This document shows, in pieces, positions 1-64,000 of a stretch of 64,000 nucleotides of DNA. Every line of letters begins with the position of its first letter. The stretch's first letter is position 1. Position numbers and translations under genes: made by a program. The stretch is from positions 248,001 to 312,000 of the forward strand of contig NZ_KB905697.1 in assembly GCF_000380985.1 (NCBI RefSeq), in the 5' to 3' direction. The notes beneath the pieces are model-generated. The model saw only the letters and a program-made list of their open reading frames with translations. It ran no database searches and was not told the DNA's origin. The stretch comes from Proteiniphilum acetatigenes DSM 18083 (GTDB taxonomy: Bacteria; Bacteroidota; Bacteroidia; Bacteroidales; Dysgonomonadaceae).

Positions 1-1085
1 ACTACGTTCCCGGCAACCAGTGTTCCCAGGTATTTCCCTACTCCATAAGTGGCAAAGGCAATCAGTCCCTGTGCCGAATTCCGTAATGATGATGGAGCCT
101 TTTCATCTACAAACAATTGCCCCGAAACAAAGAAGAACGTGAAACAGAACCCGTGGAGCGGCAGTACGGCATAGATGAATCCGGTCTGTCCCGTATGAGC
201 TCCCAGCGCAAAGAACCCGTACATCAGCACCCAGGCGACAATAGCGGACACTATACTTCCCTTGTAACGCAACTTAAGGAATAGAAGAGGAAACGCAAAA
301 AGGAAGATCACTTCGGCAACCTGACCCATGCTCATGGCTGCGGCAGCGTTATTGATCCCTACATTGACTATGAAAAGGTTGGTAAAAGAATCGTAGAAAG
401 CAAGTGGAATACAGGTCAGAGCCGAGAACACCAGCAATACCAGGAACGATTTATCTTTGGTAAGTTTAAAGGCATCGAACCCGAGTATTTGCCCGACAGT
501 CACCTTTTCCGCACGCTTTTCAGGCGCCTTGTAGGGCAGAAGGAAAGCATACAAGCCGGCCAGGAAAGATGCACCCACACTAAGGAAAGGCGTTGACAAT
601 GGTTCCAGATTCATGGAACTGATAAGTATCCCGGAAATAATCCACCCGAAAGACCCGAACAGCCGGATGCGGGAGAATTCCTTCGACGGCTCCAGCAGGT
701 TGTCAAAAGAGATGGAGTTGCACAGCGACATGGTCGGCATAAAGCAAATTGTATATAACAACAACACAGGAAAGAATAACGAAAAATTATTAATTTGTGT
801 CAACCAGACTAATAATACTGCCCCCGTTATGTTTAAAAACGCCAGTACCCTGTTGGCGGAAAAGAACCCCCCAACCAGCATACCTACGATGACAGGAGAT
901 ATAATGGCTGCGATGGCTGCCGTACTATACGCCAATCCGATCTGTACTCCCGTGAAATGAAGGGTTTGTCCCAGGTAAGTGCCCATGGTTACATACCATG
1001 ATCCCTGAATAAAAAACTGAAAGAACATCATCAGGGAGAGTTGTGTTTTCTTATTATTGTTTCCCATTATCAAATCTTTTATCAT
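1..1085 (-). CDS. NupG-like MFS nucleoside permease, C-terminus cut by window edge
   Basis: Reading the minus strand from about 1085 to the left edge gives an open frame of more than 360 codons with no stop. It encodes a polytopic inner-membrane protein. The N-terminus reads MGNNNKKTQLSLMMFFQFFI, which resembles nucleoside:H+ symporters of the NupG/XapB branch of the major facilitator superfamily. Further hydrophobic helices alternate with short loops, and the central loop is charged (APEKRAEKVT). The likely role is proton-driven uptake of nucleosides or a similar small solute. Two starts are possible: ATG at 1085 (MIKDLIMGNNN) and ATG at 1067 (MGNNN). The second aligns better with NupG proteins. 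The 3' end lies outside the window, so total length is unknown. The substrate is inferred from family resemblance only. Confidence 0.75.
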   Translation of the reverse strand, partial: MIKDLIMGNNNKKTQLSLMMFFQFFIQGSWYVTMGTYLGQTLHFTGVQIGLAYSTAAIAAIISPVIVGMLVGGFFSANRVLAFLNITGAVLLVWLTQINNFSLFFPVLLLYTICFMPTMSLCNSISFDNLLEPSKEFSRIRLFGSFGWIISGILISSMNLEPLSTPFLSVGASFLAGLYAFLLPYKAPEKRAEKVTVGQILGFDAFKLTKDKSFLVLLVFSALTCIPLAFYDSFTNLFIVNVGINNAAAAMSMGQVAEVIFLFAFPLLFLKLRYKGSIVSAIVAWVLMYGFFALGAHTGQTGFIYAVLPLHGFCFTFFFVSGQLFVDEKAPSSLRNSAQGLIAFATYGVGKYLGTLVAGNV

Positions 1086-1615
1086 AGAACTTTAAAAAAC
1101 CTCTTAAACAAATTACATACAAAAAACAAGCATTATCCAAACAGCAATTTGGATAGCTTTAGGTACTAGTGAAATATTTTTTGTATAGAGTAGAAAAAGT
1201 TCGACAAATATTAAGAAAAGATTTGTCTCCAAAAGGAAAAGAAAAAAATAAGGAATAGACGTTTTGTCTTCCAGGTAAATATCTGGTTAAAAGTATATTA
1301 AGAGCTAAATAAGGATCAAATAAGGAGAATGCCCCCCCCCCCCGTTAACATAAGTTAACAAACCAGGGGTGGTAAACTGGTTATCTATTATACTTGTTCT
1401 CATCGAATAAGATTTCATTATTACGGTATTATAAACTTTTATTTCATGTATGAGTGGAAAATTCTCACCTCACAAAGAAAATAAAAAAAAATTAAACAAT
1501 AAAAATATATAGAAATAAGTTATGAAACTATTTCAACTATAAATAACACAAATAAAATATTATTAGCATCCATAAAAACACTCCGAAATATATTTAACTT
1601 TCTTTATCTGAAGAA
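1086..1615. other. AT-rich intergenic region with a 12-C tract
   Basis: This 530-base gap upstream of the permease and downstream of the hemG-like gene holds no convincing gene. It is AT-rich. It contains a run of 12 C at 1332-1343, followed directly by two GTTAAC hexamers five bases apart. No clear TAnnTTTG box was found for the permease. Confidence 0.6.
1332..1343. repeat. Homopolymeric C tract (12 C)
   Basis: Twelve consecutive C residues stand in an otherwise AT-rich intergenic region, roughly 250 bases upstream of the permease start. Tracts of this kind can slip during replication and can change promoter spacing. No effect here is shown. Confidence 0.9.
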
Positions 1616-2863
1616 TTATAAGTAAACAGGCACCTGACCTGATAAACGGATATACTCGTCAAATGAACGATGAACACAGTCTTCCAAGGATAGGCCGTAA
1701 AAATAATTTCCCAGCATAAAAACCGAATCATTCGAGCGCACATTTTCAATCTGTCGCGCCATATTCCTATGCTGCATTCTCAGTGAAGGTAGTATATGTG
1801 AAGTGAACTTTGTTTCCACGATATCCTCCCGACTAATCCCGAGCACTTTGCATGCAAGATCGGACATACGCTCAGGATCCTGTTGATGTTGCCCGTAATG
1901 AAAAGAGAAACCACGCAGGGCGGGGTGATCGACACCATCCCGGGATACGGCCGAAAAGAAATCATCCGTAACAGGGATAATGCCGGCGACTCTTTGCACC
2001 GGTAAATGATCTTTCCTAACGACTACATTCAATGTTCCGGATTCAACCATGGGAATAGTATATAGTAGCTTCGCCATCTCCGGTTCTATTTCCCGTAACA
2101 AGCGCGAGACGACGTGTGGGGAGGTAGCAAATGCGATGCGTTTACCCAGGAAGCGATTCCCTTTACGGGTGGTAACGGAATAAGTCCTATTATCGTATCG
2201 CACTTCGGAGACTTCTTCATCCTTTAAATGATTGAAACCACTCGTCTGGACAATGTGTGCCAATAAAGACGAAAGTCCCCGCTCAAAGGTGAATTTCCGT
2301 GGGAATTGTTTCAATCGCTCTTTCCGCCCCTTCAGGAAAAGTTCGGCCGGATAATCATCCGCTTTCTGGCAGATAACTGCCCTGAACATGTTTGAAAATA
2401 AACGATCATAATTTTTCGAGCCGACTATCGGCCTGAAATATTCCCGTACTGTTTTTCCACTTTTAGATGTAAAAAAGAGACGTGGACCATGCATAACTAA
2501 GGAAGGTACCGATACCTTGCTCATCACATTATTTATTTTCCCGTCGGCATAAAGCATATACTTATATCCTTCCAAAGGCCGGATATATTGTTCAATATGC
2601 AGATCCATGACCATCGATAACAGACGGGTATAGGAATTATAGCAGGTATGCGCTCCCAACTCCGACCAGAAATACGGATCATGGGAAGATATATGGGTCT
2701 GTATCTGCCCTCCGAGACGCTGTTCTTTCTCGAGAAGGAGTATATCATCACCGCGTTCCTGCAGCTTATGGGCGAAAGAGATACCGCTTATGCCCCCGCC
2801 GATAACGATACAGTCATATAAATGAGTGGGATTTCCGTTTGTTTCCATGCGACAAAATAACAT
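1616..2863 (-). CDS. FAD-dependent oxidase, protoporphyrinogen-oxidase-like (HemG/HemY type)
   Basis: The 415-residue protein opens with a Rossmann FAD motif (IVIGGGISGISFA, near residues 19-31) and a following LLEKEQRLGG segment. This is typical of the amine-oxidase/protoporphyrinogen-oxidase flavoprotein family. A C-terminal stretch (VFMLGNYFYGLSLEDCVHRS) resembles the family's second flavin-contacting motif. In family members the enzyme oxidises protoporphyrinogen IX, or coproporphyrinogen III, to the porphyrin in the cytoplasm. The neighbourhood supports this: a divergent operon at 3020-7764 carries HemN, the preceding enzyme of the pathway. An internal ATG at 2848 is an alternative start. 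A different amine-oxidase-type substrate cannot be excluded, because the family is broad and assignment rests partly on context. Confidence 0.6.
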   Translation of the reverse strand: MLFCRMETNGNPTHLYDCIVIGGGISGISFAHKLQERGDDILLLEKEQRLGGQIQTHISSHDPYFWSELGAHTCYNSYTRLLSMVMDLHIEQYIRPLEGYKYMLYADGKINNVMSKVSVPSLVMHGPRLFFTSKSGKTVREYFRPIVGSKNYDRLFSNMFRAVICQKADDYPAELFLKGRKERLKQFPRKFTFERGLSSLLAHIVQTSGFNHLKDEEVSEVRYDNRTYSVTTRKGNRFLGKRIAFATSPHVVSRLLREIEPEMAKLLYTIPMVESGTLNVVVRKDHLPVQRVAGIIPVTDDFFSAVSRDGVDHPALRGFSFHYGQHQQDPERMSDLACKVLGISREDIVETKFTSHILPSLRMQHRNMARQIENVRSNDSVFMLGNYFYGLSLEDCVHRSFDEYIRLSGQVPVYL

Positions 2864-2943
2864 GAAAAATCTCGTATTTCCAAGCGTGTAAAATGAAAAT
2901 CTTTTTTACAGAGGACCGATACGGTTTTTTCAAACAGGTCAAT

Positions 2944-2961
2944 ATCACTAGATATAGTGAT
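2944..2961. promoter_or_regulatory. Perfect 7-bp inverted repeat, candidate operator
   Basis: ATCACTA, a four-base spacer GATA, then TAGTGAT form a perfect palindrome between the divergent hemG-like gene and the TonB receptor gene. Its right arm touches the -33 TTG of the predicted receptor promoter, a common place for a repressor site. Confidence 0.5.
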
Positions 2962-2991
2962 TGTAGAATAAGATTTTCCGTCCTATCTTTG
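2961..2991 (+). promoter_or_regulatory. Bacteroidetes-type promoter of the TonB receptor operon
   Basis: TTG at 2961-2963 is followed, after 20 bases, by TATCTTTG at 2984-2991. The second element matches the Bacteroidetes -7 consensus TAnnTTTG exactly. Transcription would begin near 2996, giving a leader of about 25 bases before the GTG start at 3020. Confidence 0.65.
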
Positions 2992-3019
2992 CCTGCGAAA
3001 ATCATATAAAATATTCTTC

Positions 3020-5104
3020 GTGAACAGATCCGTTTTTTTTATTGTTTCGTTATGTCTGGTTTCATCTATGATCAGGGCTTCTGAGCCATTCATCGATAAA
3101 GATTCAATCCCTACCTATTCTATCGGGGAAATAGAAATTGTTGCATTCAAAGCCAATAAAGATCTGGCCATACAACCTGTTTCCGCAACTACCCTGACGA
3201 AAGAGGTGCTGAAAAATCACAACTTCATGACTATAAAAGAGATCTCGGCTTTTGTCCCGAATTTTTTCATGCCCGACTATGGATCCAGATTGACTTCTCC
3301 CATCTATATACGGGGGATCGGTTCACGGATCAATGCCCCATCCGTCGGGCTGTATGTGGATGGGATACCTTATTTCGACCGCTCCTCCTATGACTTTAAT
3401 ATCACTGACATTGAGAAAATCGAAGTGCTGAGAGGATCTCAAGGGACGATTTACGGCCGGAATACGATGGGAGGGATAATCAATGTATATACGAAATCTC
3501 CTTTTCAGCATAGGGAAACAACCGTGGGTGCAACAGCCGGGAATTACAATCATTACAAGGCGGAAGGATCCCAAGTGGGACAAATAAATCATGCGCTGGG
3601 TTATATCGTCTCAGCCAATTACACGCATCGGGGAGGGTATTTCAATAACCTTTATACCGGAAATAAAGCAGATGGATCGGATGCACTGGCAGGAAGGGTC
3701 CGTCTGGGATGGCAGATCAACCAACGATTGGTAGCCTATCTGACAACTGCGTATGAGTATTCCGACCAGGATGGATACCCGTACGGACTGTATGACACGG
3801 AAAGCAATAAAGCGGAAGCAGTCAATTATAACGAACGATCCTATTACCGGCGCCAAATGTCGAACAACGGATTACACCTTAAATATACAACAGCGGATTA
3901 TCAGTTGGACTCCCAATCATCCTTCCAATACTTTGACGGCAAGCAGGGAATTGACCAGGATTTTACGCCGGCCGACCACTATTATGTCACTTTCTCGCAT
4001 CAGCAGCAAATGGTTTCGCAGGAGATCAATGCCAGGTCATTGAAAGAAACGCCTTACCAATGGCAGACAGGCCTGTTTGGTTTTTATCAGCATTACGGCC
4101 AGAATAATAATATCGAATACCGCCAGTCGGGAAACGGTATGGTCACAGATACCAAAAACCCATCCTCGGGAATTGCCGTGTACCATCAATCCACTTTCAA
4201 CGACCTACTGACAGACGGGCTGTCCGTCACACTCGGTTTACGGTATGACTGGGAAAAAATAAAAATGGAAAACCGGACAAAAACTGTCGGTTCTGCCGGC
4301 CAGATCCTCGATCCCATATATAAGAAGGATACCTATTCGAGGCTGACCCCGAAATTCTCAATACAATACCTGACGGACAAGAACCATTTGACTTATTTTT
4401 CCGTGAGTCAGGGTTATAAAGCCGGAGGATTTAACACCACGGCCGACCGCGAAGAAGACTGGACATTTAAGCCCGAATACAGCTGGACATACGAGATCGG
4501 ATGGAAGGGAAGCGCTTTTGAAAACCGGTTACACACAGAGATAGGTTTATTCTATATTGACTGGCGTGATCAGCAGGTGACCCAAAAGAAAGCGACTGAA
4601 CAAGGCTTCAAGCTAAGGAATGCCGGAAAATCCGTCAGCAAAGGGATCGAGATCACATCACACATCCGTCCGGTTGACCATTTACGCTTCCTGCTAAGTT
4701 ACGGCTACACCCACGCCAGGTTCCGGGAATATCTGTATGACGAAAGCAAAGACATTGATTACGGGGGAAACTTCCTGCCGCTGGTTCCCCGTAATACCTT
4801 TAGCGCAGCGGGAGATTACACGTTAAATATAAAGGGAAGGCATCTCGAAAGCATTGGGTTTAATATGGAATATACCGGTATCGGTAAACTTTTCTGGAGT
4901 GAAAATAATGTCGCGGAACAACCCTATTACCATACGTTGAACGGGAAAATATCCTTCCGGCACAAGAGGATGACGCTGTCCCTCTGGGCAAAGAATATAA
5001 CAAACGATTCATATATCGCGTACTACTTTGAGTCGATGGGGAATGAATTTGCCCAACAGGGTAAACCTTTCACAATAGGAACGGATATACAATTGACCTT
5101 TTAA
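3020..5104 (+). CDS. TonB-dependent outer-membrane receptor, porphyrin/iron-type
   Basis: The 694-residue protein has a signal peptide (FFIVSLCLVSSMIRA) that is intact only if the GTG at 3020 is used. A plug domain follows at about residues 45-155, with the usual IYIRGIGSR and EVLRGSQGTIYGRNTMGG signatures. The rest is a 22-strand-type barrel ending in a terminal phenylalanine (IGTDIQLTF). It lacks the N-terminal carboxypeptidase-like domain of SusC proteins and is shorter, so it is a classical receptor for siderophore, haem or vitamin-like ligands. The MFS permease gene follows after 9 bases, and HemN comes after that. The context suggests a tetrapyrrole or chelate ligand, but the ligand itself is not readable from sequence. 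Confidence 0.85.
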   Translation: MNRSVFFIVSLCLVSSMIRASEPFIDKDSIPTYSIGEIEIVAFKANKDLAIQPVSATTLTKEVLKNHNFMTIKEISAFVPNFFMPDYGSRLTSPIYIRGIGSRINAPSVGLYVDGIPYFDRSSYDFNITDIEKIEVLRGSQGTIYGRNTMGGIINVYTKSPFQHRETTVGATAGNYNHYKAEGSQVGQINHALGYIVSANYTHRGGYFNNLYTGNKADGSDALAGRVRLGWQINQRLVAYLTTAYEYSDQDGYPYGLYDTESNKAEAVNYNERSYYRRQMSNNGLHLKYTTADYQLDSQSSFQYFDGKQGIDQDFTPADHYYVTFSHQQQMVSQEINARSLKETPYQWQTGLFGFYQHYGQNNNIEYRQSGNGMVTDTKNPSSGIAVYHQSTFNDLLTDGLSVTLGLRYDWEKIKMENRTKTVGSAGQILDPIYKKDTYSRLTPKFSIQYLTDKNHLTYFSVSQGYKAGGFNTTADREEDWTFKPEYSWTYEIGWKGSAFENRLHTEIGLFYIDWRDQQVTQKKATEQGFKLRNAGKSVSKGIEITSHIRPVDHLRFLLSYGYTHARFREYLYDESKDIDYGGNFLPLVPRNTFSAAGDYTLNIKGRHLESIGFNMEYTGIGKLFWSENNVAEQPYYHTLNGKISFRHKRMTLSLWAKNITNDSYIAYYFESMGNEFAQQGKPFTIGTDIQLTF

Positions 5105-5113
5105 CCGTATCAT

Positions 5114-6322
5114 ATGAATTCTCAAAAAGGAGGCAAGCTGTTTACTTTTTTCTGTCTGTATATCGCACAGTCGATACCGATGAGTTTTTTCTCGACGGTA
5201 TTGCCTGTGATTATGCGCCAGCAACATTTTTCCCTGGAGTTAATTGGCATGTTGCAATTACTGAAACTCCCATGGATCCTTAAGTTTTTATGGTCGCCGG
5301 CCATCGATCGTTCGAGCAGCCGGTTAAGCCATTACAAGCGTTGGATTTTTTCTTCGGAAATGATCTATGCCGCCATTATTCTCGTTATCTCTTTCCTTGA
5401 TTTTCAAACCACACCGCTTTTAATTATCGGACTGATCTTGTGTTCGTTCATTGCTTCCGCCACACAGGATATTGCCACCGATGCTCTGGCAGTTATTTCA
5501 TTCAGCAGGAAAAACAAAAGCCTGGTCAACAGCATGCAATCGATGGGCAGTTTCGCTGGCGCCATGGTCGGCGGAGGCTTGTTACTCCTAATATATAACC
5601 GGTTAGGATGGGAAACGCTTCTCCCCTTCCTGGCTCTTTTTACTGTGATATCAATTTTCCCATTGATTTTCTTTAAGGAGAGACATATGGAAGCACCTAT
5701 TCCTGAAAAGAAAATGGAAAAAATCCACCCGAATGATTTGCTGGGATTTTTTAAACAAAAGGGTATCCGGAGGCAAATTCCTTTCCTGTTCCTGTATTAT
5801 ATGGGCCTGATAGGCATTTTGACAATGCTTAAACCGATGCTGGTAGATTACGGATATAGTATGAGAGAAATCGGTATCATGTCCGGGATAATCGGTACAT
5901 CCATGGGATGTGCGGCTTCATTTGCCGCAGGATTTATAGTACGCCGGATCGGCCGTAACACCTCCCGTATTTTATTTGCCTGCCTGACACTGGTTACTGC
6001 GGTCTATTTTTATTGCCTGGTAACTTTCCTTCCCGTCAATATAGCTACGTTACACCTGGGAATTACACTGTTGTGGGCAAGTTACGGGATGTCCACTATC
6101 ATTGTTTATACCACCTCGATGGATTGTGTGCGCACAGGGTATGAAGGAACCGACTTCACGATCCAGACGGTTATCACTCACCTGAGCAGTATGCTCATCG
6201 CGGTGCTTTCAGGAAAATTAGCCGGGAGTCTCGGATATGCCAATCTTTTTCTGATCGAGATTGGGATTGCGGTTCTCTCACTGATCTATATTATTATTGC
6301 TTTCCATATGAAACGAACATGA
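5114..6322 (+). CDS. MFS permease of the AmpG/RhtX-FptX type
   Basis: This 402-residue inner-membrane protein has about twelve hydrophobic segments. The early motif LPWILKFLWSPAIDR is typical of the AmpG branch and of the RhtX/FptX siderophore permeases of the major facilitator superfamily. In that second group the permease moves an intact ferric chelate from periplasm to cytoplasm after a TonB receptor has brought it across the outer membrane. The gene begins 9 bases after the receptor stop, so the two are co-transcribed and probably handle the same ligand. With HemN downstream, a porphyrin or coproporphyrin substrate is plausible. A muropeptide-type substrate is less likely here because no cell-wall genes are near. 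Confidence 0.75.
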   Translation: MNSQKGGKLFTFFCLYIAQSIPMSFFSTVLPVIMRQQHFSLELIGMLQLLKLPWILKFLWSPAIDRSSSRLSHYKRWIFSSEMIYAAIILVISFLDFQTTPLLIIGLILCSFIASATQDIATDALAVISFSRKNKSLVNSMQSMGSFAGAMVGGGLLLLIYNRLGWETLLPFLALFTVISIFPLIFFKERHMEAPIPEKKMEKIHPNDLLGFFKQKGIRRQIPFLFLYYMGLIGILTMLKPMLVDYGYSMREIGIMSGIIGTSMGCAASFAAGFIVRRIGRNTSRILFACLTLVTAVYFYCLVTFLPVNIATLHLGITLLWASYGMSTIIVYTTSMDCVRTGYEGTDFTIQTVITHLSSMLIAVLSGKLAGSLGYANLFLIEIGIAVLSLIYIIIAFHMKRT

Positions 6323-6330
6323 ACTACGAA

Positions 6331-6347
6331 GTAATCGACACGATTAC
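6331..6347. promoter_or_regulatory. Perfect inverted repeat between permease and hemN
   Basis: GTAATCG, the spacer ACA, then CGATTAC form a perfect 7-bp inverted repeat just after the permease stop. It could be an operator or an RNA hairpin separating permease from hemN expression. No T-run follows, so it is not a typical terminator. Confidence 0.4.
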
Positions 6348-6353
6348 AATGTC

Positions 6354-6377
6354 TTGGTTCTTGGTTCTTGGCTCTTG
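6354..6377. repeat. Degenerate heptamer tandem repeat
   Basis: Two TTGGTTC units, one TTGGCTC unit and a partial TTG stand head to tail in the 74-base gap before hemN. Similar low-complexity patches occur at about 37931-37962 and 55635-55727. Confidence 0.7.
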
Positions 6378-6396
6378 TGTCTAAATTTTTAATCAA

Positions 6397-7764
6397 ATGA
6401 AGCAAAGCATCTTAGATAAATACAGCGTGCCGGTCCCCAGGTATACGAGTTATCCCCCGGCCAATTTCTTTTCGCCGTCCTATACTGCGGAACAACACCG
6501 GCGCGCGGTCATTGAATCAAACAGCAGGGAACCGTCTCATATTTCGGTGTATATTCATCTGCCTTTTTGTTTCCAGATGTGTTATTATTGCGGTTGTAAT
6601 GCTTTCCTGCTGACAGATAAATCAACAGCCGCCAAATACGTGGAGGCGGTGAAAAAAGAAATGCAATTGATCTTTCCGATGCTTTCCAAAAACCGGAAAG
6701 TATCGCAAATCCATTATGGGGGAGGTACTCCGACAACGTATTCCGTCACCGTGCTGAAAGAGATCAATGATCTGGTTTTTAGTGAATTTGACTGCATAAA
6801 AGATCCCGAAATCGCCATCGAATGCCATCCCGGATATATGTCGGAAGAATATTGGGCGACGTTACCGGAGATCGGATTCAACCGGATAAGTATCGGCGTC
6901 CAGGATTTCAACCGGGAGGTATTGAAAGCTTCCCACCGCAAACCGTCCCGGCTGGAAATAGGTGAAATAATTGCCGGGCTTCACAAGCAGAAAGTGTCGG
7001 TAAACCTGGATTTTATCTACGGTTTGCCGTTACAGACGGAAGCGTCGTTTGCCGAAACCATCCAGAAAGCCATCAGTTTACAACCCGAGCGGATCGTTAC
7101 TTTCTCCTATGCACATGTACCCTGGGTGAATCCGTTGCAACAGAAACTTGAAAAAACCGGATTGCCGACCGTTACGGAAAAGGAAAAGCTTTTCAATTCG
7201 GCTTCCGGCTTACTGCATGAAGCGGGGTACCGGTCGATCGGGTTAGATCACTTCGTATTGCCGGAAGATGAACTTTATAAAGCGTTCCGGGAGAAAACGC
7301 TTCACCGCAATTTCCAGGGATATTGCACCCGAAGGACCACCGGACAGGTGTATGCGTTCGGGGTGACAGGGATCAGCCAACTGGCCGCTTCATACAGCCA
7401 GAACACAAAAGACATCCCAACCTATATCTCACAGATTGAAAAAAAGGAGTTGGCCGTTCTGAAAGGATATGCATTGAACCCGGAAGAGCAAATCACCCGG
7501 GCGGTTATTTCTTCGCTCATGTGTAATAACTACGTCAGTTGGCAAGAGATCGCAGCATCTTTTCAGACTACTCCGGAAAAAGTGAAAGCCATCCTGCATT
7601 ATGATGAGAAAAAAATACACGAACTGGAGGAAGACGGACTGATCGACCGGGATGAGGAAGAGATCCGGGTACGTCCCGAAGCCACTCCTTTTGTCCGCAA
7701 TGTAGCTGCATCGCTGGACAAACTGATGCTGCATACTGACAAGCAATTCTCAAAACCTATGTAG
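6397..7764 (+). CDS. hemN: Oxygen-independent coproporphyrinogen III oxidase (radical SAM)
   Basis: The 455-residue protein matches HemN along its length. It has PRYTSYP at residues 14-20, the radical-SAM cluster cysteines Cys58, Cys62 and Cys65 with the extra Cys67 (CFQMCYYCGC), the GGGTPT motif, and the LHRNFQGY segment. HemN oxidatively decarboxylates two propionate side chains of coproporphyrinogen III to give protoporphyrinogen IX in the cytoplasm, using two S-adenosylmethionine molecules. The presence of Cys67 and the C-terminal winged-helix-like part argue for a true HemN and not for the haem chaperone HemW. It is the third gene of the TonB receptor/permease operon. Its product is the substrate of the divergent HemG-like enzyme. 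Confidence 0.88.
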   Translation: MKQSILDKYSVPVPRYTSYPPANFFSPSYTAEQHRRAVIESNSREPSHISVYIHLPFCFQMCYYCGCNAFLLTDKSTAAKYVEAVKKEMQLIFPMLSKNRKVSQIHYGGGTPTTYSVTVLKEINDLVFSEFDCIKDPEIAIECHPGYMSEEYWATLPEIGFNRISIGVQDFNREVLKASHRKPSRLEIGEIIAGLHKQKVSVNLDFIYGLPLQTEASFAETIQKAISLQPERIVTFSYAHVPWVNPLQQKLEKTGLPTVTEKEKLFNSASGLLHEAGYRSIGLDHFVLPEDELYKAFREKTLHRNFQGYCTRRTTGQVYAFGVTGISQLAASYSQNTKDIPTYISQIEKKELAVLKGYALNPEEQITRAVISSLMCNNYVSWQEIAASFQTTPEKVKAILHYDEKKIHELEEDGLIDRDEEEIRVRPEATPFVRNVAASLDKLMLHTDKQFSKPM

Positions 7765-7852
7765 GTTGAGTAAGCGATTATTAATTAAATTTTACCTCGT
7801 ATCTCTGGAAAGTGTATGCAACTAAAGTGAAAAGCTTGTAAAGGTATAGCTA

Positions 7853-8989
7853 CTAACGTAACCAGCTTGTGTTTTCTATAAAATTTTTGGTAAGCCTCGA
7901 CGTGTACGGATCAGGATGCGAAACAAGTTTTTCCAGTCGTTCCTCTATTGGCTTATTTTCTTTTATCGATTTATCGGTAGCCATCTGCTTTTCAACGATC
8001 CTAAAAATATGATTAAGGGCTCCCTGACTGATGTCACCGGTATAAAACAAGTCGAGCAAAAGAACGATGGCATCCGGAGATACATCGTCCACTGATTGCA
8101 TCTTGTATATAATTTCATATTTTATTGCAGGGCGTGCATTTTTGATCAATCCTACAAAACCGGGTTGTTTTTTCGGGTCGCTTAAATATTCAGAAGTAAT
8201 TAATGAAAGGGACTTCTCGGCAATATTTTTGTCTTCTGAAGTAATGAAATCTAAAATCCGGGATTCAAATTCAGGAAAATATTCATTCCGATACCGGATG
8301 TTCTCCAATGCAAATAATTGCTGGCGGCTATTTCCGTTTATCAACCGTGCAATATATGTAGGGTTGATCCGGTCTTGTAACAGGCCGTCTATATAAGTTT
8401 TCGTTTCACCATATACCGTATGCCATAACGTATAGCAGGTAAATACCGCATCGTCAACGACGTATTCTTTCAGCGAAGGAGCAGTAGCGCTTGAATATCC
8501 GTCGACCTCAAAAATCCCCTTCTCTTCCTTATCGACTTTCTGTTCCACCGTCAGGTCTTCATAACGGAGATCCTTTAAAATGGAGACGGTATCGGCCATA
8601 ATTTCGTCCAGCCTGGTATAATCCTGAAGGCCAAAAGGAGTATGGTCTGATTTGGTCAGAGGGTCATTTTCATCCAATTGTATTCCTAAATAATGGCCGG
8701 TTCCATCCCAGAAAATCCACAACCGTACCATCCTGCAGATACCTGTAGTGCATATATCTTTAAAAAAATAACGTCCGAACCAGACAGTTAATCCATTCTG
8801 ATCCTGTAATTCTATGACTTTATTATCCGATAAACTATCTTTTGAATTTTCGAGAAGGTGAGTAACAGTAACACCTTCCATTTTAAAAAAATCTTTTTCG
8901 GGAATTTGCAATACCGAACTACCGGACGGAACCTTTGATCCGCCCAGTAGTATAAGACAAAAAAGAATGAATAATTTAATCTTTATCAT
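7853..8989 (-). CDS. Exported FMN-binding-like protein with HEAT-like C-terminus
   Basis: The 378-residue protein starts with a signal peptide (IKLFILFCLILLGGSKV). Around residues 160-190 it reads DGYSSATAPSLKEYVV followed by CYTLWHTVYG. This resembles the FMN-binding domain in which a Ser/Thr of an S-G-A-T motif carries covalent FMN, although the glycine is Ser here. The C-terminal half is helical and looks like HEAT/armadillo repeats. The start codon lies 14 bases inside the end of the upstream FAD-oxidoreductase gene, so translation is probably coupled. The likely role is electron transfer or scaffolding for that enzyme outside the cytoplasm. Function is inferred; the family is uncharacterised to my knowledge. 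Confidence 0.5.
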   Translation of the reverse strand: MIKIKLFILFCLILLGGSKVPSGSSVLQIPEKDFFKMEGVTVTHLLENSKDSLSDNKVIELQDQNGLTVWFGRYFFKDICTTGICRMVRLWIFWDGTGHYLGIQLDENDPLTKSDHTPFGLQDYTRLDEIMADTVSILKDLRYEDLTVEQKVDKEEKGIFEVDGYSSATAPSLKEYVVDDAVFTCYTLWHTVYGETKTYIDGLLQDRINPTYIARLINGNSRQQLFALENIRYRNEYFPEFESRILDFITSEDKNIAEKSLSLITSEYLSDPKKQPGFVGLIKNARPAIKYEIIYKMQSVDDVSPDAIVLLLDLFYTGDISQGALNHIFRIVEKQMATDKSIKENKPIEERLEKLVSHPDPYTSRLTKNFIENTSWLR

Positions 8990-10865
8990 AAGGGGGTATA
9001 TCTATCGTATCCACCTTTGGACCCAATGATCCGCCTAAATTGTAATTCTGCATATCCTCAATCTCATATTTACCTACGCCCGTTTTCATCAGCTTCTTCA
9101 ACTCATCGAGATGACTATTGTAAACACTGCGCGGATTTGTATTGTTCCGGGCAGCTATCGATGCGGCCATTCCTACCACTTCTCCCATGATCCCTGTAGT
9201 ACGCATTACCCTTACAGTACCTAACGCTACATGGGTTACACTGATATTCCTACCCGCCATGAAAAGGTTGTCAATATTCCGGGAATAAAGACAGCGATAA
9301 GGTATCGGATAAGGATGAATGGGTTTATGTACGGCGATGGATAAAAATTCTTTATCCGGGAAATGTTCTGTATTCTTAGGATCGGGATAGTGCAGGTCTA
9401 TTGTCCAGGTGGTAGGTGCGGAAGCATCGGGATAAATAACGAAATCTGTCAGATCCTGTTCTTTTAAAATGTGGTCACCTAGTAATCGGCGTGATTCCCT
9501 TTTACCCGCGATATAAGCGACCCAATCCAGTCTTTTATTGGCATATTTCTCTTTTTCTGTACTGAAATTCTTCAACCACGACCAGTTGGAATAGACCACC
9601 ATAAGACCATAATCACGTATCCGCTCAAATTCATTGATCTGATCATAATTCATTCCGGTTTCCCATGTCCATTCACCCATGGTCACCTGTTTTGCACTTT
9701 CGTCGTTGAATTCCACACCGTATTGGAATACCGGGAAACCGACAGGTTGCTTTTCTTCCGCCGAGTACCATTGTACGGACGATCCCATGGTCATCTTGTC
9801 CGGTGTCTCGGGAGCAGTCGGTTCCCCAAACTCATCCCTGGACTCTCGTCCCATGGCATAATCGGCGCCGGCAAGAAACCCGATCGTCCCGTCGCCGGTA
9901 CAATCCGCAAACAATGGTGCTGTAAAGGAGAGCTCTTCTGACGTTTCAATATGCCGTGCCTGCACTTCGGTAATGGATGATCCTTCTGTTTTGACGGCAA
10001 ATGCCCGATAATTGGTAAAGAGCGAAATATTCTCTTCTGCCAGCACCATCTGCATTTTTTTCTCATCCTCGTAATAATCCGCCGGCTGGGCATTCCCCCC
10101 ACGGGAGGGGCCGATTTCCTTGACCACATCACCCAATGCCGGATAAGGTTCCACTTTAATTCTTCCGCCAAGATGCACACGCACTTCCGAACTGTTGTTT
10201 CCTCCAAGTACGGGCCGATCCTGGATTAAGGCCACTTTCAATCCTAATCTCGCAGCAGATATGGCAGCAGTGGTTCCGGCCACTCCTCCTCCCACTACCA
10301 CCAGATCAAATTCGCCGGCTTTTTGCGGTTCTCCGGGTATATTGAGCAGTTGCTTTCTGAATTGAGCTAAAGTTTCCGATTCGTTTGGAGGAGGAATGTT
10401 ATCTCGGGTAAAGTAGATTGCATCCACCCGACCGTTAAATCCGGTCAAATCATGCAGGGTAATCACATTTTCCTTTTTCTTAATATCTACTTTTCCTGCT
10501 TTTTGCCAATACCATTCATTCCCAGTACAACCCAGTACCGATCCTACTTTCTCCCCATTTAACCTGAGTTGGAATTTTCCCGGCCCCTCACCCTCATACC
10601 ATGGTGAAGTCCAGTTAAATGTACGGACGTATACATCATATTTTCCGGTTGCAGGGAACTCTACAGACATTTCCGCATCGGCTACCGGCACGCCCATTCC
10701 ATGTGCCATCAGGTAAGGTGATCCCATCAGGTCCATAAACTGTTGGTCGACCACCCAGCCTCCTTTCTTACTGAAGTTCTCAGCTTCCACCAGAAGAGAG
10801 GCCGATTGTGCTATTACCATATTCGCTACTATCGCGAACAATAAAACTAAACCATATTTTCTCAT
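8976..10865 (-). CDS. Exported FAD-dependent oxidoreductase with N-terminal sugar-binding-like domain
   Basis: A signal peptide (LVLLFAIVANMVIAQ) precedes a beta-sandwich-like domain of about 130 residues that starts LLVEAENF and resembles golvesin/carbohydrate-binding modules. Then comes a FAD_oxidored-type Rossmann domain with VVVGGGVAGTTAA near residues 190-202 and LGGNNSSEVRVHLGG after it. A second flavin-contacting segment (NLFMAGRNIS) lies near the C-terminus. Total length is 629 residues. Such proteins recur in polysaccharide utilisation loci and probably oxidise a sugar or glycoside, but the reaction is not established. The gene sits 13 bases after the large lipoprotein gene and overlaps the next gene. 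An exported flavoenzyme needs either pre-folded export or FAD in the periplasm, which makes the partner at 7853 notable. Confidence 0.75.
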   Translation of the reverse strand: MRKYGLVLLFAIVANMVIAQSASLLVEAENFSKKGGWVVDQQFMDLMGSPYLMAHGMGVPVADAEMSVEFPATGKYDVYVRTFNWTSPWYEGEGPGKFQLRLNGEKVGSVLGCTGNEWYWQKAGKVDIKKKENVITLHDLTGFNGRVDAIYFTRDNIPPPNESETLAQFRKQLLNIPGEPQKAGEFDLVVVGGGVAGTTAAISAARLGLKVALIQDRPVLGGNNSSEVRVHLGGRIKVEPYPALGDVVKEIGPSRGGNAQPADYYEDEKKMQMVLAEENISLFTNYRAFAVKTEGSSITEVQARHIETSEELSFTAPLFADCTGDGTIGFLAGADYAMGRESRDEFGEPTAPETPDKMTMGSSVQWYSAEEKQPVGFPVFQYGVEFNDESAKQVTMGEWTWETGMNYDQINEFERIRDYGLMVVYSNWSWLKNFSTEKEKYANKRLDWVAYIAGKRESRRLLGDHILKEQDLTDFVIYPDASAPTTWTIDLHYPDPKNTEHFPDKEFLSIAVHKPIHPYPIPYRCLYSRNIDNLFMAGRNISVTHVALGTVRVMRTTGIMGEVVGMAASIAARNNTNPRSVYNSHLDELKKLMKTGVGKYEIEDMQNYNLGGSLGPKVDTIDIPPYDKD

Positions 10866-10878
10866 AATAAATGCTATT

Positions 10879-13350
10879 TTATTTATATTCCAACCATGTG
10901 GTTACGTTTGTATCGGTATCGGAAATAAACCGTATCCAGCGTGCATGGAAGGAGGAGGGGAACTGATGATGTTGTTGCTGTCCCGGTTCTACGGTATAAA
11001 CCGCATATTCCATCCAGTCACCATTTCCCGTCGGATCTACCTCGACTGAGATCTTTACCGCCTTTTCCGACGAATGAGACAAGGTTAATTCCCGTTGATC
11101 ATAAAAACCGATCAGGTAAGGATCAGAAGCAACCTGTGCTTTTACATCTGAGTCTACCCACGGGCCTCCTTTTCCTCTTGGTCTTCCTAATTTCCAAAGG
11201 TCATCGATGACGCCTGCCCATACGGCTGCTTTGCCGTCTTGCGAAACAATAATATGCGGGTTCCCCTTTCCTTCCTCCGGAGTAATACCGGTCAGGATAA
11301 GCATTCCACGGTAGGAAGCATAGTCATTGATACGGTAATGATGGGTAGCTACCGGCCGGATCTTGGCATACCCGTCCGCATTCTCTGCCGGCAGTTCGTA
11401 AAAGGTTCCATGGCAACTGAACAGATCCCGCTCAGTGGCGACTTCACGGCATATACGCAACAGTCCTTTATCGGTCAAAGAACTGTAAGCATCCTCTCCC
11501 AATGGTAATCTCCACCGCCGGTTTTTATCATCGACCACCAGAACGGACCCTTTCTCTATCTCTACTACCTGGTGGGGTATAGCAAACCGGTCACGGATAA
11601 AATCGGCTGTCGTAATGTCCTCTTTTCTTTCCAGTTTCAGTTCTTCTCCCATTTCATAATATCCGGTTTCCCACACTTCTCCGTCGGTAGTTGTATTCGC
11701 CAATACGCCGAGTGCGCGGCGGTTTTCACCTAAGCCATATAACAATCCGCCCAGATTAGATTCCGACCCTACATCAGCCAATCCCTTGAAAATTTTATCC
11801 GGAACAGTACTCCTTGTATCGTTATCTTTATAGGTAAAGGTCAGAGTAAGTGTAGCCGGCCTGTCCGGTTTGGCACGTACCCATTCACCTGTTTCCGATG
11901 AAGAAAAATCAATATGGATTGATTCTCCGGCAGCCAGTTCTATACTTTTCAGCCTGCTCCATTCATTATTTCCATTCTTATCTGCTTCATAGGTGACGGT
12001 TACCGGAGTTGTCCCTTCATTTCTTATCCAACTGCTGCGATGCGGCCAACCGGTAAACAGGAACGGTTCTGAATATTCATCCGCATTTACCTTTTCCCTG
12101 GCCCAAACGGCTCCTCCTGCCGTAGTAGGCCCCAATTCGTCCGGTATGGCTACGGAGGTAAACCAGAGGTTGGAATTGGATTGGCCGGGACCCTCAATAT
12201 TTCCTTTTGCCTTACGTTTGTTAAGAAATTCCCTCTGGGCAGAATCATCACAGCCAAAGACCAGTTGGTTGTCCCATCTTGTAAAATCACCGATCACTTT
12301 CAGGTAAGCGGAACGGGGACGAATACCGGCGCTGTTTACCGCTGTGAACGTACCTGGAAAATTCCAGAACATACCGTGCATGGTCATCAGATAATCCGGT
12401 TCTTCTTCCGTACCTATATCGCGGATACGCGGCCACTCGGTATTCCATCCGTGCGCACCGTCGTAACTATGACTTGCTTTCGGTAAACGGTAAAAACTCC
12501 ATCCCTCCGTCGCATCCCGTACACCGAGCAGAAGGGACTTATGGTCCCACCCCGTCGCCCAGATCGGGTCAGTTTCAGGATCCGAATTACCATATATTCC
12601 TCCGGGGCCGGTTACTTCTACGAACTGATTCCGTCGTACTAATTTCCACTCTTTTCCATCCCATTCGGAAAGGGATCCGGCCTCCACATCAAATTTATGC
12701 AACGCTTCCTGTGTCGCTTCCCCATTATTGGAATAGACCAGTACTCCCTGCCCCGAATAAAGGCCTTTACCATGCGCACCGGGCAACAACGCTGCTTCCT
12801 GAGCCATTTCTCCGGGCTTGCGATCCACATTACCATCTCGGAATAGTTCTTTCACTTCCAGCGTATTTACATCCACTTCATAAAATCCCTCTTCCATTGT
12901 GCCGTAGTAGATCTTATTGGCAGGGTCTGTCAAATGACACGCGTTCCCCGTATGCCTTCCGGGCATAACGGTATATGGAATAACACGTACGTTCCCTTCC
13001 GCGCTAATGGCATAGGGTCCGATAAAAAGCTGGTTACTTTCTTTGTGTATCATCCGGTTGGCAGGAGTACCACCGATACTTTCGTCGCGGACTATCTTCT
13101 CCAAACCGGACGTGATCTGGTATAATTTGTCGGATGAACCGTAAGGCAAATGAGGGCCATAGGTAATCACCCACAGGCTCCCCGCCCAGGGGACCACTGC
13201 CCCTGTACCACATTCGCCTTCGTCATTATAATAAGCCAATCGAGGATAAACACCTGAAATAGAACCAGATAATCCTGTATTATTTTTTTGTGTCGTACAT
13301 GCTAAGATCAATGTCGTTCCAATTGCAAAAAACAATTTCTTTAAGCCCAT
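10879..13350 (-). CDS. Large uncharacterised PUL lipoprotein
   Basis: This 823-residue protein has a lipoprotein signal (TTLILAC, Cys18) and so is probably anchored in the outer membrane. The first part contains repeated short beta-rich stretches with regularly placed W/Y-G motifs, compatible with a beta-propeller. It is rich in Asp and Gly throughout and ends in a beta-sandwich-like segment. I do not recognise an enzyme family or catalytic motif. It follows the SusD gene after 124 bases and precedes the FAD oxidoreductase by 13 bases, so it belongs to the PUL 1 operon. It may bind or degrade the same glycan. Lyase-type propellers are one possibility, but no catalytic residues could be assigned. 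Confidence 0.7.
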   Translation of the reverse strand: MGLKKLFFAIGTTLILACTTQKNNTGLSGSISGVYPRLAYYNDEGECGTGAVVPWAGSLWVITYGPHLPYGSSDKLYQITSGLEKIVRDESIGGTPANRMIHKESNQLFIGPYAISAEGNVRVIPYTVMPGRHTGNACHLTDPANKIYYGTMEEGFYEVDVNTLEVKELFRDGNVDRKPGEMAQEAALLPGAHGKGLYSGQGVLVYSNNGEATQEALHKFDVEAGSLSEWDGKEWKLVRRNQFVEVTGPGGIYGNSDPETDPIWATGWDHKSLLLGVRDATEGWSFYRLPKASHSYDGAHGWNTEWPRIRDIGTEEEPDYLMTMHGMFWNFPGTFTAVNSAGIRPRSAYLKVIGDFTRWDNQLVFGCDDSAQREFLNKRKAKGNIEGPGQSNSNLWFTSVAIPDELGPTTAGGAVWAREKVNADEYSEPFLFTGWPHRSSWIRNEGTTPVTVTYEADKNGNNEWSRLKSIELAAGESIHIDFSSSETGEWVRAKPDRPATLTLTFTYKDNDTRSTVPDKIFKGLADVGSESNLGGLLYGLGENRRALGVLANTTTDGEVWETGYYEMGEELKLERKEDITTADFIRDRFAIPHQVVEIEKGSVLVVDDKNRRWRLPLGEDAYSSLTDKGLLRICREVATERDLFSCHGTFYELPAENADGYAKIRPVATHHYRINDYASYRGMLILTGITPEEGKGNPHIIVSQDGKAAVWAGVIDDLWKLGRPRGKGGPWVDSDVKAQVASDPYLIGFYDQRELTLSHSSEKAVKISVEVDPTGNGDWMEYAVYTVEPGQQQHHQFPSSFHARWIRFISDTDTNVTTWLEYK

Positions 13351-13374
13351 AAAATTTCTAATTTAGAAAATATC

Positions 13375-13411
13375 AGATCCCTCAAATTTAAGAATATAAA
13401 TAGAGGGATCT
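13375..13411. promoter_or_regulatory. Intra-operon hairpin after susD
   Basis: AGATCCCTC at 13375-13383 and GAGGGATCT at 13403-13411 form a perfect 9-bp stem with a 19-base loop. They lie between the SusD gene and the downstream lipoprotein gene. Such a hairpin could lower expression of the enzyme genes relative to SusC/SusD or protect the mRNA end. Confidence 0.5.
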
Positions 13412-13474
13412 ATATTTATTGATTAATTTTTACAAAATCTTAATATTTTACATATTACTCTTTAGTTTACATTA

Positions 13475-15268
13475 CTACCATTTAGGATTTTGATCGAGAT
13501 TTTCGTTGATGAGGCGGTCAGCAGCAGGTACGGGCCACAGGTAGTCTCGTTCAGCATTGAACTTACGTTCACTCGCCACAACGATATAACCTGCATTCAC
13601 CATATAACTGAGATCAGCAATACCGTTTTCGTCAATCTCCGGTATGCCTCCGATAGGATAGTTCCCGTCTTTCCAATTCTGAATCAACTGACGGTATTCA
13701 GCAGACACAGAAGTCTCGTTGCCATCCCATGAAGTAGAGCCCGACCATGCACGGCGCAGGAAATAACTGGGTGTATTGTAAACCTTTTCGGCTAATTTCC
13801 AACGAATCAAATCGGCATAGCGATGCCCTTCCCAGGCAAGTTCGATGAAGCGTTCAGTACGGAGAATCGTACGCATAGCGCTCTGAGAACCAACCGTAAC
13901 GTGCGGGTATGTAAGTCCTGTACCTGCATAAGCTCTTTCACGCAGTTTGTTGATTGTTGCATCCAGCACGTCCTGAGTACATCTGTCAAGTTCGATCATA
14001 GCTTCGGCATACATCAGCAACACGTCACCGTAACGCAACATGGGATATGTGGTTGGTGCTCCTGCACGTCCGTTTTCAAGGAATGATTCATCAATATACT
14101 TTTTAAAACAAAAGCCATTGTAAGCAGCGTGTTCAGCACGTGCTTTCGAATCGGTGTTACTCACCTGCGCACCGTCTGAAGCACGGTACACAGTAGTCCG
14201 GGTCGGATCCGGAGAATATTCATAGCCAAGCCATACATAATCTCTGGGGTCATAAGTTCCGTCGAGAACGCTCTTATTGTAAGCCGTAGCAAAAGGTACA
14301 ATGGTCATAGCCATACGTGGGTCCCGATTTTCAAAAAAGTCTTTTGGGTTGTAAAGTGGCGACTCGTCAATAGGTTTGCCGTCGATACAGGGATAGGCGC
14401 ATACCAATTCGAAAGAGGGAGCAGCCACGCCACCCCATCCTCCTGCAAGACGGGTAATACAGTTCAGTACGTCGGAAGCAGCCCAATAATATTTTTTCAG
14501 CGTTACATCACCACGGAAGAAAAATATCCATTCATCCGACCACGAGGCAGTGAATAAATCCCGGTAATTATCATGGAGTTTATAGACATTCAGATCCATG
14601 CAAGCTTTTGCTGCCGTTGCTGCCGTTTCGTAATCACCGTTTCTGAGGGCAATACGTGCTTTGAATGCAAGAGCCGCACCTTTTGTAGCCCTTTGTATTC
14701 CTGCGTAGCTGGTCGGTAGACGCTTGGCAGCTTCATCCAAACACTCGTAACTATACGCCAGTACTTCAGCTTTAGGCGAACGTGATATAGTGTAGGCTTC
14801 ATCAAGTGTCATACCTGACTTATCAAGGATAGCATCCCCCCAGTGGAACGCCAACATACCATAAGCATATCCTATATAAAAATAGGCTTCACCCTCATAC
14901 TGGGTGATATTTGCTTCCGATACTCCCATAGCACGCGCATTATCCATATTATTCAGTATGCGTAATGCACGGGCAATACCTTTATAGAAATTCTGCCAGC
15001 GAGTGGCTACAGTACCATCTTCTGAGGTCATTGTTCCATTCTGTACATTTGTAGTGGAATTACGCCATATCATATCGTCGCTCCATGTCCAGGTATCGAT
15101 AGGAAAAAAATCAGTACGGTAAAAATCGTTCAACGACATTTCTATCTCCTGCTGCGATGAGTACCAACTTCCACTCGATCCTTCAGACAACGGATTAAGA
15201 TCAAGATCAATACACCCTGAAAAGATAAATAGTGGTATTATAGTGAAAATTAATAATATCTTCTTCAT
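13475..15268 (-). CDS. SusD/RagB-family glycan-binding lipoprotein (PUL 1)
   Basis: The 597-residue protein has a lipobox (FIFSGC, Cys19) and the tetratricopeptide-like helical N-terminal region of SusD. The C-terminal signatures RYGDVLLMYAEA and LRTERFIELAWEGHRYADL are diagnostic of the family. SusD proteins form a lid over the SusC barrel at the cell surface and bind the incoming oligosaccharide. The gene starts 12 bases after the SusC stop, which is the normal pair arrangement. Glycan specificity cannot be read from the sequence. Confidence 0.95.
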   Translation of the reverse strand: MKKILLIFTIIPLFIFSGCIDLDLNPLSEGSSGSWYSSQQEIEMSLNDFYRTDFFPIDTWTWSDDMIWRNSTTNVQNGTMTSEDGTVATRWQNFYKGIARALRILNNMDNARAMGVSEANITQYEGEAYFYIGYAYGMLAFHWGDAILDKSGMTLDEAYTISRSPKAEVLAYSYECLDEAAKRLPTSYAGIQRATKGAALAFKARIALRNGDYETAATAAKACMDLNVYKLHDNYRDLFTASWSDEWIFFFRGDVTLKKYYWAASDVLNCITRLAGGWGGVAAPSFELVCAYPCIDGKPIDESPLYNPKDFFENRDPRMAMTIVPFATAYNKSVLDGTYDPRDYVWLGYEYSPDPTRTTVYRASDGAQVSNTDSKARAEHAAYNGFCFKKYIDESFLENGRAGAPTTYPMLRYGDVLLMYAEAMIELDRCTQDVLDATINKLRERAYAGTGLTYPHVTVGSQSAMRTILRTERFIELAWEGHRYADLIRWKLAEKVYNTPSYFLRRAWSGSTSWDGNETSVSAEYRQLIQNWKDGNYPIGGIPEIDENGIADLSYMVNAGYIVVASERKFNAERDYLWPVPAADRLINENLDQNPKW

Positions 15269-15280
15269 ATAATTAAGTAT

Positions 15281-18200
15281 TTAAAATTTAATATTAACGC
15301 CTAAAACGAAAGAGGTGGATATAAAGTCTGACGATGAGCCGACCTCAGGATCCCATCCTTTAGGGAAGTTGCTGATGGCAGGCAAATCGTTTATACTAAG
15401 ATATAAGCGCATATCATTGACTCTTAGTCTATTCACCAGATCTGTAGGCAGCGTGTAACCAAGTGTAATATTCTTCGCACGGAAATAGGCGCCATTGAAA
15501 AGCCAATAATCTGAACCTGCATAAGTGTTTGCTGTATTGGTATAGGTCAGACGTGGATACTTGGCATTCCGATTCTGCTCTTCGGTATTGTGCTGACTCC
15601 AATAGTTGCCCAATAGAAGTTCAGGAACGGCGCCCCATTGTTCCTTCAAAGGCTGTATCCATGCCGAATTAAATAATACACGTTGGTGTCCTATCCCTTG
15701 AAATGATAAACTGAAATCAAAATTTTTCCAACCTAATGAGATATTTCCCCCATAAAGGTATTCCGGCTGTGAGTTACCTAGAAGTACTTTATCATCGGCG
15801 TTAATGACTCCATTTCCATCCACATCGACATATTTAATGTTACCTGCTTTGTCGTTTGCCGTAAGCGTTGGATACTTTTTACCGTCCGTGTCATAGAGAT
15901 CGGCATCAGTCAGGAAAAGGCCATCACTTTTGTACATATACCATTCATAGTAATATGAACCCTCTTCATATATTCGGTTACCATCAATAGTACGCTTATC
16001 GCCCAAATAACCCATTTTTGAACGATAATCCGACAGGTTTGCCGAAACGCTATACCACAAATCACCCACCTTATCGGACCAGCCTAAATCCAGTTCCCAG
16101 CCTTTGGTGTACATATCACCGGCATTTTGTGAAGGAGCCGAAAATCCTGCATAGGAGGGAAAACCAAGCGTAAGCAACATATCAGAAGTTTTCTTGTAAT
16201 AATAATCTCCCGTAAAGCGCAGACGGTTCTTTAACATCGTCAAATCTAAACCTACCCCATATGTTGTAGTAGTTTCCCAAGTGATATCCTGAAATGCATA
16301 ATATACCTGAGCGGCATTCTGCAAAGCAGTTACTGATTGTGACGATTTATCATACATATAGCTGTTGCCAAAAGTAATAGCAGCCTGATAAGGAAATTCC
16401 GAACCGATACGCTCATTACCGAGTTGACCGATAGAGCCGCGTATTTTCAGGTAATCCACCAGATTATTATTAAACCATGATTCTTCAGATATCACCCACC
16501 CGGCAGAAGTCGAGTAGAATGTACCCCAACGGTTTTCTTTTGCAAAACGTGACGAACCATCGGTACGGACATTACCCTGAAGCATATACTTATTCTTATA
16601 GGAATACATCAGGCGCCCAAATGCCGACTCATAAGCGTTGTGTCCGGCCTTACCTGAATTATATTGATAATCTTCCGGACCAATATTGAGATAAGGATAT
16701 GTATCAAGCAGGTAATTCGTACGTGAAGCTCCCGTTTCCTCCCATTTGTAAGAATACCCCTCGTAACCAGCCATGGCGTTGAACGAGTGATTACCCCAGG
16801 TATTCTGATAGTTACCGTAAAACTGGTATGTTTGGCTGTTATTATCGTCTCGCTTCTCTTCAAGATTCGTTGTTTTGTGCGACTGCATATAGGTCATGGA
16901 ACCGTTTTCGTAGTAAACAGGAACCGCACGCGAGAATTTCTTGCCTTTGGTAAACTGAAAACGAGGTGCAATTACAGCTGTCAACGTAAGACCTTTCATC
17001 GGAGTAATATCGAGTTGTGCCTTACCTCCGAACTTATAGTAGTCCGTCCTATTTGTCCCTCCTTGTTGAAGACCGGCAAGCCCGTTAGCACCATCCTTCG
17101 AGTCTGCATAACGGCCATCTTCCCAGAAAGGGCTATAATAAGGTGATGCCAAATAGGCCCAGTACATGGCATTCACTTGGGACGGGGCGATCGAATTTGA
17201 TTTCGAGAAATCAACATCGATATTGGCATGAAGCCAATCTGTTATATTATAATCGTTGTTAACACGGCCGGTAAAACGCTCATAGGATTTGTTTTCATAA
17301 TAGCCGTCACCTTTTTGATAGTTGAAGGTTGATTTCGTTCGCAGCTTTTCCGTACCCCCCGAAACACTCAACATATGCTGTTCATGTGAAGTCGAACTTT
17401 TCAGCATCAGGTTGACCCAGTCCGTATTGGGATAGTGATATGGATCTGTCGCATTTTTATCGAGCCACGTAGAGATAGTCTCCTGTGAATACTGAGAATA
17501 AGGATCTGAGGCGCCGTCATTCCACTTTACTTCATTCTGTATATTCATCCAGTCAATCACATCACCGTTTTTAGGACGAGTCGTGGGTCTGTCAATTCCG
17601 TATTCATAATTATAATCGAATGAGAATTGACGATCCTTGGCACGCTTGGTAGTGATAAGAATAACACCCGCAGCCGCACGCGACCCGTAGATAGCAGCCG
17701 AAGCAGCATCTTTCAACACAGTCATGGTCTCTACATCTGCTGCCACCACGTCATTGAGAGACGACGGAACACCATCCACAATTACCAAAGGATCATTGTT
17801 TGAGAGCGTAGTTATACCACGGACACGTACAGTAGCCGAAGCGCCCGGTGCTCCTGAGTCACGGGTTACCTGAACCCCTGCAATCTGCCCCTGCATAGCG
17901 GTGGAGATCTGTTGTGTCGAACGGTTAGTCAAATTGGCTCCTTGTATACTTGATATTGAACCGGTGAGATCACCCCGGCGAGCTGTACCGTAACCAACGA
18001 CCACGACTTCTTCTAAAGTTTTAGTATCTTCCTGTAAAAGCACATCAATAGACGTTCTATCTGCAGTATTAATACTTTGAGCCAGATAACCAATGTAAGA
18101 GATATGGAGTGTTGCATTATCACCCACCTGTAGTGAGAAATTTCCATTTATATCGGTTACCGTACCATTTGTGGTACCTTCTTCTACAACATTAGCGCCG

Positions 18201-18604
18201 ATAATAGGTTCTCCCAGCTGATCAGTAATTATACCTGTCACATTTTTCCGGGCCTGCTGAGCTGTTACCTGTACTTTAGAAATAACAATATGATTTTCGC
18301 GTACCACATACGTACATCCTGTACCTTGCAGTAAAGCGGTCATAATTTCGGATAAAGAACCCTCTTTTCGAGATATGGATACTGTTTTATTTACATCAAT
18401 AATTTCACGGTTATAGTCGACCGACATGTCGGTTTGCCTCTCTATTTCAGTAAAAGCCGTTCTGAGAGTCAGACGGGAATTGGATAAGGAAACCTGTTGT
18501 GCCTGTGAGATTTGTGTCTGAAAAAAGAAAAAGGTAATGAACAGAAAGAGAAGTCGGTTCAAATAATTTATTCTCAATCTGTTTTTTATTAGATATATTT
18601 TCAT
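15281..18604 (-). CDS. SusC-type TonB-dependent transporter with STN domain (PUL 1)
   Basis: The protein has 1107 residues. After the signal peptide comes a secretin/TonB N-terminal (STN) domain at about residues 38-110. A carboxypeptidase-regulatory-like domain follows at about 120-205 (IIGANVVEEGTTNGTVTD), then the plug with VVVGYGTARR and the 22-strand barrel. The STN domain signals to a FecR anti-sigma factor in the periplasm, and exactly such a pair lies directly upstream (18777-20446). The transporter therefore both imports the oligosaccharide and reports its presence. It is co-oriented and closely spaced with SusD. Confidence 0.95.
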   Translation of the reverse strand: MKIYLIKNRLRINYLNRLLFLFITFFFFQTQISQAQQVSLSNSRLTLRTAFTEIERQTDMSVDYNREIIDVNKTVSISRKEGSLSEIMTALLQGTGCTYVVRENHIVISKVQVTAQQARKNVTGIITDQLGEPIIGANVVEEGTTNGTVTDINGNFSLQVGDNATLHISYIGYLAQSINTADRTSIDVLLQEDTKTLEEVVVVGYGTARRGDLTGSISSIQGANLTNRSTQQISTAMQGQIAGVQVTRDSGAPGASATVRVRGITTLSNNDPLVIVDGVPSSLNDVVAADVETMTVLKDAASAAIYGSRAAAGVILITTKRAKDRQFSFDYNYEYGIDRPTTRPKNGDVIDWMNIQNEVKWNDGASDPYSQYSQETISTWLDKNATDPYHYPNTDWVNLMLKSSTSHEQHMLSVSGGTEKLRTKSTFNYQKGDGYYENKSYERFTGRVNNDYNITDWLHANIDVDFSKSNSIAPSQVNAMYWAYLASPYYSPFWEDGRYADSKDGANGLAGLQQGGTNRTDYYKFGGKAQLDITPMKGLTLTAVIAPRFQFTKGKKFSRAVPVYYENGSMTYMQSHKTTNLEEKRDDNNSQTYQFYGNYQNTWGNHSFNAMAGYEGYSYKWEETGASRTNYLLDTYPYLNIGPEDYQYNSGKAGHNAYESAFGRLMYSYKNKYMLQGNVRTDGSSRFAKENRWGTFYSTSAGWVISEESWFNNNLVDYLKIRGSIGQLGNERIGSEFPYQAAITFGNSYMYDKSSQSVTALQNAAQVYYAFQDITWETTTTYGVGLDLTMLKNRLRFTGDYYYKKTSDMLLTLGFPSYAGFSAPSQNAGDMYTKGWELDLGWSDKVGDLWYSVSANLSDYRSKMGYLGDKRTIDGNRIYEEGSYYYEWYMYKSDGLFLTDADLYDTDGKKYPTLTANDKAGNIKYVDVDGNGVINADDKVLLGNSQPEYLYGGNISLGWKNFDFSLSFQGIGHQRVLFNSAWIQPLKEQWGAVPELLLGNYWSQHNTEEQNRNAKYPRLTYTNTANTYAGSDYWLFNGAYFRAKNITLGYTLPTDLVNRLRVNDMRLYLSINDLPAISNFPKGWDPEVGSSSDFISTSFVLGVNIKF

Positions 18605-18611
18605 AATTTTG
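18604..18611 (+). promoter_or_regulatory. Antisense -7 promoter box at the SusC start codon
   Basis: TAATTTTG on the plus strand matches TAnnTTTG and overlaps the SusC start region in the opposite orientation. No good -33 TTTG was seen. Transcription would start near 18617 and run into the terminator at 18695-18736. Confidence 0.4.
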
Positions 18612-18616
18612 TAAAT

Positions 18617-18736
18617 TGATAGTTAGTACTTTATGCAATTATCCCTGTCTTCATTTCATGGATATTAATTGTTGTAGTATGTAACGATTTCAAACCGGGA
18701 AGCTTTTTACGACACAGGCTTCCCGGCTCTTTTTTT
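18617..18736 (+). ncRNA. Predicted cis-antisense RNA opposite the SusC leader
   Basis: A plus-strand -7 box at 18604-18611 and a strong plus-strand terminator at 18695-18736 delimit an RNA of about 120 bases. It lies wholly in the FecR/SusC gap and is antisense to the 5' leader of SusC mRNA. No protein-coding frame fits. The layout recalls DonS-type antisense RNAs described in Bacteroides fragilis PULs that have sigma/anti-sigma control. The 5' end is uncertain because the promoter is supported by one box only. Confidence 0.4.
18695..18736 (+). terminator. Rho-independent terminator, plus strand
   Basis: CCGGGAAGC (18695-18703) and GCTTCCCGG (18718-18726) form a perfect 9-bp GC-rich stem with a 14-base loop. 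On the plus strand a CTC and then seven T follow. There is no plus-strand gene upstream, so it must end an antisense transcript or work as a hairpin on the minus strand. Confidence 0.75.
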
Positions 18737-18776
18737 CATGGGCAAGCTCTCCTTCTCTTATCTTAATTCAATTATG

Positions 18777-19772
18777 TCATTTTATGTAAATAGTATTATT
18801 ATTTGCCGTCCATTTCAATCCGGGATTCAATGTTTCCAAAATAGTTAACACCTGCCGGACATCCTCATAAGGTGTATATTTTACAGAAAAACGTCCTCCT
18901 CCGTATTTTCTTACATCATAATAAACCGTAACATTGAAACGGCGTTCCACAGTACGTATAATCTCTTCAAAGGAAGCTTCTTCAAACACAAGGTATCCTT
19001 CTTTCCATCTGGAGACAAGTTCCGCATCGACCTGTAACCTGGATGTTTTTCCCTGACGATGATCATAAACGAACTGCTCGTTGGGACTGATTACTTCTGA
19101 AACTTTCACCTTTCCGTCGACATCCACCCGCACCGATCCTTCCTCCAGGGTGACTGCCGCAGTACCTGAGTCTACATATGATCTTACATTGAATGTCGTT
19201 CCCAGTGCTTCTACCTGCATATATTGGGTTTTCACGATAAAAGGCCGCCCGGGATCTTTCTCAACCCGGAAAGTTGCCTCGCCGCTCAGGAATAAACGTC
19301 GGATCGATCCCGAAAGGTCATCGGAATACAGTAACATGGAACCTGCATTCAGCCACACCTCAGAACCATCAGGTAAAAGAATTTGCTTCATTTCCCCATC
19401 AGGTACAACATGCTCTGCTATTTCCATTTTTGGGGCGGATGAGCCAGACTGATCATGCATGACCCAATAGGTAAGCAACCCGCCTATAAGAGGCAAAAGC
19501 AAAATAGAAGCAATGCGAAGCAGCCTTTGGGATAAGGGTAATTTTACCGTTTTCTTATTCTTACCTATCCTTTTATTTATTTCGTCTAAAGCCAATAGGG
19601 TGTGAGAATCGGTTTCAGCCTCTTCCCGCTCCCACAATTCATTCAGGACCTCGTTCTTTACTACGCTGTCGTCTTTACGTATAAACCATTGTTGAAATTT
19701 AAGAACAGATTCTTTAGGAAAATCATTCTCAAAAAAACGGGTTATCAATATGCGGATATGGTGTTTATCCAT
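18777..19772 (-). CDS. FecR-family anti-sigma factor
   Basis: The 331-residue protein has a helical cytoplasmic N-terminus for sigma binding. One transmembrane segment follows at about residues 85-107 (IASILLLPLIGGLLTYWVM). The periplasmic FecR domain reads EMKQILLPDGSEVWLNAGS near residues 128-146 and RPFIVKTQYMQVEALGTTFNV. A C-terminal STN-like DUF4974 domain ends the protein. It holds the ECF sigma factor inactive until the SusC STN domain signals that ligand is present. The gene lies between the sigma gene (gap 122 bases) and SusC (gap 172 bases), all on the same strand. Confidence 0.92.
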   Translation of the reverse strand: MDKHHIRILITRFFENDFPKESVLKFQQWFIRKDDSVVKNEVLNELWEREEAETDSHTLLALDEINKRIGKNKKTVKLPLSQRLLRIASILLLPLIGGLLTYWVMHDQSGSSAPKMEIAEHVVPDGEMKQILLPDGSEVWLNAGSMLLYSDDLSGSIRRLFLSGEATFRVEKDPGRPFIVKTQYMQVEALGTTFNVRSYVDSGTAAVTLEEGSVRVDVDGKVKVSEVISPNEQFVYDHRQGKTSRLQVDAELVSRWKEGYLVFEEASFEEIIRTVERRFNVTVYYDVRKYGGGRFSVKYTPYEDVRQVLTILETLNPGLKWTANNNTIYIK

Positions 19773-19803
19773 TGTATATACTATTATATTCTTTATACCG
19801 ACT

Positions 19804-19822
19804 ATTGAAAGATCATTTCAAT
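19804..19822. promoter_or_regulatory. Inverted repeat in the sigma/FecR gap
   Basis: ATTGAAA, spacer GATCA, TTTCAAT form a perfect 7-bp inverted repeat about 30 bases upstream of the FecR start codon. It may be an operator or an mRNA hairpin. Confidence 0.35.
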
Positions 19823-19894
19823 CATGCCGGATTCATTCTCTATATTAAGGTAGACAGGAAAATCGGGAAGTACGCACAGGCCAATGTACATTTT

Positions 19895-20446
19895 TTAAAA
19901 AAATAAAAAAGAAACATGTTGAAGCGCTTTTCTCAAATCGCTCAACCCATTGGAAATATGGTTCTCTACCGTTCGTTTATTGATATTAAGACGGGAGGCA
20001 ATTTCATCACTTGAAAAGCCTTCTTTTCGGCTCATCTTAAATACTCGCTGACGCTGTTCCGGCATTTGTGAAATCACCAGATCGATTAATAGAGAAAGGT
20101 CTTTGGCAAACATATCCTGTTCCGGCTCATACGTCTCGGGCCGATCCAACTGGCTGAGGGTATATTTTTCCTTTACAAGATTATGTTCGTAGTGATTATA
20201 GATCATATGCCTTGCCATGGTAAATAAATATGCTTTAAACGATTTGACTTCTTTCATCATTTCACGGTTCATCCACACTTTATAGAATATCTCCTGCGTC
20301 ATATCATACGCGTCCTCTTCATTTTTTATAAAACCACATAAAAAATGATAAATCTTAGGGTGATATGCAAGAAATAATAATTCGTACGACCGATGGTCTC
20401 CCTCAGAAAGATTTGTCAGGCATTCTATTTCAAGTTGTTTATCCAT
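19895..20446 (-). CDS. ECF RNA polymerase sigma factor (PUL type)
   Basis: The 183-residue protein has sigma region 2 (about residues 24-90: YHFLCGFIKNEEDAYDMTQE and MARHMIYNHY). It also has region 4 (about residues 130-178), with the helix-turn-helix FSSDEIASRLNINKRTVENH. It lacks regions 1 and 3, as expected for group IV sigma factors. It should direct RNA polymerase to the SusC promoter of PUL 1 when released by FecR. It is the first gene of the minus-strand run, divergent from the GH2 gene. Confidence 0.93.
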   Translation of the reverse strand: MDKQLEIECLTNLSEGDHRSYELLFLAYHPKIYHFLCGFIKNEEDAYDMTQEIFYKVWMNREMMKEVKSFKAYLFTMARHMIYNHYEHNLVKEKYTLSQLDRPETYEPEQDMFAKDLSLLIDLVISQMPEQRQRVFKMSRKEGFSSDEIASRLNINKRTVENHISNGLSDLRKALQHVSFLFF

Positions 20447-20642
20447 GTAAAAATACTCACATGCAAAAAGAGAGTTCCCCTAGGGGATAGATCTCATAGA
20501 TTATTATCAGGATATCAAAACAGGACTATTTCGTTAAACGAGTGCAAAGCCAAACTTCAGTGAACGTTTTCGATAAGCAAGAGCAGAAACAAAAGTTTGC
20601 CTGGATTATGCCATTGCGAGAAAACGACTAATTTTAATGAAC

Positions 20643-20668
20643 ATATTTTTGCAAAGATGCAAAAATAT
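20643..20668. promoter_or_regulatory. 11-bp perfect inverted repeat containing opposed -7 boxes
   Basis: ATATTTTTGCA, spacer AAGA, TGCAAAAATAT. The left arm contains TATTTTTG on the plus strand (20644-20651). The right arm contains the same octamer on the minus strand (20660-20667). The site could be an operator or a face-to-face promoter pair for the GH2 and sigma genes. No -33 TTTG was found for either. Confidence 0.5.
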
Positions 20669-20757
20669 TATGAAAATAAAAAAACGCTTACACCGATTTT
20701 TATTTCAATTCCTTAAAATCACAACTTGGTCATATGGTTTTTTCAAAGAAAATCATG

Positions 20758-20765
20758 TAAATTTG
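20758..20765 (+). promoter_or_regulatory. -7 box of the GH2 gene
   Basis: TAAATTTG matches TAnnTTTG exactly. Transcription would start near 20771, leaving a leader of about 60 bases before the ATG at 20830. Confidence 0.5.
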
Positions 20766-20829
20766 CACTGCAAGGAAAAACAGAAAACAGATATTAAATT
20801 TATTCACCAAAGTATAAAAGTATATACAC

Positions 20830-23800
20830 ATGAAGTCATTTTCTTATGTTATTTTTTTAACAATGTTGATGCATATTGCATTTATCCATGCGCAGGATCA
20901 GGGTTCAGGAAGAGTTCAGGCACAGGATAAGGCTCCTGATTGGGAAAATCCGGAAATTTTTGCAGTAAATACCGAAAAAACAAGGGCTACTGCTATTCCT
21001 TATGCTGACGAACAGACTGCCATCGCCGATGAGTATGAACGTTCGCCTTATTATCAGTCTCTCGACGGAATCTGGAAATTTCATTGGGTGCCGAAAGTTG
21101 ATGAAGTTCCCGCAGGATTTTTCAATGAAAACTACGATGACAGCGCCTGGGGCAAAATGCCCGTACCCGGAAACTGGGAATTCAATGGCTACGGTATTCC
21201 TATGTATGTGAATATCGGCTTCGGATTTCCGGCCAATCCTCCTCATATCGACCGGAATGATTCTCCGGTGGGCGCTTACCGGCAGACATTCACCATTCCC
21301 AAAACATGGAATGGCAGAAGGGTATTCCTTCATTTTGAAGGGGGGACTAATTTCATGTATGTTTTTGTGAACGGACAACAGGTCGGTATCAATAAAAATG
21401 CCAAAAGTCCGGCGGAGTTCGACATTACTCCCTATATTCGCCCGGGAAAGAACCTGTTGGCGTGCCAGGTACATAAATTCAGTGACGGTTCTTATCTGGA
21501 AGACCAGGATATGTGGCGCCTGGGAGGCATCAACCGCAGCGTTTACCTGTATAGTACGGCTGACACCCGCATACAGGATTTCTTTGCCCATCCCGATCTG
21601 GACGACTCCTACAGGCATGGACAGTTCAGTATAGAAGTAGGGCTGAAAAACTATACCGATCAGGCTCAAAATCGCAAACTGGAAGTTTCCATCCTGGATA
21701 AAAACGGAAAAAATGTTTTCCGACAGACAAAAGATGCAACCATAGGTGCTTCTCTTTCCGAGGAGATCAGCCTCGCAGGAAGGATATCCAATCCGGCCAA
21801 ATGGACGGCAGAAACACCGAACCTCTATACCCTTCTGCTAACCCTTAAAGACGAAAGAGGCAACCTGATTGAAGCAACCTCTTCCAAAATCGGATTCCGC
21901 AGAGTGGAAATTAAAGACGGACAACTCCTGGTGAACGGACAAAAAGTATTCCTGAAGGGTGTCAACCTGCATGAATTCAATACCAATAAAGGACAGGTAG
22001 TGGATAAAGAGATCATGATGCGAAACCTGCAATTAATGAAAGAGCTGAATATCAACGCTGTCCGCACTTCCCATTATCCTCAACAACCTTTATGGTACAA
22101 ACTCTGTGACGAATACGGCATATATCTGGTAGATGAGACCAACCTGGAGTCGCACGGACTAGGTTACGGACCTGCCAATGTTTCCAACTTTCCGGAATGG
22201 CACGGACAGCATATGGATCGCGTCACCCGCTTAGTGGAAAGAGATAAGAATCATCCTTCGGTTATTATATGGTCATTAGGGAACGAAGCCAGTAACGGAA
22301 AAGCTTTCTTCGACATGTATGACTGGGCTAAGCAACGCGATCCGAGCCGCCCGGTGCAGTATGAGCAGGCCGGACGTAATAGGAATACCGACATCATCTG
22401 TCCCATGTATCCCTCCTGGGAAAGTATGAAACGGGATGCAGCGCAGGATCTCGGAAGACCGTACATCATGTGCGAATATGCACATGCTATGGGTAACAGT
22501 ATGGGCAATATGCAGGAATATTGGGATCTGATGCGCAGCAGCAAAAATATGCAGGGCGGATTTATCTGGGAGTGGTACAACCACGGATATCCGACCCATG
22601 ATGAACAGGGACGCTTTTACTGGGCATACGGAGGTGATCTGAAAGGCTACAACAAAATGAACGACGGGAATTTCTGTATGGACGGACTTGTTACTCCTGA
22701 CCAGAATTATATGCCCCATACTCATATAGTGAAGAAGGTTTATCAAAACATTCTTTTTGCGGCAAGAGACCTGGACAAAGGCCTTATCACAGTAATCAAT
22801 GATTTTAAATTTATCAATCTGACCAACGATACGTTCGGTTATAAGTGGGTGTTACTGAAAAACGGTGAAAAAGTTGCGGAAGGGGATTTCAACGTGGAAG
22901 TCCCGGCGAACTCCAGCAAGGATGTCCAATTGAAACTCCCTTCACTGCAATCTGAAAAGGGTACAGAGTATTTCCTCCAACTGTTCGCTTATGACAAAAA
23001 AGGAAATGAATTTATTAAACCCGGTTTTGAAGTGGCCAAAGAAGAATTTGCTTTCGAAGCCAATAACTATTTTGTTTCCGGTGAACATACGGGAGCTCTT
23101 AATGTATCCCGGAAAGATGAAAACGTAACCGTAACATCGGGCAACAAAGAGTACGTCTTTTCGGTAAGAGATGGCAGGTCATTGATCAGTGCAAAAGTAA
23201 ACGGGAAAAATATCTTTAAGGAACTGCCCCGCCTGAATTTCTGGAGGGCTCCGATCGACAATGACTTCGGTTCGGGAGAGCAATACAATCTTCGTCTCTG
23301 GGACGCAGCAAGTCATAATGTGATTTACAGTTACCGCGATATGAAAGAAAACAACAACGGCGTATCATTTATGTACCGGGCCAAACTCAGAGGGATAGAA
23401 GCCTTGGTGGATATTACTTACACTGTCAATAACGACGGAAGCCTTACCACTGACCTCCATTATCAGGCACAGAGCAACGAGCTTCCGGAGATGATGCGTT
23501 TCGGTATGCTGATGGTCCTGCCGGAAGAATACAATCAATTCCGCTGGTATGGGCGCGGGCCGTGGGAGAATTACGTCGACCGCAATACAGATACATTTAT
23601 GGGTATCTGGGAAGGTCTTGTAAAGGACCAGGCCTATACCTATTACCGTCCACAGGAAACCGGGAATAAAACCGATGTCCGCTGGCTGACACTCCAGAAT
23701 GAAGCAGGTAAAGGCATAAGGGTGGACGGACCTCAACCGTTGTCGGTAAGTGCGACCAACTACCGTCCGGAAGACCTTGATCCGGGAATGACCAAGAAAC

Positions 23801-23970
23801 AACAACACTGGTCGGATGTACTTCCCCGTAAAGAGACTGTTCTCTGTGTCGATCTGTTCCAGCGCGGCGTAGCCGGACTAAATTCATGGGGAGCTAAACC
23901 GCTGAACGAGTACAGGTTCTCAGACAAAGAATACAGATACAGTTATACTATTAGCCTGGATAACTTGTAA
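20830..23970 (+). CDS. Exported GH2 beta-galactosidase (LacZ-like)
   Basis: The 1046-residue protein has a signal peptide ending near IHAQ. It then shows the LacZ domain order: sugar-binding jelly roll, immunoglobulin-like domain, TIM barrel, second immunoglobulin-like domain and a C-terminal beta-sandwich (Bgal_small_N). The catalytic acid/base is Glu486 (SLGNEASNG) and the nucleophile is Glu549 (MCEYAHAMGNS). Both sit in intact family motifs. It should release terminal beta-linked galactose from oligosaccharides in the periplasm. The gene is divergent from the ECF sigma gene and is followed after 10 bases by the amidotransferase-like gene, so it is probably part of PUL 1. Other GH2 activities such as beta-glucuronidase are less likely given the full five-domain LacZ length. 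Confidence 0.9.
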   Translation: MKSFSYVIFLTMLMHIAFIHAQDQGSGRVQAQDKAPDWENPEIFAVNTEKTRATAIPYADEQTAIADEYERSPYYQSLDGIWKFHWVPKVDEVPAGFFNENYDDSAWGKMPVPGNWEFNGYGIPMYVNIGFGFPANPPHIDRNDSPVGAYRQTFTIPKTWNGRRVFLHFEGGTNFMYVFVNGQQVGINKNAKSPAEFDITPYIRPGKNLLACQVHKFSDGSYLEDQDMWRLGGINRSVYLYSTADTRIQDFFAHPDLDDSYRHGQFSIEVGLKNYTDQAQNRKLEVSILDKNGKNVFRQTKDATIGASLSEEISLAGRISNPAKWTAETPNLYTLLLTLKDERGNLIEATSSKIGFRRVEIKDGQLLVNGQKVFLKGVNLHEFNTNKGQVVDKEIMMRNLQLMKELNINAVRTSHYPQQPLWYKLCDEYGIYLVDETNLESHGLGYGPANVSNFPEWHGQHMDRVTRLVERDKNHPSVIIWSLGNEASNGKAFFDMYDWAKQRDPSRPVQYEQAGRNRNTDIICPMYPSWESMKRDAAQDLGRPYIMCEYAHAMGNSMGNMQEYWDLMRSSKNMQGGFIWEWYNHGYPTHDEQGRFYWAYGGDLKGYNKMNDGNFCMDGLVTPDQNYMPHTHIVKKVYQNILFAARDLDKGLITVINDFKFINLTNDTFGYKWVLLKNGEKVAEGDFNVEVPANSSKDVQLKLPSLQSEKGTEYFLQLFAYDKKGNEFIKPGFEVAKEEFAFEANNYFVSGEHTGALNVSRKDENVTVTSGNKEYVFSVRDGRSLISAKVNGKNIFKELPRLNFWRAPIDNDFGSGEQYNLRLWDAASHNVIYSYRDMKENNNGVSFMYRAKLRGIEALVDITYTVNNDGSLTTDLHYQAQSNELPEMMRFGMLMVLPEEYNQFRWYGRGPWENYVDRNTDTFMGIWEGLVKDQAYTYYRPQETGNKTDVRWLTLQNEAGKGIRVDGPQPLSVSATNYRPEDLDPGMTKKQQHWSDVLPRKETVLCVDLFQRGVAGLNSWGAKPLNEYRFSDKEYRYSYTISLDNL

Positions 23971-23980
23971 AGTCTTGAGT

Positions 23981-24748
23981 ATGAAAAGAAGAATTCTATT
24001 ATCCATTGTACTGATATTTACGCTTATATCTGCTTATGCCCAGAAAAAGCCTATTATCGGTGTATCCTCAGTCGCAAGCGAAAGCTCCACATCTGCTCCA
24101 CTTACCTATATCAACTCGATTAAAAGAGCAGGGGGTGTTCCTCTTGTTATCCCTATGACCTCCGATAAGGAGGAGCTTACGCGTGTTCTGGAAGTAATCG
24201 ATGGTCTTGTTATGACCGGAGGAGAAGATATTGACCCGCTAAAATGGTTTAACGAAGAGCCTGTACGTGCCATGGGCGGTATTGCCCCGAAAAGAGACGA
24301 GTTCGATATAACTCTTATCAGAATGGCCGTAGAAAAGGGATTACCTGTATTGGGAATCTGTCGTGGAGAACAAGCTATGAATGTTGCCTTTGGCGGGACA
24401 CTTTATCAGGACATCCCATCCCAGGTCGAAGGTACATTTGTGAAGCACTCTCAAAATGCTCCAAGCAGCTACGGAACGCATACTATCGATATTGATAAGA
24501 ACTCAAAACTCTATAAAATACTCGGCAGAGAGTCGGTAGTAGTTAACTCTTTTCACCATCAGGCGGTAAAAGATATTGCCAAAGGGTTTAAGATCAGTGC
24601 AAGAGCAAAAGACGGAGTGGTAGAGGCTATTGAAAAAGAGGGAGACCAATTCGTTGTAGGAGTACAATTCCACCCCGAAGGATTTGTATCCAAAGGAGAC
24701 GACACATTCCTGCCGCTCTTCAGGGCACTCACAGAAGCATCAAAATAA
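23981..24748 (+). CDS. Exported peptidase C26 / gamma-glutamyl hydrolase-like protein
   Basis: The protein has a signal peptide (RILLSIVLIFTLISAYAQ) and a class-I glutamine-amidotransferase fold. The nucleophile elbow LGICRGEQ contains Cys127, and the histidine lies in VQFHPEG. It is closest to the PuuD/gamma-glutamyl-GABA-hydrolase branch of peptidase family C26, which cleaves gamma-glutamyl amide bonds. Export to the periplasm is unusual compared with the cytosolic PuuD of Escherichia coli but common in Bacteroidetes. An in-frame TTG at 23975 exists, but the ATG at 23981 gives the better signal peptide. It is co-transcribed with the GH2 gene; the functional link is unclear. Confidence 0.8.
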   Translation: MKRRILLSIVLIFTLISAYAQKKPIIGVSSVASESSTSAPLTYINSIKRAGGVPLVIPMTSDKEELTRVLEVIDGLVMTGGEDIDPLKWFNEEPVRAMGGIAPKRDEFDITLIRMAVEKGLPVLGICRGEQAMNVAFGGTLYQDIPSQVEGTFVKHSQNAPSSYGTHTIDIDKNSKLYKILGRESVVVNSFHHQAVKDIAKGFKISARAKDGVVEAIEKEGDQFVVGVQFHPEGFVSKGDDTFLPLFRALTEASK

Positions 24749-24768
24749 AGAAGACATTCAAACTTTGA

Positions 24769-24804
24769 ACTCTCTTACGACACTGTTCTCGTAAGGGAGT
24801 TTTT
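24769..24804 (+). terminator. Rho-independent terminator after the GH2/C26 operon
   Basis: ACTCTCTTACGA (24769-24780) pairs with TCGTAAGGGAGT (24789-24800), a 12-bp stem with one G-T wobble and an 8-base loop. A run of T follows. Confidence 0.85.
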
Positions 24805-24877
24805 AGTTAAGTAGATACCCAGAGCCCAGAGCAAAAACAAAATCGTAATAACCGGGCAATGTAATATTATTCTAATT

Positions 24878-25294
24878 TTATAAATTTTCCAAAATAAGTA
24901 CCGGGTCAATATTGAATTCCGAGTACAATTTCTTAGCCATTATCTTTGGAACAGACCGCTTTCCTTTCATAATTTGGCTGAATGTTGATTCTTTGACATC
25001 CAACAGTTCTGCCGCTTGACGTTGTTTTAATTGCCTCTTGTCGAGTTCATTTTCGATTGAGATAATCAAAGGAGATTTAAACTTCAAATTCTTCGCGGGA
25101 AAATGTAACCTTTCATACGCATATACTATTTTGCCTATACGGTCTAATTCTTTGATATATTCATTATCAGCATCCTGCACTTCCAGGGCTCCGGTTTCCG
25201 TAGCTTTCTGCAATATATCTTCATAATATGCTTTTATCTCTTTGAATTGAGATAAATCCTTTATTTCTTTCAGATCTAAATATTTCATTTTCAT
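24878..25294 (-). CDS. higA: HigA-like antitoxin with helix-turn-helix
   Basis: The 138-residue protein has a Cro/C1-type helix-turn-helix near residues 91-130 (LKQRQAAELLDVKESTFSQI). The N-terminus is longer and charged and probably wraps the toxin. Its gene follows the HigB-like toxin gene after 15 bases, the inverted toxin-first order typical of higBA. It should neutralise the toxin and repress the shared promoter. An ATG two codons further in (25288) is an alternative start. Confidence 0.8.
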   Translation of the reverse strand: MKMKYLDLKEIKDLSQFKEIKAYYEDILQKATETGALEVQDADNEYIKELDRIGKIVYAYERLHFPAKNLKFKSPLIISIENELDKRQLKQRQAAELLDVKESTFSQIMKGKRSVPKIMAKKLYSEFNIDPVLILENL

Positions 25295-25309
25295 AACTCA
25301 TCTCCTTTT

Positions 25310-25603
25310 TTAAACAGATTCTGCATTAATTTTATCATACTCAGCATGAGTACCTATAAAACGGACAATTAATTGACCTGCTACGAAAACAACAACCACG
25401 ATCAACCGGTATTTATTACCCCGAATATTGAATACATATCGTCCGTTTTTCACATAATCGGCAGAAGGAAAGTCCATCTTTAAGTCGGTATGCGATTTCC
25501 ATTCAGCATCTTCCACTTTATTAATCCAGTTTTGGACTGCTTTCCGACAATCGGCATGCTTCTCTACAAATTCATCGAGTATTTGACTCTCAATTATAAT
25601 CAT
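25310..25603 (-). CDS. higB: HigB-like mRNA interferase toxin
   Basis: The 97-residue protein matches the HigB branch of the RelE superfamily. It has an AVQNWINKVEDAEWKS helix region, then YVFNIRGNKYRLIVVVVFVAGQ and the C-terminal VRFIGTHAEYDKI segment. These toxins cleave mRNA on the ribosome. The gene precedes higA and has its own promoter with two palindromes upstream. It is intact, so the pair is probably active. Confidence 0.85.
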   Translation of the reverse strand: MIIIESQILDEFVEKHADCRKAVQNWINKVEDAEWKSHTDLKMDFPSADYVKNGRYVFNIRGNKYRLIVVVVFVAGQLIVRFIGTHAEYDKINAESV

Positions 25604-25625
25604 TATCTTCTACTGATCTTCTGGT

Positions 25626-25669
25626 CATATATGCAAATATATGGAAAACTTTACATTTTGCAAAGTTTT
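25626..25669 (-). promoter_or_regulatory. higBA promoter with two palindromic operators
   Basis: On the minus strand, TTTG (25661-25664) and TATATTTG (25634-25641) are 19 bases apart, an ideal Bacteroidetes promoter. CATATAT-GCAA-ATATATG (25626-25643) covers the -7 box. AAAACTTT (25645-25652) and AAAGTTTT (25662-25669) form a second inverted repeat over the -33 box. This is the layout expected for repression by the HigBA complex. Confidence 0.7.
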
Positions 25670-25712
25670 CGCATGATTATTTTGAGGAATTATGATTATT
25701 AAGTAATTTAGA

Positions 25713-25739
25713 GCCTCACCTATCTGCGAGGCATTTTTT
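25713..25739 (+). terminator. Small hairpin followed by T-run
   Basis: GCCTC (25713-25717) and GAGGC (25728-25732) form a 5-bp stem with a 10-base loop, followed by A and six T on the plus strand. It lies between higB and the HAD gene. No plus-strand gene precedes it, so its role is unclear. Confidence 0.4.
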
Positions 25740-25809
25740 ATAATATAGACAACTAGTCGTTTGTATAGTTTAGTATCTTGATTAATTTCGATAGGATAGA
25801 TACTCGATC

Positions 25810-26586
25810 TTACACCAACCCAAAATGTTGTAATGCCTTTAGTACACCATCATCATCGACAGTGTCGGTCACATAATCTGCCGCCTGTTTGATCTCTTCC
25901 TTTGCATTTCCCATTGCCACGCCTATACCCGCATGACGAAGCATTTCAATATCGTTTCCTCCATCACCGAAAGCCATCGTCTCTTCCAGGGAGAATCCAT
26001 AATAATTACAGAATTGGTCTATTCCGACACCTTTATCCACCCCTTTAGCTATGACATCGGCAAAAGTCGGATACCATCGCATAGCTGAACAGTTCGGCAA
26101 CAGACTCATCACTTCCTCTTCCTGAGAATCTTTGAAAAACGCCGTTAATTGGAATAATTCCTTGTCCCGGTAATAATCAAGATCATTTATCTGAGGCATT
26201 TCCTGTTTCAACAGGCTCATCAGAAATTTCACATCTTCATCGATATAATTAAAAGAAAGACGGAGTTCTTCTACAAAGAGGCAGGGAAGTTCCCTTTTCT
26301 GTTGTAAATAATCGATAAAGCTATTGACATCTGCCTGGTCGATACTTTTTTTAAATATAACATTATCGTTACCTTGCAGACAGTAACATCCATTCATCGT
26401 GATATATCCGTCGAACTCCATATTGTCCAGATTATTGATCACTGAAAAGTGCCTGCCGGTGGCGATAAATACTTTAATCCCCTTATTCCTGATCATCTCG
26501 ATCGATTTCCGGGCGGAATCGGGTATCCGATGTGTTTTGAAACTGACCAATGTACCGTCAATATCAAAAAATATTGCTTTAACCAT
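25810..26586 (-). CDS. HAD-superfamily hydrolase, Cof type
   Basis: The 258-residue protein begins MVKAIFFDIDGTL, so the catalytic aspartates are Asp8 and Asp10. It also has FIATGR (motif II region) and the C-terminal MAFGDGGNDIEML motif, which binds magnesium. These features and the large C2 cap define the Cof/YbjI branch, cytosolic phosphatases acting on sugar phosphates or cofactors such as pyridoxal phosphate and FMN. The reading frame extends 39 codons further upstream, but the ATG at 26586 gives the conserved N-terminus. The substrate cannot be told from sequence. Confidence 0.88.
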   Translation of the reverse strand: MVKAIFFDIDGTLVSFKTHRIPDSARKSIEMIRNKGIKVFIATGRHFSVINNLDNMEFDGYITMNGCYCLQGNDNVIFKKSIDQADVNSFIDYLQQKRELPCLFVEELRLSFNYIDEDVKFLMSLLKQEMPQINDLDYYRDKELFQLTAFFKDSQEEEVMSLLPNCSAMRWYPTFADVIAKGVDKGVGIDQFCNYYGFSLEETMAFGDGGNDIEMLRHAGIGVAMGNAKEEIKQAADYVTDTVDDDGVLKALQHFGLV

Positions 26587-26604
26587 AAAATGCTTATAAC
26601 CTAA

Positions 26605-26620
26605 CTTTTGCACAAAAGTA
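26605..26620 (-). promoter_or_regulatory. -7 box of the HAD gene inside a palindrome
   Basis: TACTTTTG on the minus strand (26613-26620) matches TAnnTTTG. It overlaps the palindrome CTTTTG-CA-CAAAAG (26605-26618). Transcription would start near 26607, about 20 bases before the ATG. Confidence 0.5.
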
Positions 26621-26671
26621 CAAAATTTATGACAGATAATAGGTGTAAATATCAGAGTAATAATAAATTTA

Positions 26672-26707
26672 GGGCATGAACAGGTAGAATTTACCTTGCT
26701 CATGCCC
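26672..26707 (-). terminator. Hairpin terminator after the PUL 2 genes
   Basis: GGGCATGA (26672-26679) pairs with TCATGCCC (26700-26707). A second inner stem AGGTA/TACCT follows. The hairpin is 35 bases beyond the DUF3823 stop. The T-run on the minus strand is weak, so termination may be partial. Confidence 0.55.
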
Positions 26708-26741
26708 TTTAAGTACTTAATTTATAATCTTCTCTACATCA

Positions 26742-27428
26742 TCAATCCAATTGAATTTTTTCCGAAGGAGAATACAATAATTGGCCTATACCCTCTGTCT
26801 CCACTCCTATTCTTGCATATAAGAACTTTTCAGTATGGGAATCCGGTATAGTAACGGTTAACGTAACCGTTGTACCGAGTGTAACTTCGGATGCCGGTTT
26901 TTCTGCATTCGCAATATTATACCCATTGTCGGTAATTATGGTCTTTCCCAGGAAAAGACGAACCGCCCTCAACTCTCTCTGATTACTTACCCTGTTGACC
27001 GTAAATGTGGCTGTTATCTGTTTGGCATTTCTGGAATAAGCAGCATTACTTATCGTGAAATAAGGGACAACGGGAACATCCACTACAGTATTTCCTTTAA
27101 CTACAACATCTATAGAGTCTGTATTGTTTTCCCACGGAGCCCCGTTCATACGGACTAATTTATAATTCCCATCAAACAACATGGCGGAGAAAGTTCCATC
27201 CTGATCAATATGTACGGGAATTTTCGTGAAATTCTGATAACCATGTTGCCACAACTCTAATTGCAGGGCGTTTGACCTGACACCTATTGATTCGTCGTTA
27301 TAAGTTATTTTCCCGGATAACATGGACTCCGGAGCACTAAAATTATCTTTCTCACAACTAAAAAGCAGCAGAAGGAGAATAGCGCTGATATATGTTGTCA
27401 AAAATATTTTCGTTTTCATCGGTTTCAT
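26742..27428 (-). CDS. DUF3823-type PUL lipoprotein (PUL 2)
   Basis: The predicted 228-residue lipoprotein has a signal ending in LLFSC and two beta-sandwich-like halves. It resembles DUF3823 proteins, which follow susD genes in many Bacteroidetes loci and may be surface glycan-binding proteins. The start at 27428 (MKPMKT) or 27419 (MKTKIF) is preferred over the longer frame because it gives a clean lipoprotein signal. Only 4 bases separate it from the SusD stop. No catalytic residues are recognisable. Confidence 0.7.
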   Translation of the reverse strand: MKPMKTKIFLTTYISAILLLLLFSCEKDNFSAPESMLSGKITYNDESIGVRSNALQLELWQHGYQNFTKIPVHIDQDGTFSAMLFDGNYKLVRMNGAPWENNTDSIDVVVKGNTVVDVPVVPYFTISNAAYSRNAKQITATFTVNRVSNQRELRAVRLFLGKTIITDNGYNIANAEKPASEVTLGTTVTLTVTIPDSHTEKFLYARIGVETEGIGQLLYSPSEKIQLD

Positions 27429-27432
27429 TTTT

Positions 27433-29274
27433 TTATTGAAATGGATTTGGAACAATTTTAGGATTATTATCCCTTGCATGTTGAGGAATAAATGTATAGT
27501 AATTAGCCAATTGAAAATATCTCGGATTCCTGAAACGCGGTGCGATCATTTTATCGAATACATATTTTCCATCTTGAGGACCACCTACTACCCGATAAGG
27601 ATAAAGGGCATAAATCATTGTATTGGGATTATTTGCATCGCCATTCCAAACAGTATGTGCTTTTCTCCATCTCTTCAGGTCGAAATAGCGGTGATCTTCA
27701 AACGCCAACTCGATCCGTCTCTCATTCATCAGGATATCCAAATTCAAATCCGAAAGACTGTTAGCAGGATGTCCTGCTCTTTCCCTCAATTCATTCACGT
27801 ACCTGACCGCATCCGGAAGGCCCAGTTCCATCATAGCTTCCGCGGCATTCAGGTATATCTCTGCAAGACGGAAATGTATCCACCAGTTATCGCTCAAAAT
27901 ACCACGGGTACTTGTCCCTGCCCCTGATTGGATGAGTTTCCTCAAATAAAAGCCAGTATTGGAAACTTCCTGCATGGAGCGGTGAGGTCCTGAATTTCCG
28001 ACCAATACTCCACCATCGGTATACATTGTTCCGATGTCTTCCCCTTCAACAGTATTGTATGATGTGCCATTCCAGACTTTCACTCCGGCCTGAATGCCTG
28101 CCGACAAACCTTTGAATGATGCTCCCGAGAAGAGGACAGTTCCATATAAGCGCCAATCTTTATTGGCATAAATATCCGATAGGTCATCGTAATATATGTA
28201 ATCGGAGTTATCACTGGTCCTGTTTTTCAGCGTACCGGCTGTTCCGTCGAGATAAGGATAGCTTTCCACCAGATTCAACGATGGGGTTACACAAGAAGAA
28301 GCCAGATTATCCTCTCTTAATCCGCGGGCAATATTATCGTAAGAAAACCAGTGTCTTTTATCAGGCGCTTTATAATCTTTTACCCAAATCACTTCATTAT
28401 TACCTGTTTTCTTATCGAAGATTTCATAATAGTTCTCACCTAAATGAGGGTTGCCTCTGTATAATGAATATTTCCCTGAATTAATAATTGCCAACGAAGC
28501 CTCTAAAGAAGCATTGTAGTATTCCTCAATTTTAGAAGCCGGTATCCCGACCTCCCCACCGGGAGTTGTAACGGGCACGGCCATAAGGTTATTGTATTTT
28601 GCCAAGGATGCGGCATACAGCATAGCCCTGCTCTTCAATGCGAGTGCAATAAACTCGTTGGCTCTCGTCGTACTCCCTTCATTGCCGAGTTGATCTTTGA
28701 TTTCATCCATTTCTTTGGCAATAAATTCATAAACAGCCGCTTCCGTAGCCCGGGGATGTTGCAAATAAGAAGGATCGCCGCTAAAGTCATATACCAGCTG
28801 TTCGGTAATCAGCGGTATTCCTCCCATTCTCCTTACCATTTCAAAATAATAATAGGCTCTTATGAATCTCAGTTCTGCTTTGTAAAGGTTTTTTTCACTT
28901 TCACTAAGGACTGTACTATATTCGTCAATGCCTTCAAGCGAGAGATTAATATCACGTACAAGTCCGTAATCCCATATTTCTCCCAGATTGTTTCCGTAAG
29001 ACGACATCTGATTCCGCCACTCCTCTCCTGAGTAACCAGACCACATAGCGTCATCAAACATTGTCATATCTCTCCAGGTCCCTTCGAGTCCGGTAAATAC
29101 CGGCAATCGGTTATAGAAATTGGCCAGCAGACCCACGATTTGTTTCGGATCGTTCCAAACCTGTTCTTCCGTGATAATCGTTTTAGGATTCCTGTCAAGC
29201 CAATCCCCGTGACACGATACAAGAACAACAGAGAACAAAGCTATTATGCTATAGTATTGAATATTTCTTTTCAT
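27433..29274 (-). CDS. SusD/RagB-family lipoprotein (PUL 2)
   Basis: The 613-residue protein has a lipobox (VVLVSC, Cys21) and the SusD_RagB C-terminal signatures HFRLAEIYLNAAEAMMELG and MNERRIELAFEDHRYFDLKRW. It should cap the partner SusC at 29287 and bind ligand at the cell surface. The gene starts 12 bases after the SusC stop. The ligand is unknown and no hydrolase is encoded in this small operon. Confidence 0.94.
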   Translation of the reverse strand: MKRNIQYYSIIALFSVVLVSCHGDWLDRNPKTIITEEQVWNDPKQIVGLLANFYNRLPVFTGLEGTWRDMTMFDDAMWSGYSGEEWRNQMSSYGNNLGEIWDYGLVRDINLSLEGIDEYSTVLSESEKNLYKAELRFIRAYYYFEMVRRMGGIPLITEQLVYDFSGDPSYLQHPRATEAAVYEFIAKEMDEIKDQLGNEGSTTRANEFIALALKSRAMLYAASLAKYNNLMAVPVTTPGGEVGIPASKIEEYYNASLEASLAIINSGKYSLYRGNPHLGENYYEIFDKKTGNNEVIWVKDYKAPDKRHWFSYDNIARGLREDNLASSCVTPSLNLVESYPYLDGTAGTLKNRTSDNSDYIYYDDLSDIYANKDWRLYGTVLFSGASFKGLSAGIQAGVKVWNGTSYNTVEGEDIGTMYTDGGVLVGNSGPHRSMQEVSNTGFYLRKLIQSGAGTSTRGILSDNWWIHFRLAEIYLNAAEAMMELGLPDAVRYVNELRERAGHPANSLSDLNLDILMNERRIELAFEDHRYFDLKRWRKAHTVWNGDANNPNTMIYALYPYRVVGGPQDGKYVFDKMIAPRFRNPRYFQLANYYTFIPQHARDNNPKIVPNPFQ

Positions 29275-29286
29275 ACAGATAAATTT

Positions 29287-32200
29287 TTAAAACGTTAGAT
29301 TAACACCGAATAAAAGCATTTTCTGAAGCGGATAAACCAGTCCGTTTTCCGAAGCTATTTCCGGATCGATTTCAAATCTCCCGACATTATCCAATGAGAA
29401 TATGTTTGTTCCGTTGACATATAAACGGACATGGGAAGAACCTATTTTTTCACTCCAGTTCTTAGGCAGGACATATCCCAACTCCACATTCTTCAACCGG
29501 AAATAATTCACATTGGTTACCCAAAAGTCATTTGTCCAATAGATCGGGTGATCGCCTCTCAGGTTTTGCCTGATAGCCGGATATGTTCCCGAGACCCAAT
29601 TGCTGTCAGGGTTGTAAGGGTCTTCCCTGTGCCAGCGGTCTTCAAACATGTAGTGCGGTGCGCTACCGTTGTTCTGGAAAGGGAATTTAAGCTCCCAGTT
29701 TCTCCTGTAGCTCTGCATGGTCGCACCGGCAAAATCGGCAGTGAGAGACCAGTTCTTCCAATTCAATCCGATATTCAATCCATAACTGATATATGGCTGG
29801 GCACCCAACGCATAACCTATCGGCCTCTCATCGAGAGAATTGATAATACCATCATTGTTTATATCCTTATAGATGAAGTCGCCCGGCAGTAAGTCCGTAT
29901 TGCCTCTACCATCTATATTTACCGGATAATTTGCAATCTCCTCCATTGACTGGAAACGTCCTATAATCTGATGTCCCCACGTAATTCCCGTCCAACGGTC
30001 TTCGCTGGAATTCCGGTATTCATCCCATGCATTACCGAATCTGGGCTTATAGGCCTCCAGCCATCTTCTCCTTGCAAGGGAAGCATTTGCCGCAACTCTG
30101 TATTGCAAATCCCCGACATGGTCGGTATAAGAGATCAAACCTTCAATACCCCGGTGGGCGTCTGATTCCAGATTTTCCCTCGGCAGGCTATAACCTACCT
30201 CAGAAGGTAATTTAACATCATAACGCGCAGCGGGCAACCCTGTACGTCTTCTTTCGAAAAGGTCAAAACTTGCAGTCAGCTTATAGTTTAACAGGGAAAT
30301 GTCAATCCCCACATTGGTTGTCTTATTCTCTACCCATGACAGATTACGCACCGGCAATCCTCTTGGTCTTAACCCATTGACAAAATTCCCATCCAAAACG
30401 GAATTTCCGTCTCCAAAATTGAATCCTCCCAGATAACTGAACATCGGGAACTGTTCATTGAAGTTAGCCGTGTTCCAGATCTCACTTCCGGTAACACCAT
30501 AAGAAGCCCTGAATTTCAGGTCGCTCACAGCACTCTTGAGAGGAGCAAAGAAACTTTCGTCGGAAATTCTCCATGCAGCGGAGACCCCGGGAAAGAAACC
30601 AAACTGACTGTCCGTATAGTAGAGATACGATCCATCATAACGACCGAGTACTTCAAGGATGTATCTTTCCTTATAATTATAATTTATCCTCCCGATATAG
30701 CCTGCACGCGCCTGATAACTCCAGTCATCGGCAAGATAATCCTGCTCGTCCAGATACATTTTTTCAATGTAGTTGTTAGAAGGAACCGTGTGAATAACCA
30801 GGTAGGTGTTATCGTAATCCGACTGTTCATACGCCAACACAGCCGACACGGTGTGATCTCCAAAAACGTTGTCGTATGCAGCTGAAAACTGTTGGAAACG
30901 CTGCACTACATTTCTTTTATGCTTTTCACGCCAGGGGTTTTGATTACCCCATCCGGGCTGCGTGTAATAGGTATCCGTCTGGGGATCATATCTATAAGCG
31001 TCATATGTATATTCGAATCCGTCAAAATCATCATTCCTGTAGTTATAGGCATACATTCCTTTCAATGTCAATCCAAAATTAAATTTATACTGCGCATAGA
31101 GGTTTACATTCATGGTCCGGTTAATCTGATCGACCCAACCGGTCACATCATCTTTATAGGTTGCCGGATTCACATTTACATTATGTGTCTGGTGAATATA
31201 GTTGGGATTATCATTGGCGTAAGGACTTTCTATGGGCCACATCGTGAAAACACTCAATAAGGGATTAAAATAATCATCTAATCCGGGTACACCCACATTA
31301 TGTGTAGTTTCCAGGATAGCACTCATTTGGGTACCGACAGTCAATCCGCTTGTCAGATTGGCTTCCAGATTGGCCTGTACGTTAGATCTCTTATAATAGA
31401 AATCTCTCAGTATCGCATCCTGATCCGTGTGTGCCACAGACAGGTAATAGGTCGCTTTATTTGTTCCACCCGAAACATTCGCATTTAAATAATACTGGGG
31501 AACATTGCGACGTGTGACAATGTCCAGATAATCATAACTCTTGTACCCCGGTTCAGTCCCCGCCTGCCACTTAGCCAACTCTTCCGGACTGTAGAGGGCT
31601 GCCGGATTCCTACCGTAATTCTGCTCAGACTCCACCCTTGCCCTCACAAATTGATATGCATTTGCGGGCTGGGGATATCGGGTAAAATTCTGAAGGCCGT
31701 AATAACCATTTATATTCACGTTTATGTTATCGTCTTTTCTACCTTTCTTTGTCGTAACCAAAACAACCCCGTTCGCTGCTCTAAGTCCATAAACCGCTGC
31801 GGAAGCATCTTTCAGGATTGAAATACTTTCAATGTCCTCTAACGACAAATTATTAAAGATATCTTCTCCGGACCCTTGCGACATACCAAAGGCATCGGCG
31901 CCGGTAATCCCTCCATAGGGAACGCCATCGATCACATACAATGGATTTCCCATATTCCTGATTTGCAGATTCACTCCCCTACCCGGTCTTGCATCCGCGG
32001 CTCGGGTAGTTATACCCTGTACCTTACCGGCAAGGGCACCACTTAAAGTTGTGGATGTCGACCGAATAATATCTTCAGATTTTACACTACTGATAGAACC
32101 TGAAATATTCCTTTTCGATTGTGTTCCATAGCCTACCACCACAACTTCTTCAAGCATTTCTGTGTCTTCAAGAAGAACTACTTTCAACTTTCCGCCGGAT

Positions 32201-32460
32201 ACAGTAATTTCTTGTGTTATATAACCAATATAACTAAAAACTAAAATTGATCCATTATTTGCATTGAGGGTAAAATTACCGTCAATATCCGTTACGGTTC
32301 CATTTGTAGTTCCTTTTTCAATCACATTTACCCCGATTAATGGCGTATCATTTCCATCAACCACATTACCGACAACAGCATTTTGCGCCATCATCTTCAC
32401 ACTGAATACCAATGAGATAAGCAGTGAAAGTAAAAAAACAATTAATTTTTTCGTTTGCAT
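29287..32460 (-). CDS. SusC-type TonB-dependent transporter (PUL 2)
   Basis: The 1057-residue protein has a signal peptide, a carboxypeptidase-regulatory-like domain (LIGVNVIEKGTTNGTVTD, about residues 30-110), a plug with VVVGYGTQSKR, and a full barrel ending in LFGVNLTF. It has no STN domain, so it is not controlled through a FecR partner. No HTCS or other regulator is adjacent. It is the first gene of a three-gene operon with SusD and DUF3823. A terminator separates it from the S9 peptidase gene upstream. Confidence 0.95.
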   Translation of the reverse strand: MQTKKLIVFLLSLLISLVFSVKMMAQNAVVGNVVDGNDTPLIGVNVIEKGTTNGTVTDIDGNFTLNANNGSILVFSYIGYITQEITVSGGKLKVVLLEDTEMLEEVVVVGYGTQSKRNISGSISSVKSEDIIRSTSTTLSGALAGKVQGITTRAADARPGRGVNLQIRNMGNPLYVIDGVPYGGITGADAFGMSQGSGEDIFNNLSLEDIESISILKDASAAVYGLRAANGVVLVTTKKGRKDDNINVNINGYYGLQNFTRYPQPANAYQFVRARVESEQNYGRNPAALYSPEELAKWQAGTEPGYKSYDYLDIVTRRNVPQYYLNANVSGGTNKATYYLSVAHTDQDAILRDFYYKRSNVQANLEANLTSGLTVGTQMSAILETTHNVGVPGLDDYFNPLLSVFTMWPIESPYANDNPNYIHQTHNVNVNPATYKDDVTGWVDQINRTMNVNLYAQYKFNFGLTLKGMYAYNYRNDDFDGFEYTYDAYRYDPQTDTYYTQPGWGNQNPWREKHKRNVVQRFQQFSAAYDNVFGDHTVSAVLAYEQSDYDNTYLVIHTVPSNNYIEKMYLDEQDYLADDWSYQARAGYIGRINYNYKERYILEVLGRYDGSYLYYTDSQFGFFPGVSAAWRISDESFFAPLKSAVSDLKFRASYGVTGSEIWNTANFNEQFPMFSYLGGFNFGDGNSVLDGNFVNGLRPRGLPVRNLSWVENKTTNVGIDISLLNYKLTASFDLFERRRTGLPAARYDVKLPSEVGYSLPRENLESDAHRGIEGLISYTDHVGDLQYRVAANASLARRRWLEAYKPRFGNAWDEYRNSSEDRWTGITWGHQIIGRFQSMEEIANYPVNIDGRGNTDLLPGDFIYKDINNDGIINSLDERPIGYALGAQPYISYGLNIGLNWKNWSLTADFAGATMQSYRRNWELKFPFQNNGSAPHYMFEDRWHREDPYNPDSNWVSGTYPAIRQNLRGDHPIYWTNDFWVTNVNYFRLKNVELGYVLPKNWSEKIGSSHVRLYVNGTNIFSLDNVGRFEIDPEIASENGLVYPLQKMLLFGVNLTF

Positions 32461-32774
32461 ATCACAACTAAAGATTAAAAAATTAAAATAATCCTACACA
32501 ACAATTCTCTCTTTCACGATAATTCTCTCTTTCACGATAAAATACAGACGAGCTTCTCTAAAGCCGTTCTACTATAACAGATATTATTTAATAGTCAAAA
32601 AACACAAGGTAGTTCAGTAAAACTCCGGGCATATGGACTCCACAACACACCCAAACATAATTTTACTTTAAATTTAAATAACTTATTTAAGGTACAAATA
32701 TCTTTTTTCCTGAAAGAAACAAGGTGGACAAATGATAAAATAAAGTGGATAAACGACCAAACGGACGTTTTTAA
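32461..32774. promoter_or_regulatory. PUL 2 leader and promoter region
   Basis: This non-coding stretch before SusC of PUL 2 holds an exact 18-base tandem duplication at 32503-32538. It also holds a minus-strand -7 box TATGTTTG at 32652-32659. No gene was found in it. Confidence 0.5.
32503..32538. repeat. Exact 18-bp tandem duplication
   Basis: AATTCTCTCTTTCACGAT occurs twice in direct succession, 43 bases upstream of the SusC start codon of PUL 2. It lies in the predicted mRNA leader. Confidence 0.9.
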
Positions 32775-32802
32775 CAAAAAAAGCCAGAGTTCATGACCCT
32801 GG
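32775..32802 (-). terminator. Rho-independent terminator after the S9 peptidase gene
   Basis: On the minus strand CCAGGGT pairs with ACTCTGG (one wobble, 5-base loop) and is followed by C and then a run of T (A-run at 32776-32782). It lies 38 bases after the S9 stop codon and marks the end of the PUL 3 gene run. Confidence 0.8.
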
Positions 32803-32839
32803 ACTTAATCTCTCTATATATAAATAAATGGAGTAAAAC

Positions 32840-35086
32840 TCACTTCGATTTTTTGGTATTCCATTCGGGGGTTTCAACATTTAAAAGATGTTTCATGAAA
32901 AAATCGCGGCGCTTTCTTTCTCCGTATTTTTCTCCTAAAGTATGTCTGGCACCGGGAAGCATCACAAATTCAAACTCTTTATCATGTTTAATCAATTCAT
33001 CCACGAGTTGCAATGTACTCGACGGATCTACATTATTATCCATCTCCCCGAGGATCAACATTAACTTTCCATTCAGGAGATGTGCATTCACTACGTTGGA
33101 ACTCTCTTCATATTCTTTTCCAATGGGATATCCCATCCACTGCTCGTTCCACCATATCTTATCCATCCGGTTATCGTAGCAACCACAAGCGGACACACCC
33201 ACTTTGTAAAAATCGGGATGGAACAAAAGTCCCGCCATGGTATTCTGTCCACCGGCTGACACACCGTAAATTCCCATCCGTTCAATATCCATTTCCGGAT
33301 ATTTCCCTGCAGCCGCCTTTATCCAGGCAATCCTGTCAGGGAAACCGGCATCTTTCAGGTTTTTCCAGCATACGTCGTGGAAAGCCTTGGACCGGTTTGC
33401 TGTTCCCATCCCGTCGATCATCACCGTGATAAATCCCATTTCGGCCAGGGCACTGGGCCGGTATTCCACTGCAAATGATTTGGGCACATGCGAATCGTGT
33501 GGTCCGGCATAGATATATTCGATTACAGGATATTTTTTTGTCGGATCGAAATTGGAGGGACGAATGATCATCCCCCAGATATCGGTTTCACCGTCCCGTC
33601 CTTTCGCAGAAAAGACTTCCGGCATTCGCCATCCGGATGCGGTAACTCCGGAAATATCGGGCTGCATAGCGGGTTTGTATATGATTTTCCCTCCACCCTC
33701 AACGGAACGTATTACCACTACAGGCGGTAAATCTACTCTTGAGTACACATCGAACATATACCGGTAATCCTGCGAAAAAGTAACGTTGTGATGGGCATTC
33801 TCAGGAGTAAGCGGCGTTATTTTTCCACTATGCATCTCCAAAGTATAATATTTTTCCAGATAAGGGTCTTCGTTCTTATCCAGACCACACGCCTTAAAAA
33901 GGATCTGCCTCTTTTTTTCATCCACCTTCATAACAGTTTTCACAACCCATTCACCTTGGGTAAGTTGCTTTTTCACTTTCCCGGATGTTATATCATACAG
34001 GTAAATATGACGCCATCCGTCACGTTCCGAAATCCACAACAGTTCATCGCTCTCCTTAAACCAATATTGATAAAGATTATAGTAATGAATAAACGTAGGA
34101 CTTTCTTCCTTTACTACCGGATGCAGTGTTCCGGAAAGAATATCTCCAGCATATACGATGAATTGCTGATGTCCTCTTTTATTGAAATCGAACGTAAAGA
34201 AATCGCTTTTCTTATTCCATTTTATGTTGGTCAGATCATACTGGGAGTCAACATCCGGCACATCAAAATGAATTACTTTTTCTTCATCAATCAAAAAAGC
34301 AACCGGACGTCTTACAGGCAGTGCATCTCCCGGTTTCAGATAATCATATGTCTCTGTTTTAGGCTGTAATTGATCCTTTGGAGAAGAAGAGATCAACAAC
34401 AATTTGCGATCCCCTCCGGGGCGATATTTGCAACACACGATCTTTCTCGAATCGGGCGACCAGTAGATATTCGACGAGTAATATTCGTAAGGTGAACCAT
34501 CGTTACTTAATTTCCGGATATTTCCTGTTTCTTTATCTTTTACCCAAAGATTCCCTTCCGAGATATAGGCTTCTTTTTTGCCATCCGGAGAGGGGATTCT
34601 TTCCCGGGAATCTTCTTTGAATATATTGCCCCAATAGGGTTCTTCACGGAAGCTCTGAACCGGATTCCTGGCAACTTTATAATCTGCCAACAGGGCGTAA
34701 TAATCGGTTGTTTCAATGCGGAAAAAAATGGAATCCCGCCGGTCACTCAATCGGATCTGCCGGAAAGGAAGATTATATGCATCTGTTTTTTTATCCAATA
34801 CTTTTGACAAGGAAGTGGCCAGACGTTCCTGATCGAATACATTTCTTTGCGTTTTCTGTTCGGGATCGATCAGATAAAATTCTTTCCCCTTGGGGGTTTG
34901 TGTCATATAGACAAAACAATGTGAATCATTTACAGCCTGAACATTTGTTGCATTGTAATAAAATTTTGAGGTGAACCGTTCATTATAACGATCTGCCAAT
35001 TGGTATAAACTATCTGCGTTTTGTGCTGCAACGGATGATACAAAAAAAATCCGGAATAAAAAAAGGTAGGTAAATACAGGCTTCAT
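32840..35086 (-). CDS. Exported S9 family serine peptidase (DPP IV-like)
   Basis: The 748-residue protein has a signal peptide ending SSVAAQ, an eight-bladed DPPIV_N-type propeller (about residues 90-480) and an alpha/beta-hydrolase domain. The catalytic triad is Ser610 (GVSAGG), Asp683 (GEMDNNV) and His715 (GARHT). The oxyanion tyrosine lies in YIYAGP. Dipeptidyl peptidases of this family remove X-Pro or X-Ala dipeptides. The Glu-Glu pair that binds the free N-terminus in DPP IV is not evident: the region before the YWSPD motif reads YEYYSSNI. True dipeptidyl peptidase activity is therefore uncertain. It is the last gene of the PUL 3 run and ends in a terminator, which fits a role in trimming proline-rich peptides. 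Confidence 0.85.
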   Translation of the reverse strand: MKPVFTYLFLFRIFFVSSVAAQNADSLYQLADRYNERFTSKFYYNATNVQAVNDSHCFVYMTQTPKGKEFYLIDPEQKTQRNVFDQERLATSLSKVLDKKTDAYNLPFRQIRLSDRRDSIFFRIETTDYYALLADYKVARNPVQSFREEPYWGNIFKEDSRERIPSPDGKKEAYISEGNLWVKDKETGNIRKLSNDGSPYEYYSSNIYWSPDSRKIVCCKYRPGGDRKLLLISSSPKDQLQPKTETYDYLKPGDALPVRRPVAFLIDEEKVIHFDVPDVDSQYDLTNIKWNKKSDFFTFDFNKRGHQQFIVYAGDILSGTLHPVVKEESPTFIHYYNLYQYWFKESDELLWISERDGWRHIYLYDITSGKVKKQLTQGEWVVKTVMKVDEKKRQILFKACGLDKNEDPYLEKYYTLEMHSGKITPLTPENAHHNVTFSQDYRYMFDVYSRVDLPPVVVIRSVEGGGKIIYKPAMQPDISGVTASGWRMPEVFSAKGRDGETDIWGMIIRPSNFDPTKKYPVIEYIYAGPHDSHVPKSFAVEYRPSALAEMGFITVMIDGMGTANRSKAFHDVCWKNLKDAGFPDRIAWIKAAAGKYPEMDIERMGIYGVSAGGQNTMAGLLFHPDFYKVGVSACGCYDNRMDKIWWNEQWMGYPIGKEYEESSNVVNAHLLNGKLMLILGEMDNNVDPSSTLQLVDELIKHDKEFEFVMLPGARHTLGEKYGERKRRDFFMKHLLNVETPEWNTKKSK

Positions 35087-35207
35087 TTTATTAATTGTTT
35101 ATGATTTTATTGTTTAGCTATCTATTTGATTACATTAGTCGTTTTTTCGCAATAGGTGAATTCGAGTAAACTTAGTTGTTTTCTGTTCATTTAGCTTAAC
35201 GAAAACG

Positions 35208-37904
35208 TTATTTAATTTCGATACTCAAAATATTTCTCTTTCCTTTTTGGGATTTTACTTCATAATATCCTCTTGTATTTTTTATAATTCCGGTTGGAAG
35301 CATTATTTCTTTGTCCTCAGGCACCTTGACCTCTAACAACGCATCTCCGTTAAATTCGATAATCGTTTCTCTCGTTTTCGGATTATAATCAACTTGTTGC
35401 ATCTGTCCGGAAACAGTTGTCAGGTGAAGGGATTCCGGTGCAATAAAGACCCTGTTTTTCCCGGCCGTTGTAATTTCTGTCCTGATCCATTCTCCATCTT
35501 TTTCAATATTGCCACTGAAAGCAACCCATCCGAATTCAGGATGATGAGAGATATAGGTACCTGAACTGACCGCATACCCATAAAATCCGCTGCCGTAGTC
35601 TCCGGCATAACCGTCGATAGCCAGCGTAGAAGGATAGGAATGGAAAGCGGCCGGGCCGAAGCCGTCTTCAGTCACATTTGCCAATGGCCCCATTGATCCG
35701 GCATGCCCCACCCTCAACAGGTAAAAATCATCCGGATTATCCTTGTAGGCAGAGAGTACGGGTATTGCATTTAATCCTGAACCGTAATGGTGTAACTGGC
35801 GTTCAATCCTGGCCAGTTTCCCGCCATATACAAAATCCCAGTATCTGCGGGCGCTCCCGTTATACCCCCAATGGGGAAGCGTTGGCATATAGGCGAGGAT
35901 TGCGTTGAGGGTAACACCCGCTTTATCGGCATAACCGAAGTAGGATGTCCACATATACACTTCCTCCTGTCCGGTCGAATCCCACGGCATCTCACTTCCG
36001 AACGGATAGTTCAACGAACGCCAGTGATCCGCCCGCTTTTTCATTTCCGCTTCCAGGGTAACAGCCATTTCCGTAAATCCTTCCCGTTGCAGATCCAGAA
36101 GGATATAGAGGAAAACAGAACCCTCCATCTGCCCGAACTGCGCATAGTAAGGAGCGAATTTCATCATCGCTATGGCTGTATGATAAGCATTTTCCAGGCT
36201 TTGTCTCCAGTCGATACCGGTAAAACCACGATTTCTACCCAAATGATACATCACCCAATGGGCTGCGGCCACATGCGGATAATTATATGAACGGCCAAGG
36301 TCTTCGGCATTTTCTTTCGACCAGGCTTCCCATCCACGGAACCGGATGGAATCGCTATATGTCCCTTTCGGCATCAGTTCCGGCTCATAATAGAACAGGC
36401 TCTTTCTTACCCCGTATTTTGTTGAATCGGAGTTATGCTGGATCCTGCCCCACATTGTTTCATTGATGAATCTTTTTATTTTCTCAATCTCCTGATGGTC
36501 GGGCCGTACAAGCTGCTTCATCACAGCAGCCAGCCAACTTCCGGCTCCTGCTTCGTCGCTCAGGCCAACAAACCAGGAACGTCTCTCCTGTGTAAGGATC
36601 TGTTTCCTGTCATAATCATAGTTCATGATGGATGGTGAACGTCCGAAAGGGTCATCCCTGTTTTCATACCATTGTGCCGTAGTAAGAAAGTTCCCCAGGT
36701 CATCCACCACTTCTTCCTGCGATTTAATCACCTTATAATTAATCGTCTGCAGCGTATTGTCTTCGTAACGGACGGAAACCCGGACCCTGCCCCAACTATT
36801 CCCTTTCACTTCATATTCCGACCAGTTATTGGGTGTCTCTCCTTTTTTTGTCAATGTCAGTGCATTTTCCGGATGAACGGAAATGCTACTTATCTTTTTC
36901 GGGTATTTTATAAACAACCTGCCTATTTCGTTCATGGGCAAAACATACCCGGGAAGCCCTATTGCAACGGGTCTCTTCCGACGAATCAATTCATCTTCTA
37001 TTTCCCTGACAGACGGAGCAAGCACAAACCTGAGAGAAAAGTTCTTCGATTCTCCCGAAGCCAGCTTGGCCGAGGTTGGCTCGTTCCAGGGTTCAACATC
37101 TTTCCACTCCGTTTCCGCATTTGCTTTGCTATGGATAAGCCATTCATGGAATCCCTCAAATACCACACCTTTTGGCGTCGAATCTTCGTTAAGTGGATTG
37201 TATGCCTCAAACGCAGCGTTTTCCTGAGGTAATACCAATAAACTAAAGCCTTTGCCATGTAAATGATTTACCTGAAGATAGCCCGCATCTTTTCCTATGT
37301 AAGGATCAAAGAACACATTGTCATGATGCGCCTGATCCAGATTTTTCCCCTCCAGTATATTATTAAAAATAAGAGGGATACCCAAAGACCCTATTTCCAC
37401 ATTATCCGAAGAGAGATTGGTAATCTCAAACCGCAGCACCAGATCCCCTTTATCAGTCTCCCAGAATCTTTTTATCCTCACAGGTATATCTGCAGGCAAA
37501 GTAGCGGCAAGATCAGCGGCAGCAACTACATTTCCGCTTATTGTCAACTTCGCAACCGGTTCACGTGCATATGCGGTAGAATACTTTTTCCATCCCTCTT
37601 CTCCTGATTTTTTCAGCGTGATATTGATATCTCCCAAATGGTACAACCCGTCTTTATCCCTTTGGTCTATCCTGTCGCCCGGTGTATAATCAAATGATGT
37701 ATCCGAAAGCAGTTTCAGATGTTTCACTGTTTGAGAGGCATTTACCAGCGTCAGAGAGAAGGACTTTGTTGTAAACGTCTTCTCCCCCATCCCCATAAAA
37801 AGCGTGGAGGGCTTTTGTGCAATTCTTTCCCAGGGAGATTGGGCGAAAGCGGGAAGAAGAGTTAAAACAGAAACAATGCAAGCTGTTATTATCAGTCGTT
37901 TCAT
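35208..37904 (-). CDS. Exported DUF5695-like protein, possible glycosidase
   Basis: The 898-residue protein (from ATG at 37904, MKRLIITACIVSVLTLLPAFAQ) has a signal peptide and a long beta-rich N-terminal half. The C-terminal half is helical, with many aromatic residues typical of an (alpha/alpha)6 barrel (AAAHWVMYHLGRNRGFTGIDW, QMEGSVFLYILLDLQREGF). It resembles the DUF5695 family of bacteria and fungi, which to my knowledge has no published activity. A glycoside hydrolase or lyase is plausible. Candidate acids include the Glu of QMEGS and the Asp/Glu of MPWDSTGQEEVYMW. It stands between the metallopeptidase pair and the S9 peptidase in the PUL 3 run. Confidence 0.6.
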   Translation of the reverse strand: MKRLIITACIVSVLTLLPAFAQSPWERIAQKPSTLFMGMGEKTFTTKSFSLTLVNASQTVKHLKLLSDTSFDYTPGDRIDQRDKDGLYHLGDINITLKKSGEEGWKKYSTAYAREPVAKLTISGNVVAAADLAATLPADIPVRIKRFWETDKGDLVLRFEITNLSSDNVEIGSLGIPLIFNNILEGKNLDQAHHDNVFFDPYIGKDAGYLQVNHLHGKGFSLLVLPQENAAFEAYNPLNEDSTPKGVVFEGFHEWLIHSKANAETEWKDVEPWNEPTSAKLASGESKNFSLRFVLAPSVREIEDELIRRKRPVAIGLPGYVLPMNEIGRLFIKYPKKISSISVHPENALTLTKKGETPNNWSEYEVKGNSWGRVRVSVRYEDNTLQTINYKVIKSQEEVVDDLGNFLTTAQWYENRDDPFGRSPSIMNYDYDRKQILTQERRSWFVGLSDEAGAGSWLAAVMKQLVRPDHQEIEKIKRFINETMWGRIQHNSDSTKYGVRKSLFYYEPELMPKGTYSDSIRFRGWEAWSKENAEDLGRSYNYPHVAAAHWVMYHLGRNRGFTGIDWRQSLENAYHTAIAMMKFAPYYAQFGQMEGSVFLYILLDLQREGFTEMAVTLEAEMKKRADHWRSLNYPFGSEMPWDSTGQEEVYMWTSYFGYADKAGVTLNAILAYMPTLPHWGYNGSARRYWDFVYGGKLARIERQLHHYGSGLNAIPVLSAYKDNPDDFYLLRVGHAGSMGPLANVTEDGFGPAAFHSYPSTLAIDGYAGDYGSGFYGYAVSSGTYISHHPEFGWVAFSGNIEKDGEWIRTEITTAGKNRVFIAPESLHLTTVSGQMQQVDYNPKTRETIIEFNGDALLEVKVPEDKEIMLPTGIIKNTRGYYEVKSQKGKRNILSIEIK

Positions 37905-37930
37905 AAGATATAATTTTAGATACAAAATGC

Positions 37931-38042
37931 AAGAGCAAAGAATCAAGATATAAGAACCAAGACTTTATAAACTAAAAACTAAAAGTGAAGAACTAGAAGT
38001 GATTTATTGCTATTCACTATTAATTTTTCACTTTTAACTTTT
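37931..38042. repeat. Low-complexity intergenic repeat with inverted arms
   Basis: The 136-base gap after the metallopeptidase genes contains degenerate AAGAACCAAGA-type units. It also has two near-complementary arms, AAAACTAAAAGTGAA (37975-37989) and TTCACTTTTAACTTTT (38027-38042). The second arm covers the stop codon of the gene ending at 38041. The patch resembles those at 6354 and 55635. Confidence 0.6.
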
Positions 38043-38916
38043 AATTATTCTTTGAGATTTCCCAATTGTACAAATTTACCTTTTTATGACGGCTGATCCT
38101 TTTATCCGTTTCAGGAAAGTATTCGGATAAGATCCCGTACAATCCGGGATCATATACTTTCAGTTCTTCCCGTGTATTCACTTTATTATGCTTCCCGTCA
38201 CCTCCGTCATTATCTACTTCAGCATTGACATTAAACCAACTCTGTACACCTTCCGCCCAATATTCCCAGATATTGGTAGCAGCATATGTATTGATCCATC
38301 GTCCGTTTTTGATAGCGGCATCCAGTAATGCCTCCAGACTATCATTGAATTCAGGGTTTATCGGTGAAATTCCTACATCATGGATCGTATGCGCGAATTC
38401 ATGGATCAGAATATCTTCAGCATGGTATTTATCGATCTGATATGCCAGAATATTCTCCTCGGCACAGGTGGTTAACGGTAAATCGAGTGTTCCTCCCAAT
38501 CCCCGAGCACGAACATCCCAATTCAGGGAAGTATCATTGGCGAGATAGGCATGTTCGGGTATATCGGTCGTTCCTTCGTAACGCGCCATAATCCCGATCC
38601 GGGTATCCCTGCTTGTCATTGATTCCAACACCTCTCCGGGCAATATATCCGTCAGCGCTTTAATAGTAAGGTATGCAGCATAATAGCATGAGTCAGGAAC
38701 CCTCCACGAGCTAATAACATGTATTCCGTTTACATTCATATACTTTTTGTAAAACGGGTCCAGGTTCAAAGCGGCCGGTGGTGTTGTTATCTCTGGTGTA
38801 TCCACCAATTGATTCAGGGCATTTGTCTCATTCAATGGTGCCGATCTTTGATTTTCCCGAGTTTGACAACTCATAATGAGCAAAAACAGACAAATAATTT
38901 CTACTGCTCGTTTCAT
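38041..38916 (-). CDS. Anthrax-lethal-factor/PPEP-like zinc metallopeptidase, lipoprotein copy
   Basis: The 291-residue lipoprotein (lipobox LLIMSC, Cys17) has a zinc site HEFAH at residues 172-176. Downstream, Tyr211 and Glu218 are spaced as Y-x6-E inside TYAATNIWEYWAE. This reproduces the peptidase M34 pattern I recall for anthrax lethal factor (Y728/E735 in YGRTNEAEFFAE) and for the clostridial Pro-Pro endopeptidase PPEP-1 (Y178/E185). Both cut proline-rich targets. The gene follows its paralogue after 40 bases. It starts at ATG 38916; upstream extension of the frame has no protein character. The assignment rests on motif spacing, not on a database search. Confidence 0.65.
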   Translation of the reverse strand: MKRAVEIICLFLLIMSCQTRENQRSAPLNETNALNQLVDTPEITTPPAALNLDPFYKKYMNVNGIHVISSWRVPDSCYYAAYLTIKALTDILPGEVLESMTSRDTRIGIMARYEGTTDIPEHAYLANDTSLNWDVRARGLGGTLDLPLTTCAEENILAYQIDKYHAEDILIHEFAHTIHDVGISPINPEFNDSLEALLDAAIKNGRWINTYAATNIWEYWAEGVQSWFNVNAEVDNDGGDGKHNKVNTREELKVYDPGLYGILSEYFPETDKRISRHKKVNLYNWEISKNN

Positions 38917-38956
38917 ATTGGTAATTTTGAAAAATGATAATTTAAAATGATCTGTC

Positions 38957-39760
38957 TCATTGAATTTGTTTATAGTTCTCATCGCATAGATCCAGTTCCG
39001 ATTCGGGAAAATAGCGCAAAAGCAAGTCATACATTTCCGGATCATATGTTTTCAGCTTTTCGCGGGTATTAACGTCATTGTGCACTCCATTGGACTTTTC
39101 CGAATAACGGTTACAGTCGAAAAAAGACTGTACGGCTTCCGCGAAATATTCCTCTTTATTGCTGATCGCGTACGTATTCTCCCACCGTCCTTTTTCAATG
39201 GCATGTTGACGGAGTGTTTCCAGTTCGGAATTGAAACCGGGGTCTACCCCGACAATACCCACCGTATGGATAAGATGGGCAAATTCATGTACAAGAATGC
39301 TTTCGCCTTTATACCGGTCACCCTTCATACAAAGCACATTTTCCTCCCCACAACTCGCGCTGAACGCATCTTCAGGGGCACCGCCGAAACCGCGCGCCCG
39401 TTTATTCCAGTGGGCAATATTTTCAGGCGTATCGCAGATGTGGGCGTACTCGGGCAAATCGCAAACCTCTTCATTCCGGCCGATGATCATTACTTTACAG
39501 CCGTTCTCCACCATGACCTGTCTCACATCCGGCCGTTTGGAGAGCATAACCGTAATCACATGCCGGGCACGGATAAGTGCTTCGTCTGAAACATTTTCCG
39601 ATGCAACCACCGGGATACCGGCCACATCGAGATGCTTTTTGTAAAACGGATCGATTCCCAATCCCGCCGGGACGGAACCAACCTTATCCTTTGTTTGTGC
39701 AAATCCGTATCCGCAAAAAAGCAGTAAAATCGTTATAAGTACAGCTGTCTTATCTCTCAT
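38957..39760 (-). CDS. Anthrax-lethal-factor/PPEP-like zinc metallopeptidase, secreted copy
   Basis: The 267-residue protein has a signal peptide (AVLITILLLFCGYGFAQ) and the zinc site HEFAH at residues 158-162. Tyr197 and Glu204 follow in NTYAISNKEEYFAEA. It is a clear paralogue of the next gene: shared DPFYKK near the N-terminus, HEFAH, GRW-N-TYA and VNTREKLKTYDPEMY near the C-terminus. It lacks the lipobox, so the two copies probably act in different places, this one soluble in the periplasm or exported. It lies 77 bases downstream of the GH127 gene on the same strand, inside the PUL 3 run. Confidence 0.65.
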   Translation of the reverse strand: MRDKTAVLITILLLFCGYGFAQTKDKVGSVPAGLGIDPFYKKHLDVAGIPVVASENVSDEALIRARHVITVMLSKRPDVRQVMVENGCKVMIIGRNEEVCDLPEYAHICDTPENIAHWNKRARGFGGAPEDAFSASCGEENVLCMKGDRYKGESILVHEFAHLIHTVGIVGVDPGFNSELETLRQHAIEKGRWENTYAISNKEEYFAEAVQSFFDCNRYSEKSNGVHNDVNTREKLKTYDPEMYDLLLRYFPESELDLCDENYKQIQ

Positions 39761-39837
39761 AATTCAAAAACACCAATTATTTGTTTACTTTCCATTCGAC
39801 TGTCAAACGGTAATTGAGCGCCATTGACATTCAATAT

Positions 39838-42800
39838 TTAATTAATAGCTTCCTTTAACTTGTCAGTCGCGTTTTGTATCATATCATGGGTGCCGCTGCC
39901 ATCGTTTACATAGGATACAACCATCCGGGCATACTCAATAGCCTCTATCACGTCCGGCGACATCTCTTTGGAGGGTAACCTGTCGGCCTGCCGGAGCAGA
40001 GTAGACAGCGGATAAAGATCCTCAGGTTCAGGTAAATTACCCGGCCTCATTGTGTTGATAGCCGCATTGAGAGCAGAAGCAGCCAGATTGACTTCATTTT
40101 GGCTGTAGTTCTTGTCTTTGTTCTCGCATACTTTTTGCGATTCCCCGAGTTGGTACACAAGACGCCTGAAAGCATGCGGGGCCCAGGGCGAATATTCCGG
40201 TATCTTTATCGTGAGGGCATTCCAGGCATCCTGCGTCTTTTTTCTCTCGATGGCAAGGTCCAGCACTTCGCCGAGGTAACTTTTATCGACGCTATTTGCC
40301 AATACAAGGTCTTTAACAGCTTTGCGCAGCAGCAGTATCTGCTTATCGACCGCTAACTGCGACTCTCCGGTTTTTTCCACCTCTTTCGCCGCAGTTATCG
40401 CTATTCGGAGGGCAAGGTATTTATCCCATGTGAAATCCTTTTCTTCTTTCGTCTCAGCCTCTTGTATAGCCTCAGACAGTTGTGATTTATCCAGTTTGGC
40501 AGATTGTAGCTCTTGCACGCTACGTCCTATCGCGGCGATCTGATCAACGATCTGCTCCTGGGTAGCCTGTTCGGATCGGCTCAGCTCTCTACCGGCCTCA
40601 ACAGATGCTTTCAGTGCCTCATAAGACTCTTTCGAATAGTTTTCAGGCCGGAACACCGTTGCTTCTTGTAATTTTTCCGATAGCATCTTCCTGAACTCGG
40701 CGAGAAGGTCGTCCACAAGATCGATCCTGAAATAGTGGGTAGAATTCTTATCCCTGTAATAATCCGGTTCAAACGTTCTATCGCCTACCGTCAATGTATA
40801 GAGGTTACCGTCAGTGCCGTTCGAACCACCGCCGGGACCGTTGAGCACAATATTGTTCAAAGAAGGATCGATCGCAAGCCTTGCCTCTTCCCAACTGTTT
40901 ACACCTGTAGCGGTCATGGCCAGCGGGCCGTACATGATGGTACCCGCCCACATGGGATCGAACTGGGTGTCGGGTTGATTTTCCCCTGTGGTGGCTGTCT
41001 CCATTTTATCAGGCCCGTAATCGATATGCTTTCCAAAAGGCATGATGACCTCCACGATGTCGGCGTCGGTCCAGTCACGTGCAGGAATAGTCACGTAAGA
41101 ACTTGGCTGATAAGAGGAAGCGACCGGAACACCATTCAGCCGGATATCGAACCCTTCGGTAGCCCAATACGGCACACGCAGCTTCATCTCAAAATTCGCC
41201 TTACCGTCCGTAACCCTGATGGTAGCACTTTCGGCCGGCCACAAACAATCCTGCTGGATAGTAACACCTTTGGCATCCCACTGGAGGACAGTCGGCATAT
41301 ACAATGCAACCCAAAGCGTATTCTCTGACACAAAATACGTGGCTTCCTGATACTTGACATGGTTTTCGGAACCCGTACCCCCGCAGCATGTGGATTGGGG
41401 AGTTCTATTGCCCCAGGGCTTTGAAGCGTTGAGTCCCACTGCATAATGATAGATTGTAAGGTAGCAGGTACTGTGGAGTGAACCCACGAGTTGGTTATAC
41501 AGGACACGCTCGTAGTAATCCATATATCGGGCATCGCCGGGATCGAAACAGTTTAGGTCTCTGGTCAGTTTAGCCAGATTATAAGCACAACATGTCTCGT
41601 TTAAAGTGGGAGTAGGATTGGTTGCCATGCTCAGTATCTGGGTATAAGGTTGCCTGAACATCTCACCGTTACCCACACCGCCGGTAGAATAGCGGTAACG
41701 TCCCTGTATCATTTCCCAAAAATTTTGAGACAAATGATAATAATACGGTTTATGGTTCCCTCTAAAACTACGAAGCGCGCTGGTGATCTTGGGAATATGC
41801 TGGTTAGCATGCCGCGTGCGTATATCATCGATATTCCTTGCCAGCGGATCATAGAAAGCCGGACTGTCGAAGAAATTCGACGCTTCGAGCAGATGTGCTT
41901 TCTCAACGGGATCGTCCACCATTTCGGAAAGCCGCGCCAACGACTCCCCGGTTCCACCGTCTTCGCCAGCGATATACATATTCCACATTTCATAGCGGTT
42001 GCCGGGACGGGCTCTCCGTTCCTCCTGCGTCCCGTCTGTCATCACATAGGTGCGGTAATGCAGCCGGTTCCATATCCATAAACCCATATCTTTGGCTATA
42101 AGAAGGGCTTTGGCCGCCACTTCCGGATCATCGACATACGTGGCAATATCGATCAGTCCCGCTAACTGCTTATGAATGGAATAATAGGGCGCCCACACCC
42201 AACTCTCGTTGTTATACGCGCGGTACATCTCTATCAGGGCCGCATGGTGTGCAGGAATTGCGTTGAGGTAACCGTAACCGTATTTCGTCCATTCCGTTTT
42301 ATGAATGTCGAAGTCCTTCCAGGTACCCTTCATGTCCCGCAGTTCGGCTTCGGGCGCAAAGTCACGTGCTTCCCAATACCTTCCAAGATCTTCATTCCAG
42401 ACGAACGTCCTTTCCTGGCATTCCCGCAACTCGTTGACCATCCGGGTCATATTATCACGCAGTTTCTTTTTTTGTTCCGGGTCGGCAGCGCTGGCGAAAG
42501 CTAAAGCCAGCGCAGACATATAATGTCCCGACCCGTGTCCTTTCAGCTTGGTGGTGGGAGAATCCCAGCCATCGGATTTCGTGTACCCTTCTGTACTTAG
42601 TCCATACGTATCCCTGTAATTATAAAGTTGCTGGGTAACATCCCAGCTTATAATTTCACGGATCGCCAGTTCCCTGTTGGAAGTCAGCCTGTTGTCCCCG
42701 ATTATCATGACCTTATTTAACGGAACCGCCTCTGCCACCGGAACAGGAGATGGAGCGGCCTGCCCGCCTGAAACCACTTTAACTTTGGCTATGATCGGAT

Positions 42801-43158
42801 AACCGTAGGGTGTAGTATGATCGCCTGTAATAAAACCACTGACCGTATATTCATGGCCGACAGGGTTCATATCCGGATTGGCCTGGTCTTCTTCCACGTT
42901 ACGCGCCGAATTAGACCATCTGGTCTGGCGGAATTCCGATTTCCCGTCGGAATAAGTCACCCAAAGCCGATAAGGTAATTTCGGCGCCATACCAACCGGG
43001 CATTCAACAAACACCGGTTCAACCCGGATAATTTCCCTGGTCCCGGAAGGATTGGAGGTTTTTACAGCGAAAGAATTTGAAGCAATACCAAACAATGGTA
43101 TCAGCCACAATACGCCGCCCAATGCAGCGATTATAAGATTTGACCTGTTCATCATCAT
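39838..43158 (-). CDS. Exported beta-L-arabinofuranosidase, GH127/GH146 (DUF1680) type
   Basis: The 1106-residue protein begins with a signal peptide and a bacterial Ig-like domain. The catalytic (alpha/alpha)6 barrel spans about residues 145-730. It holds the acid/base candidate Glu499 (GNGEMF) and the metal-thiolate site Glu521-x-Cys523 (NETC) and Cys591-Cys592 (TCCGG). This matches the Glu322, Glu338, Cys340, Cys417, Cys418 pattern I recall for Bifidobacterium HypBA1, where Cys417 is the nucleophile. HypBA1 releases L-arabinose from beta-1,2-arabinofuranosides that are carried on hydroxyproline in plant extensins. About 350 further residues at the C-terminus form helical FIVAR-like repeats, probably for binding. 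The gene starts 19 bases after SusD of PUL 3. GH146 activity on pectic arabinan is the main alternative. Confidence 0.85.
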   Translation of the reverse strand: MMMNRSNLIIAALGGVLWLIPLFGIASNSFAVKTSNPSGTREIIRVEPVFVECPVGMAPKLPYRLWVTYSDGKSEFRQTRWSNSARNVEEDQANPDMNPVGHEYTVSGFITGDHTTPYGYPIIAKVKVVSGGQAAPSPVPVAEAVPLNKVMIIGDNRLTSNRELAIREIISWDVTQQLYNYRDTYGLSTEGYTKSDGWDSPTTKLKGHGSGHYMSALALAFASAADPEQKKKLRDNMTRMVNELRECQERTFVWNEDLGRYWEARDFAPEAELRDMKGTWKDFDIHKTEWTKYGYGYLNAIPAHHAALIEMYRAYNNESWVWAPYYSIHKQLAGLIDIATYVDDPEVAAKALLIAKDMGLWIWNRLHYRTYVMTDGTQEERRARPGNRYEMWNMYIAGEDGGTGESLARLSEMVDDPVEKAHLLEASNFFDSPAFYDPLARNIDDIRTRHANQHIPKITSALRSFRGNHKPYYYHLSQNFWEMIQGRYRYSTGGVGNGEMFRQPYTQILSMATNPTPTLNETCCAYNLAKLTRDLNCFDPGDARYMDYYERVLYNQLVGSLHSTCYLTIYHYAVGLNASKPWGNRTPQSTCCGGTGSENHVKYQEATYFVSENTLWVALYMPTVLQWDAKGVTIQQDCLWPAESATIRVTDGKANFEMKLRVPYWATEGFDIRLNGVPVASSYQPSSYVTIPARDWTDADIVEVIMPFGKHIDYGPDKMETATTGENQPDTQFDPMWAGTIMYGPLAMTATGVNSWEEARLAIDPSLNNIVLNGPGGGSNGTDGNLYTLTVGDRTFEPDYYRDKNSTHYFRIDLVDDLLAEFRKMLSEKLQEATVFRPENYSKESYEALKASVEAGRELSRSEQATQEQIVDQIAAIGRSVQELQSAKLDKSQLSEAIQEAETKEEKDFTWDKYLALRIAITAAKEVEKTGESQLAVDKQILLLRKAVKDLVLANSVDKSYLGEVLDLAIERKKTQDAWNALTIKIPEYSPWAPHAFRRLVYQLGESQKVCENKDKNYSQNEVNLAASALNAAINTMRPGNLPEPEDLYPLSTLLRQADRLPSKEMSPDVIEAIEYARMVVSYVNDGSGTHDMIQNATDKLKEAIN

Positions 43159-43177
43159 TTACTCTCATCGGTTATAT

Positions 43178-44785
43178 TCAGTATCCCGGATTCTGGGATA
43201 AATTACTATTTGACTGTAGTTCTTCATAGGGGATTGGAAAAATGGCTGTATGCCCATCCATCACCGCAGTGTGATTAAACCAGTTCTTGGTGGAGAATGT
43301 CCCGAAACGAATCATATGGATGCGACGTTGTGCTTCGCAAGCAAACTCCCATCCCCATTCATCGTATAATCCTCCAAACTGAACAGGCGTCTGATCACCC
43401 AATACATCCAGGTTGTTATCCCAGTCAAGTGTGCCATATTTTATTTTCGTATCGGCTTTTAAACCGGCAACCGTAACTTTTGCTTTTTCCGCATCATCAA
43501 ATACGCGTCTTCGTATTTGAGTTACCAAGTCTGCGGCAATTTCCTCGTCTTCCCCTAACCGGAGCAAACATTCGGCTTTGATCAACAATGTCTCGGCATA
43601 ACGGAAAAACGGGAAATCATGTCCCCAATTAAAGGTCGCCGTATTGTCAAATTCCCATTTTGCCACTCTATAACCGTAATCGATACTGGTATGGTTGACG
43701 GTCCCTTTAAAACATGTCAAAGAAGGAAGATAATTTAAACAAGTCCAGACTAATTCCGTAGGATCCGTATAACTATATTGAGGCCCTATCAGCCAGGTCT
43801 TTTCCAGCCGTTTATCTCCTTCCTGATAAGAGTTGATGAATTGAGGATTGGCGCATGATCCGTCCCAGGTCTGAAATGTCGATCCGAAATGGAAACGGGC
43901 TGTTGGCGGATACCATTTTGCGTGTTGGGCAGCACCCGCATAAATCTTATCATAAGGAACTGCAAAAATAAATTCTTTATTTTTATAATCCACGTCGGAT
44001 ACAAAATTATCAGAAAAATCGGTACTAAGTTCAAATAATCCCGATTCAATTACTTTATTTGCACAATCAAGGGCTTTTGCATATTGTTCTGTTCCGGTAT
44101 AAACCCGGGCATTTAGATAGACTCTTGCCAACACCATATATGCAGCCCATTTATTCATACGTCCATATGTATCCTGGTCGCTCTTCTCACTTAAATCGGG
44201 CATGGCTTCCGTAAGCTCTGTAACCACAAATTCATATATTTGCTGTCGTGAGGCCTGTTCAGGTATCTCATCTGTAAAAGCCGTAACCAAGGGTATATTC
44301 CCGTGGGTATCCAAAAGAATAGAATACCATAAAGCACGTATAGCCCGTAATTCGGCAATGGTCGCATCGCCCAGATCTCCTACCGGTAACGAGCCGCTTT
44401 TCACCTGATCCATTACCCGGTTTGCGTTATTGATACCTTCATAGGCTGTTAAGTATGTGTTATAAGGTTGCCACTGTTCCGAAGTCCATTGGTGCTGATG
44501 CATCCTGCGATAAGTACCTCCGTCATCCCACCCGTTCGGACGTGTGGGAGTAATAATACAATCGGCGGGTTCTTCCTGCAAATCGAAATATCCCTGCCAG
44601 TTCATAATATAGGTCAACGGGGAATATGCGCTTGCCAACAAAGCAGCCATATCTTTTTCCGTTGGAATAAAAGAATCTTCCGTTACTTCCGAAAAAACTT
44701 GTTCATCGAGATTAAAACAACTATAGAGTGTGAAAAACGGAAGTGCTGTCAAAGCAAAAAATCCAATCTTAAATTTATTCATCAT
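43178..44785 (-). CDS. SusD/RagB-family lipoprotein (PUL 3)
   Basis: The 535-residue protein has a lipobox (FFTLYSC, Cys23) and the helical SusD fold signatures INNANRVMDQV and FRYAETLLIKAECLLRLGED. It also has the C-terminal EWGWEFACEAQRRIHMIRFG segment. It should cover the SusC partner, whose gene ends 10 bases upstream. It is somewhat shorter than the SusD proteins of the other two loci. The ligand cannot be read directly, but the neighbouring GH127 and peptidase genes suggest arabinosylated peptides or arabino-oligosaccharides. Confidence 0.95.
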   Translation of the reverse strand: MMNKFKIGFFALTALPFFTLYSCFNLDEQVFSEVTEDSFIPTEKDMAALLASAYSPLTYIMNWQGYFDLQEEPADCIITPTRPNGWDDGGTYRRMHQHQWTSEQWQPYNTYLTAYEGINNANRVMDQVKSGSLPVGDLGDATIAELRAIRALWYSILLDTHGNIPLVTAFTDEIPEQASRQQIYEFVVTELTEAMPDLSEKSDQDTYGRMNKWAAYMVLARVYLNARVYTGTEQYAKALDCANKVIESGLFELSTDFSDNFVSDVDYKNKEFIFAVPYDKIYAGAAQHAKWYPPTARFHFGSTFQTWDGSCANPQFINSYQEGDKRLEKTWLIGPQYSYTDPTELVWTCLNYLPSLTCFKGTVNHTSIDYGYRVAKWEFDNTATFNWGHDFPFFRYAETLLIKAECLLRLGEDEEIAADLVTQIRRRVFDDAEKAKVTVAGLKADTKIKYGTLDWDNNLDVLGDQTPVQFGGLYDEWGWEFACEAQRRIHMIRFGTFSTKNWFNHTAVMDGHTAIFPIPYEELQSNSNLSQNPGY

Positions 44786-44795
44786 GATTGTTTTT

Positions 44796-47700
44796 TTAAA
44801 ATGTTACATTGATTCCAAAAGTATATGATCTGTTTGTGGGATATTTATCCCTGCTGTCGGTACCGGCTTCCAACCCCGTTATCTGCACTTCAGGGTCAAT
44901 ACCTGTATATCCGGTAATGGTTGCCAGGTTTAAGCAGGACACATAAAGGCGTAAATTCCTTATATACTTAATAATCTTCACATTAAAAGTATAACCTACC
45001 GTTACGTTGTCAATTTTCCAGTAGTCACCGTTCTCCACAAACTCACTGATATAGCGTTGAGAGTCGTTAATGGTCGCTTTCTTTCCGGTCGGCTTACCTG
45101 TTGTCAGGTCAACAACATCATATTGATCGAAGGCCGAATTCAGGACATTGTACTGGATGGTCGGATTTCCATAATACATTTTCTGATAGTTCAATATCTG
45201 GAAACCGAAAGCTCCACGCATTCCTATAGATACGTCAATATTCTTATATCTCAACTGATTGCTCCAGTTAAGATTGTGTTTGGGAACACCATTTCCCAGC
45301 ACCTGGCGGTCTTCATCCGTTGCATCTTTGGCCAGATCATAATATCTTTCGATCACTTCTCCTGCATCGTTTTTCTTCAACCGTTCCACAACCCATAGTC
45401 CATCTTCATTCAGCCCGACCGATTTGAGTCCGAAGAAATTTCCTATGGGATCACCCACTTTCACACGATGGGTAGTCGTTTGGATAGGTTCTCCCGTATG
45501 CCCTGTCGTGAACCAGTCTGTCGACATGGAGAACTGATCATTGGATATGGATATCAGTTTATTTTTATTATTAGAATAGGTAACACTCGTATTCCATTCA
45601 AAATCTCCCGATTGTACCGGAATAGCACGTATCAATGCTTCAAATCCGGTATTTTCTATCTGCCCCACATTGGCCGTGATAGTGCCATATTGATAGGGAG
45701 GCACCGGTACAGAATAATCCCACAAAGCGTCTTTTGTCTGCCTTAAGTACCAATCAAACGCACCTCCTAAGCGTCCCTGGAATACATCAAAATCCAGCCC
45801 GACATTATATTCATACTTTTTTTCCCAACGCAAATCGGGATTCGGATTCCTGACAGGTATCAACGTATTTATCCATTCTCCACCATACATAAAATAACCG
45901 TCATAATTTAACGAAGCAAGGGAGACATACGGGTTGCTGATATTGATTCCCGTAATGCCAAACCCGGCCCTGAGTTTTAAATTTTCCAGCCAATCACAGT
46001 TCTTCATGAAGGATTGCTGATTGATACGCCACCCGGCCGATATTCCAGGGAAATTCCCCCATTTATGATCGGCGCCGAACTTCGAAGATCCTTCCCGTCG
46101 TACAGAAGCCATCAATAGATAACGGTCATCATAATTGTATGTTACCCGGGCAAATAAACCGATCAGTTTTTCGGTTTTCCTGTAAGAAGTCATACTTGCT
46201 TCACCTCTGGATAGTGCTAATCCGGATTCCAGCTTATTATAGGTATAACTATCCGTAGGGAAATCCCTGTTTGAAACGCTGAAATTCTCGCTCGAAGAAT
46301 CTTCATAATTATATCCGGCAATGGCATTTATCTGTTGTTTGTTAAATGTATGACTCCAGTCAACGGTAATTTCAGCAAGGTTATTTATATAATCCGAAGT
46401 ATAGCGCGATGCATATCCGTTATACCCCCCTTCAGTAGTCGTAGGATGCTGTTTCGTATAATAATAGCCGTTAAGGTAGCTTTGCCCTTTACGCGTTATC
46501 ATTCCTTTTACGGCAAAATTATCGACAGGGCGAAATTCCATACTTCCCGTAAAACGGATATTACGTGAACGCGTCATCCCTATTGTTTCATTCAATAATG
46601 AAACAGGGTTGTCATAGAAATAAACGGGACGCTCAACATAAGACCCATCGTCGTTGTAAATTCCCTGTGTCGGATTTTGAATGCATGCATACCGGTACAC
46701 ATTGGTATTAAATCCGGGGCCGGTATTTTGTTCATTTGCTATTAAGGAAATATTTGAGATCAGTTTATCATCAAACATACGATGTGCAAACTCTAAACGT
46801 CCTCTGATATTTTCAGAATCGGATTTTTTGAATGTCCCCTCTTTTTTGTCATACGTAAGATTGGCAATGATACTTGTTTGGGAACTACCACCTCTATATG
46901 TCAGATTATGCACGTTGGAAATTCCTGTCCGGCTTACCTCCTTTAGCCAATCCGTATCATGCCCGTAATCCTGATCATTTGCCCCCGAGAATTCATAACC
47001 TTCCTGAAATCGCGCTCTCAGTTCACCCGCATTCATAAAGTCGGCAACCCTTGCTTGTTGGGAGATCGATACATACCCGTTATATTCAATGGTTGCCGGA
47101 GCATCGCGTCTTCCGCCTTTAGTTGTGATAATAATCACCCCATTGGTACCCCGTGTACCGTATATAGCGGTTGCGGAACCATCTTTTAAAACATCGATCG
47201 ACTCAATATCTTCAGGCGCAACCGTAGCAAATGATCCCGGCACACCATCCACCAATATCAACGGAGACGTTAATCCCATTAAGGTGGAATTACCGCGAAG
47301 CATAACGGAAGTACTGGCCGACGGATCACCGGTGGGCAGTGAGATTTGTAACCCTGCCACCTTGCCCTGTACCAATTGTCCCGCATCAAGGATGGCTCCT
47401 TTATTAAACATTTCGGATTTCACACTTGCCACGGAACTTGTCACATCCACCCTTTTCTGGGTACCATAACCAATCACGACAACCTCCTCCATAATTTTTA
47501 AATCTTCTATCAGCGTGATGGTCATCAGCCGATCCTGCTCAATAGGATATTCAGCCGTTTTATACCCAATATAGGAAACGACTAATACCGCATTCGAATC
47601 TTTCACATCAAGTGAAAAATTTCCTTCCGTGTCGGTTACCGTACCGTTAGCGGTTCCTTTTTCGATAATATTCGCTCCGATAATCGGAATCCCTGCTTCA

Positions 47701-47858
47701 TCCACAATGATTCCCCCGATTTTCACAGAAGCTTGCAGATATTCATTCCTATTCGCAAATAGCGATCCTTCCGGGTAGATGAAGAATAGTAGTAAAAATG
47801 AAATAAAACAGACATAGCATTTCAATCCGTGTTTGTTGTTTTTTGAATTTGCTCTCAT
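44796..47858 (-). CDS. SusC-type TonB-dependent transporter (PUL 3)
   Basis: The protein of 1020 residues (from ATG 47858, MRANSKNN) has a signal segment (CYVCFISFLLLFFI). It has a carboxypeptidase-regulatory-like domain (IIGANIIEKGTANGTVTD), a plug with VVIGYGTQKR, and the barrel ending in TFGINVTF. It lacks the STN domain, consistent with control by the divergent hybrid regulator at 48060. The longer open frame, up to 47969, starts in AT-rich non-coding sequence and was not used. Of the three SusC proteins here, this is the one directly followed by enzymes. Confidence 0.95.
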   Translation of the reverse strand: MRANSKNNKHGLKCYVCFISFLLLFFIYPEGSLFANRNEYLQASVKIGGIIVDEAGIPIIGANIIEKGTANGTVTDTEGNFSLDVKDSNAVLVVSYIGYKTAEYPIEQDRLMTITLIEDLKIMEEVVVIGYGTQKRVDVTSSVASVKSEMFNKGAILDAGQLVQGKVAGLQISLPTGDPSASTSVMLRGNSTLMGLTSPLILVDGVPGSFATVAPEDIESIDVLKDGSATAIYGTRGTNGVIIITTKGGRRDAPATIEYNGYVSISQQARVADFMNAGELRARFQEGYEFSGANDQDYGHDTDWLKEVSRTGISNVHNLTYRGGSSQTSIIANLTYDKKEGTFKKSDSENIRGRLEFAHRMFDDKLISNISLIANEQNTGPGFNTNVYRYACIQNPTQGIYNDDGSYVERPVYFYDNPVSLLNETIGMTRSRNIRFTGSMEFRPVDNFAVKGMITRKGQSYLNGYYYTKQHPTTTEGGYNGYASRYTSDYINNLAEITVDWSHTFNKQQINAIAGYNYEDSSSENFSVSNRDFPTDSYTYNKLESGLALSRGEASMTSYRKTEKLIGLFARVTYNYDDRYLLMASVRREGSSKFGADHKWGNFPGISAGWRINQQSFMKNCDWLENLKLRAGFGITGINISNPYVSLASLNYDGYFMYGGEWINTLIPVRNPNPDLRWEKKYEYNVGLDFDVFQGRLGGAFDWYLRQTKDALWDYSVPVPPYQYGTITANVGQIENTGFEALIRAIPVQSGDFEWNTSVTYSNNKNKLISISNDQFSMSTDWFTTGHTGEPIQTTTHRVKVGDPIGNFFGLKSVGLNEDGLWVVERLKKNDAGEVIERYYDLAKDATDEDRQVLGNGVPKHNLNWSNQLRYKNIDVSIGMRGAFGFQILNYQKMYYGNPTIQYNVLNSAFDQYDVVDLTTGKPTGKKATINDSQRYISEFVENGDYWKIDNVTVGYTFNVKIIKYIRNLRLYVSCLNLATITGYTGIDPEVQITGLEAGTDSRDKYPTNRSYTFGINVTF

Positions 47859-47985
47859 AGGGTTAAAATATAAAAAAGTAAAAAATAATATTCGAAGTAA
47901 TGTGTAACCCACTGGTTCTGTTTGCAAATTTGAGGTGAAAAAAGAACTTGTAATACAAAAAAAATCCAAAAAAATAACACAATTC

Positions 47986-48018
47986 TATTTTAAGTGTCAA
48001 TTTAACACTATATCTTTG
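47986..48018 (+). promoter_or_regulatory. HTCS promoter and adjacent inverted repeat
   Basis: TATCTTTG at 48011-48018 is an exact -7 box, 42 bases before the HTCS ATG. Just upstream, AGTGT (47993-47997) and ACACT (48005-48009) form an inverted repeat with a 7-base spacer, TTTAA-rich. It could be a binding site of the regulator in the 201-base divergent region. Confidence 0.55.
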
Positions 48019-48059
48019 AGGGGAATTTAAAATAAGCCTGAATATAGACGTAAAAATCC

Positions 48060-51000
48060 ATGCAAACAATACTTTCCATATTCTTCATATTTTGGATATT
48101 GTGTTTGAAATCGTTCTCCATTGAACTGAATTTCCAATATTACAAGGTAGAGGACGGTTTATCCTCGAATACGGTGTATGCTGTTCTCCAGGACTCGAGA
48201 GGATTTATGTGGTTCGGGACCGAAAACGGGTTGAACCGATTCGACGGTTACACATTTACCGCCTACCGGAATATCCCACGAAATGAAAATTCCCTGATAA
48301 ACAATTATGTATATTGTCTTATTGAAGATGGGGATCAAACACTCTGGATCGGAACCGAACGGGGTGTATGTACGTTTGACCTGGGAAAAGACGGGTTCAG
48401 TCCGTTTATATTAAAAACCGAAAAAGGCATTCCGGTCTCAGGAAGAATTCAAAATCTGATTCCCGATAACGGGAAAATATGGATCACGTCTGCAAGGCAG
48501 GGGGTTTTTGTGTATGAAAATAATAAGCTATCCCTGCATTCTTTCGAGGAATTCAAAATAAACCCGGACGAACAGATATGGGTAACAGGGATCTATAAAG
48601 ACAAAGAAAATATTATCTGGGCTTCGGTGGACAATACCGGACATCAGATATACAGGTTTAATAAGGAATCGGGAAAATTTACTCCCGGCTTTCCGGATAT
48701 GTGTTTCGATGAACAAAAGCAATTGCGTGCCTACAGCATGCTGGAAGATACTTTCGGGACATTGTGGTTCGGAACATGGACAAACGGCCTGATCGCAGTA
48801 GATAAACACAAAGGGATCATCACCGAAAGACATTTACATATCCCCGGTAAAGACAGAATCCTGCATATCCATCAATTAACGGAGTACGATCCGGGCACCC
48901 TACTGATCGGGTCGAATGACGGGCTTACTTCCTTCAAAATATCACCCATAGCCGGCAACCGGCCGGATCAACATTTCCGGGAGCCAATGCTCTCCAATTG
49001 TTTTGTGTATCCCATTTATAAGGATAACGAAGGGGGTCTCTGGATCGGAACATATTACGGCGGAATAAATTATGCGTCGCCCAACAGAAACTATTTCACA
49101 GGATATACATATATCAAACACGAGAATTCTGTTACGGGAAACGTGGTTAGCTGTTTCTGCGAAGATCCGTCAGGAAATATATGGATCGGAACCGAAGACG
49201 GCGGACTGAACGAACTGAATGTAAAAACCGGAAAATTTCATGCATATAGTTATAAGGATAAGACGAATGGCCTGTCGTTTGATAATGTGCATGCTCTCCT
49301 GATAGATAACAACAACCTGTGGGTCGGAACATATACGGGAGGACTCAATGTAATGGATCTTCACACGAAGAAGATCAAACATTATGTTTCGGATCATGCA
49401 GATAAAAACACACTGGATGCGAATAACATCTATTCGATATATCGTGATTCGCTGGCAAATATCTGGATTGGGACCTCATCAGGAATAAACCTGTATAACC
49501 GGCAATCGGATAATTTCACCCGTGCCCGTCACCTGAATGAAATAGTAATGGATATTTTACAGACAGGAAACCATATCTGGTTTGCGACGATCAATAGGGG
49601 ATTACAAAAATTCGATCTCGAATCCGGCCAATGGACGGAATACCTGTTCGAATCCGATAACGAAAATTCATTAATCAGTAACGATGTGATTTGCCTGGGG
49701 ACCGATGAAAAGCAACAGTTATGGATCGGTACCAACCACGGATTATGCCGGTATGACCCAAAAAATGATATTTTTATCAATGAAAAAGTGGAATTTCAGA
49801 GCAATTATATTTGTAAGGTCTTTGTCGAAAACGGAAACCTATGGATTGCAACGCTGAAGGGATTGATCTGTTATACACCTTCTACAAAGCAATACCGTCA
49901 ATTCACCAAAAGCGACGGATTGCTGAGCGACCTGTTCACACCAAACTCCGGATTCAAAACCTCTTCGGGCAAAATTTACCTAGGAACACCCAACGGATTC
50001 AATGCCTTCTACCCCAAACAAATATCTAAGAACACACACGTGCCTCCTATCGCGATAACGGATTTTCAACTGTTCAACAAACCGGTGAATATGGACGATT
50101 TCGTCACCGGAAATAAACAAAATCAACCCGTTCTTACACTGCCACACAATAAAAATTCATTCAGCTTCGGATTTACGGCATTGAGTTTCTTTGCTCCCGA
50201 GAAAAACAGGTATTCCTTTATGCTGGAAGGATTCGACAAGAGTTGGAATGCTCCCGGTAAAGAACGGAGGGCGACATACACGAATATCCCACCCGGAAAT
50301 TACACTTTCAGGATAAAAGCATCGAATAACGATGGTATCTGGAACGACAAAGATTATACCCTGGCAATCATCATAAAACCACCTCTTTGGTGGAACGGAT
50401 GGTCAATCACACTCTATATGTTACTTCTCATTACCGGCATCCTCTATCTGTTTCATTTCCTTCGGGAAAAAGACAAACGGAAAAACGAGGAAAAAATCTC
50501 CAGGATCAGAAGCGAACAGGAAAAAGAGATGTATCGTTCCAAAATAGAGTTTTTCACCAATGTGGCACACGAGATAAGAACACCTCTAAGTTTGATCATT
50601 GCTCCTTTGGAACAGGTAATCGAAGCCTCGGACGCGATGCCGGATGCAATCAAGGAGAATCTGGATATCATGAGAAGCAATAGTCAACGCCTCTTAACAT
50701 TAGTCAATCAGTTACTCGATTTTTCAAAGATTGAAAAAGGGGGGTGTATCCAGATCTCACTGTCCAATCAGAACATTCATCACTTACTGGCAGAGATCTA
50801 TCCACGGTTTAAACCATTCATCGAACATAAACACATTCTGTTTGAATACATCTGTAATGATACGGATTTCGAGACGATGACCGATGCGGAAAACCTCACA
50901 AAAGTGGTAAGCAACCTGTTGAGCAACGCATCGAAATACACGACCGATCACATATTACTGAAATTGAATGCACATCTCTCCGCGGATTACTATGAAATAT

Positions 51001-52097
51001 CGGTAAAAGATAACGGTGCCGGTTTGTCTGAATCGGAAACCGAGCATATATTCAAACCGTTTTATCAGGCGCCGGGACAATACAACTCCGGTACAGGCCT
51101 CGGATTATTCCTGGTAAAATCGATAGTGGATGCACTTGACGGAAAAATAGCACTAATAAATAATCCCGGTGAGAGTTTTTCCATTTCAGTCGTTCTTCCT
51201 AAAATAAACAGGCAGGTAGAATATCCTCCCCCCGGAGAATATTCTACGGAAACACAAATGAGCTCCGGTATAGAACCCGAAAGTTGCGATTCAGGCAACA
51301 TTTGTTGCGATTCGGGTAATGATGAAAAACCATCGCTGCTGATCGTGGAAGACGACAAAGATATGCAGGCGTTCATCCGGAAACAGTTCCTGAACAATTA
51401 CCTCGTTTATACGGCAAGCGATGGAAATGAGGGTATTGACATCCTGGAAAATCATCCAATAGATATCATCGTTACAGATATGATGATGCCGAATATGGAT
51501 GGCATCACATTTTGCAAAACCGTCAAACAGAATTTTTTATGGAGCCATATTCCGGTGATTATGCTGACGGCAAAAACAAATGTCGGATCAAAGATCGAAG
51601 CCTTTGAGACGGGCGCTGATGCGTATCTGGAAAAGCCTTTCCATATTTCCTATTTGTCCACACGCATCCGGAACCTGCTGGAATCACGCAGATTACTGTT
51701 CCAAAAATTCTCCCAGACACCGCATGCTTCCCTGAAAAGTATCGCAGGAAACAAAACAGATGAAGATTTTCTGGTAAAATTGAACGAGATCATTGAAAAG
51801 AATATTGAAAATTCCGATTTCTCTATCGATAATCTGGCGAAAGAGATGGGCATCAGCAGTTCGGGATTGTTTGCAAAGATAAAACAGATATCCGGAATGA
51901 CGCCCAACAGGCTTATTCTGTCCATGCGACTGAAGAAAGCGGCTGAACTGTTAAGTGGAGGAAGATACAGGGTAAATGAAGTGTGTTACAGGGTAGGCTT
52001 CAACAACCCGTCTTATTTTGCAAAATGTTTCCAGAAACAATTCAGAAAACTCCCAAAAGATTTTATCAGCGATCCGGATGAAAAAACGGAAGATTAA
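48060..52097 (+). CDS. Hybrid two-component system regulator (HTCS) of PUL 3
   Basis: The 1345-residue protein joins sensor and response regulator in one chain. After a signal anchor come two seven-bladed Reg_prop propellers (residues about 20-690, repeated LWIGT motifs) and a Y_Y_Y domain. A transmembrane helix follows near residue 790. The histidine kinase has phospho-acceptor His837 (NVAHEIRTPL) and ATP site motifs NLLSNASKY and GTGLGLFLV. The receiver domain has Asp1140 (VTDMMMPNMDG). A C-terminal AraC-type double helix-turn-helix ends the protein (MGISSSGLFAKIKQ, VCYRVGFNNPSYFAKCF). It senses an oligosaccharide in the periplasm and activates its PUL. It is divergent from SusC of PUL 3, the normal place for the cognate regulator. 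Confidence 0.95.
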   Translation: MQTILSIFFIFWILCLKSFSIELNFQYYKVEDGLSSNTVYAVLQDSRGFMWFGTENGLNRFDGYTFTAYRNIPRNENSLINNYVYCLIEDGDQTLWIGTERGVCTFDLGKDGFSPFILKTEKGIPVSGRIQNLIPDNGKIWITSARQGVFVYENNKLSLHSFEEFKINPDEQIWVTGIYKDKENIIWASVDNTGHQIYRFNKESGKFTPGFPDMCFDEQKQLRAYSMLEDTFGTLWFGTWTNGLIAVDKHKGIITERHLHIPGKDRILHIHQLTEYDPGTLLIGSNDGLTSFKISPIAGNRPDQHFREPMLSNCFVYPIYKDNEGGLWIGTYYGGINYASPNRNYFTGYTYIKHENSVTGNVVSCFCEDPSGNIWIGTEDGGLNELNVKTGKFHAYSYKDKTNGLSFDNVHALLIDNNNLWVGTYTGGLNVMDLHTKKIKHYVSDHADKNTLDANNIYSIYRDSLANIWIGTSSGINLYNRQSDNFTRARHLNEIVMDILQTGNHIWFATINRGLQKFDLESGQWTEYLFESDNENSLISNDVICLGTDEKQQLWIGTNHGLCRYDPKNDIFINEKVEFQSNYICKVFVENGNLWIATLKGLICYTPSTKQYRQFTKSDGLLSDLFTPNSGFKTSSGKIYLGTPNGFNAFYPKQISKNTHVPPIAITDFQLFNKPVNMDDFVTGNKQNQPVLTLPHNKNSFSFGFTALSFFAPEKNRYSFMLEGFDKSWNAPGKERRATYTNIPPGNYTFRIKASNNDGIWNDKDYTLAIIIKPPLWWNGWSITLYMLLLITGILYLFHFLREKDKRKNEEKISRIRSEQEKEMYRSKIEFFTNVAHEIRTPLSLIIAPLEQVIEASDAMPDAIKENLDIMRSNSQRLLTLVNQLLDFSKIEKGGCIQISLSNQNIHHLLAEIYPRFKPFIEHKHILFEYICNDTDFETMTDAENLTKVVSNLLSNASKYTTDHILLKLNAHLSADYYEISVKDNGAGLSESETEHIFKPFYQAPGQYNSGTGLGLFLVKSIVDALDGKIALINNPGESFSISVVLPKINRQVEYPPPGEYSTETQMSSGIEPESCDSGNICCDSGNDEKPSLLIVEDDKDMQAFIRKQFLNNYLVYTASDGNEGIDILENHPIDIIVTDMMMPNMDGITFCKTVKQNFLWSHIPVIMLTAKTNVGSKIEAFETGADAYLEKPFHISYLSTRIRNLLESRRLLFQKFSQTPHASLKSIAGNKTDEDFLVKLNEIIEKNIENSDFSIDNLAKEMGISSSGLFAKIKQISGMTPNRLILSMRLKKAAELLSGGRYRVNEVCYRVGFNNPSYFAKCFQKQFRKLPKDFISDPDEKTED

Positions 52098-52999
52098 CCC
52101 CCGATAACCGCATTCAATCTGTTTTCAATAAAAACAGAGTGGATGTATGCTATCTTTTCTTTTGATGGTTCTGCCATACCGTTTTCGTTGTAGGTCTTCC
52201 CCAGTTTTTCGTATTTTTTTGAAGCAATATTATGATAAGGCAGCAATCCCACAACGGTTGGTTTTCGTTGCAATCCGTTCAGAAAAGCGATTGTCTCCAT
52301 GATATTTTCATTATCGGTATTTACCCCTTCCACCAAAGGAATACGGATATGATATTCTTTATCGTGACCGGAAATCAGTTTGAGGTTTTTCAGAATGAGT
52401 GTATTATCCGCTCCCACCCACTTACGATGATCCTGTGTATTCATTAGTTTCAGATCATACAGGAAAAGGTCGGTATGGTCCAGGATATCTTCCACCACCG
52501 CCGACCTCACACTACCTGAGGTATCGACCGCCCGATGAATCCCTTCCCGTCCGCACCTGATCAGCAGGCTTTTCAATGCTTCGGGATACATCAACGGTTC
52601 ACCGCCTGAGAAAGTAACCCCACCGCCCGAAGCATCCATTATATTGGTCTCTTTTAAGACAGCAGTCATCACTTCCTCTTCGGAATAATCCCGCCCACTC
52701 ATCTCAATGGCTTTGGTGGGACACACTTCGGCACACTTTCCACAAAGGGTACATTTATCGAAATCGGTAATGACTCCGTCCGTTTTTGTCAGCGTTAACG
52801 CATTTTCCGGGCATATAGCCACACACGATCCACATCCGATGCATTTGCTTTTATTATACAGCTTTTCGGTTTTAAAGGAGATGCTCTCAGGATTATGACA
52901 CCATCGACATGAGAGTGGGCAGCCTTTGAAAAAGACCGTAACCCGTACTCCAGGGCCGTCGTTGATCGAATACCGTTTTATGTCGAAGAGGAATGGCAT
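52094..52999 (-). CDS. hypE: Glycyl-radical-enzyme activating enzyme (radical SAM), HypE-like
   Basis: The 301-residue protein has the radical-SAM cluster cysteines Cys27, Cys31 and Cys34 (GCPLSCRWC) and the GGGVTFSGGEPL motif. An inserted ferredoxin-like domain carries two further 4Fe-4S motifs (CIGCGSCVAICPE and CTLCGKCAEVCPT). This is the layout of activases for dehydratase-type glycyl radical enzymes, unlike the shorter PflA. It abstracts a hydrogen from the conserved glycine of the partner enzyme, whose gene ends 12 bases upstream. Its stop codon overlaps that of the convergent HTCS gene by three bases. The symbol is given by analogy with the partner assignment. Confidence 0.85.
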   Translation of the reverse strand: MPFLFDIKRYSINDGPGVRVTVFFKGCPLSCRWCHNPESISFKTEKLYNKSKCIGCGSCVAICPENALTLTKTDGVITDFDKCTLCGKCAEVCPTKAIEMSGRDYSEEEVMTAVLKETNIMDASGGGVTFSGGEPLMYPEALKSLLIRCGREGIHRAVDTSGSVRSAVVEDILDHTDLFLYDLKLMNTQDHRKWVGADNTLILKNLKLISGHDKEYHIRIPLVEGVNTDNENIMETIAFLNGLQRKPTVVGLLPYHNIASKKYEKLGKTYNENGMAEPSKEKIAYIHSVFIENRLNAVIGG

Positions 53000-53011
53000 C
53001 GACTTCCGTTT

Positions 53012-55468
53012 TTAGAACGATTCGTTTTCGGTCCGTTCGATGATCTCCTGTTTCAGGTTTTCGTGCATATCATTGAAATAATCACTGTACCCCGCCATCC
53101 GTACCAACAGATCCTTGTACTCTTCGGGATTGTCGCGGGCAGCAATTAACGTAGCCGTGTCCACAATATTGAATTGCACATGGTGCCCTCCCTGGGCAAA
53201 ATAACTCCGGATAAGATTCCCGAGTTTTGCTACATCTTCGTCACGTCGAAGCAGACTGGGGAGGAATCGTAAATTCAACAACGTACCCCCCGACTTTATT
53301 TGATCCAGTTTACTGAGGGAACGAATCACCGCAGAAGGGCCGTGCGTATCGCATCCGTGTGAGGGGGACGTACCATCGGAAATGGCTTTTCCTGCCAGAC
53401 GCCCGTTAGGCATGGCGCCCATCACGTTTCCAAAATAGTTGTGGCAGGTGGTGGACAACATATTCAGATGGTATTTACCGCCTGGCTTTCCATTCGGACG
53501 GTTATCAATCAGGTCGAACATATCATCATATACCTTCACCGCGATCTCATCAGCGTAATCGTTGTCGTTTCCGAAGAAAGGCGTATGGTTGATGATCCGC
53601 TGGCGCAACACCTCTTCTCCTTCAAAATTGACGGAAATCGCATACAGCAACTGATCCATTCTGATATCTCTCACCTCGAAAACATGTTTTTTGAGGGCGG
53701 AGAGAGAATCGGTTACTGTTCCCAGACCGGTACATTGGATGTAGGTAGTATTATACCGCGGGCCGCCGTTATAATAATCGCGTCCTTTTTTGATGCAGTC
53801 ATCGATCAGCACCGACAGGAAAGTAGCCGGAAAATAGCGGGCATACATCCGGTCGATGTAATGATTGACTTTTATTTTCAGGTCGATGATATATTTCAAT
53901 TGGGCATGAAAGGCGTGATATAACTCATCATAGGATGTAAAATTCCGCGGATCACCTGTCTCGATACCTACTTTTTTTCCGGTTACCGGATCAACGCCGT
54001 TGAAGAGTGTAATTTCCAGTATCTTGGGAACATTTAAATAGCCAGTCAGCAGATAAGCCTCTTTTCCGAACGTACCTACCTCAATACATCCGCTACATCC
54101 CCCCTCCCGCGCATCTTTCAAAGATTTTCCGGAACGCAGCATCTCCTGGATATAGACATCGGGATTGAACACCGACGGATAACCATGTCCCTGACGGATC
54201 ACTTTGATAGCCGCATGCAGGAAACGGTTAGGGGTTACTGAGGCGATATGCACCGAATTGCCCGGTTGAAGGATATGCAACTCCTCGATCACCTCAAGCA
54301 TCAGGTAGGAAACATCATTCACACCATCCGAGCCGTCAGGTTTAACACCTCCGATATTAATATTGGTGAAATCGTTATAGGTGCCGCTTTCATTGGCTGT
54401 GATCCCCACTTTTGGCGGTGCCGGCTGGTTGTTCACCTTGATCCAGAAACAGCAGAGCAGTTCCTTTGCCTCTTCACGTGTTAATGTACCGTTCTCAAGA
54501 TCGTTTTGATAGAACGGCACCAGATGCTGGTCAAAATGTCCGGGATTAAAGGCATCCCATCCGTTCAGCTCCGTAATCACCCCCAGATGAATAAACCAAT
54601 ACATCTGGATCGCTTCCCAAAAGTTACGCGGGGCATGGGCGGGCACCCTCCGGCATACTTCGGCGATACGATTCAATTCTTCTACCCGTGCCGGATCCTT
54701 TTCATGGCGGGCCATCTCTTCGGCTTTTTCGGCATGACGCTCGGCCAGTCGGATAATGGCATCGCAGGATATGGCCATGGCATGTAACTGGTCTTCTTTG
54801 TCAAGTGCTTCCGGATCATTGCAATAATCGAGTTTTGCTATTTCTTCCTCTATCTCCCTTTTGAAATCGAGCATCCCTTTCCGGTAGATTTTTCCATCCA
54901 TACAGGTATGTCCGGGTGCTCGCTGTTCCATGAATTCGGTGAACAGACCGGCTTCGTAAGCCGCTTTCCACTCACCGGGAACATGGTTGAAAATACGGTC
55001 ACGTTGTGAACGGCCTTCCCAATAAGGGATCACCTCATGCCGGTAAATATCGATATCCTCCTCACTGATCACATAACGTTGCTGTTCACGTGTATTCAAC
55101 ACATGCAGATCTTCCACAGAATGGCAGGTCAGTTCGGGAAATGTGTATACTGCCTTGGGTTTCTCTCCGCGTTCACCGACTATCAGCTCATTCGTTCCGA
55201 TGTAAATGCTCTTTTTTTCGCAGATCTCTAAAAAATTCAACGCACGCATCACAGGAATAGCATATTTCCCGTCGTTCTCCTTATAGAATGCGGTTTCTAT
55301 CAGTGCACGCTCGATGGAAAGAGATGCCGGAGTTGAGACGCTCTCTTCCCTCAGAGTACGTATCCGGTCGTTCATTCCCGGTTTCGGAGTACTGCCTGTA
55401 TAGAAATTGCCCTCCTGATATGCTTTCCGTTCAGGGACATTATTTTTTATTTTAAGCTCTTCAAACAT
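53012..55468 (-). CDS. hypD: Glycyl radical enzyme, probable trans-4-hydroxy-L-proline dehydratase
   Basis: The 818-residue enzyme has the catalytic Cys461-x-Glu463 (SGCIEVG) of the eliminating branch. Its glycyl-radical Gly793 lies in VRMAGYSDYF near the C-terminus. Pyruvate formate-lyase has two adjacent cysteines instead, so that function is unlikely. Comparing with Clostridioides difficile HypD residue numbers I recall (F152, H160, D278, S334, F340, C434, E436, Y450, T645, G765), I find Phe179, His187, Asp305, Ser361, Phe367, Cys461, Glu463, Tyr477, Thr673 and Gly793 at matching spacing. HypD dehydrates hydroxyproline to pyrroline-5-carboxylate in the anaerobic cytoplasm. No proC lies nearby. 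The enzyme fits a locus that also encodes GH127 and proline-directed peptidases. Confidence 0.82.
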   Translation of the reverse strand: MFEELKIKNNVPERKAYQEGNFYTGSTPKPGMNDRIRTLREESVSTPASLSIERALIETAFYKENDGKYAIPVMRALNFLEICEKKSIYIGTNELIVGERGEKPKAVYTFPELTCHSVEDLHVLNTREQQRYVISEEDIDIYRHEVIPYWEGRSQRDRIFNHVPGEWKAAYEAGLFTEFMEQRAPGHTCMDGKIYRKGMLDFKREIEEEIAKLDYCNDPEALDKEDQLHAMAISCDAIIRLAERHAEKAEEMARHEKDPARVEELNRIAEVCRRVPAHAPRNFWEAIQMYWFIHLGVITELNGWDAFNPGHFDQHLVPFYQNDLENGTLTREEAKELLCCFWIKVNNQPAPPKVGITANESGTYNDFTNINIGGVKPDGSDGVNDVSYLMLEVIEELHILQPGNSVHIASVTPNRFLHAAIKVIRQGHGYPSVFNPDVYIQEMLRSGKSLKDAREGGCSGCIEVGTFGKEAYLLTGYLNVPKILEITLFNGVDPVTGKKVGIETGDPRNFTSYDELYHAFHAQLKYIIDLKIKVNHYIDRMYARYFPATFLSVLIDDCIKKGRDYYNGGPRYNTTYIQCTGLGTVTDSLSALKKHVFEVRDIRMDQLLYAISVNFEGEEVLRQRIINHTPFFGNDNDYADEIAVKVYDDMFDLIDNRPNGKPGGKYHLNMLSTTCHNYFGNVMGAMPNGRLAGKAISDGTSPSHGCDTHGPSAVIRSLSKLDQIKSGGTLLNLRFLPSLLRRDEDVAKLGNLIRSYFAQGGHHVQFNIVDTATLIAARDNPEEYKDLLVRMAGYSDYFNDMHENLKQEIIERTENESF

Positions 55469-55634
55469 ATTCGTAAATTTTAAGGGTAAATAGATAGATA
55501 AGCAGAAAATTACCCGGAAGGGTCCGAGTAAATAAAAAACGAACAGAAAGAGAGCAGATCAACACATCCAGCAGGAGAACAAGCGCTTCCCGTTGTTATG
55601 GTATAGGGATATTATGTGTTGAGTACGGTACATG

Positions 55635-55727
55635 TTAATTGATAATTGATAATTGACAATTGGGAATGGATGAGTAGTTACCTATTAATCCATTATTCAC
55701 ATTAGCACATTAGCATATTGGCACATT
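55635..55727. repeat. Period-7/8 degenerate tandem repeats
   Basis: Between the Xaa-Pro aminopeptidase and the glycyl radical enzyme gene, AATTGAT/AATTGAC-type 7-base units (55638-55662) are followed by CACATTAG/GCACATTA-type 8-base units (55698-55727). The 257-base gap otherwise shows no gene and no clear promoter. Confidence 0.65.
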
Positions 55728-57117
55728 AATTAATCCACGCTTTCTCCCGTTCCAGTTCTACTTCTTCAATTGTCTTGGCCAGCGGTTTTCCGAGCACGCG
55801 GTTCCCTGTTTCGGTGATCAGAATATCTTCTTCGTTGCGAATCCCTCCAAAATCGCCATATCGACGCACTTCGTTGAAGTTTATAAAATCGGCATTTATT
55901 TTATTACTTTCCCAATGATCGATCAATTCCGGAATGAAGTAAATCCCCGGTTCAATAGTCAGTACAAAACCCGGTTGCAGTTCCCGTCCCAGGCGTAACG
56001 ATTTCAGCCCGAATTGAGTACTCTTCGGCACACCGGCGTAACCGACAATCTGTTCGCCGAGATTTTCCATATCATGTACATCTAATCCCATCAGATGACC
56101 GGTCCCGCACGGAAAGAAAAGTGCATGTGCACCATTGGCTACCGCCTCTTTGCTATCTCCCCTGGTTAATCCCAATGCTTTCAGTCCGTCGAAAATTACC
56201 TCACCCACCCGGAGATGTACATCCCTGAAATTGACACCCGGTTTCGCCAGTTCAATCGCTTTATGATGTGCATCAAGCGTTATCCGGTAGATATCTTTTT
56301 GCCTTTCTGTAAACTTCCTGGATACAGGAAAGGTACTGCTCATATCGCCGGCATATCCCAATGGCGTTTCATATCCTGCATCCAAAAGAAACAGGTCTCC
56401 CTCTTTGAGTGTATTTCCGTGATAATGGTTATGCAGAAACTGTCCGTTGATGGTAGCAATAATCGGAAAAGAAAGATTGCCTCCCGCTGCGATAGCCACT
56501 TCATGCACCCTGGCGGTTACCTGCGCCTCCGTCATGCCTGCACGGGCATAATGCATGGCTGTAAAATGCATATCGGCCGTAATATCGACTGCCTTTTCAA
56601 TTTCTTCGATTTCTTCCTCCGATTTGATATTACGCTGGTCGGCGATCGCCACGATCAAATCTTTGCTCACTTTAGCTGTTGCTTCCGTTACCGGATACCC
56701 GAGAAAGTCATTGAGTTTGAGAAAATGCTCAGCCCTGTAAGGCGGCAGATATTTTACCGATTGTTTGTCGAATCCGGCAATTTTCTTCCGGAACACTGAC
56801 AGATCGCCTGTATAGCGGATACCGGCTTTTTCGGCCAGTTCACTGATCTTAGGCTGGGAGCCTGTCCAGACAATTGAATCGATCGTAGGATCATCACCGA
56901 AAATATATTCTTTATCCTCATCGATATCGATCAGTGCGATCAAACCGGGTTTACTGACTCCAAAATAATATAGAAATGTACTATCCTGACGGTAATAGTA
57001 GGTATTATCAGCGTAATTGATACCACATTCATCATTCCCGAGAAAAAGCAGTTTTCCTGTTTGAAACCGGGCTTTCAGTTTTGCTCTTCTTTCGACATAA
57101 ATTTCTTTTGCAAACAT
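55726..57117 (-). CDS. pepP: Xaa-Pro aminopeptidase (peptidase M24B)
   Basis: The 463-residue cytosolic protein has an N-terminal AMP_N-like domain (about residues 1-160) and a pita-bread metallopeptidase domain. The dinuclear metal ligands are in place: Asp246 (LLDAGYE), Asp258 (GDMSSTFP), His341 (GTGHLMGLDVHD), Glu389 (TIEPGIYF) and Glu429 (IRNEED). Such enzymes remove the N-terminal residue in front of proline, which most other aminopeptidases cannot do. There is no signal peptide. The gene lies upstream of the glycyl radical enzyme gene on the same strand. It may be housekeeping, but its activity would be needed to free proline or hydroxyproline from imported peptides. Confidence 0.9.
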   Translation of the reverse strand: MFAKEIYVERRAKLKARFQTGKLLFLGNDECGINYADNTYYYRQDSTFLYYFGVSKPGLIALIDIDEDKEYIFGDDPTIDSIVWTGSQPKISELAEKAGIRYTGDLSVFRKKIAGFDKQSVKYLPPYRAEHFLKLNDFLGYPVTEATAKVSKDLIVAIADQRNIKSEEEIEEIEKAVDITADMHFTAMHYARAGMTEAQVTARVHEVAIAAGGNLSFPIIATINGQFLHNHYHGNTLKEGDLFLLDAGYETPLGYAGDMSSTFPVSRKFTERQKDIYRITLDAHHKAIELAKPGVNFRDVHLRVGEVIFDGLKALGLTRGDSKEAVANGAHALFFPCGTGHLMGLDVHDMENLGEQIVGYAGVPKSTQFGLKSLRLGRELQPGFVLTIEPGIYFIPELIDHWESNKINADFINFNEVRRYGDFGGIRNEEDILITETGNRVLGKPLAKTIEEVELEREKAWIN

Positions 57118-57234
57118 ACCTATATTATTTGTTTTATGGTCTCTTGGCGAAATCCATTATCACACAGCATTATCGCACGAAGTGCATTATCCTTCTATCG
57201 GTGAAGCCACATCACGAACCGCTATTACCCGGGA

Positions 57235-58251
57235 TCACTGATTTTTTAACAATGTCCGTGCCCTCTCGATTATCGTATCCCGGTTTTTTTCCCTGTCTTC
57301 TCCCAGCATATCCACATAGATATCGGGTTCTACTCCAAATTCAATATGCTCTTTCTCCGCATTGAACATGGGGGAAGCTGAGAAACGGACCGACCAGCCG
57401 TTAGGCAGTTCGGAGGTGAATGGCAATCCACTGCCTCCACCTGTCTTGTCGCCCATGACAGTTACATTCGGGGCGTATTTCATTATGCTGACAAATTCAT
57501 TGGTAGCACTGTAACATCCTCTGTTGGTGAGAACGACCACCGGCTTCTGATAACGTACCCTGTCGGAACTCTCCACATATTTCGGATACAGGGAGGAGAA
57601 ATCGTTATGACCGGGTCCGACTTTATGGGAAATATAACCGATAAGCCGGCGTTCGTTAAAAAAGCGGCTTGCAATCCTTTCCACATTGGTAAGGCTCCCT
57701 CCTCCGTTGCTTCTTACATCAATAATAAGTCCCTGGCAAATAGCCATCCTGTTCAACACCTGATCAAGATTCCCATGTCCCACATCATTGGAAAAACTTC
57801 CGTAATAGAGATAACCGATGTTGTCTTCCAGTATCTTATACCTCATTCCGGAGGCAATACTGTAATCTTTCCCGAGATAATATTCCTGGATAGATGAGTC
57901 AAAATTAGCAGGATAATCGTCCTGCCATTCCCAATAACGGGTTACATCATGGGCAGCAGATAAATTTACATGTCCGTCCTTTAATTCTGCGAGCATCTGT
58001 CCCATGAGCTTAAAGAGGGCATCATTGTCCATCTCGGAAGTAATGCGCACGCTGTACTCCTTATACACTTCATCCCAATCGATATCCTTATATTCAAAAA
58101 AACAGTAATTCCTGTCCAGAATAGTCCATAATGCATCGAAATTACCTTTCGGATGGTTATCGAATTGCATACCCATATCACTACAACCCAGCCAAAAGAC
58201 AAGTTGCAATAATAAAAGTGCAGTGTACATTCTCCTCTTCTTCATGCGCAT
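57235..58251 (-). CDS. Lipoprotein S41 family peptidase
   Basis: The 338-residue protein has a lipobox (FWLGC, Cys23), a helical N-terminal domain (about residues 35-110) and the tail-specific-protease core. The catalytic residues are Ser248 (GCYSATNEF) and Lys269 (MGDKTGGG). The supporting motif LIIDVRSNGGGS is present. No PDZ domain is evident, which is common in the short S41 proteins of Bacteroidetes. It probably works in the periplasm on damaged or imported peptides. It lies 117 bases upstream of the Xaa-Pro aminopeptidase gene on the same strand. Confidence 0.88.
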   Translation of the reverse strand: MRMKKRRMYTALLLLQLVFWLGCSDMGMQFDNHPKGNFDALWTILDRNYCFFEYKDIDWDEVYKEYSVRITSEMDNDALFKLMGQMLAELKDGHVNLSAAHDVTRYWEWQDDYPANFDSSIQEYYLGKDYSIASGMRYKILEDNIGYLYYGSFSNDVGHGNLDQVLNRMAICQGLIIDVRSNGGGSLTNVERIASRFFNERRLIGYISHKVGPGHNDFSSLYPKYVESSDRVRYQKPVVVLTNRGCYSATNEFVSIMKYAPNVTVMGDKTGGGSGLPFTSELPNGWSVRFSASPMFNAEKEHIEFGVEPDIYVDMLGEDREKNRDTIIERARTLLKNQ

Positions 58252-58318
58252 ATTGAATAGGGGAAGACAGTTCCAATTATAGAATGTCCCGGGCTATATG
58301 AGCCGGACAGTATAAAGT

Positions 58319-58774
58319 TTATCCGCAAGGGATCTTACTCACTCTCCTTCCGTGGCGTCCTCCTTCAAAAGGTGTATTCAGAAACATCACCAGTATTTCA
58401 TAGATTTCCTCCTCACTGAGCAATCTGCCCGGCAGTGCGAGTACATTTGCATCATTATGTGCTCTTGCCAGGAAAGCCACTTCCGGATTCCAGCACAAAG
58501 CGGCACGGACTCCCTGGTGTTTATTCAGCGCAATGCTGATTCCTATTCCTGTTCCGCAAATAGCCACTCCCGGGTAACATTCGCCGTTCTCGATGGCCTT
58601 TGCCAAAGGATGCGCAAAATCGGGATAGTCACTGCTTTCTTCAGAGTAGGCCCCAAAATCCCTGTAAGGGATTCCTTTTTCTTCAAACACTTTGATGATG
58701 AATTGCTTTACTTTATAGCCCGCATGATCGGATGCCAATCCTATAGGCTTTTCTGAATTATCGAATAAAGACAT
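58319..58774 (-). CDS. rpiB: Ribose-5-phosphate isomerase B
   Basis: The 151-residue protein matches RpiB: LASDHAGY near residues 14-21, CGTGIGISIALNKHQGVRAAL with the catalytic cysteine, and HNDANVLALPGR. It interconverts ribulose 5-phosphate and ribose 5-phosphate in the cytoplasm. The gene follows transketolase after 64 bases, a frequent pair in Bacteroidales. The two would also serve arabinose breakdown, which enters the same pathway. Confidence 0.93.
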   Translation of the reverse strand: MSLFDNSEKPIGLASDHAGYKVKQFIIKVFEEKGIPYRDFGAYSEESSDYPDFAHPLAKAIENGECYPGVAICGTGIGISIALNKHQGVRAALCWNPEVAFLARAHNDANVLALPGRLLSEEEIYEILVMFLNTPFEGGRHGRRVSKIPCG

Positions 58775-58838
58775 GTTGATCAGTTTAAGTAGGAACGGTC
58801 ATCCGCTATAATCGCCGACAACCGTCCGTGCCTTTTTA

Positions 58839-60863
58839 TTATAACAGTTTTTTCACCTGTTCGTAAACATTCTTACCGGTATATCCCAGTTTCTCGTCGA
58901 GGACCTTATAAGGCGCAGAAAATCCAAAAGACGTCATTCCCCATACTGCTCCGTCAGAACCGACCAACCCTTCCAGGGTCACGGGAAGTCCTGCAGTAAG
59001 GCCAAACTTTTTCTTTCCTTTGGGTAACACGGAATCCTGGTATTCAGGGGATTGAGCTCTGAATAATCCCTCTGAAGGAACGGAAACTATGCGTACCTTC
59101 ACTCCATCGGCGCGTAACAGGTCCGCTCCTTCTACCAAAGTAGCCACTTCCGATCCTGATGCAAGCAATATCACATCATAATTTGTATCGTCCTGTACAA
59201 TATAGGCCCCCTTTGCTGCGTTCAGCGCTTCACTGAAACGCGACTCACCGGCCGGAAGGTCTTTGATATCCTGACGGGAGAGGATCAGACCTGTCGGCGT
59301 CCCACTGTTTTCTATTGCCATTTTCCAGGCTACGGTCGTCTCATGGGCATCGGCAGGACGAAGCACAAGCATGGAGTTTTTACTGTGATGATTCTGCAAT
59401 TTCTCCAGCAGGCGTATCTGTGCCTCTTGTTCTACCGGTTGATGGGTAGGTCCGTCTTCCCCCACACGGAACGCGTCATGCGTCCAGATAAAAATGACTG
59501 GTGTTTCCATTAACGCTGCTACCCGAATGGATGGTTTCATATAATCGGAGAAAGCGAAAAATGTTCCGCAAGCAGGAATAACACCTCCATGAAGGCTCAT
59601 TCCGATGCACAAGCAGGACATGGTAAATTCAGAAACTCCAACCTGCAAGAAAGCGCCTGAAAAATCATCCTTTGCAAAAGCTTTCGTATATTTCAAAAAA
59701 CCGTCTGTTTTATCGGAATTGGAAAGGTCGGCAGATGCCACCACCATATTTTCCACCTGTTTAGCCAATTCGCCCAACACAGCAGCCGAAGCTGCACGGG
59801 TGGCGCTATTCGGTTTTTGCTGAATAGTTGACCAATCGATTTGCGGCAGTTCGCGTGCAAACCATTTACGTTTTTTCTCCGCCAGTTTGGGATTGGCTTT
59901 GGCCCATTCCTCCTGCTTCGCCCTTTTTGCCGATACTATTTCTTTCAGTTGCTCTTTCCGTCCGGCATACAGTTTTTCCGCCTCCGGGAAGATCACAAAA
60001 GGATTTTCGGAATCACCGCCTAAATTTTTGATCGTTTGGTCGAAATCAGCGCCTGCAGCACTTAATGGTTGTCCATGTGTAGATACCTGGCATTCGAACG
60101 AAGTACAGTCTGCCGCCAATGCGCCACGTCCCATCACGGTATCCCCTATGATCAGTGTCGGTTTCTCTTTTTCGGCTTTCGCCTCTGTCAATGCACTGCG
60201 GATCTCCTCCACATCATTACCATCGATAGATATCACTTTCCAATTCCATGCTTCATACTTTTTGGCCACATCTTCACTGGTGACTACGTCCGTAGTAGTG
60301 GAGAGCTGTATATTGTTAGAATCATAAAACATGATCAGGTTACCCAATCCCAAATGGCCGGCAATACGCCCTACTCCCTGAGAAATTTCTTCCTGGATGC
60401 CTCCGTCGGAGATATAGGTATAAATAGTATGATCTACGATATCTCCCAACCTCGCCTGCAAAAATCTGGCTGCAACAGCCGCCCCGGCTGCGAAAGCATG
60501 ACCTTGTCCCAACGGACCGGAGGTATTCTCTACACCCCGCATCACATCGATCTCAGGATGCCCCGGTGTGGGACTACCCCACTGACGAAACTCTTTTAAT
60601 TCATCCAGGGAAAATTTGCCGCTGAGACAAAGCACAGAATACAGCATCGGCGACATATGTCCCGGATCAAGGAAAAACCGGTCTCTTGATTCCCATGTCG
60701 GATCTTCGGGATCATATTCTAAAAACTCAGAAAAAAGGACATTGATAAAATCGGCTCCCCCCATTGGTCCGCCGGGATGGCCTGATTTTGCCCGCTCTAC
60801 CATCGATGCCGAAAGAATTCGAATATTATCGGCCGCTTTGTTCATTAAGGTGTTATCGTTCAT
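58839..60863 (-). CDS. tkt: Transketolase
   Basis: The 674-residue protein shows the thiamine-diphosphate enzyme domains in order: N-terminal PP domain, pyrimidine domain (HDAFRVGEDGPTHQPVEQ) and C-terminal domain. The GDG cofactor motif is partly changed (YISDGGIQEE) but the following GNLIMFYDSNNIQLS segment is normal. Transketolase moves two-carbon units between sugar phosphates in the pentose phosphate pathway. It heads an operon with rpiB. It is co-oriented with the downstream peptidase genes, but those gaps are large enough for separate promoters. Confidence 0.94.
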   Translation of the reverse strand: MNDNTLMNKAADNIRILSASMVERAKSGHPGGPMGGADFINVLFSEFLEYDPEDPTWESRDRFFLDPGHMSPMLYSVLCLSGKFSLDELKEFRQWGSPTPGHPEIDVMRGVENTSGPLGQGHAFAAGAAVAARFLQARLGDIVDHTIYTYISDGGIQEEISQGVGRIAGHLGLGNLIMFYDSNNIQLSTTTDVVTSEDVAKKYEAWNWKVISIDGNDVEEIRSALTEAKAEKEKPTLIIGDTVMGRGALAADCTSFECQVSTHGQPLSAAGADFDQTIKNLGGDSENPFVIFPEAEKLYAGRKEQLKEIVSAKRAKQEEWAKANPKLAEKKRKWFARELPQIDWSTIQQKPNSATRAASAAVLGELAKQVENMVVASADLSNSDKTDGFLKYTKAFAKDDFSGAFLQVGVSEFTMSCLCIGMSLHGGVIPACGTFFAFSDYMKPSIRVAALMETPVIFIWTHDAFRVGEDGPTHQPVEQEAQIRLLEKLQNHHSKNSMLVLRPADAHETTVAWKMAIENSGTPTGLILSRQDIKDLPAGESRFSEALNAAKGAYIVQDDTNYDVILLASGSEVATLVEGADLLRADGVKVRIVSVPSEGLFRAQSPEYQDSVLPKGKKKFGLTAGLPVTLEGLVGSDGAVWGMTSFGFSAPYKVLDEKLGYTGKNVYEQVKKLL

Positions 60864-60935
60864 AAAATATCGGTAAAATATAAAGTCTTAATTTACAATT
60901 CACATGTAATTTAATATCGAAAGGGTTATTATTCA

Positions 60936-60943
60936 CAAAGGTA
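60936..60943 (-). promoter_or_regulatory. -7 box of the tkt-rpiB operon
   Basis: TACCTTTG on the minus strand matches TAnnTTTG. Transcription would begin near 60930, about 67 bases before the tkt start codon. No clear -33 element was seen. Confidence 0.5.
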
Positions 60944-61051
60944 ATTCTTTTTTTAATTTTCAGACTGAAATAATTGATATGTTTGAGACTTTTTTTGGCA
61001 TGATTTCACGGATTTTCATGCTAGCTTGCCAATCTTACCGGGGAATATTGC

Positions 61052-61059
61052 TATTTTTG
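61052..61059 (+). promoter_or_regulatory. -7 box of the RNA methyltransferase gene
   Basis: TATTTTTG matches TAnnTTTG and ends 6 bases before the ATG at 61066. A TTG at 61026-61028 stands 23 bases upstream. The predicted transcript would be leaderless or nearly so. Confidence 0.5.
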
Positions 61060-61065
61060 CGTGTG

Positions 61066-61821
61066 ATGAGTTTAAGTAAAAGCAAAATAAAATATATCCG
61101 GTCGTTGAATGAAAAGAAATTTCGCAACGAACACAATACTTTCGTGGCCGAAGGAACAAAACTGGTTTTCGACCTGATAGCCACCTGCCGTTGTCAACTT
61201 ATTGCGGCACTACCTTCCATCTTATCGTCTCATCCCGAATTAAAGGCAGAAGAGGTTATCACGGCGGATGAAAACGAATTAAAAAAGGCTACTTTTTTAA
61301 AAACAGCACCGCAAATCATAGCCGTCTTTTATCATCCATCGCAAAAGATTGAAAAAATTGATTTCGATAACCGGTTATGCCTCGTACTCGACGGCATTCA
61401 GGATCCGGGCAATATGGGGGCCATTGTCCGTATTGCCGACTGGTTCGGAATTGAACATATCATCAGCTCTTACGATACGGTGGATATCTTTAACCCTAAA
61501 ACCGTACAAGCTACCATGGGAGCCATTGCCCGGGTAACTGTATTTTATACCGATCTTGTTGAGTTCCTGCGACAACAATCGCATCTTCCCATTTACGGCA
61601 CTTTCCTGGAAGGGGATGATATTTATTCTACTACGCTTTCCGATAACGGTTTCATTGTTATGGGAAGTGAAGGCAGGGGTATTGGCAATGAAACGAAGAA
61701 GTTGATCAACAAAAAACTTTTTATCCCGAATTTTCCGGAAGGAAGAGCTACTTCCGAATCATTGAACGTGGCAGCAGCCACGGCTATCACCTGTGCGGAG
61801 TTTCGGCGTAGGGCACGGTAG
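61066..61821 (+). CDS. SpoU/TrmH-family RNA 2'-O-methyltransferase
   Basis: The 251-residue protein has an N-terminal RNA-binding domain of the SpoU_sub_bind type (NEHNTFVAEGTKLV). The SPOUT knot motifs follow: motif 1 DGIQDPGNMGAIVR, motif 2 MGSEGRGIG, motif 3 SLNVAAATAIT. It transfers methyl from S-adenosylmethionine to a ribose 2'-OH in rRNA or tRNA. The exact position is unknown. The frame is open for 29 codons upstream, but the ATG at 61066 gives the expected N-terminus and follows a promoter box closely. It is convergent with the tRNA-His gene. Confidence 0.9.
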   Translation: MSLSKSKIKYIRSLNEKKFRNEHNTFVAEGTKLVFDLIATCRCQLIAALPSILSSHPELKAEEVITADENELKKATFLKTAPQIIAVFYHPSQKIEKIDFDNRLCLVLDGIQDPGNMGAIVRIADWFGIEHIISSYDTVDIFNPKTVQATMGAIARVTVFYTDLVEFLRQQSHLPIYGTFLEGDDIYSTTLSDNGFIVMGSEGRGIGNETKKLINKKLFIPNFPEGRATSESLNVAAATAITCAEFRRRAR

Positions 61822-61866
61822 TTTTTCCGGATAACCGCCCCCTGCTCGGCTATACACAGGATAAAG

Positions 61867-61900
61867 CAAAAAAAAAAATCACGTATGTAAAATACGTGAT
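61867..61900 (-). terminator. Rho-independent terminator of the tRNA-His transcript
   Basis: ATCACGTA (61878-61885) and TACGTGAT (61893-61900) form a perfect 8-bp stem with a 7-base loop. On the minus strand a long T-run (A at 61868-61877) follows. It lies about 50 bases beyond the tRNA 3' end. Confidence 0.8.
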
Positions 61901-61948
61901 CACCTAAAACAAATCTAAAAAGGATAAAAACTCACTTCCGTGAGAGTG

Positions 61949-62023
<75 letters not shown>

Positions 62024-62040
62024 GTGTTTCAAATCGAGTG

Positions 62041-62048
62041 CAAAGGTA
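62041..62048 (-). promoter_or_regulatory. -7 box of tRNA-His
   Basis: TACCTTTG on the minus strand matches TAnnTTTG and lies 17 bases before the tRNA 5' end. A TTTG (CAAA at 62072-62075) stands 23 bases further upstream. Confidence 0.6.
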
Positions 62049-62182
62049 CATCTTTTTTCTAAATTCTCACACAAATCAGCAAAAATTTCCAGTCCAAAAT
62101 TTTTAAATTCACAATAATGGTTATCTACCACATGTACCAGCGTTTAATAACATATCATCGCTATCCGTTATAAACGCGATCA

Positions 62183-63487
62183 TTAAAAATCTGCTGCAAT
62201 TCCGTCAGGTATAATAACATAATAGATTTCATTCTTGGATTGAGGCCTCACATCTGATGTAATATGCACCGTTACATCGGTATTTTCAGAGGTGATATAA
62301 GCGCAATTTGGGGTATTTCCATTTGGTTCCTCAACACCAGAGATAGGTTGATGAGCCCTAAGGTATGTCAATGGAATTGTTTTATCACCGATCATCGGGC
62401 GATGAAATGTTATCGCAGCTTCAGGCACATGCCTAAAGCCATCCTTAAAATCATATGTTTCGACGAAGGCATGATTTCCACTTCTCCATTCAAGCTTTTC
62501 ACCGGAGAATAACAAACGCCCTATCCGAGTTACCGTGCCATCCTTTTTGTCGGTTACCATCATACAGACCCAGGAATGGGATTCCCCTTTGAACTCTATA
62601 GTCTCTTCCTTGACCAATGATAGCGTATAGGTTCCTTCCGTCCATTCATAAGGCCGCCTTACACTGCAAAACTCCCCTTCATATCCCGCACTCTCGCACA
62701 GTCCGTTCTCGTACATCTCCACGTATTCCAGGCCTATGGGAGTTACGTGGTCACGACTCCAACGAGAGAAAATACCTCCTTTGCCTCCACCTACCCTTTT
62801 AGTCATCTCTTTGGTAGTAAATCCTCCTATATTAGTCTGAATCCCGGCATAAAATGTCTCACCGTTAAAAGCGCCGTTAAAAGGGGCTATATAGAGAAAA
62901 TAATCTGTCGACACGTCCCGGTCAATCGTTATATCCATATCTATCCGCTGGAAATCGGGTATAGAGTCTGCATAATCCCAACTGAGCACCATCAGATGCC
63001 AGGGAATTGATGGAAGCGTTATATTCTTCAACTCTGCGAGTTCATAAATGTCACCTTTAAATTCATTTATTGTGCCGGCATATTCTTCCATCCTCTGCTT
63101 CTTTCTCTCTTTCTGTATCAAGAGAAACGAATCCAGAATTTCAACCGTTTTCAAACCATTTTCATTATCTCCTTTATTGAAATACAGAGACTGCAAGAAA
63201 GGTATCATATCATCTTCAAACACACTTCCATAATATTTTTCCAGAAACAAAGGCAACTGCTGGAAAAAGCTATCCGGCCTATCCAGATGCATACTTGTCA
63301 GAAGGCTATAAGAATCTGTAGTAAAAGGGTGATAAATACTGTCTTTGTGGTGGTCGTAAAAATTGATTGCCTCATCAAATCGCGATCTGTATAACATATC
63401 TACCAATTCCTGATCGTAATTTCTCGTTTGAGAAGAAAGAGAAAGTGATCCGAAAGCAATTAACAAGACCAGAATAATGTGTTTCAT
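62183..63487 (-). CDS. Exported uncharacterised protein, DUF3472-like region
   Basis: The 434-residue protein has a signal peptide (HIILVLLIAFGSLSLSSQ) and a helical N-terminal half of about 150 residues that looks tetratricopeptide-like. The second half is beta-rich. In it, the order FYAGIQTN, GGIFSRWSRD, CESAGYEGEFCSVRRPYEWTEG resembles DUF3472 proteins, where a glycine-rich turn is followed by a PYDW motif. No enzyme activity is established for that family. The gene is alone, with 159 bases to the tRNA-His gene on one side and a 404-base gap on the other. I am confident that it is a gene but not of its function. Confidence 0.6.
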   Translation of the reverse strand: MKHIILVLLIAFGSLSLSSQTRNYDQELVDMLYRSRFDEAINFYDHHKDSIYHPFTTDSYSLLTSMHLDRPDSFFQQLPLFLEKYYGSVFEDDMIPFLQSLYFNKGDNENGLKTVEILDSFLLIQKERKKQRMEEYAGTINEFKGDIYELAELKNITLPSIPWHLMVLSWDYADSIPDFQRIDMDITIDRDVSTDYFLYIAPFNGAFNGETFYAGIQTNIGGFTTKEMTKRVGGGKGGIFSRWSRDHVTPIGLEYVEMYENGLCESAGYEGEFCSVRRPYEWTEGTYTLSLVKEETIEFKGESHSWVCMMVTDKKDGTVTRIGRLLFSGEKLEWRSGNHAFVETYDFKDGFRHVPEAAITFHRPMIGDKTIPLTYLRAHQPISGVEEPNGNTPNCAYITSENTDVTVHITSDVRPQSKNEIYYVIIPDGIAADF

Positions 63488-63891
63488 ACTACTTCTTTTA
63501 AAAAGTTGATATATCTTTTACCTTCAAGATTAACGGAAGATCATTTTTTATTAAAAGTTAACCAGGCACAATGTGGCTGAAATATAGAGCAATAAAACGA
63601 CAAAAACAAATTTTTATATATTTTTAATCAATCTATGGAAATATATTGACAATTTACCCATTCACAAAAATCAAAAGATTATGATTGCGAAGAACAACCT
63701 GAACCAATACCTGCGAACATAAGATTTTTATGCTTCAAAACAGTAAAATTTCCTCTGATATATTCTTCTTGCACGAAAAAATATTATATTTACAGAATAT
63801 TAGATGCGCCTCGGACAAGCTCAAACGAGTTTGGCTTGTCTCTCGGTTTTCACTATATTTGAAGTTGTTTTAATCAAAAAACGAATAGACT
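63488..63891. other. Intergenic region with a hairpin and promoter at its right end
   Basis: This 404-base AT-rich gap between divergent genes holds no reading frame of note. Its right end contains the 63814-63840 inverted repeat and the promoter of the DUF151 gene. No clear promoter for the minus-strand gene at 63487 was found. Confidence 0.5.
63814..63861 (+). promoter_or_regulatory. Promoter of the DUF151 gene overlapped by a long palindrome
   Basis: TTTG (63830-63833) and TATATTTG (63854-63861) are 20 bases apart, an ideal Bacteroidetes promoter. GACAAGC-T-CAAAC (63814-63826) and GTTTG-GCTTGTC (63829-63840) form a 12-bp inverted repeat with one bulged T and a 2-base loop. Its right arm contains the -33 box. 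Confidence 0.7.
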
Positions 63892-64000
63892 GTGTCAAAA
63901 AAAGTCAAACTGTCCGTATTGGGAATATCTTTCAGTCAGGTGCAGGCCGGAGCTTATGCACTTATTTTTGCGGAGGAGAACGGTATACGCCGGCTACCGA
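63892..64000 (+). CDS. DUF151 bifunctional-nuclease family protein, N-terminal fragment
   Basis: From GTG at 63892 the frame stays open to the right edge and reads 36 residues. They include VLGISFSQVQAGAYALIF followed by AEENGIRRLP, the typical start of Bacteroidetes DUF151 (bifunctional nuclease domain) proteins. The GTG start is about 30 bases after a strong promoter. The rest lies beyond the window, so domain completeness cannot be judged. Confidence 0.75.
   Translation, partial: MSKKVKLSVLGISFSQVQAGAYALIFAEENGIRRLP

What the first reader, a model, noticed from the sequence alone, without database searches (positions are those of the whole stretch)
32840..57117. Proposed system for breakdown of plant hydroxyproline-rich glycoproteins (extensin utilisation locus)
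In one stretch lie a beta-L-arabinofuranosidase of the family that strips arabinose from hydroxyproline, two PPEP-like peptidases, an S9 peptidase, a DUF5695-like protein, a SusC/SusD importer, its HTCS, a Xaa-Pro aminopeptidase and a HypD-type hydroxyproline dehydratase with its activase. Each step from glycosylated surface protein to pyrroline-5-carboxylate is covered. Combining glycan removal, proline-directed proteolysis and radical hydroxyproline catabolism in one locus would be a new kind of PUL that treats the protein core as food too. Collagen is an unlikely target because it carries no arabinose.
Basis: inference. Interest (0 to 1): 0.92.

Follow-up and report, generated by a model that had tools for sequence, protein, structure and literature searches.

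The report
Plant extensin-eating gene cassette in Bacteroidales
A bacterium of the order Bacteroidales carries, as one gain-or-lose block of genes, a sugar-stripping, proline-cutting and hydroxyproline-fermenting set that fits the plant wall protein extensin, and relatives of its key peptidase are fused to enzymes for the main bond types of extensin, which suggests that some bacteria feed on the protein core as well as on its sugars.

Summary
The genes are there, at the stated places. The arabinofuranosidase is GH146-like rather than GH127; both 'PPEP-like' proteins carry HEFAH, and a model of one matches Pro-Pro endopeptidases PPEP-3 and PPEP-2 best. HypD passes its family cut-off and keeps 10 of 10 residues tested in the C. 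difficile enzyme. The association is not chance: in the genus HypD (10 of 37 genomes) and the peptidase (7 of 37, all HypD+) go together; X-Pro peptidase, HypD, activase, HTCS and PUL fill one site that is empty in sister genomes; one genome keeps an in-frame scar joining the two end regions. HypD or its activase adjoins the peptidase in three genomes outside the genus. In 37 named loci the peptidase lies with GH127/146 (31), S9 (26), GH43 (25), GH97 (20), and is fused to GH97 alpha-galactosidase (20), GH127 (2), GH43 (2), GH27 (1), S9 (1). This matches extensin: Ser-alpha-Gal, Hyp-beta-Ara with alpha-1,3-Ara, contiguous Hyp. Against: the window's cassette lacks GH43 and alpha-galactosidase, only 2 of 20 named Bacteroides/Phocaeicola genomes have HypD, AGP is not excluded, nothing is tested at the bench. 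New variant of a known kind (PUL).

The parts
32840..35086 (-). S9 prolyl peptidase (DPPIV_N + Peptidase_S9; GVSAGG at residue 608), secreted
   Evidence: Pfam; nearest solved chains 2d5l and btDPP4; motif; N-terminal signal by eye
35208..37946 (-). DUF5695 protein, function unknown; likely start 37904; secreted (by eye)
   Evidence: PF18951 1246.8 bits; no solved relative at E<=0.001 (best 0.18); model unusable, pLDDT 40.5; start
38041..38916 (-). PPEP2, Pro-Pro-endopeptidase-like lipoprotein (HEFAH; lipobox LIMSC by eye)
   Evidence: 41% identical to PPEP1; no Pfam hit
38957..39760 (-). PPEP1, secreted Pro-Pro-endopeptidase-like zinc peptidase (H158 E159 H162, Y197, E204)
   Evidence: model pLDDT 85; best PDB matches PPEP-3 9g5j E 1e-5 and PPEP-2 6fpc E 2e-4
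39838..43158 (-). GH146-like beta-L-arabinofuranosidase (PF07944), zinc ligands E521, C523, C591, C592
43178..44785 (-). SusD-like lipoprotein
44796..47969 (-). SusC-like TonB-dependent transporter (likely start 47858)
48060..52097 (+). hybrid two-component system regulator (HTCS)
52094..52999 (-). radical-SAM activase of HypD
   Evidence: NF043069 366.1 of 425 bits, best family listed
53012..55468 (-). [quoted passage not shown]
   Evidence: NF043068 1189.5 bits over cut-off; nearest structure 6vxc; 10 of 10 mutated residues of C. difficile HypD kept
55726..57117 (-). Xaa-Pro dipeptidase/aminopeptidase (AMP_N + M24), no signal peptide seen
   Evidence: in 12 of 39 genus genomes
57235..60863 (-). 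left flank of the site: S41, RpiB, transketolase (not part of the cassette)
25810..26703 (-). right flank of the site: HAD hydrolase, next to S41 in empty-site genomes G007 and G012

Best explanation
It is a SusCD/HTCS utilisation cassette for plant hydroxyproline-rich glycoproteins of the extensin type (contiguous arabinosylated Hyp). Proposed path: secreted or surface beta-L-arabinofuranosidase (GH146-like; GH43, GH127 and alpha-galactosidase in other versions, the last also elsewhere in this genome) strips the Hyp-linked arabinose, and Ser-linked galactose where that enzyme is present; the two Pro-Pro-endopeptidase-like enzymes cut the bared Hyp/Pro runs; the S9 peptidase trims X-Pro units; SusCD and unidentified peptide carriers import the products; the X-Pro peptidase frees Hyp in the cytoplasm; HypD and its activase dehydrate it to pyrroline-5-carboxylate, which goes to glutamate (P5C dehydrogenase elsewhere in the genome) or to proline (reductase not searched). 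Shown by sequence: gene set, families, key residues, predicted peptidase fold, unit behaviour, fusions in relatives. Inferred: substrate, induction, all activities, order of steps, transport.
For: One unit: HypD is on the same contig as the PUL in 5 of the 7 PPEP-positive genus genomes, with the PUL's internal order reshuffled; 8 HypD-lacking genomes examined keep tkt-S41 and lack the cassette's genes there, two of them with S41 directly followed by HAD and LacZ; a ninth, G034, has an in-frame XPP(24-229)::DUF5695(622-911) scar. Recurrence: Prevotellaceae L106 (P5C dehydrogenase, PPEP, XPP, HypD, activase), G405 (GH146-like, S9, PPEP, M24, HypD, activase, GH127), G361 (M24, PPEP, activase at contig end). 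Substrate: 37 named PPEP loci hold PF07944 in 31, S9 in 26, GH43 in 25, GH97 in 20, against 1, 1, 0, 0 of 23 control windows; PPEP fused to alpha-galactosidases of two families, GH127, GH43 and S9; extensin linkages as in PMC7933510 (passages); some GH146 enzymes cut Araf-beta-Hyp (PMC10850190, passages). HypD residues.
Against: Window cassette lacks GH43 and alpha-galactosidase. Only 12 of 37 genomes with named PPEP loci have a HypD-grade match (one in two pieces), 2 of 20 among those named Bacteroides or Phocaeicola, and only 1 of 37 has it inside the fetched locus. In the order survey only 1 of 14 genomes with both has them within 2 kb, though many contigs are short. The P. vulgatus GH127 and GH43 resemble B. 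theta enzymes of an arabinogalactan PUL (the PDB-to-gene naming is recalled). DUF5695, DUF6055 and DUF4859 have no known role. HypD and PUL are divided by the HTCS on the other strand, so they are at least two transcripts. A PPEP homologue without Pro-Pro activity is known (CD1597).
Confidence: 0.7

Rival explanations
1. The cassette targets arabinogalactan proteins or gum-arabic-like glycoproteins; the peptidases only loosen the backbone and the arabinofuranosidases act on AG side chains.
For: P. vulgatus GH127 (1149.7 bits to 6ex6, recalled as BT3674) and GH43 (3qz4 second hit, recalled as BT3675) resemble enzymes of the BT3674-87 arabinogalactan PUL; BT3675 cuts alpha-1,3-Araf on gum arabic AGP (PMC8939339, passages).
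Against: No galactanase family other than GH43 itself was recognised by Pfam in the window cassette or in the five P. vulgatus locus proteins scanned, and that GH43's nearest solved relatives are named xylanases or arabinofuranosidases, so this is weak evidence; AGP Hyp is mostly non-contiguous (recalled), whereas the conserved and repeatedly fused partner is a Pro-Pro-type peptidase; alpha-galactosidase fusions fit Ser-Gal.
Confidence: 0.2
2. Two unrelated neighbours: a PUL beside a general Hyp-scavenging module (XPP, HypD, activase).
For: HypD is common without the peptidase (142 of 392 order genomes have HypD; 21 have any peptidase match); 7 HypD loci of other families showed none of the cassette's peptidase or glycosidase genes; in G020 and G028 HypD sits with XPP and S9 but without the PUL.
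Against: Joint gain and loss at one site, a scar spanning both, reshuffled PUL order with kept linkage, recurrence outside the genus.
Confidence: 0.06
3. Target is collagen, gelatin or another animal Hyp protein.
For: HypD is discussed with collagen as Hyp source (PMC7077986, PMC11574389, passages); collagenase peptidase domains appear as weaker fold matches, E 0.009 and up.
Against: Arabinofuranosidases and alpha-galactosidases are conserved companions; collagen carries no arabinose (recalled); Gly-X-Y repeats lack runs of three or more prolines (recalled).
Confidence: 0.04

Closest known systems
Bifidobacterium longum HypAA / HypBA2 / HypBA1 system for Hyp-linked beta-L-arabino-oligosaccharides
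   Same: Targets arabinose on Hyp of extensin-type proteins with GH127/146-class enzymes (PMC7263609 abstract start in listing; PMC10850190 passages).
   Different: Uses HypBA2 and an ABC transporter (listing; enzyme name); what I saw speaks of the sugar only. No HypBA2 (NF041578) hit among the cassette proteins scanned; here peptidases and HypD are added, with SusCD.
Xanthomonas euvesicatoria XeHypAA/XeHypBA2/XeHypBA1
   Same: GH43, GH121 and a GH127/146 enzyme on Hyp-arabinosides, with an adjacent predicted prolyl oligopeptidase suggested to act on HRGPs (PMC6085000, passages).
   Different: No PPEP, HypD or SusCD in the passages seen; 'TonB' has no occurrence in the text; discussed there in relation to plant infection.
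Pro-Pro endopeptidases (PPEP-1 to PPEP-4)
   Same: HEXXH zinc peptidase; best fold matches PPEP-3 and PPEP-2.
   Different: Too distant for sequence search of the PDB; the known ones named come from Clostridioides, Paenibacillus, Geobacillus and Anoxybacillus, and PPEP-1 cuts adhesion proteins to release the cells (abstract start); here a nutritional role is inferred and many are fused to glycoside hydrolases.
HypD / HypD-AE Hyp catabolism of Clostridioides difficile
   Same: Same enzyme family and active-site residues.
   Different: There the product is reduced to proline for Stickland fermentation (PMC11574389, passage); here the gene is joined to a glycoprotein-type PUL.
B. thetaiotaomicron arabinogalactan PUL BT3674-87
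   Same: Related GH127 and GH43 in the P. vulgatus version (gene naming of the PDB entries recalled).
   Different: The P. vulgatus locus has PPEP, GH97 and S9; whether BT3674-87 has them was not checked.

Membership tests
PUL (SusCD type) | adjacent SusC and SusD with CAZyme and regulator | tested here: met
PPEP / M34-like Pro-Pro endopeptidases | HEXXH helix with downstream Tyr and third zinc ligand | tested here: met
   H158 E159 H162, Y197, E204 invariant in 22 rows; HEXXH and Tyr roles from PPEP-3 (H153, E154, H157, Y190), the Glu ligand recalled
PPEP / M34-like Pro-Pro endopeptidases | PPEP fold | tested here: met
   top 5 Foldseek PDB hits are PPEP-3/PPEP-2, E 1e-5 to 2e-4; TM 0.44-0.49 by query length, so moderate; PPEP1 only
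PPEP / M34-like Pro-Pro endopeptidases | substrate-pocket residues (S-loop Tyr/Trp, S1 pocket) | not tested
   no PPEP sequence was aligned residue by residue
PPEP / M34-like Pro-Pro endopeptidases | cleavage between two prolines | not testable with these tools
   needs a peptide assay; CD1597 shows that a PPEP-like domain can lack it
HypD | equivalog model over cut-off | tested here: met
   1189.5 against 1100 bits
HypD | residues H160, D278, S334, D339, F340, C434, E436, Y450, T645, G765 | tested here: met
   10 of 10, read off the alignment to 6vxc, residue list from PMC7077986 (passages)
HypD activase | NF043069 over cut-off | tested here: not met
   366.1 of 425 bits, but the best family listed
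GH127 (HypBA1 type) | HypBA1 or another GH127 as nearest characterised relative | tested here: not met
   GH146 5opj best; HypBA1 absent from hits at E<=0.001
GH146 | nearest solved relative GH146, zinc ligands E, C, C, C | tested here: met
   formal CAZy assignment not available
Bifidobacterial Hyp-arabinoside system | HypBA2 (GH121) and a GH43 (HypAA) in the locus | tested here: not met
   no GH43 by Pfam; no NF041578 by NCBIfam

The most novel reading that the evidence does not exclude
A widespread, previously unrecognised class of Bacteroidales 'glycoprotein-core' PUL in which a Gram-negative Pro-Pro-endopeptidase family, repeatedly fused to the glycosidases that unmask its cut sites, digests extensin, and whose fullest versions carry the released hydroxyproline through radical dehydration to central metabolism, so that plant wall protein serves as a source of nitrogen and reducible amino acid as well as of sugar.
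Probability: 0.55. Interest if true: 0.88.

Novelty: new variant of a known kind. Interest (0 to 1): 0.8.

Why it matters
Extensins are major cross-linked wall proteins (recalled), and the HypD texts seen name collagen as a source of Hyp. A named gut commensal, Phocaeicola vulgatus ATCC 8482, carries the core locus and, unlinked, a HypD 71% identical to the window's, so the idea is directly testable. It would extend PULs from glycan to protein core, give a nutritional role to Pro-Pro endopeptidases, tie a prominent radical enzyme to plant food, and supply enzymes for structural work on extensin.

Tried and rejected
Chance neighbours: rejected by the empty sites and the scar. XPP as a housekeeping gene: rejected, matched in 12 of 39 genus genomes (two partial: G034 with 217 of 463 residues, G470 with 295 and one stop) and tracking HypD. 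P5C dehydrogenase as a marker of the cassette in this genus: rejected, over cut-off in 33 of 39 genomes. A third P5C-dehydrogenase neighbour in L098, suggested by tblastn: rejected, it is another aldehyde dehydrogenase; only L106 and L179 stand. DUF5695: the two-row model has pLDDT 40.5 and was not used. Sequence search of PPEP1 against the PDB gave no meaningful hit. A paper search by guessed P. vulgatus locus tags gave nothing on point. A shared regulatory motif was not searched. Co-occurrence statistics (Fisher p 1.2e-5 in the genus; 9e-5 in the order) ignore relatedness. In the order count I dropped three weak or partial PPEP matches (G152, G154, G260; two of the three have HypD). The 23 control windows were loci already fetched, not random; 7 were chosen for HypD, 3 contain a PPEP paralogue, and one (L015) is the far end of the G015 cassette and holds a PF07944 and an S9 gene. 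Order-survey loci overlap the named set (for instance contigs of 5730 bases in L097 and L185), so the two sets are not independent. An earlier count said 11 HypD residues and that says 'unrelated' alpha-galactosidases; the right count is 10, and GH97 and GH27 may be distantly related (L099 also hits the GH97 model weakly).
Full report
What is in the window. Between 32840 and 57117 lie, on the minus strand, S9 peptidase, DUF5695, two HEFAH peptidases, a PF07944 arabinofuranosidase, SusD, SusC; on the plus strand an HTCS; then, minus again, activase, HypD and an Xaa-Pro peptidase. With PPEP2 started at 38916 the gaps from SusC to S9 are 10 to 121 bases, which fits one operon; the activase and HTCS ends overlap by four bases; HypD lies 257 bases downstream of XPP. 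PPEP1, PPEP2, GH146-like, DUF5695 and S9 have signal peptides or a lipobox by eye; XPP, HypD and activase do not.

Identities. HypD exceeds its curated cut-off (1189.5 against 1100 bits), its nearest structure is C. difficile HypD 6vxc, and the 10 residues changed by mutation in PMC7077986 (H160, D278, S334, D339, F340, C434, E436, Y450, T645, G765) are all kept, read from that alignment (passages seen). The activase's best family is the Hyp dehydratase activase, below its cut-off. The arabinofuranosidase is nearest to GH146, not GH127, and keeps zinc ligands E521, C523, C591, C592 (compare Bll3HypBA1 E723, C725, C804, C805 in PMC10850190, passages). That paper reports GH146 enzymes (XeHypBA1, Bll4HypBA1) acting on Araf-beta-Hyp, so the family fits, but GH146 also holds arabinan and AGP enzymes. 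The peptidases form a family with invariant H158, E159, H162, Y197 and E204 (22 rows). The PPEP1 model (pLDDT 85) has PPEP-3 and PPEP-2 as its five best PDB matches, with moderate TM-scores (0.44-0.49 over the query).

One unit in the genus. Of 37 genus genomes searched with both queries, HypD over cut-off is in 10 and the peptidase in 7 (one a 37-residue match at a contig edge); all 7 have HypD. They share a contig in 5 of these 7; in G011 and G016 they lie on different contigs, the HypD contig of G011 ending next to HypD. The PUL's internal order differs between genomes while the linkage stays, for example XPP-HypD-act-HTCS-GH146L-S9-SusCD-...-PPEP2-DUF5695 in G005. G010 is decayed: no XPP or PPEP1, PPEP2 and S9 reduced. 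HypD without PPEP occurs in G019 (contig end), G020 and G028, the last two with S9 and XPP near HypD. XPP is matched in 12 of 39 genus genomes, nearly the HypD set.

Empty sites and a scar. In the 8 HypD-lacking genomes examined without any remnant (G007, G008, G012, G013, G018, G023, G026, G031) transketolase, RpiB and S41 remain and none of the cassette's XPP, HypD, peptidase, GH146-like or DUF5695 genes follows in the stretch fetched; some carry other SusC-like genes there. In G007 and G012 S41 is followed at once by the same HAD and LacZ genes that lie beyond the cassette in the window. In G034 an in-frame chimera of XPP residues 24-229 and DUF5695 residues 622-911 stands in the same place. 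In G016 DUF5695 abuts the same LacZ gene on one contig while the other contig runs up to XPP-HypD-act-HTCS. G469 has tkt-rpiB-S41-XPP-HypD-act-HTCS up to a contig end. So XPP through the PUL is gained or lost as a block.

Outside the genus. A named scan gave 41 loci; 37 were studied, four weak Verrucomicrobiales matches (L108-L111) were left out. L106 (Prevotellaceae MAG) has P5C dehydrogenase, PPEP, XPP, HypD, activase and a second M24 peptidase in a row. G405 (another family) has GH146-like, S9, PPEP, M24, HypD, activase and GH127 on a 13-kb contig. G361 has M24, PPEP and, at a contig end, an activase whose best equivalog is again that of HypD, below cut-off. P5C dehydrogenase over cut-off also lies near PPEP in L179. 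In a survey of 392 genomes of the order, 17 others had a full-length PPEP match; 14 of 17 had HypD against 142 of 392 overall (Fisher p 9e-5, no correction for relatedness). But only 1 of those 14 has the two within 2 kb, and only 12 of the 37 named genomes have a HypD-grade match (49-73% identical; one in two pieces), 2 of the 20 named Bacteroides or Phocaeicola. HypD is therefore an optional part of the system.

What the system acts on. P. vulgatus ATCC 8482 has SusC, SusD, DUF4859, DUF6055, GH97::PPEP, GH43, GH127, S9 in a row. Its GH97 is a retaining alpha-galactosidase over the curated cut-off (3a24 best). Among 37 named loci: PF07944 31, S9 26, GH43 25, SusC 21, GH97 20; among 23 control windows 1, 1, 0, 4, 0. 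The peptidase is fused to GH97 in 20, GH127 in 2, GH43 in 2, S9 in 1 (an ORF running to a contig end) and GH27 in 1 of 37 loci, before or after the partner domain. Extensin carries Hyp-beta-Ara(1-2)-beta-Ara(1-2)-beta-Ara(1-3)-alpha-Ara and Ser-alpha-Gal on Ser-Hyp3-5 repeats (PMC7933510, passages). Beta-arabinofuranosidase, alpha-arabinofuranosidase, alpha-galactosidase (two families, the GH27 by Pfam name only) and prolyl peptidase are what such a chain needs, and each has been fused to the peptidase. The main rival is arabinogalactan protein, because the P. vulgatus GH127 and GH43 resemble an arabinogalactan-PUL pair.

Window's own gaps. The window cassette lacks GH43 and alpha-galactosidase. 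The relative G015 has GH43 and a GH127 in its cassette. The window's genome holds five other PF07944 places, a GH97 alpha-galactosidase over cut-off and P5C dehydrogenase elsewhere; GH43 and P5C reductase were not searched genome-wide.

Print status. Searches of the open-access library (24 of 24 papers listed; 23: 20 of 34; 24: 25 of 73; 25: 20 of 69; 49: 20 of 442; 87: 15 of 25; 104: 15 of 170), seen as listings, showed no paper on a Bacteroidales extensin PUL, on PPEP in Bacteroidota or on HypD within a PUL; most lists were capped, subscription papers are missing, and two HypD papers were not held, so absence from print is not established. Nearest prior ideas seen: Xanthomonas with an adjacent prolyl oligopeptidase (PMC6085000, passages) and an in-silico HRGP proposal for Latescibacteria (PMC4454575, passages).

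Noticed in passing
window 26742-32460: A second SusC/SusD/DUF3823 unit sits between the cassette's S9 and the HAD flank; it is 97-98% identical in G015, but in G010 HAD abuts the S9 remnant, so it looks like a separate, nested insertion.
   Followed up: partly
L194:8976-10565 (G034): An open in-frame chimeric gene of XPP N-terminal and DUF5695 C-terminal parts left by deletion of the cassette's middle.
   Followed up: yes
L169, L172, L177, L180-L182: Peptidase homologues, some with long N-terminal parts, with none of the tested glycosidases (PF07944, GH43, GH97) found nearby; possibly another role. Most of their neighbours were not annotated.
   Followed up: no
L099:8744-10714 and L086:6220-7629: A Melibiase_2 (GH27-type) domain fused to the peptidase in L099 and free-standing in L086: apparent replacement or addition of another alpha-galactosidase family.
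   Followed up: partly
window 43178-47969 versus L014, L091: The window's SusC/SusD are only 41%/33% identical to those of the relative G015 but 63%/71% to a Tannerella MAG locus: the transporter pair has apparently been swapped inside the cassette.
   Followed up: partly
window 8976-13350: FAD oxidoreductase next to an 823-residue protein with no Pfam or NCBIfam match, downstream of another SusCD pair.
   Followed up: no
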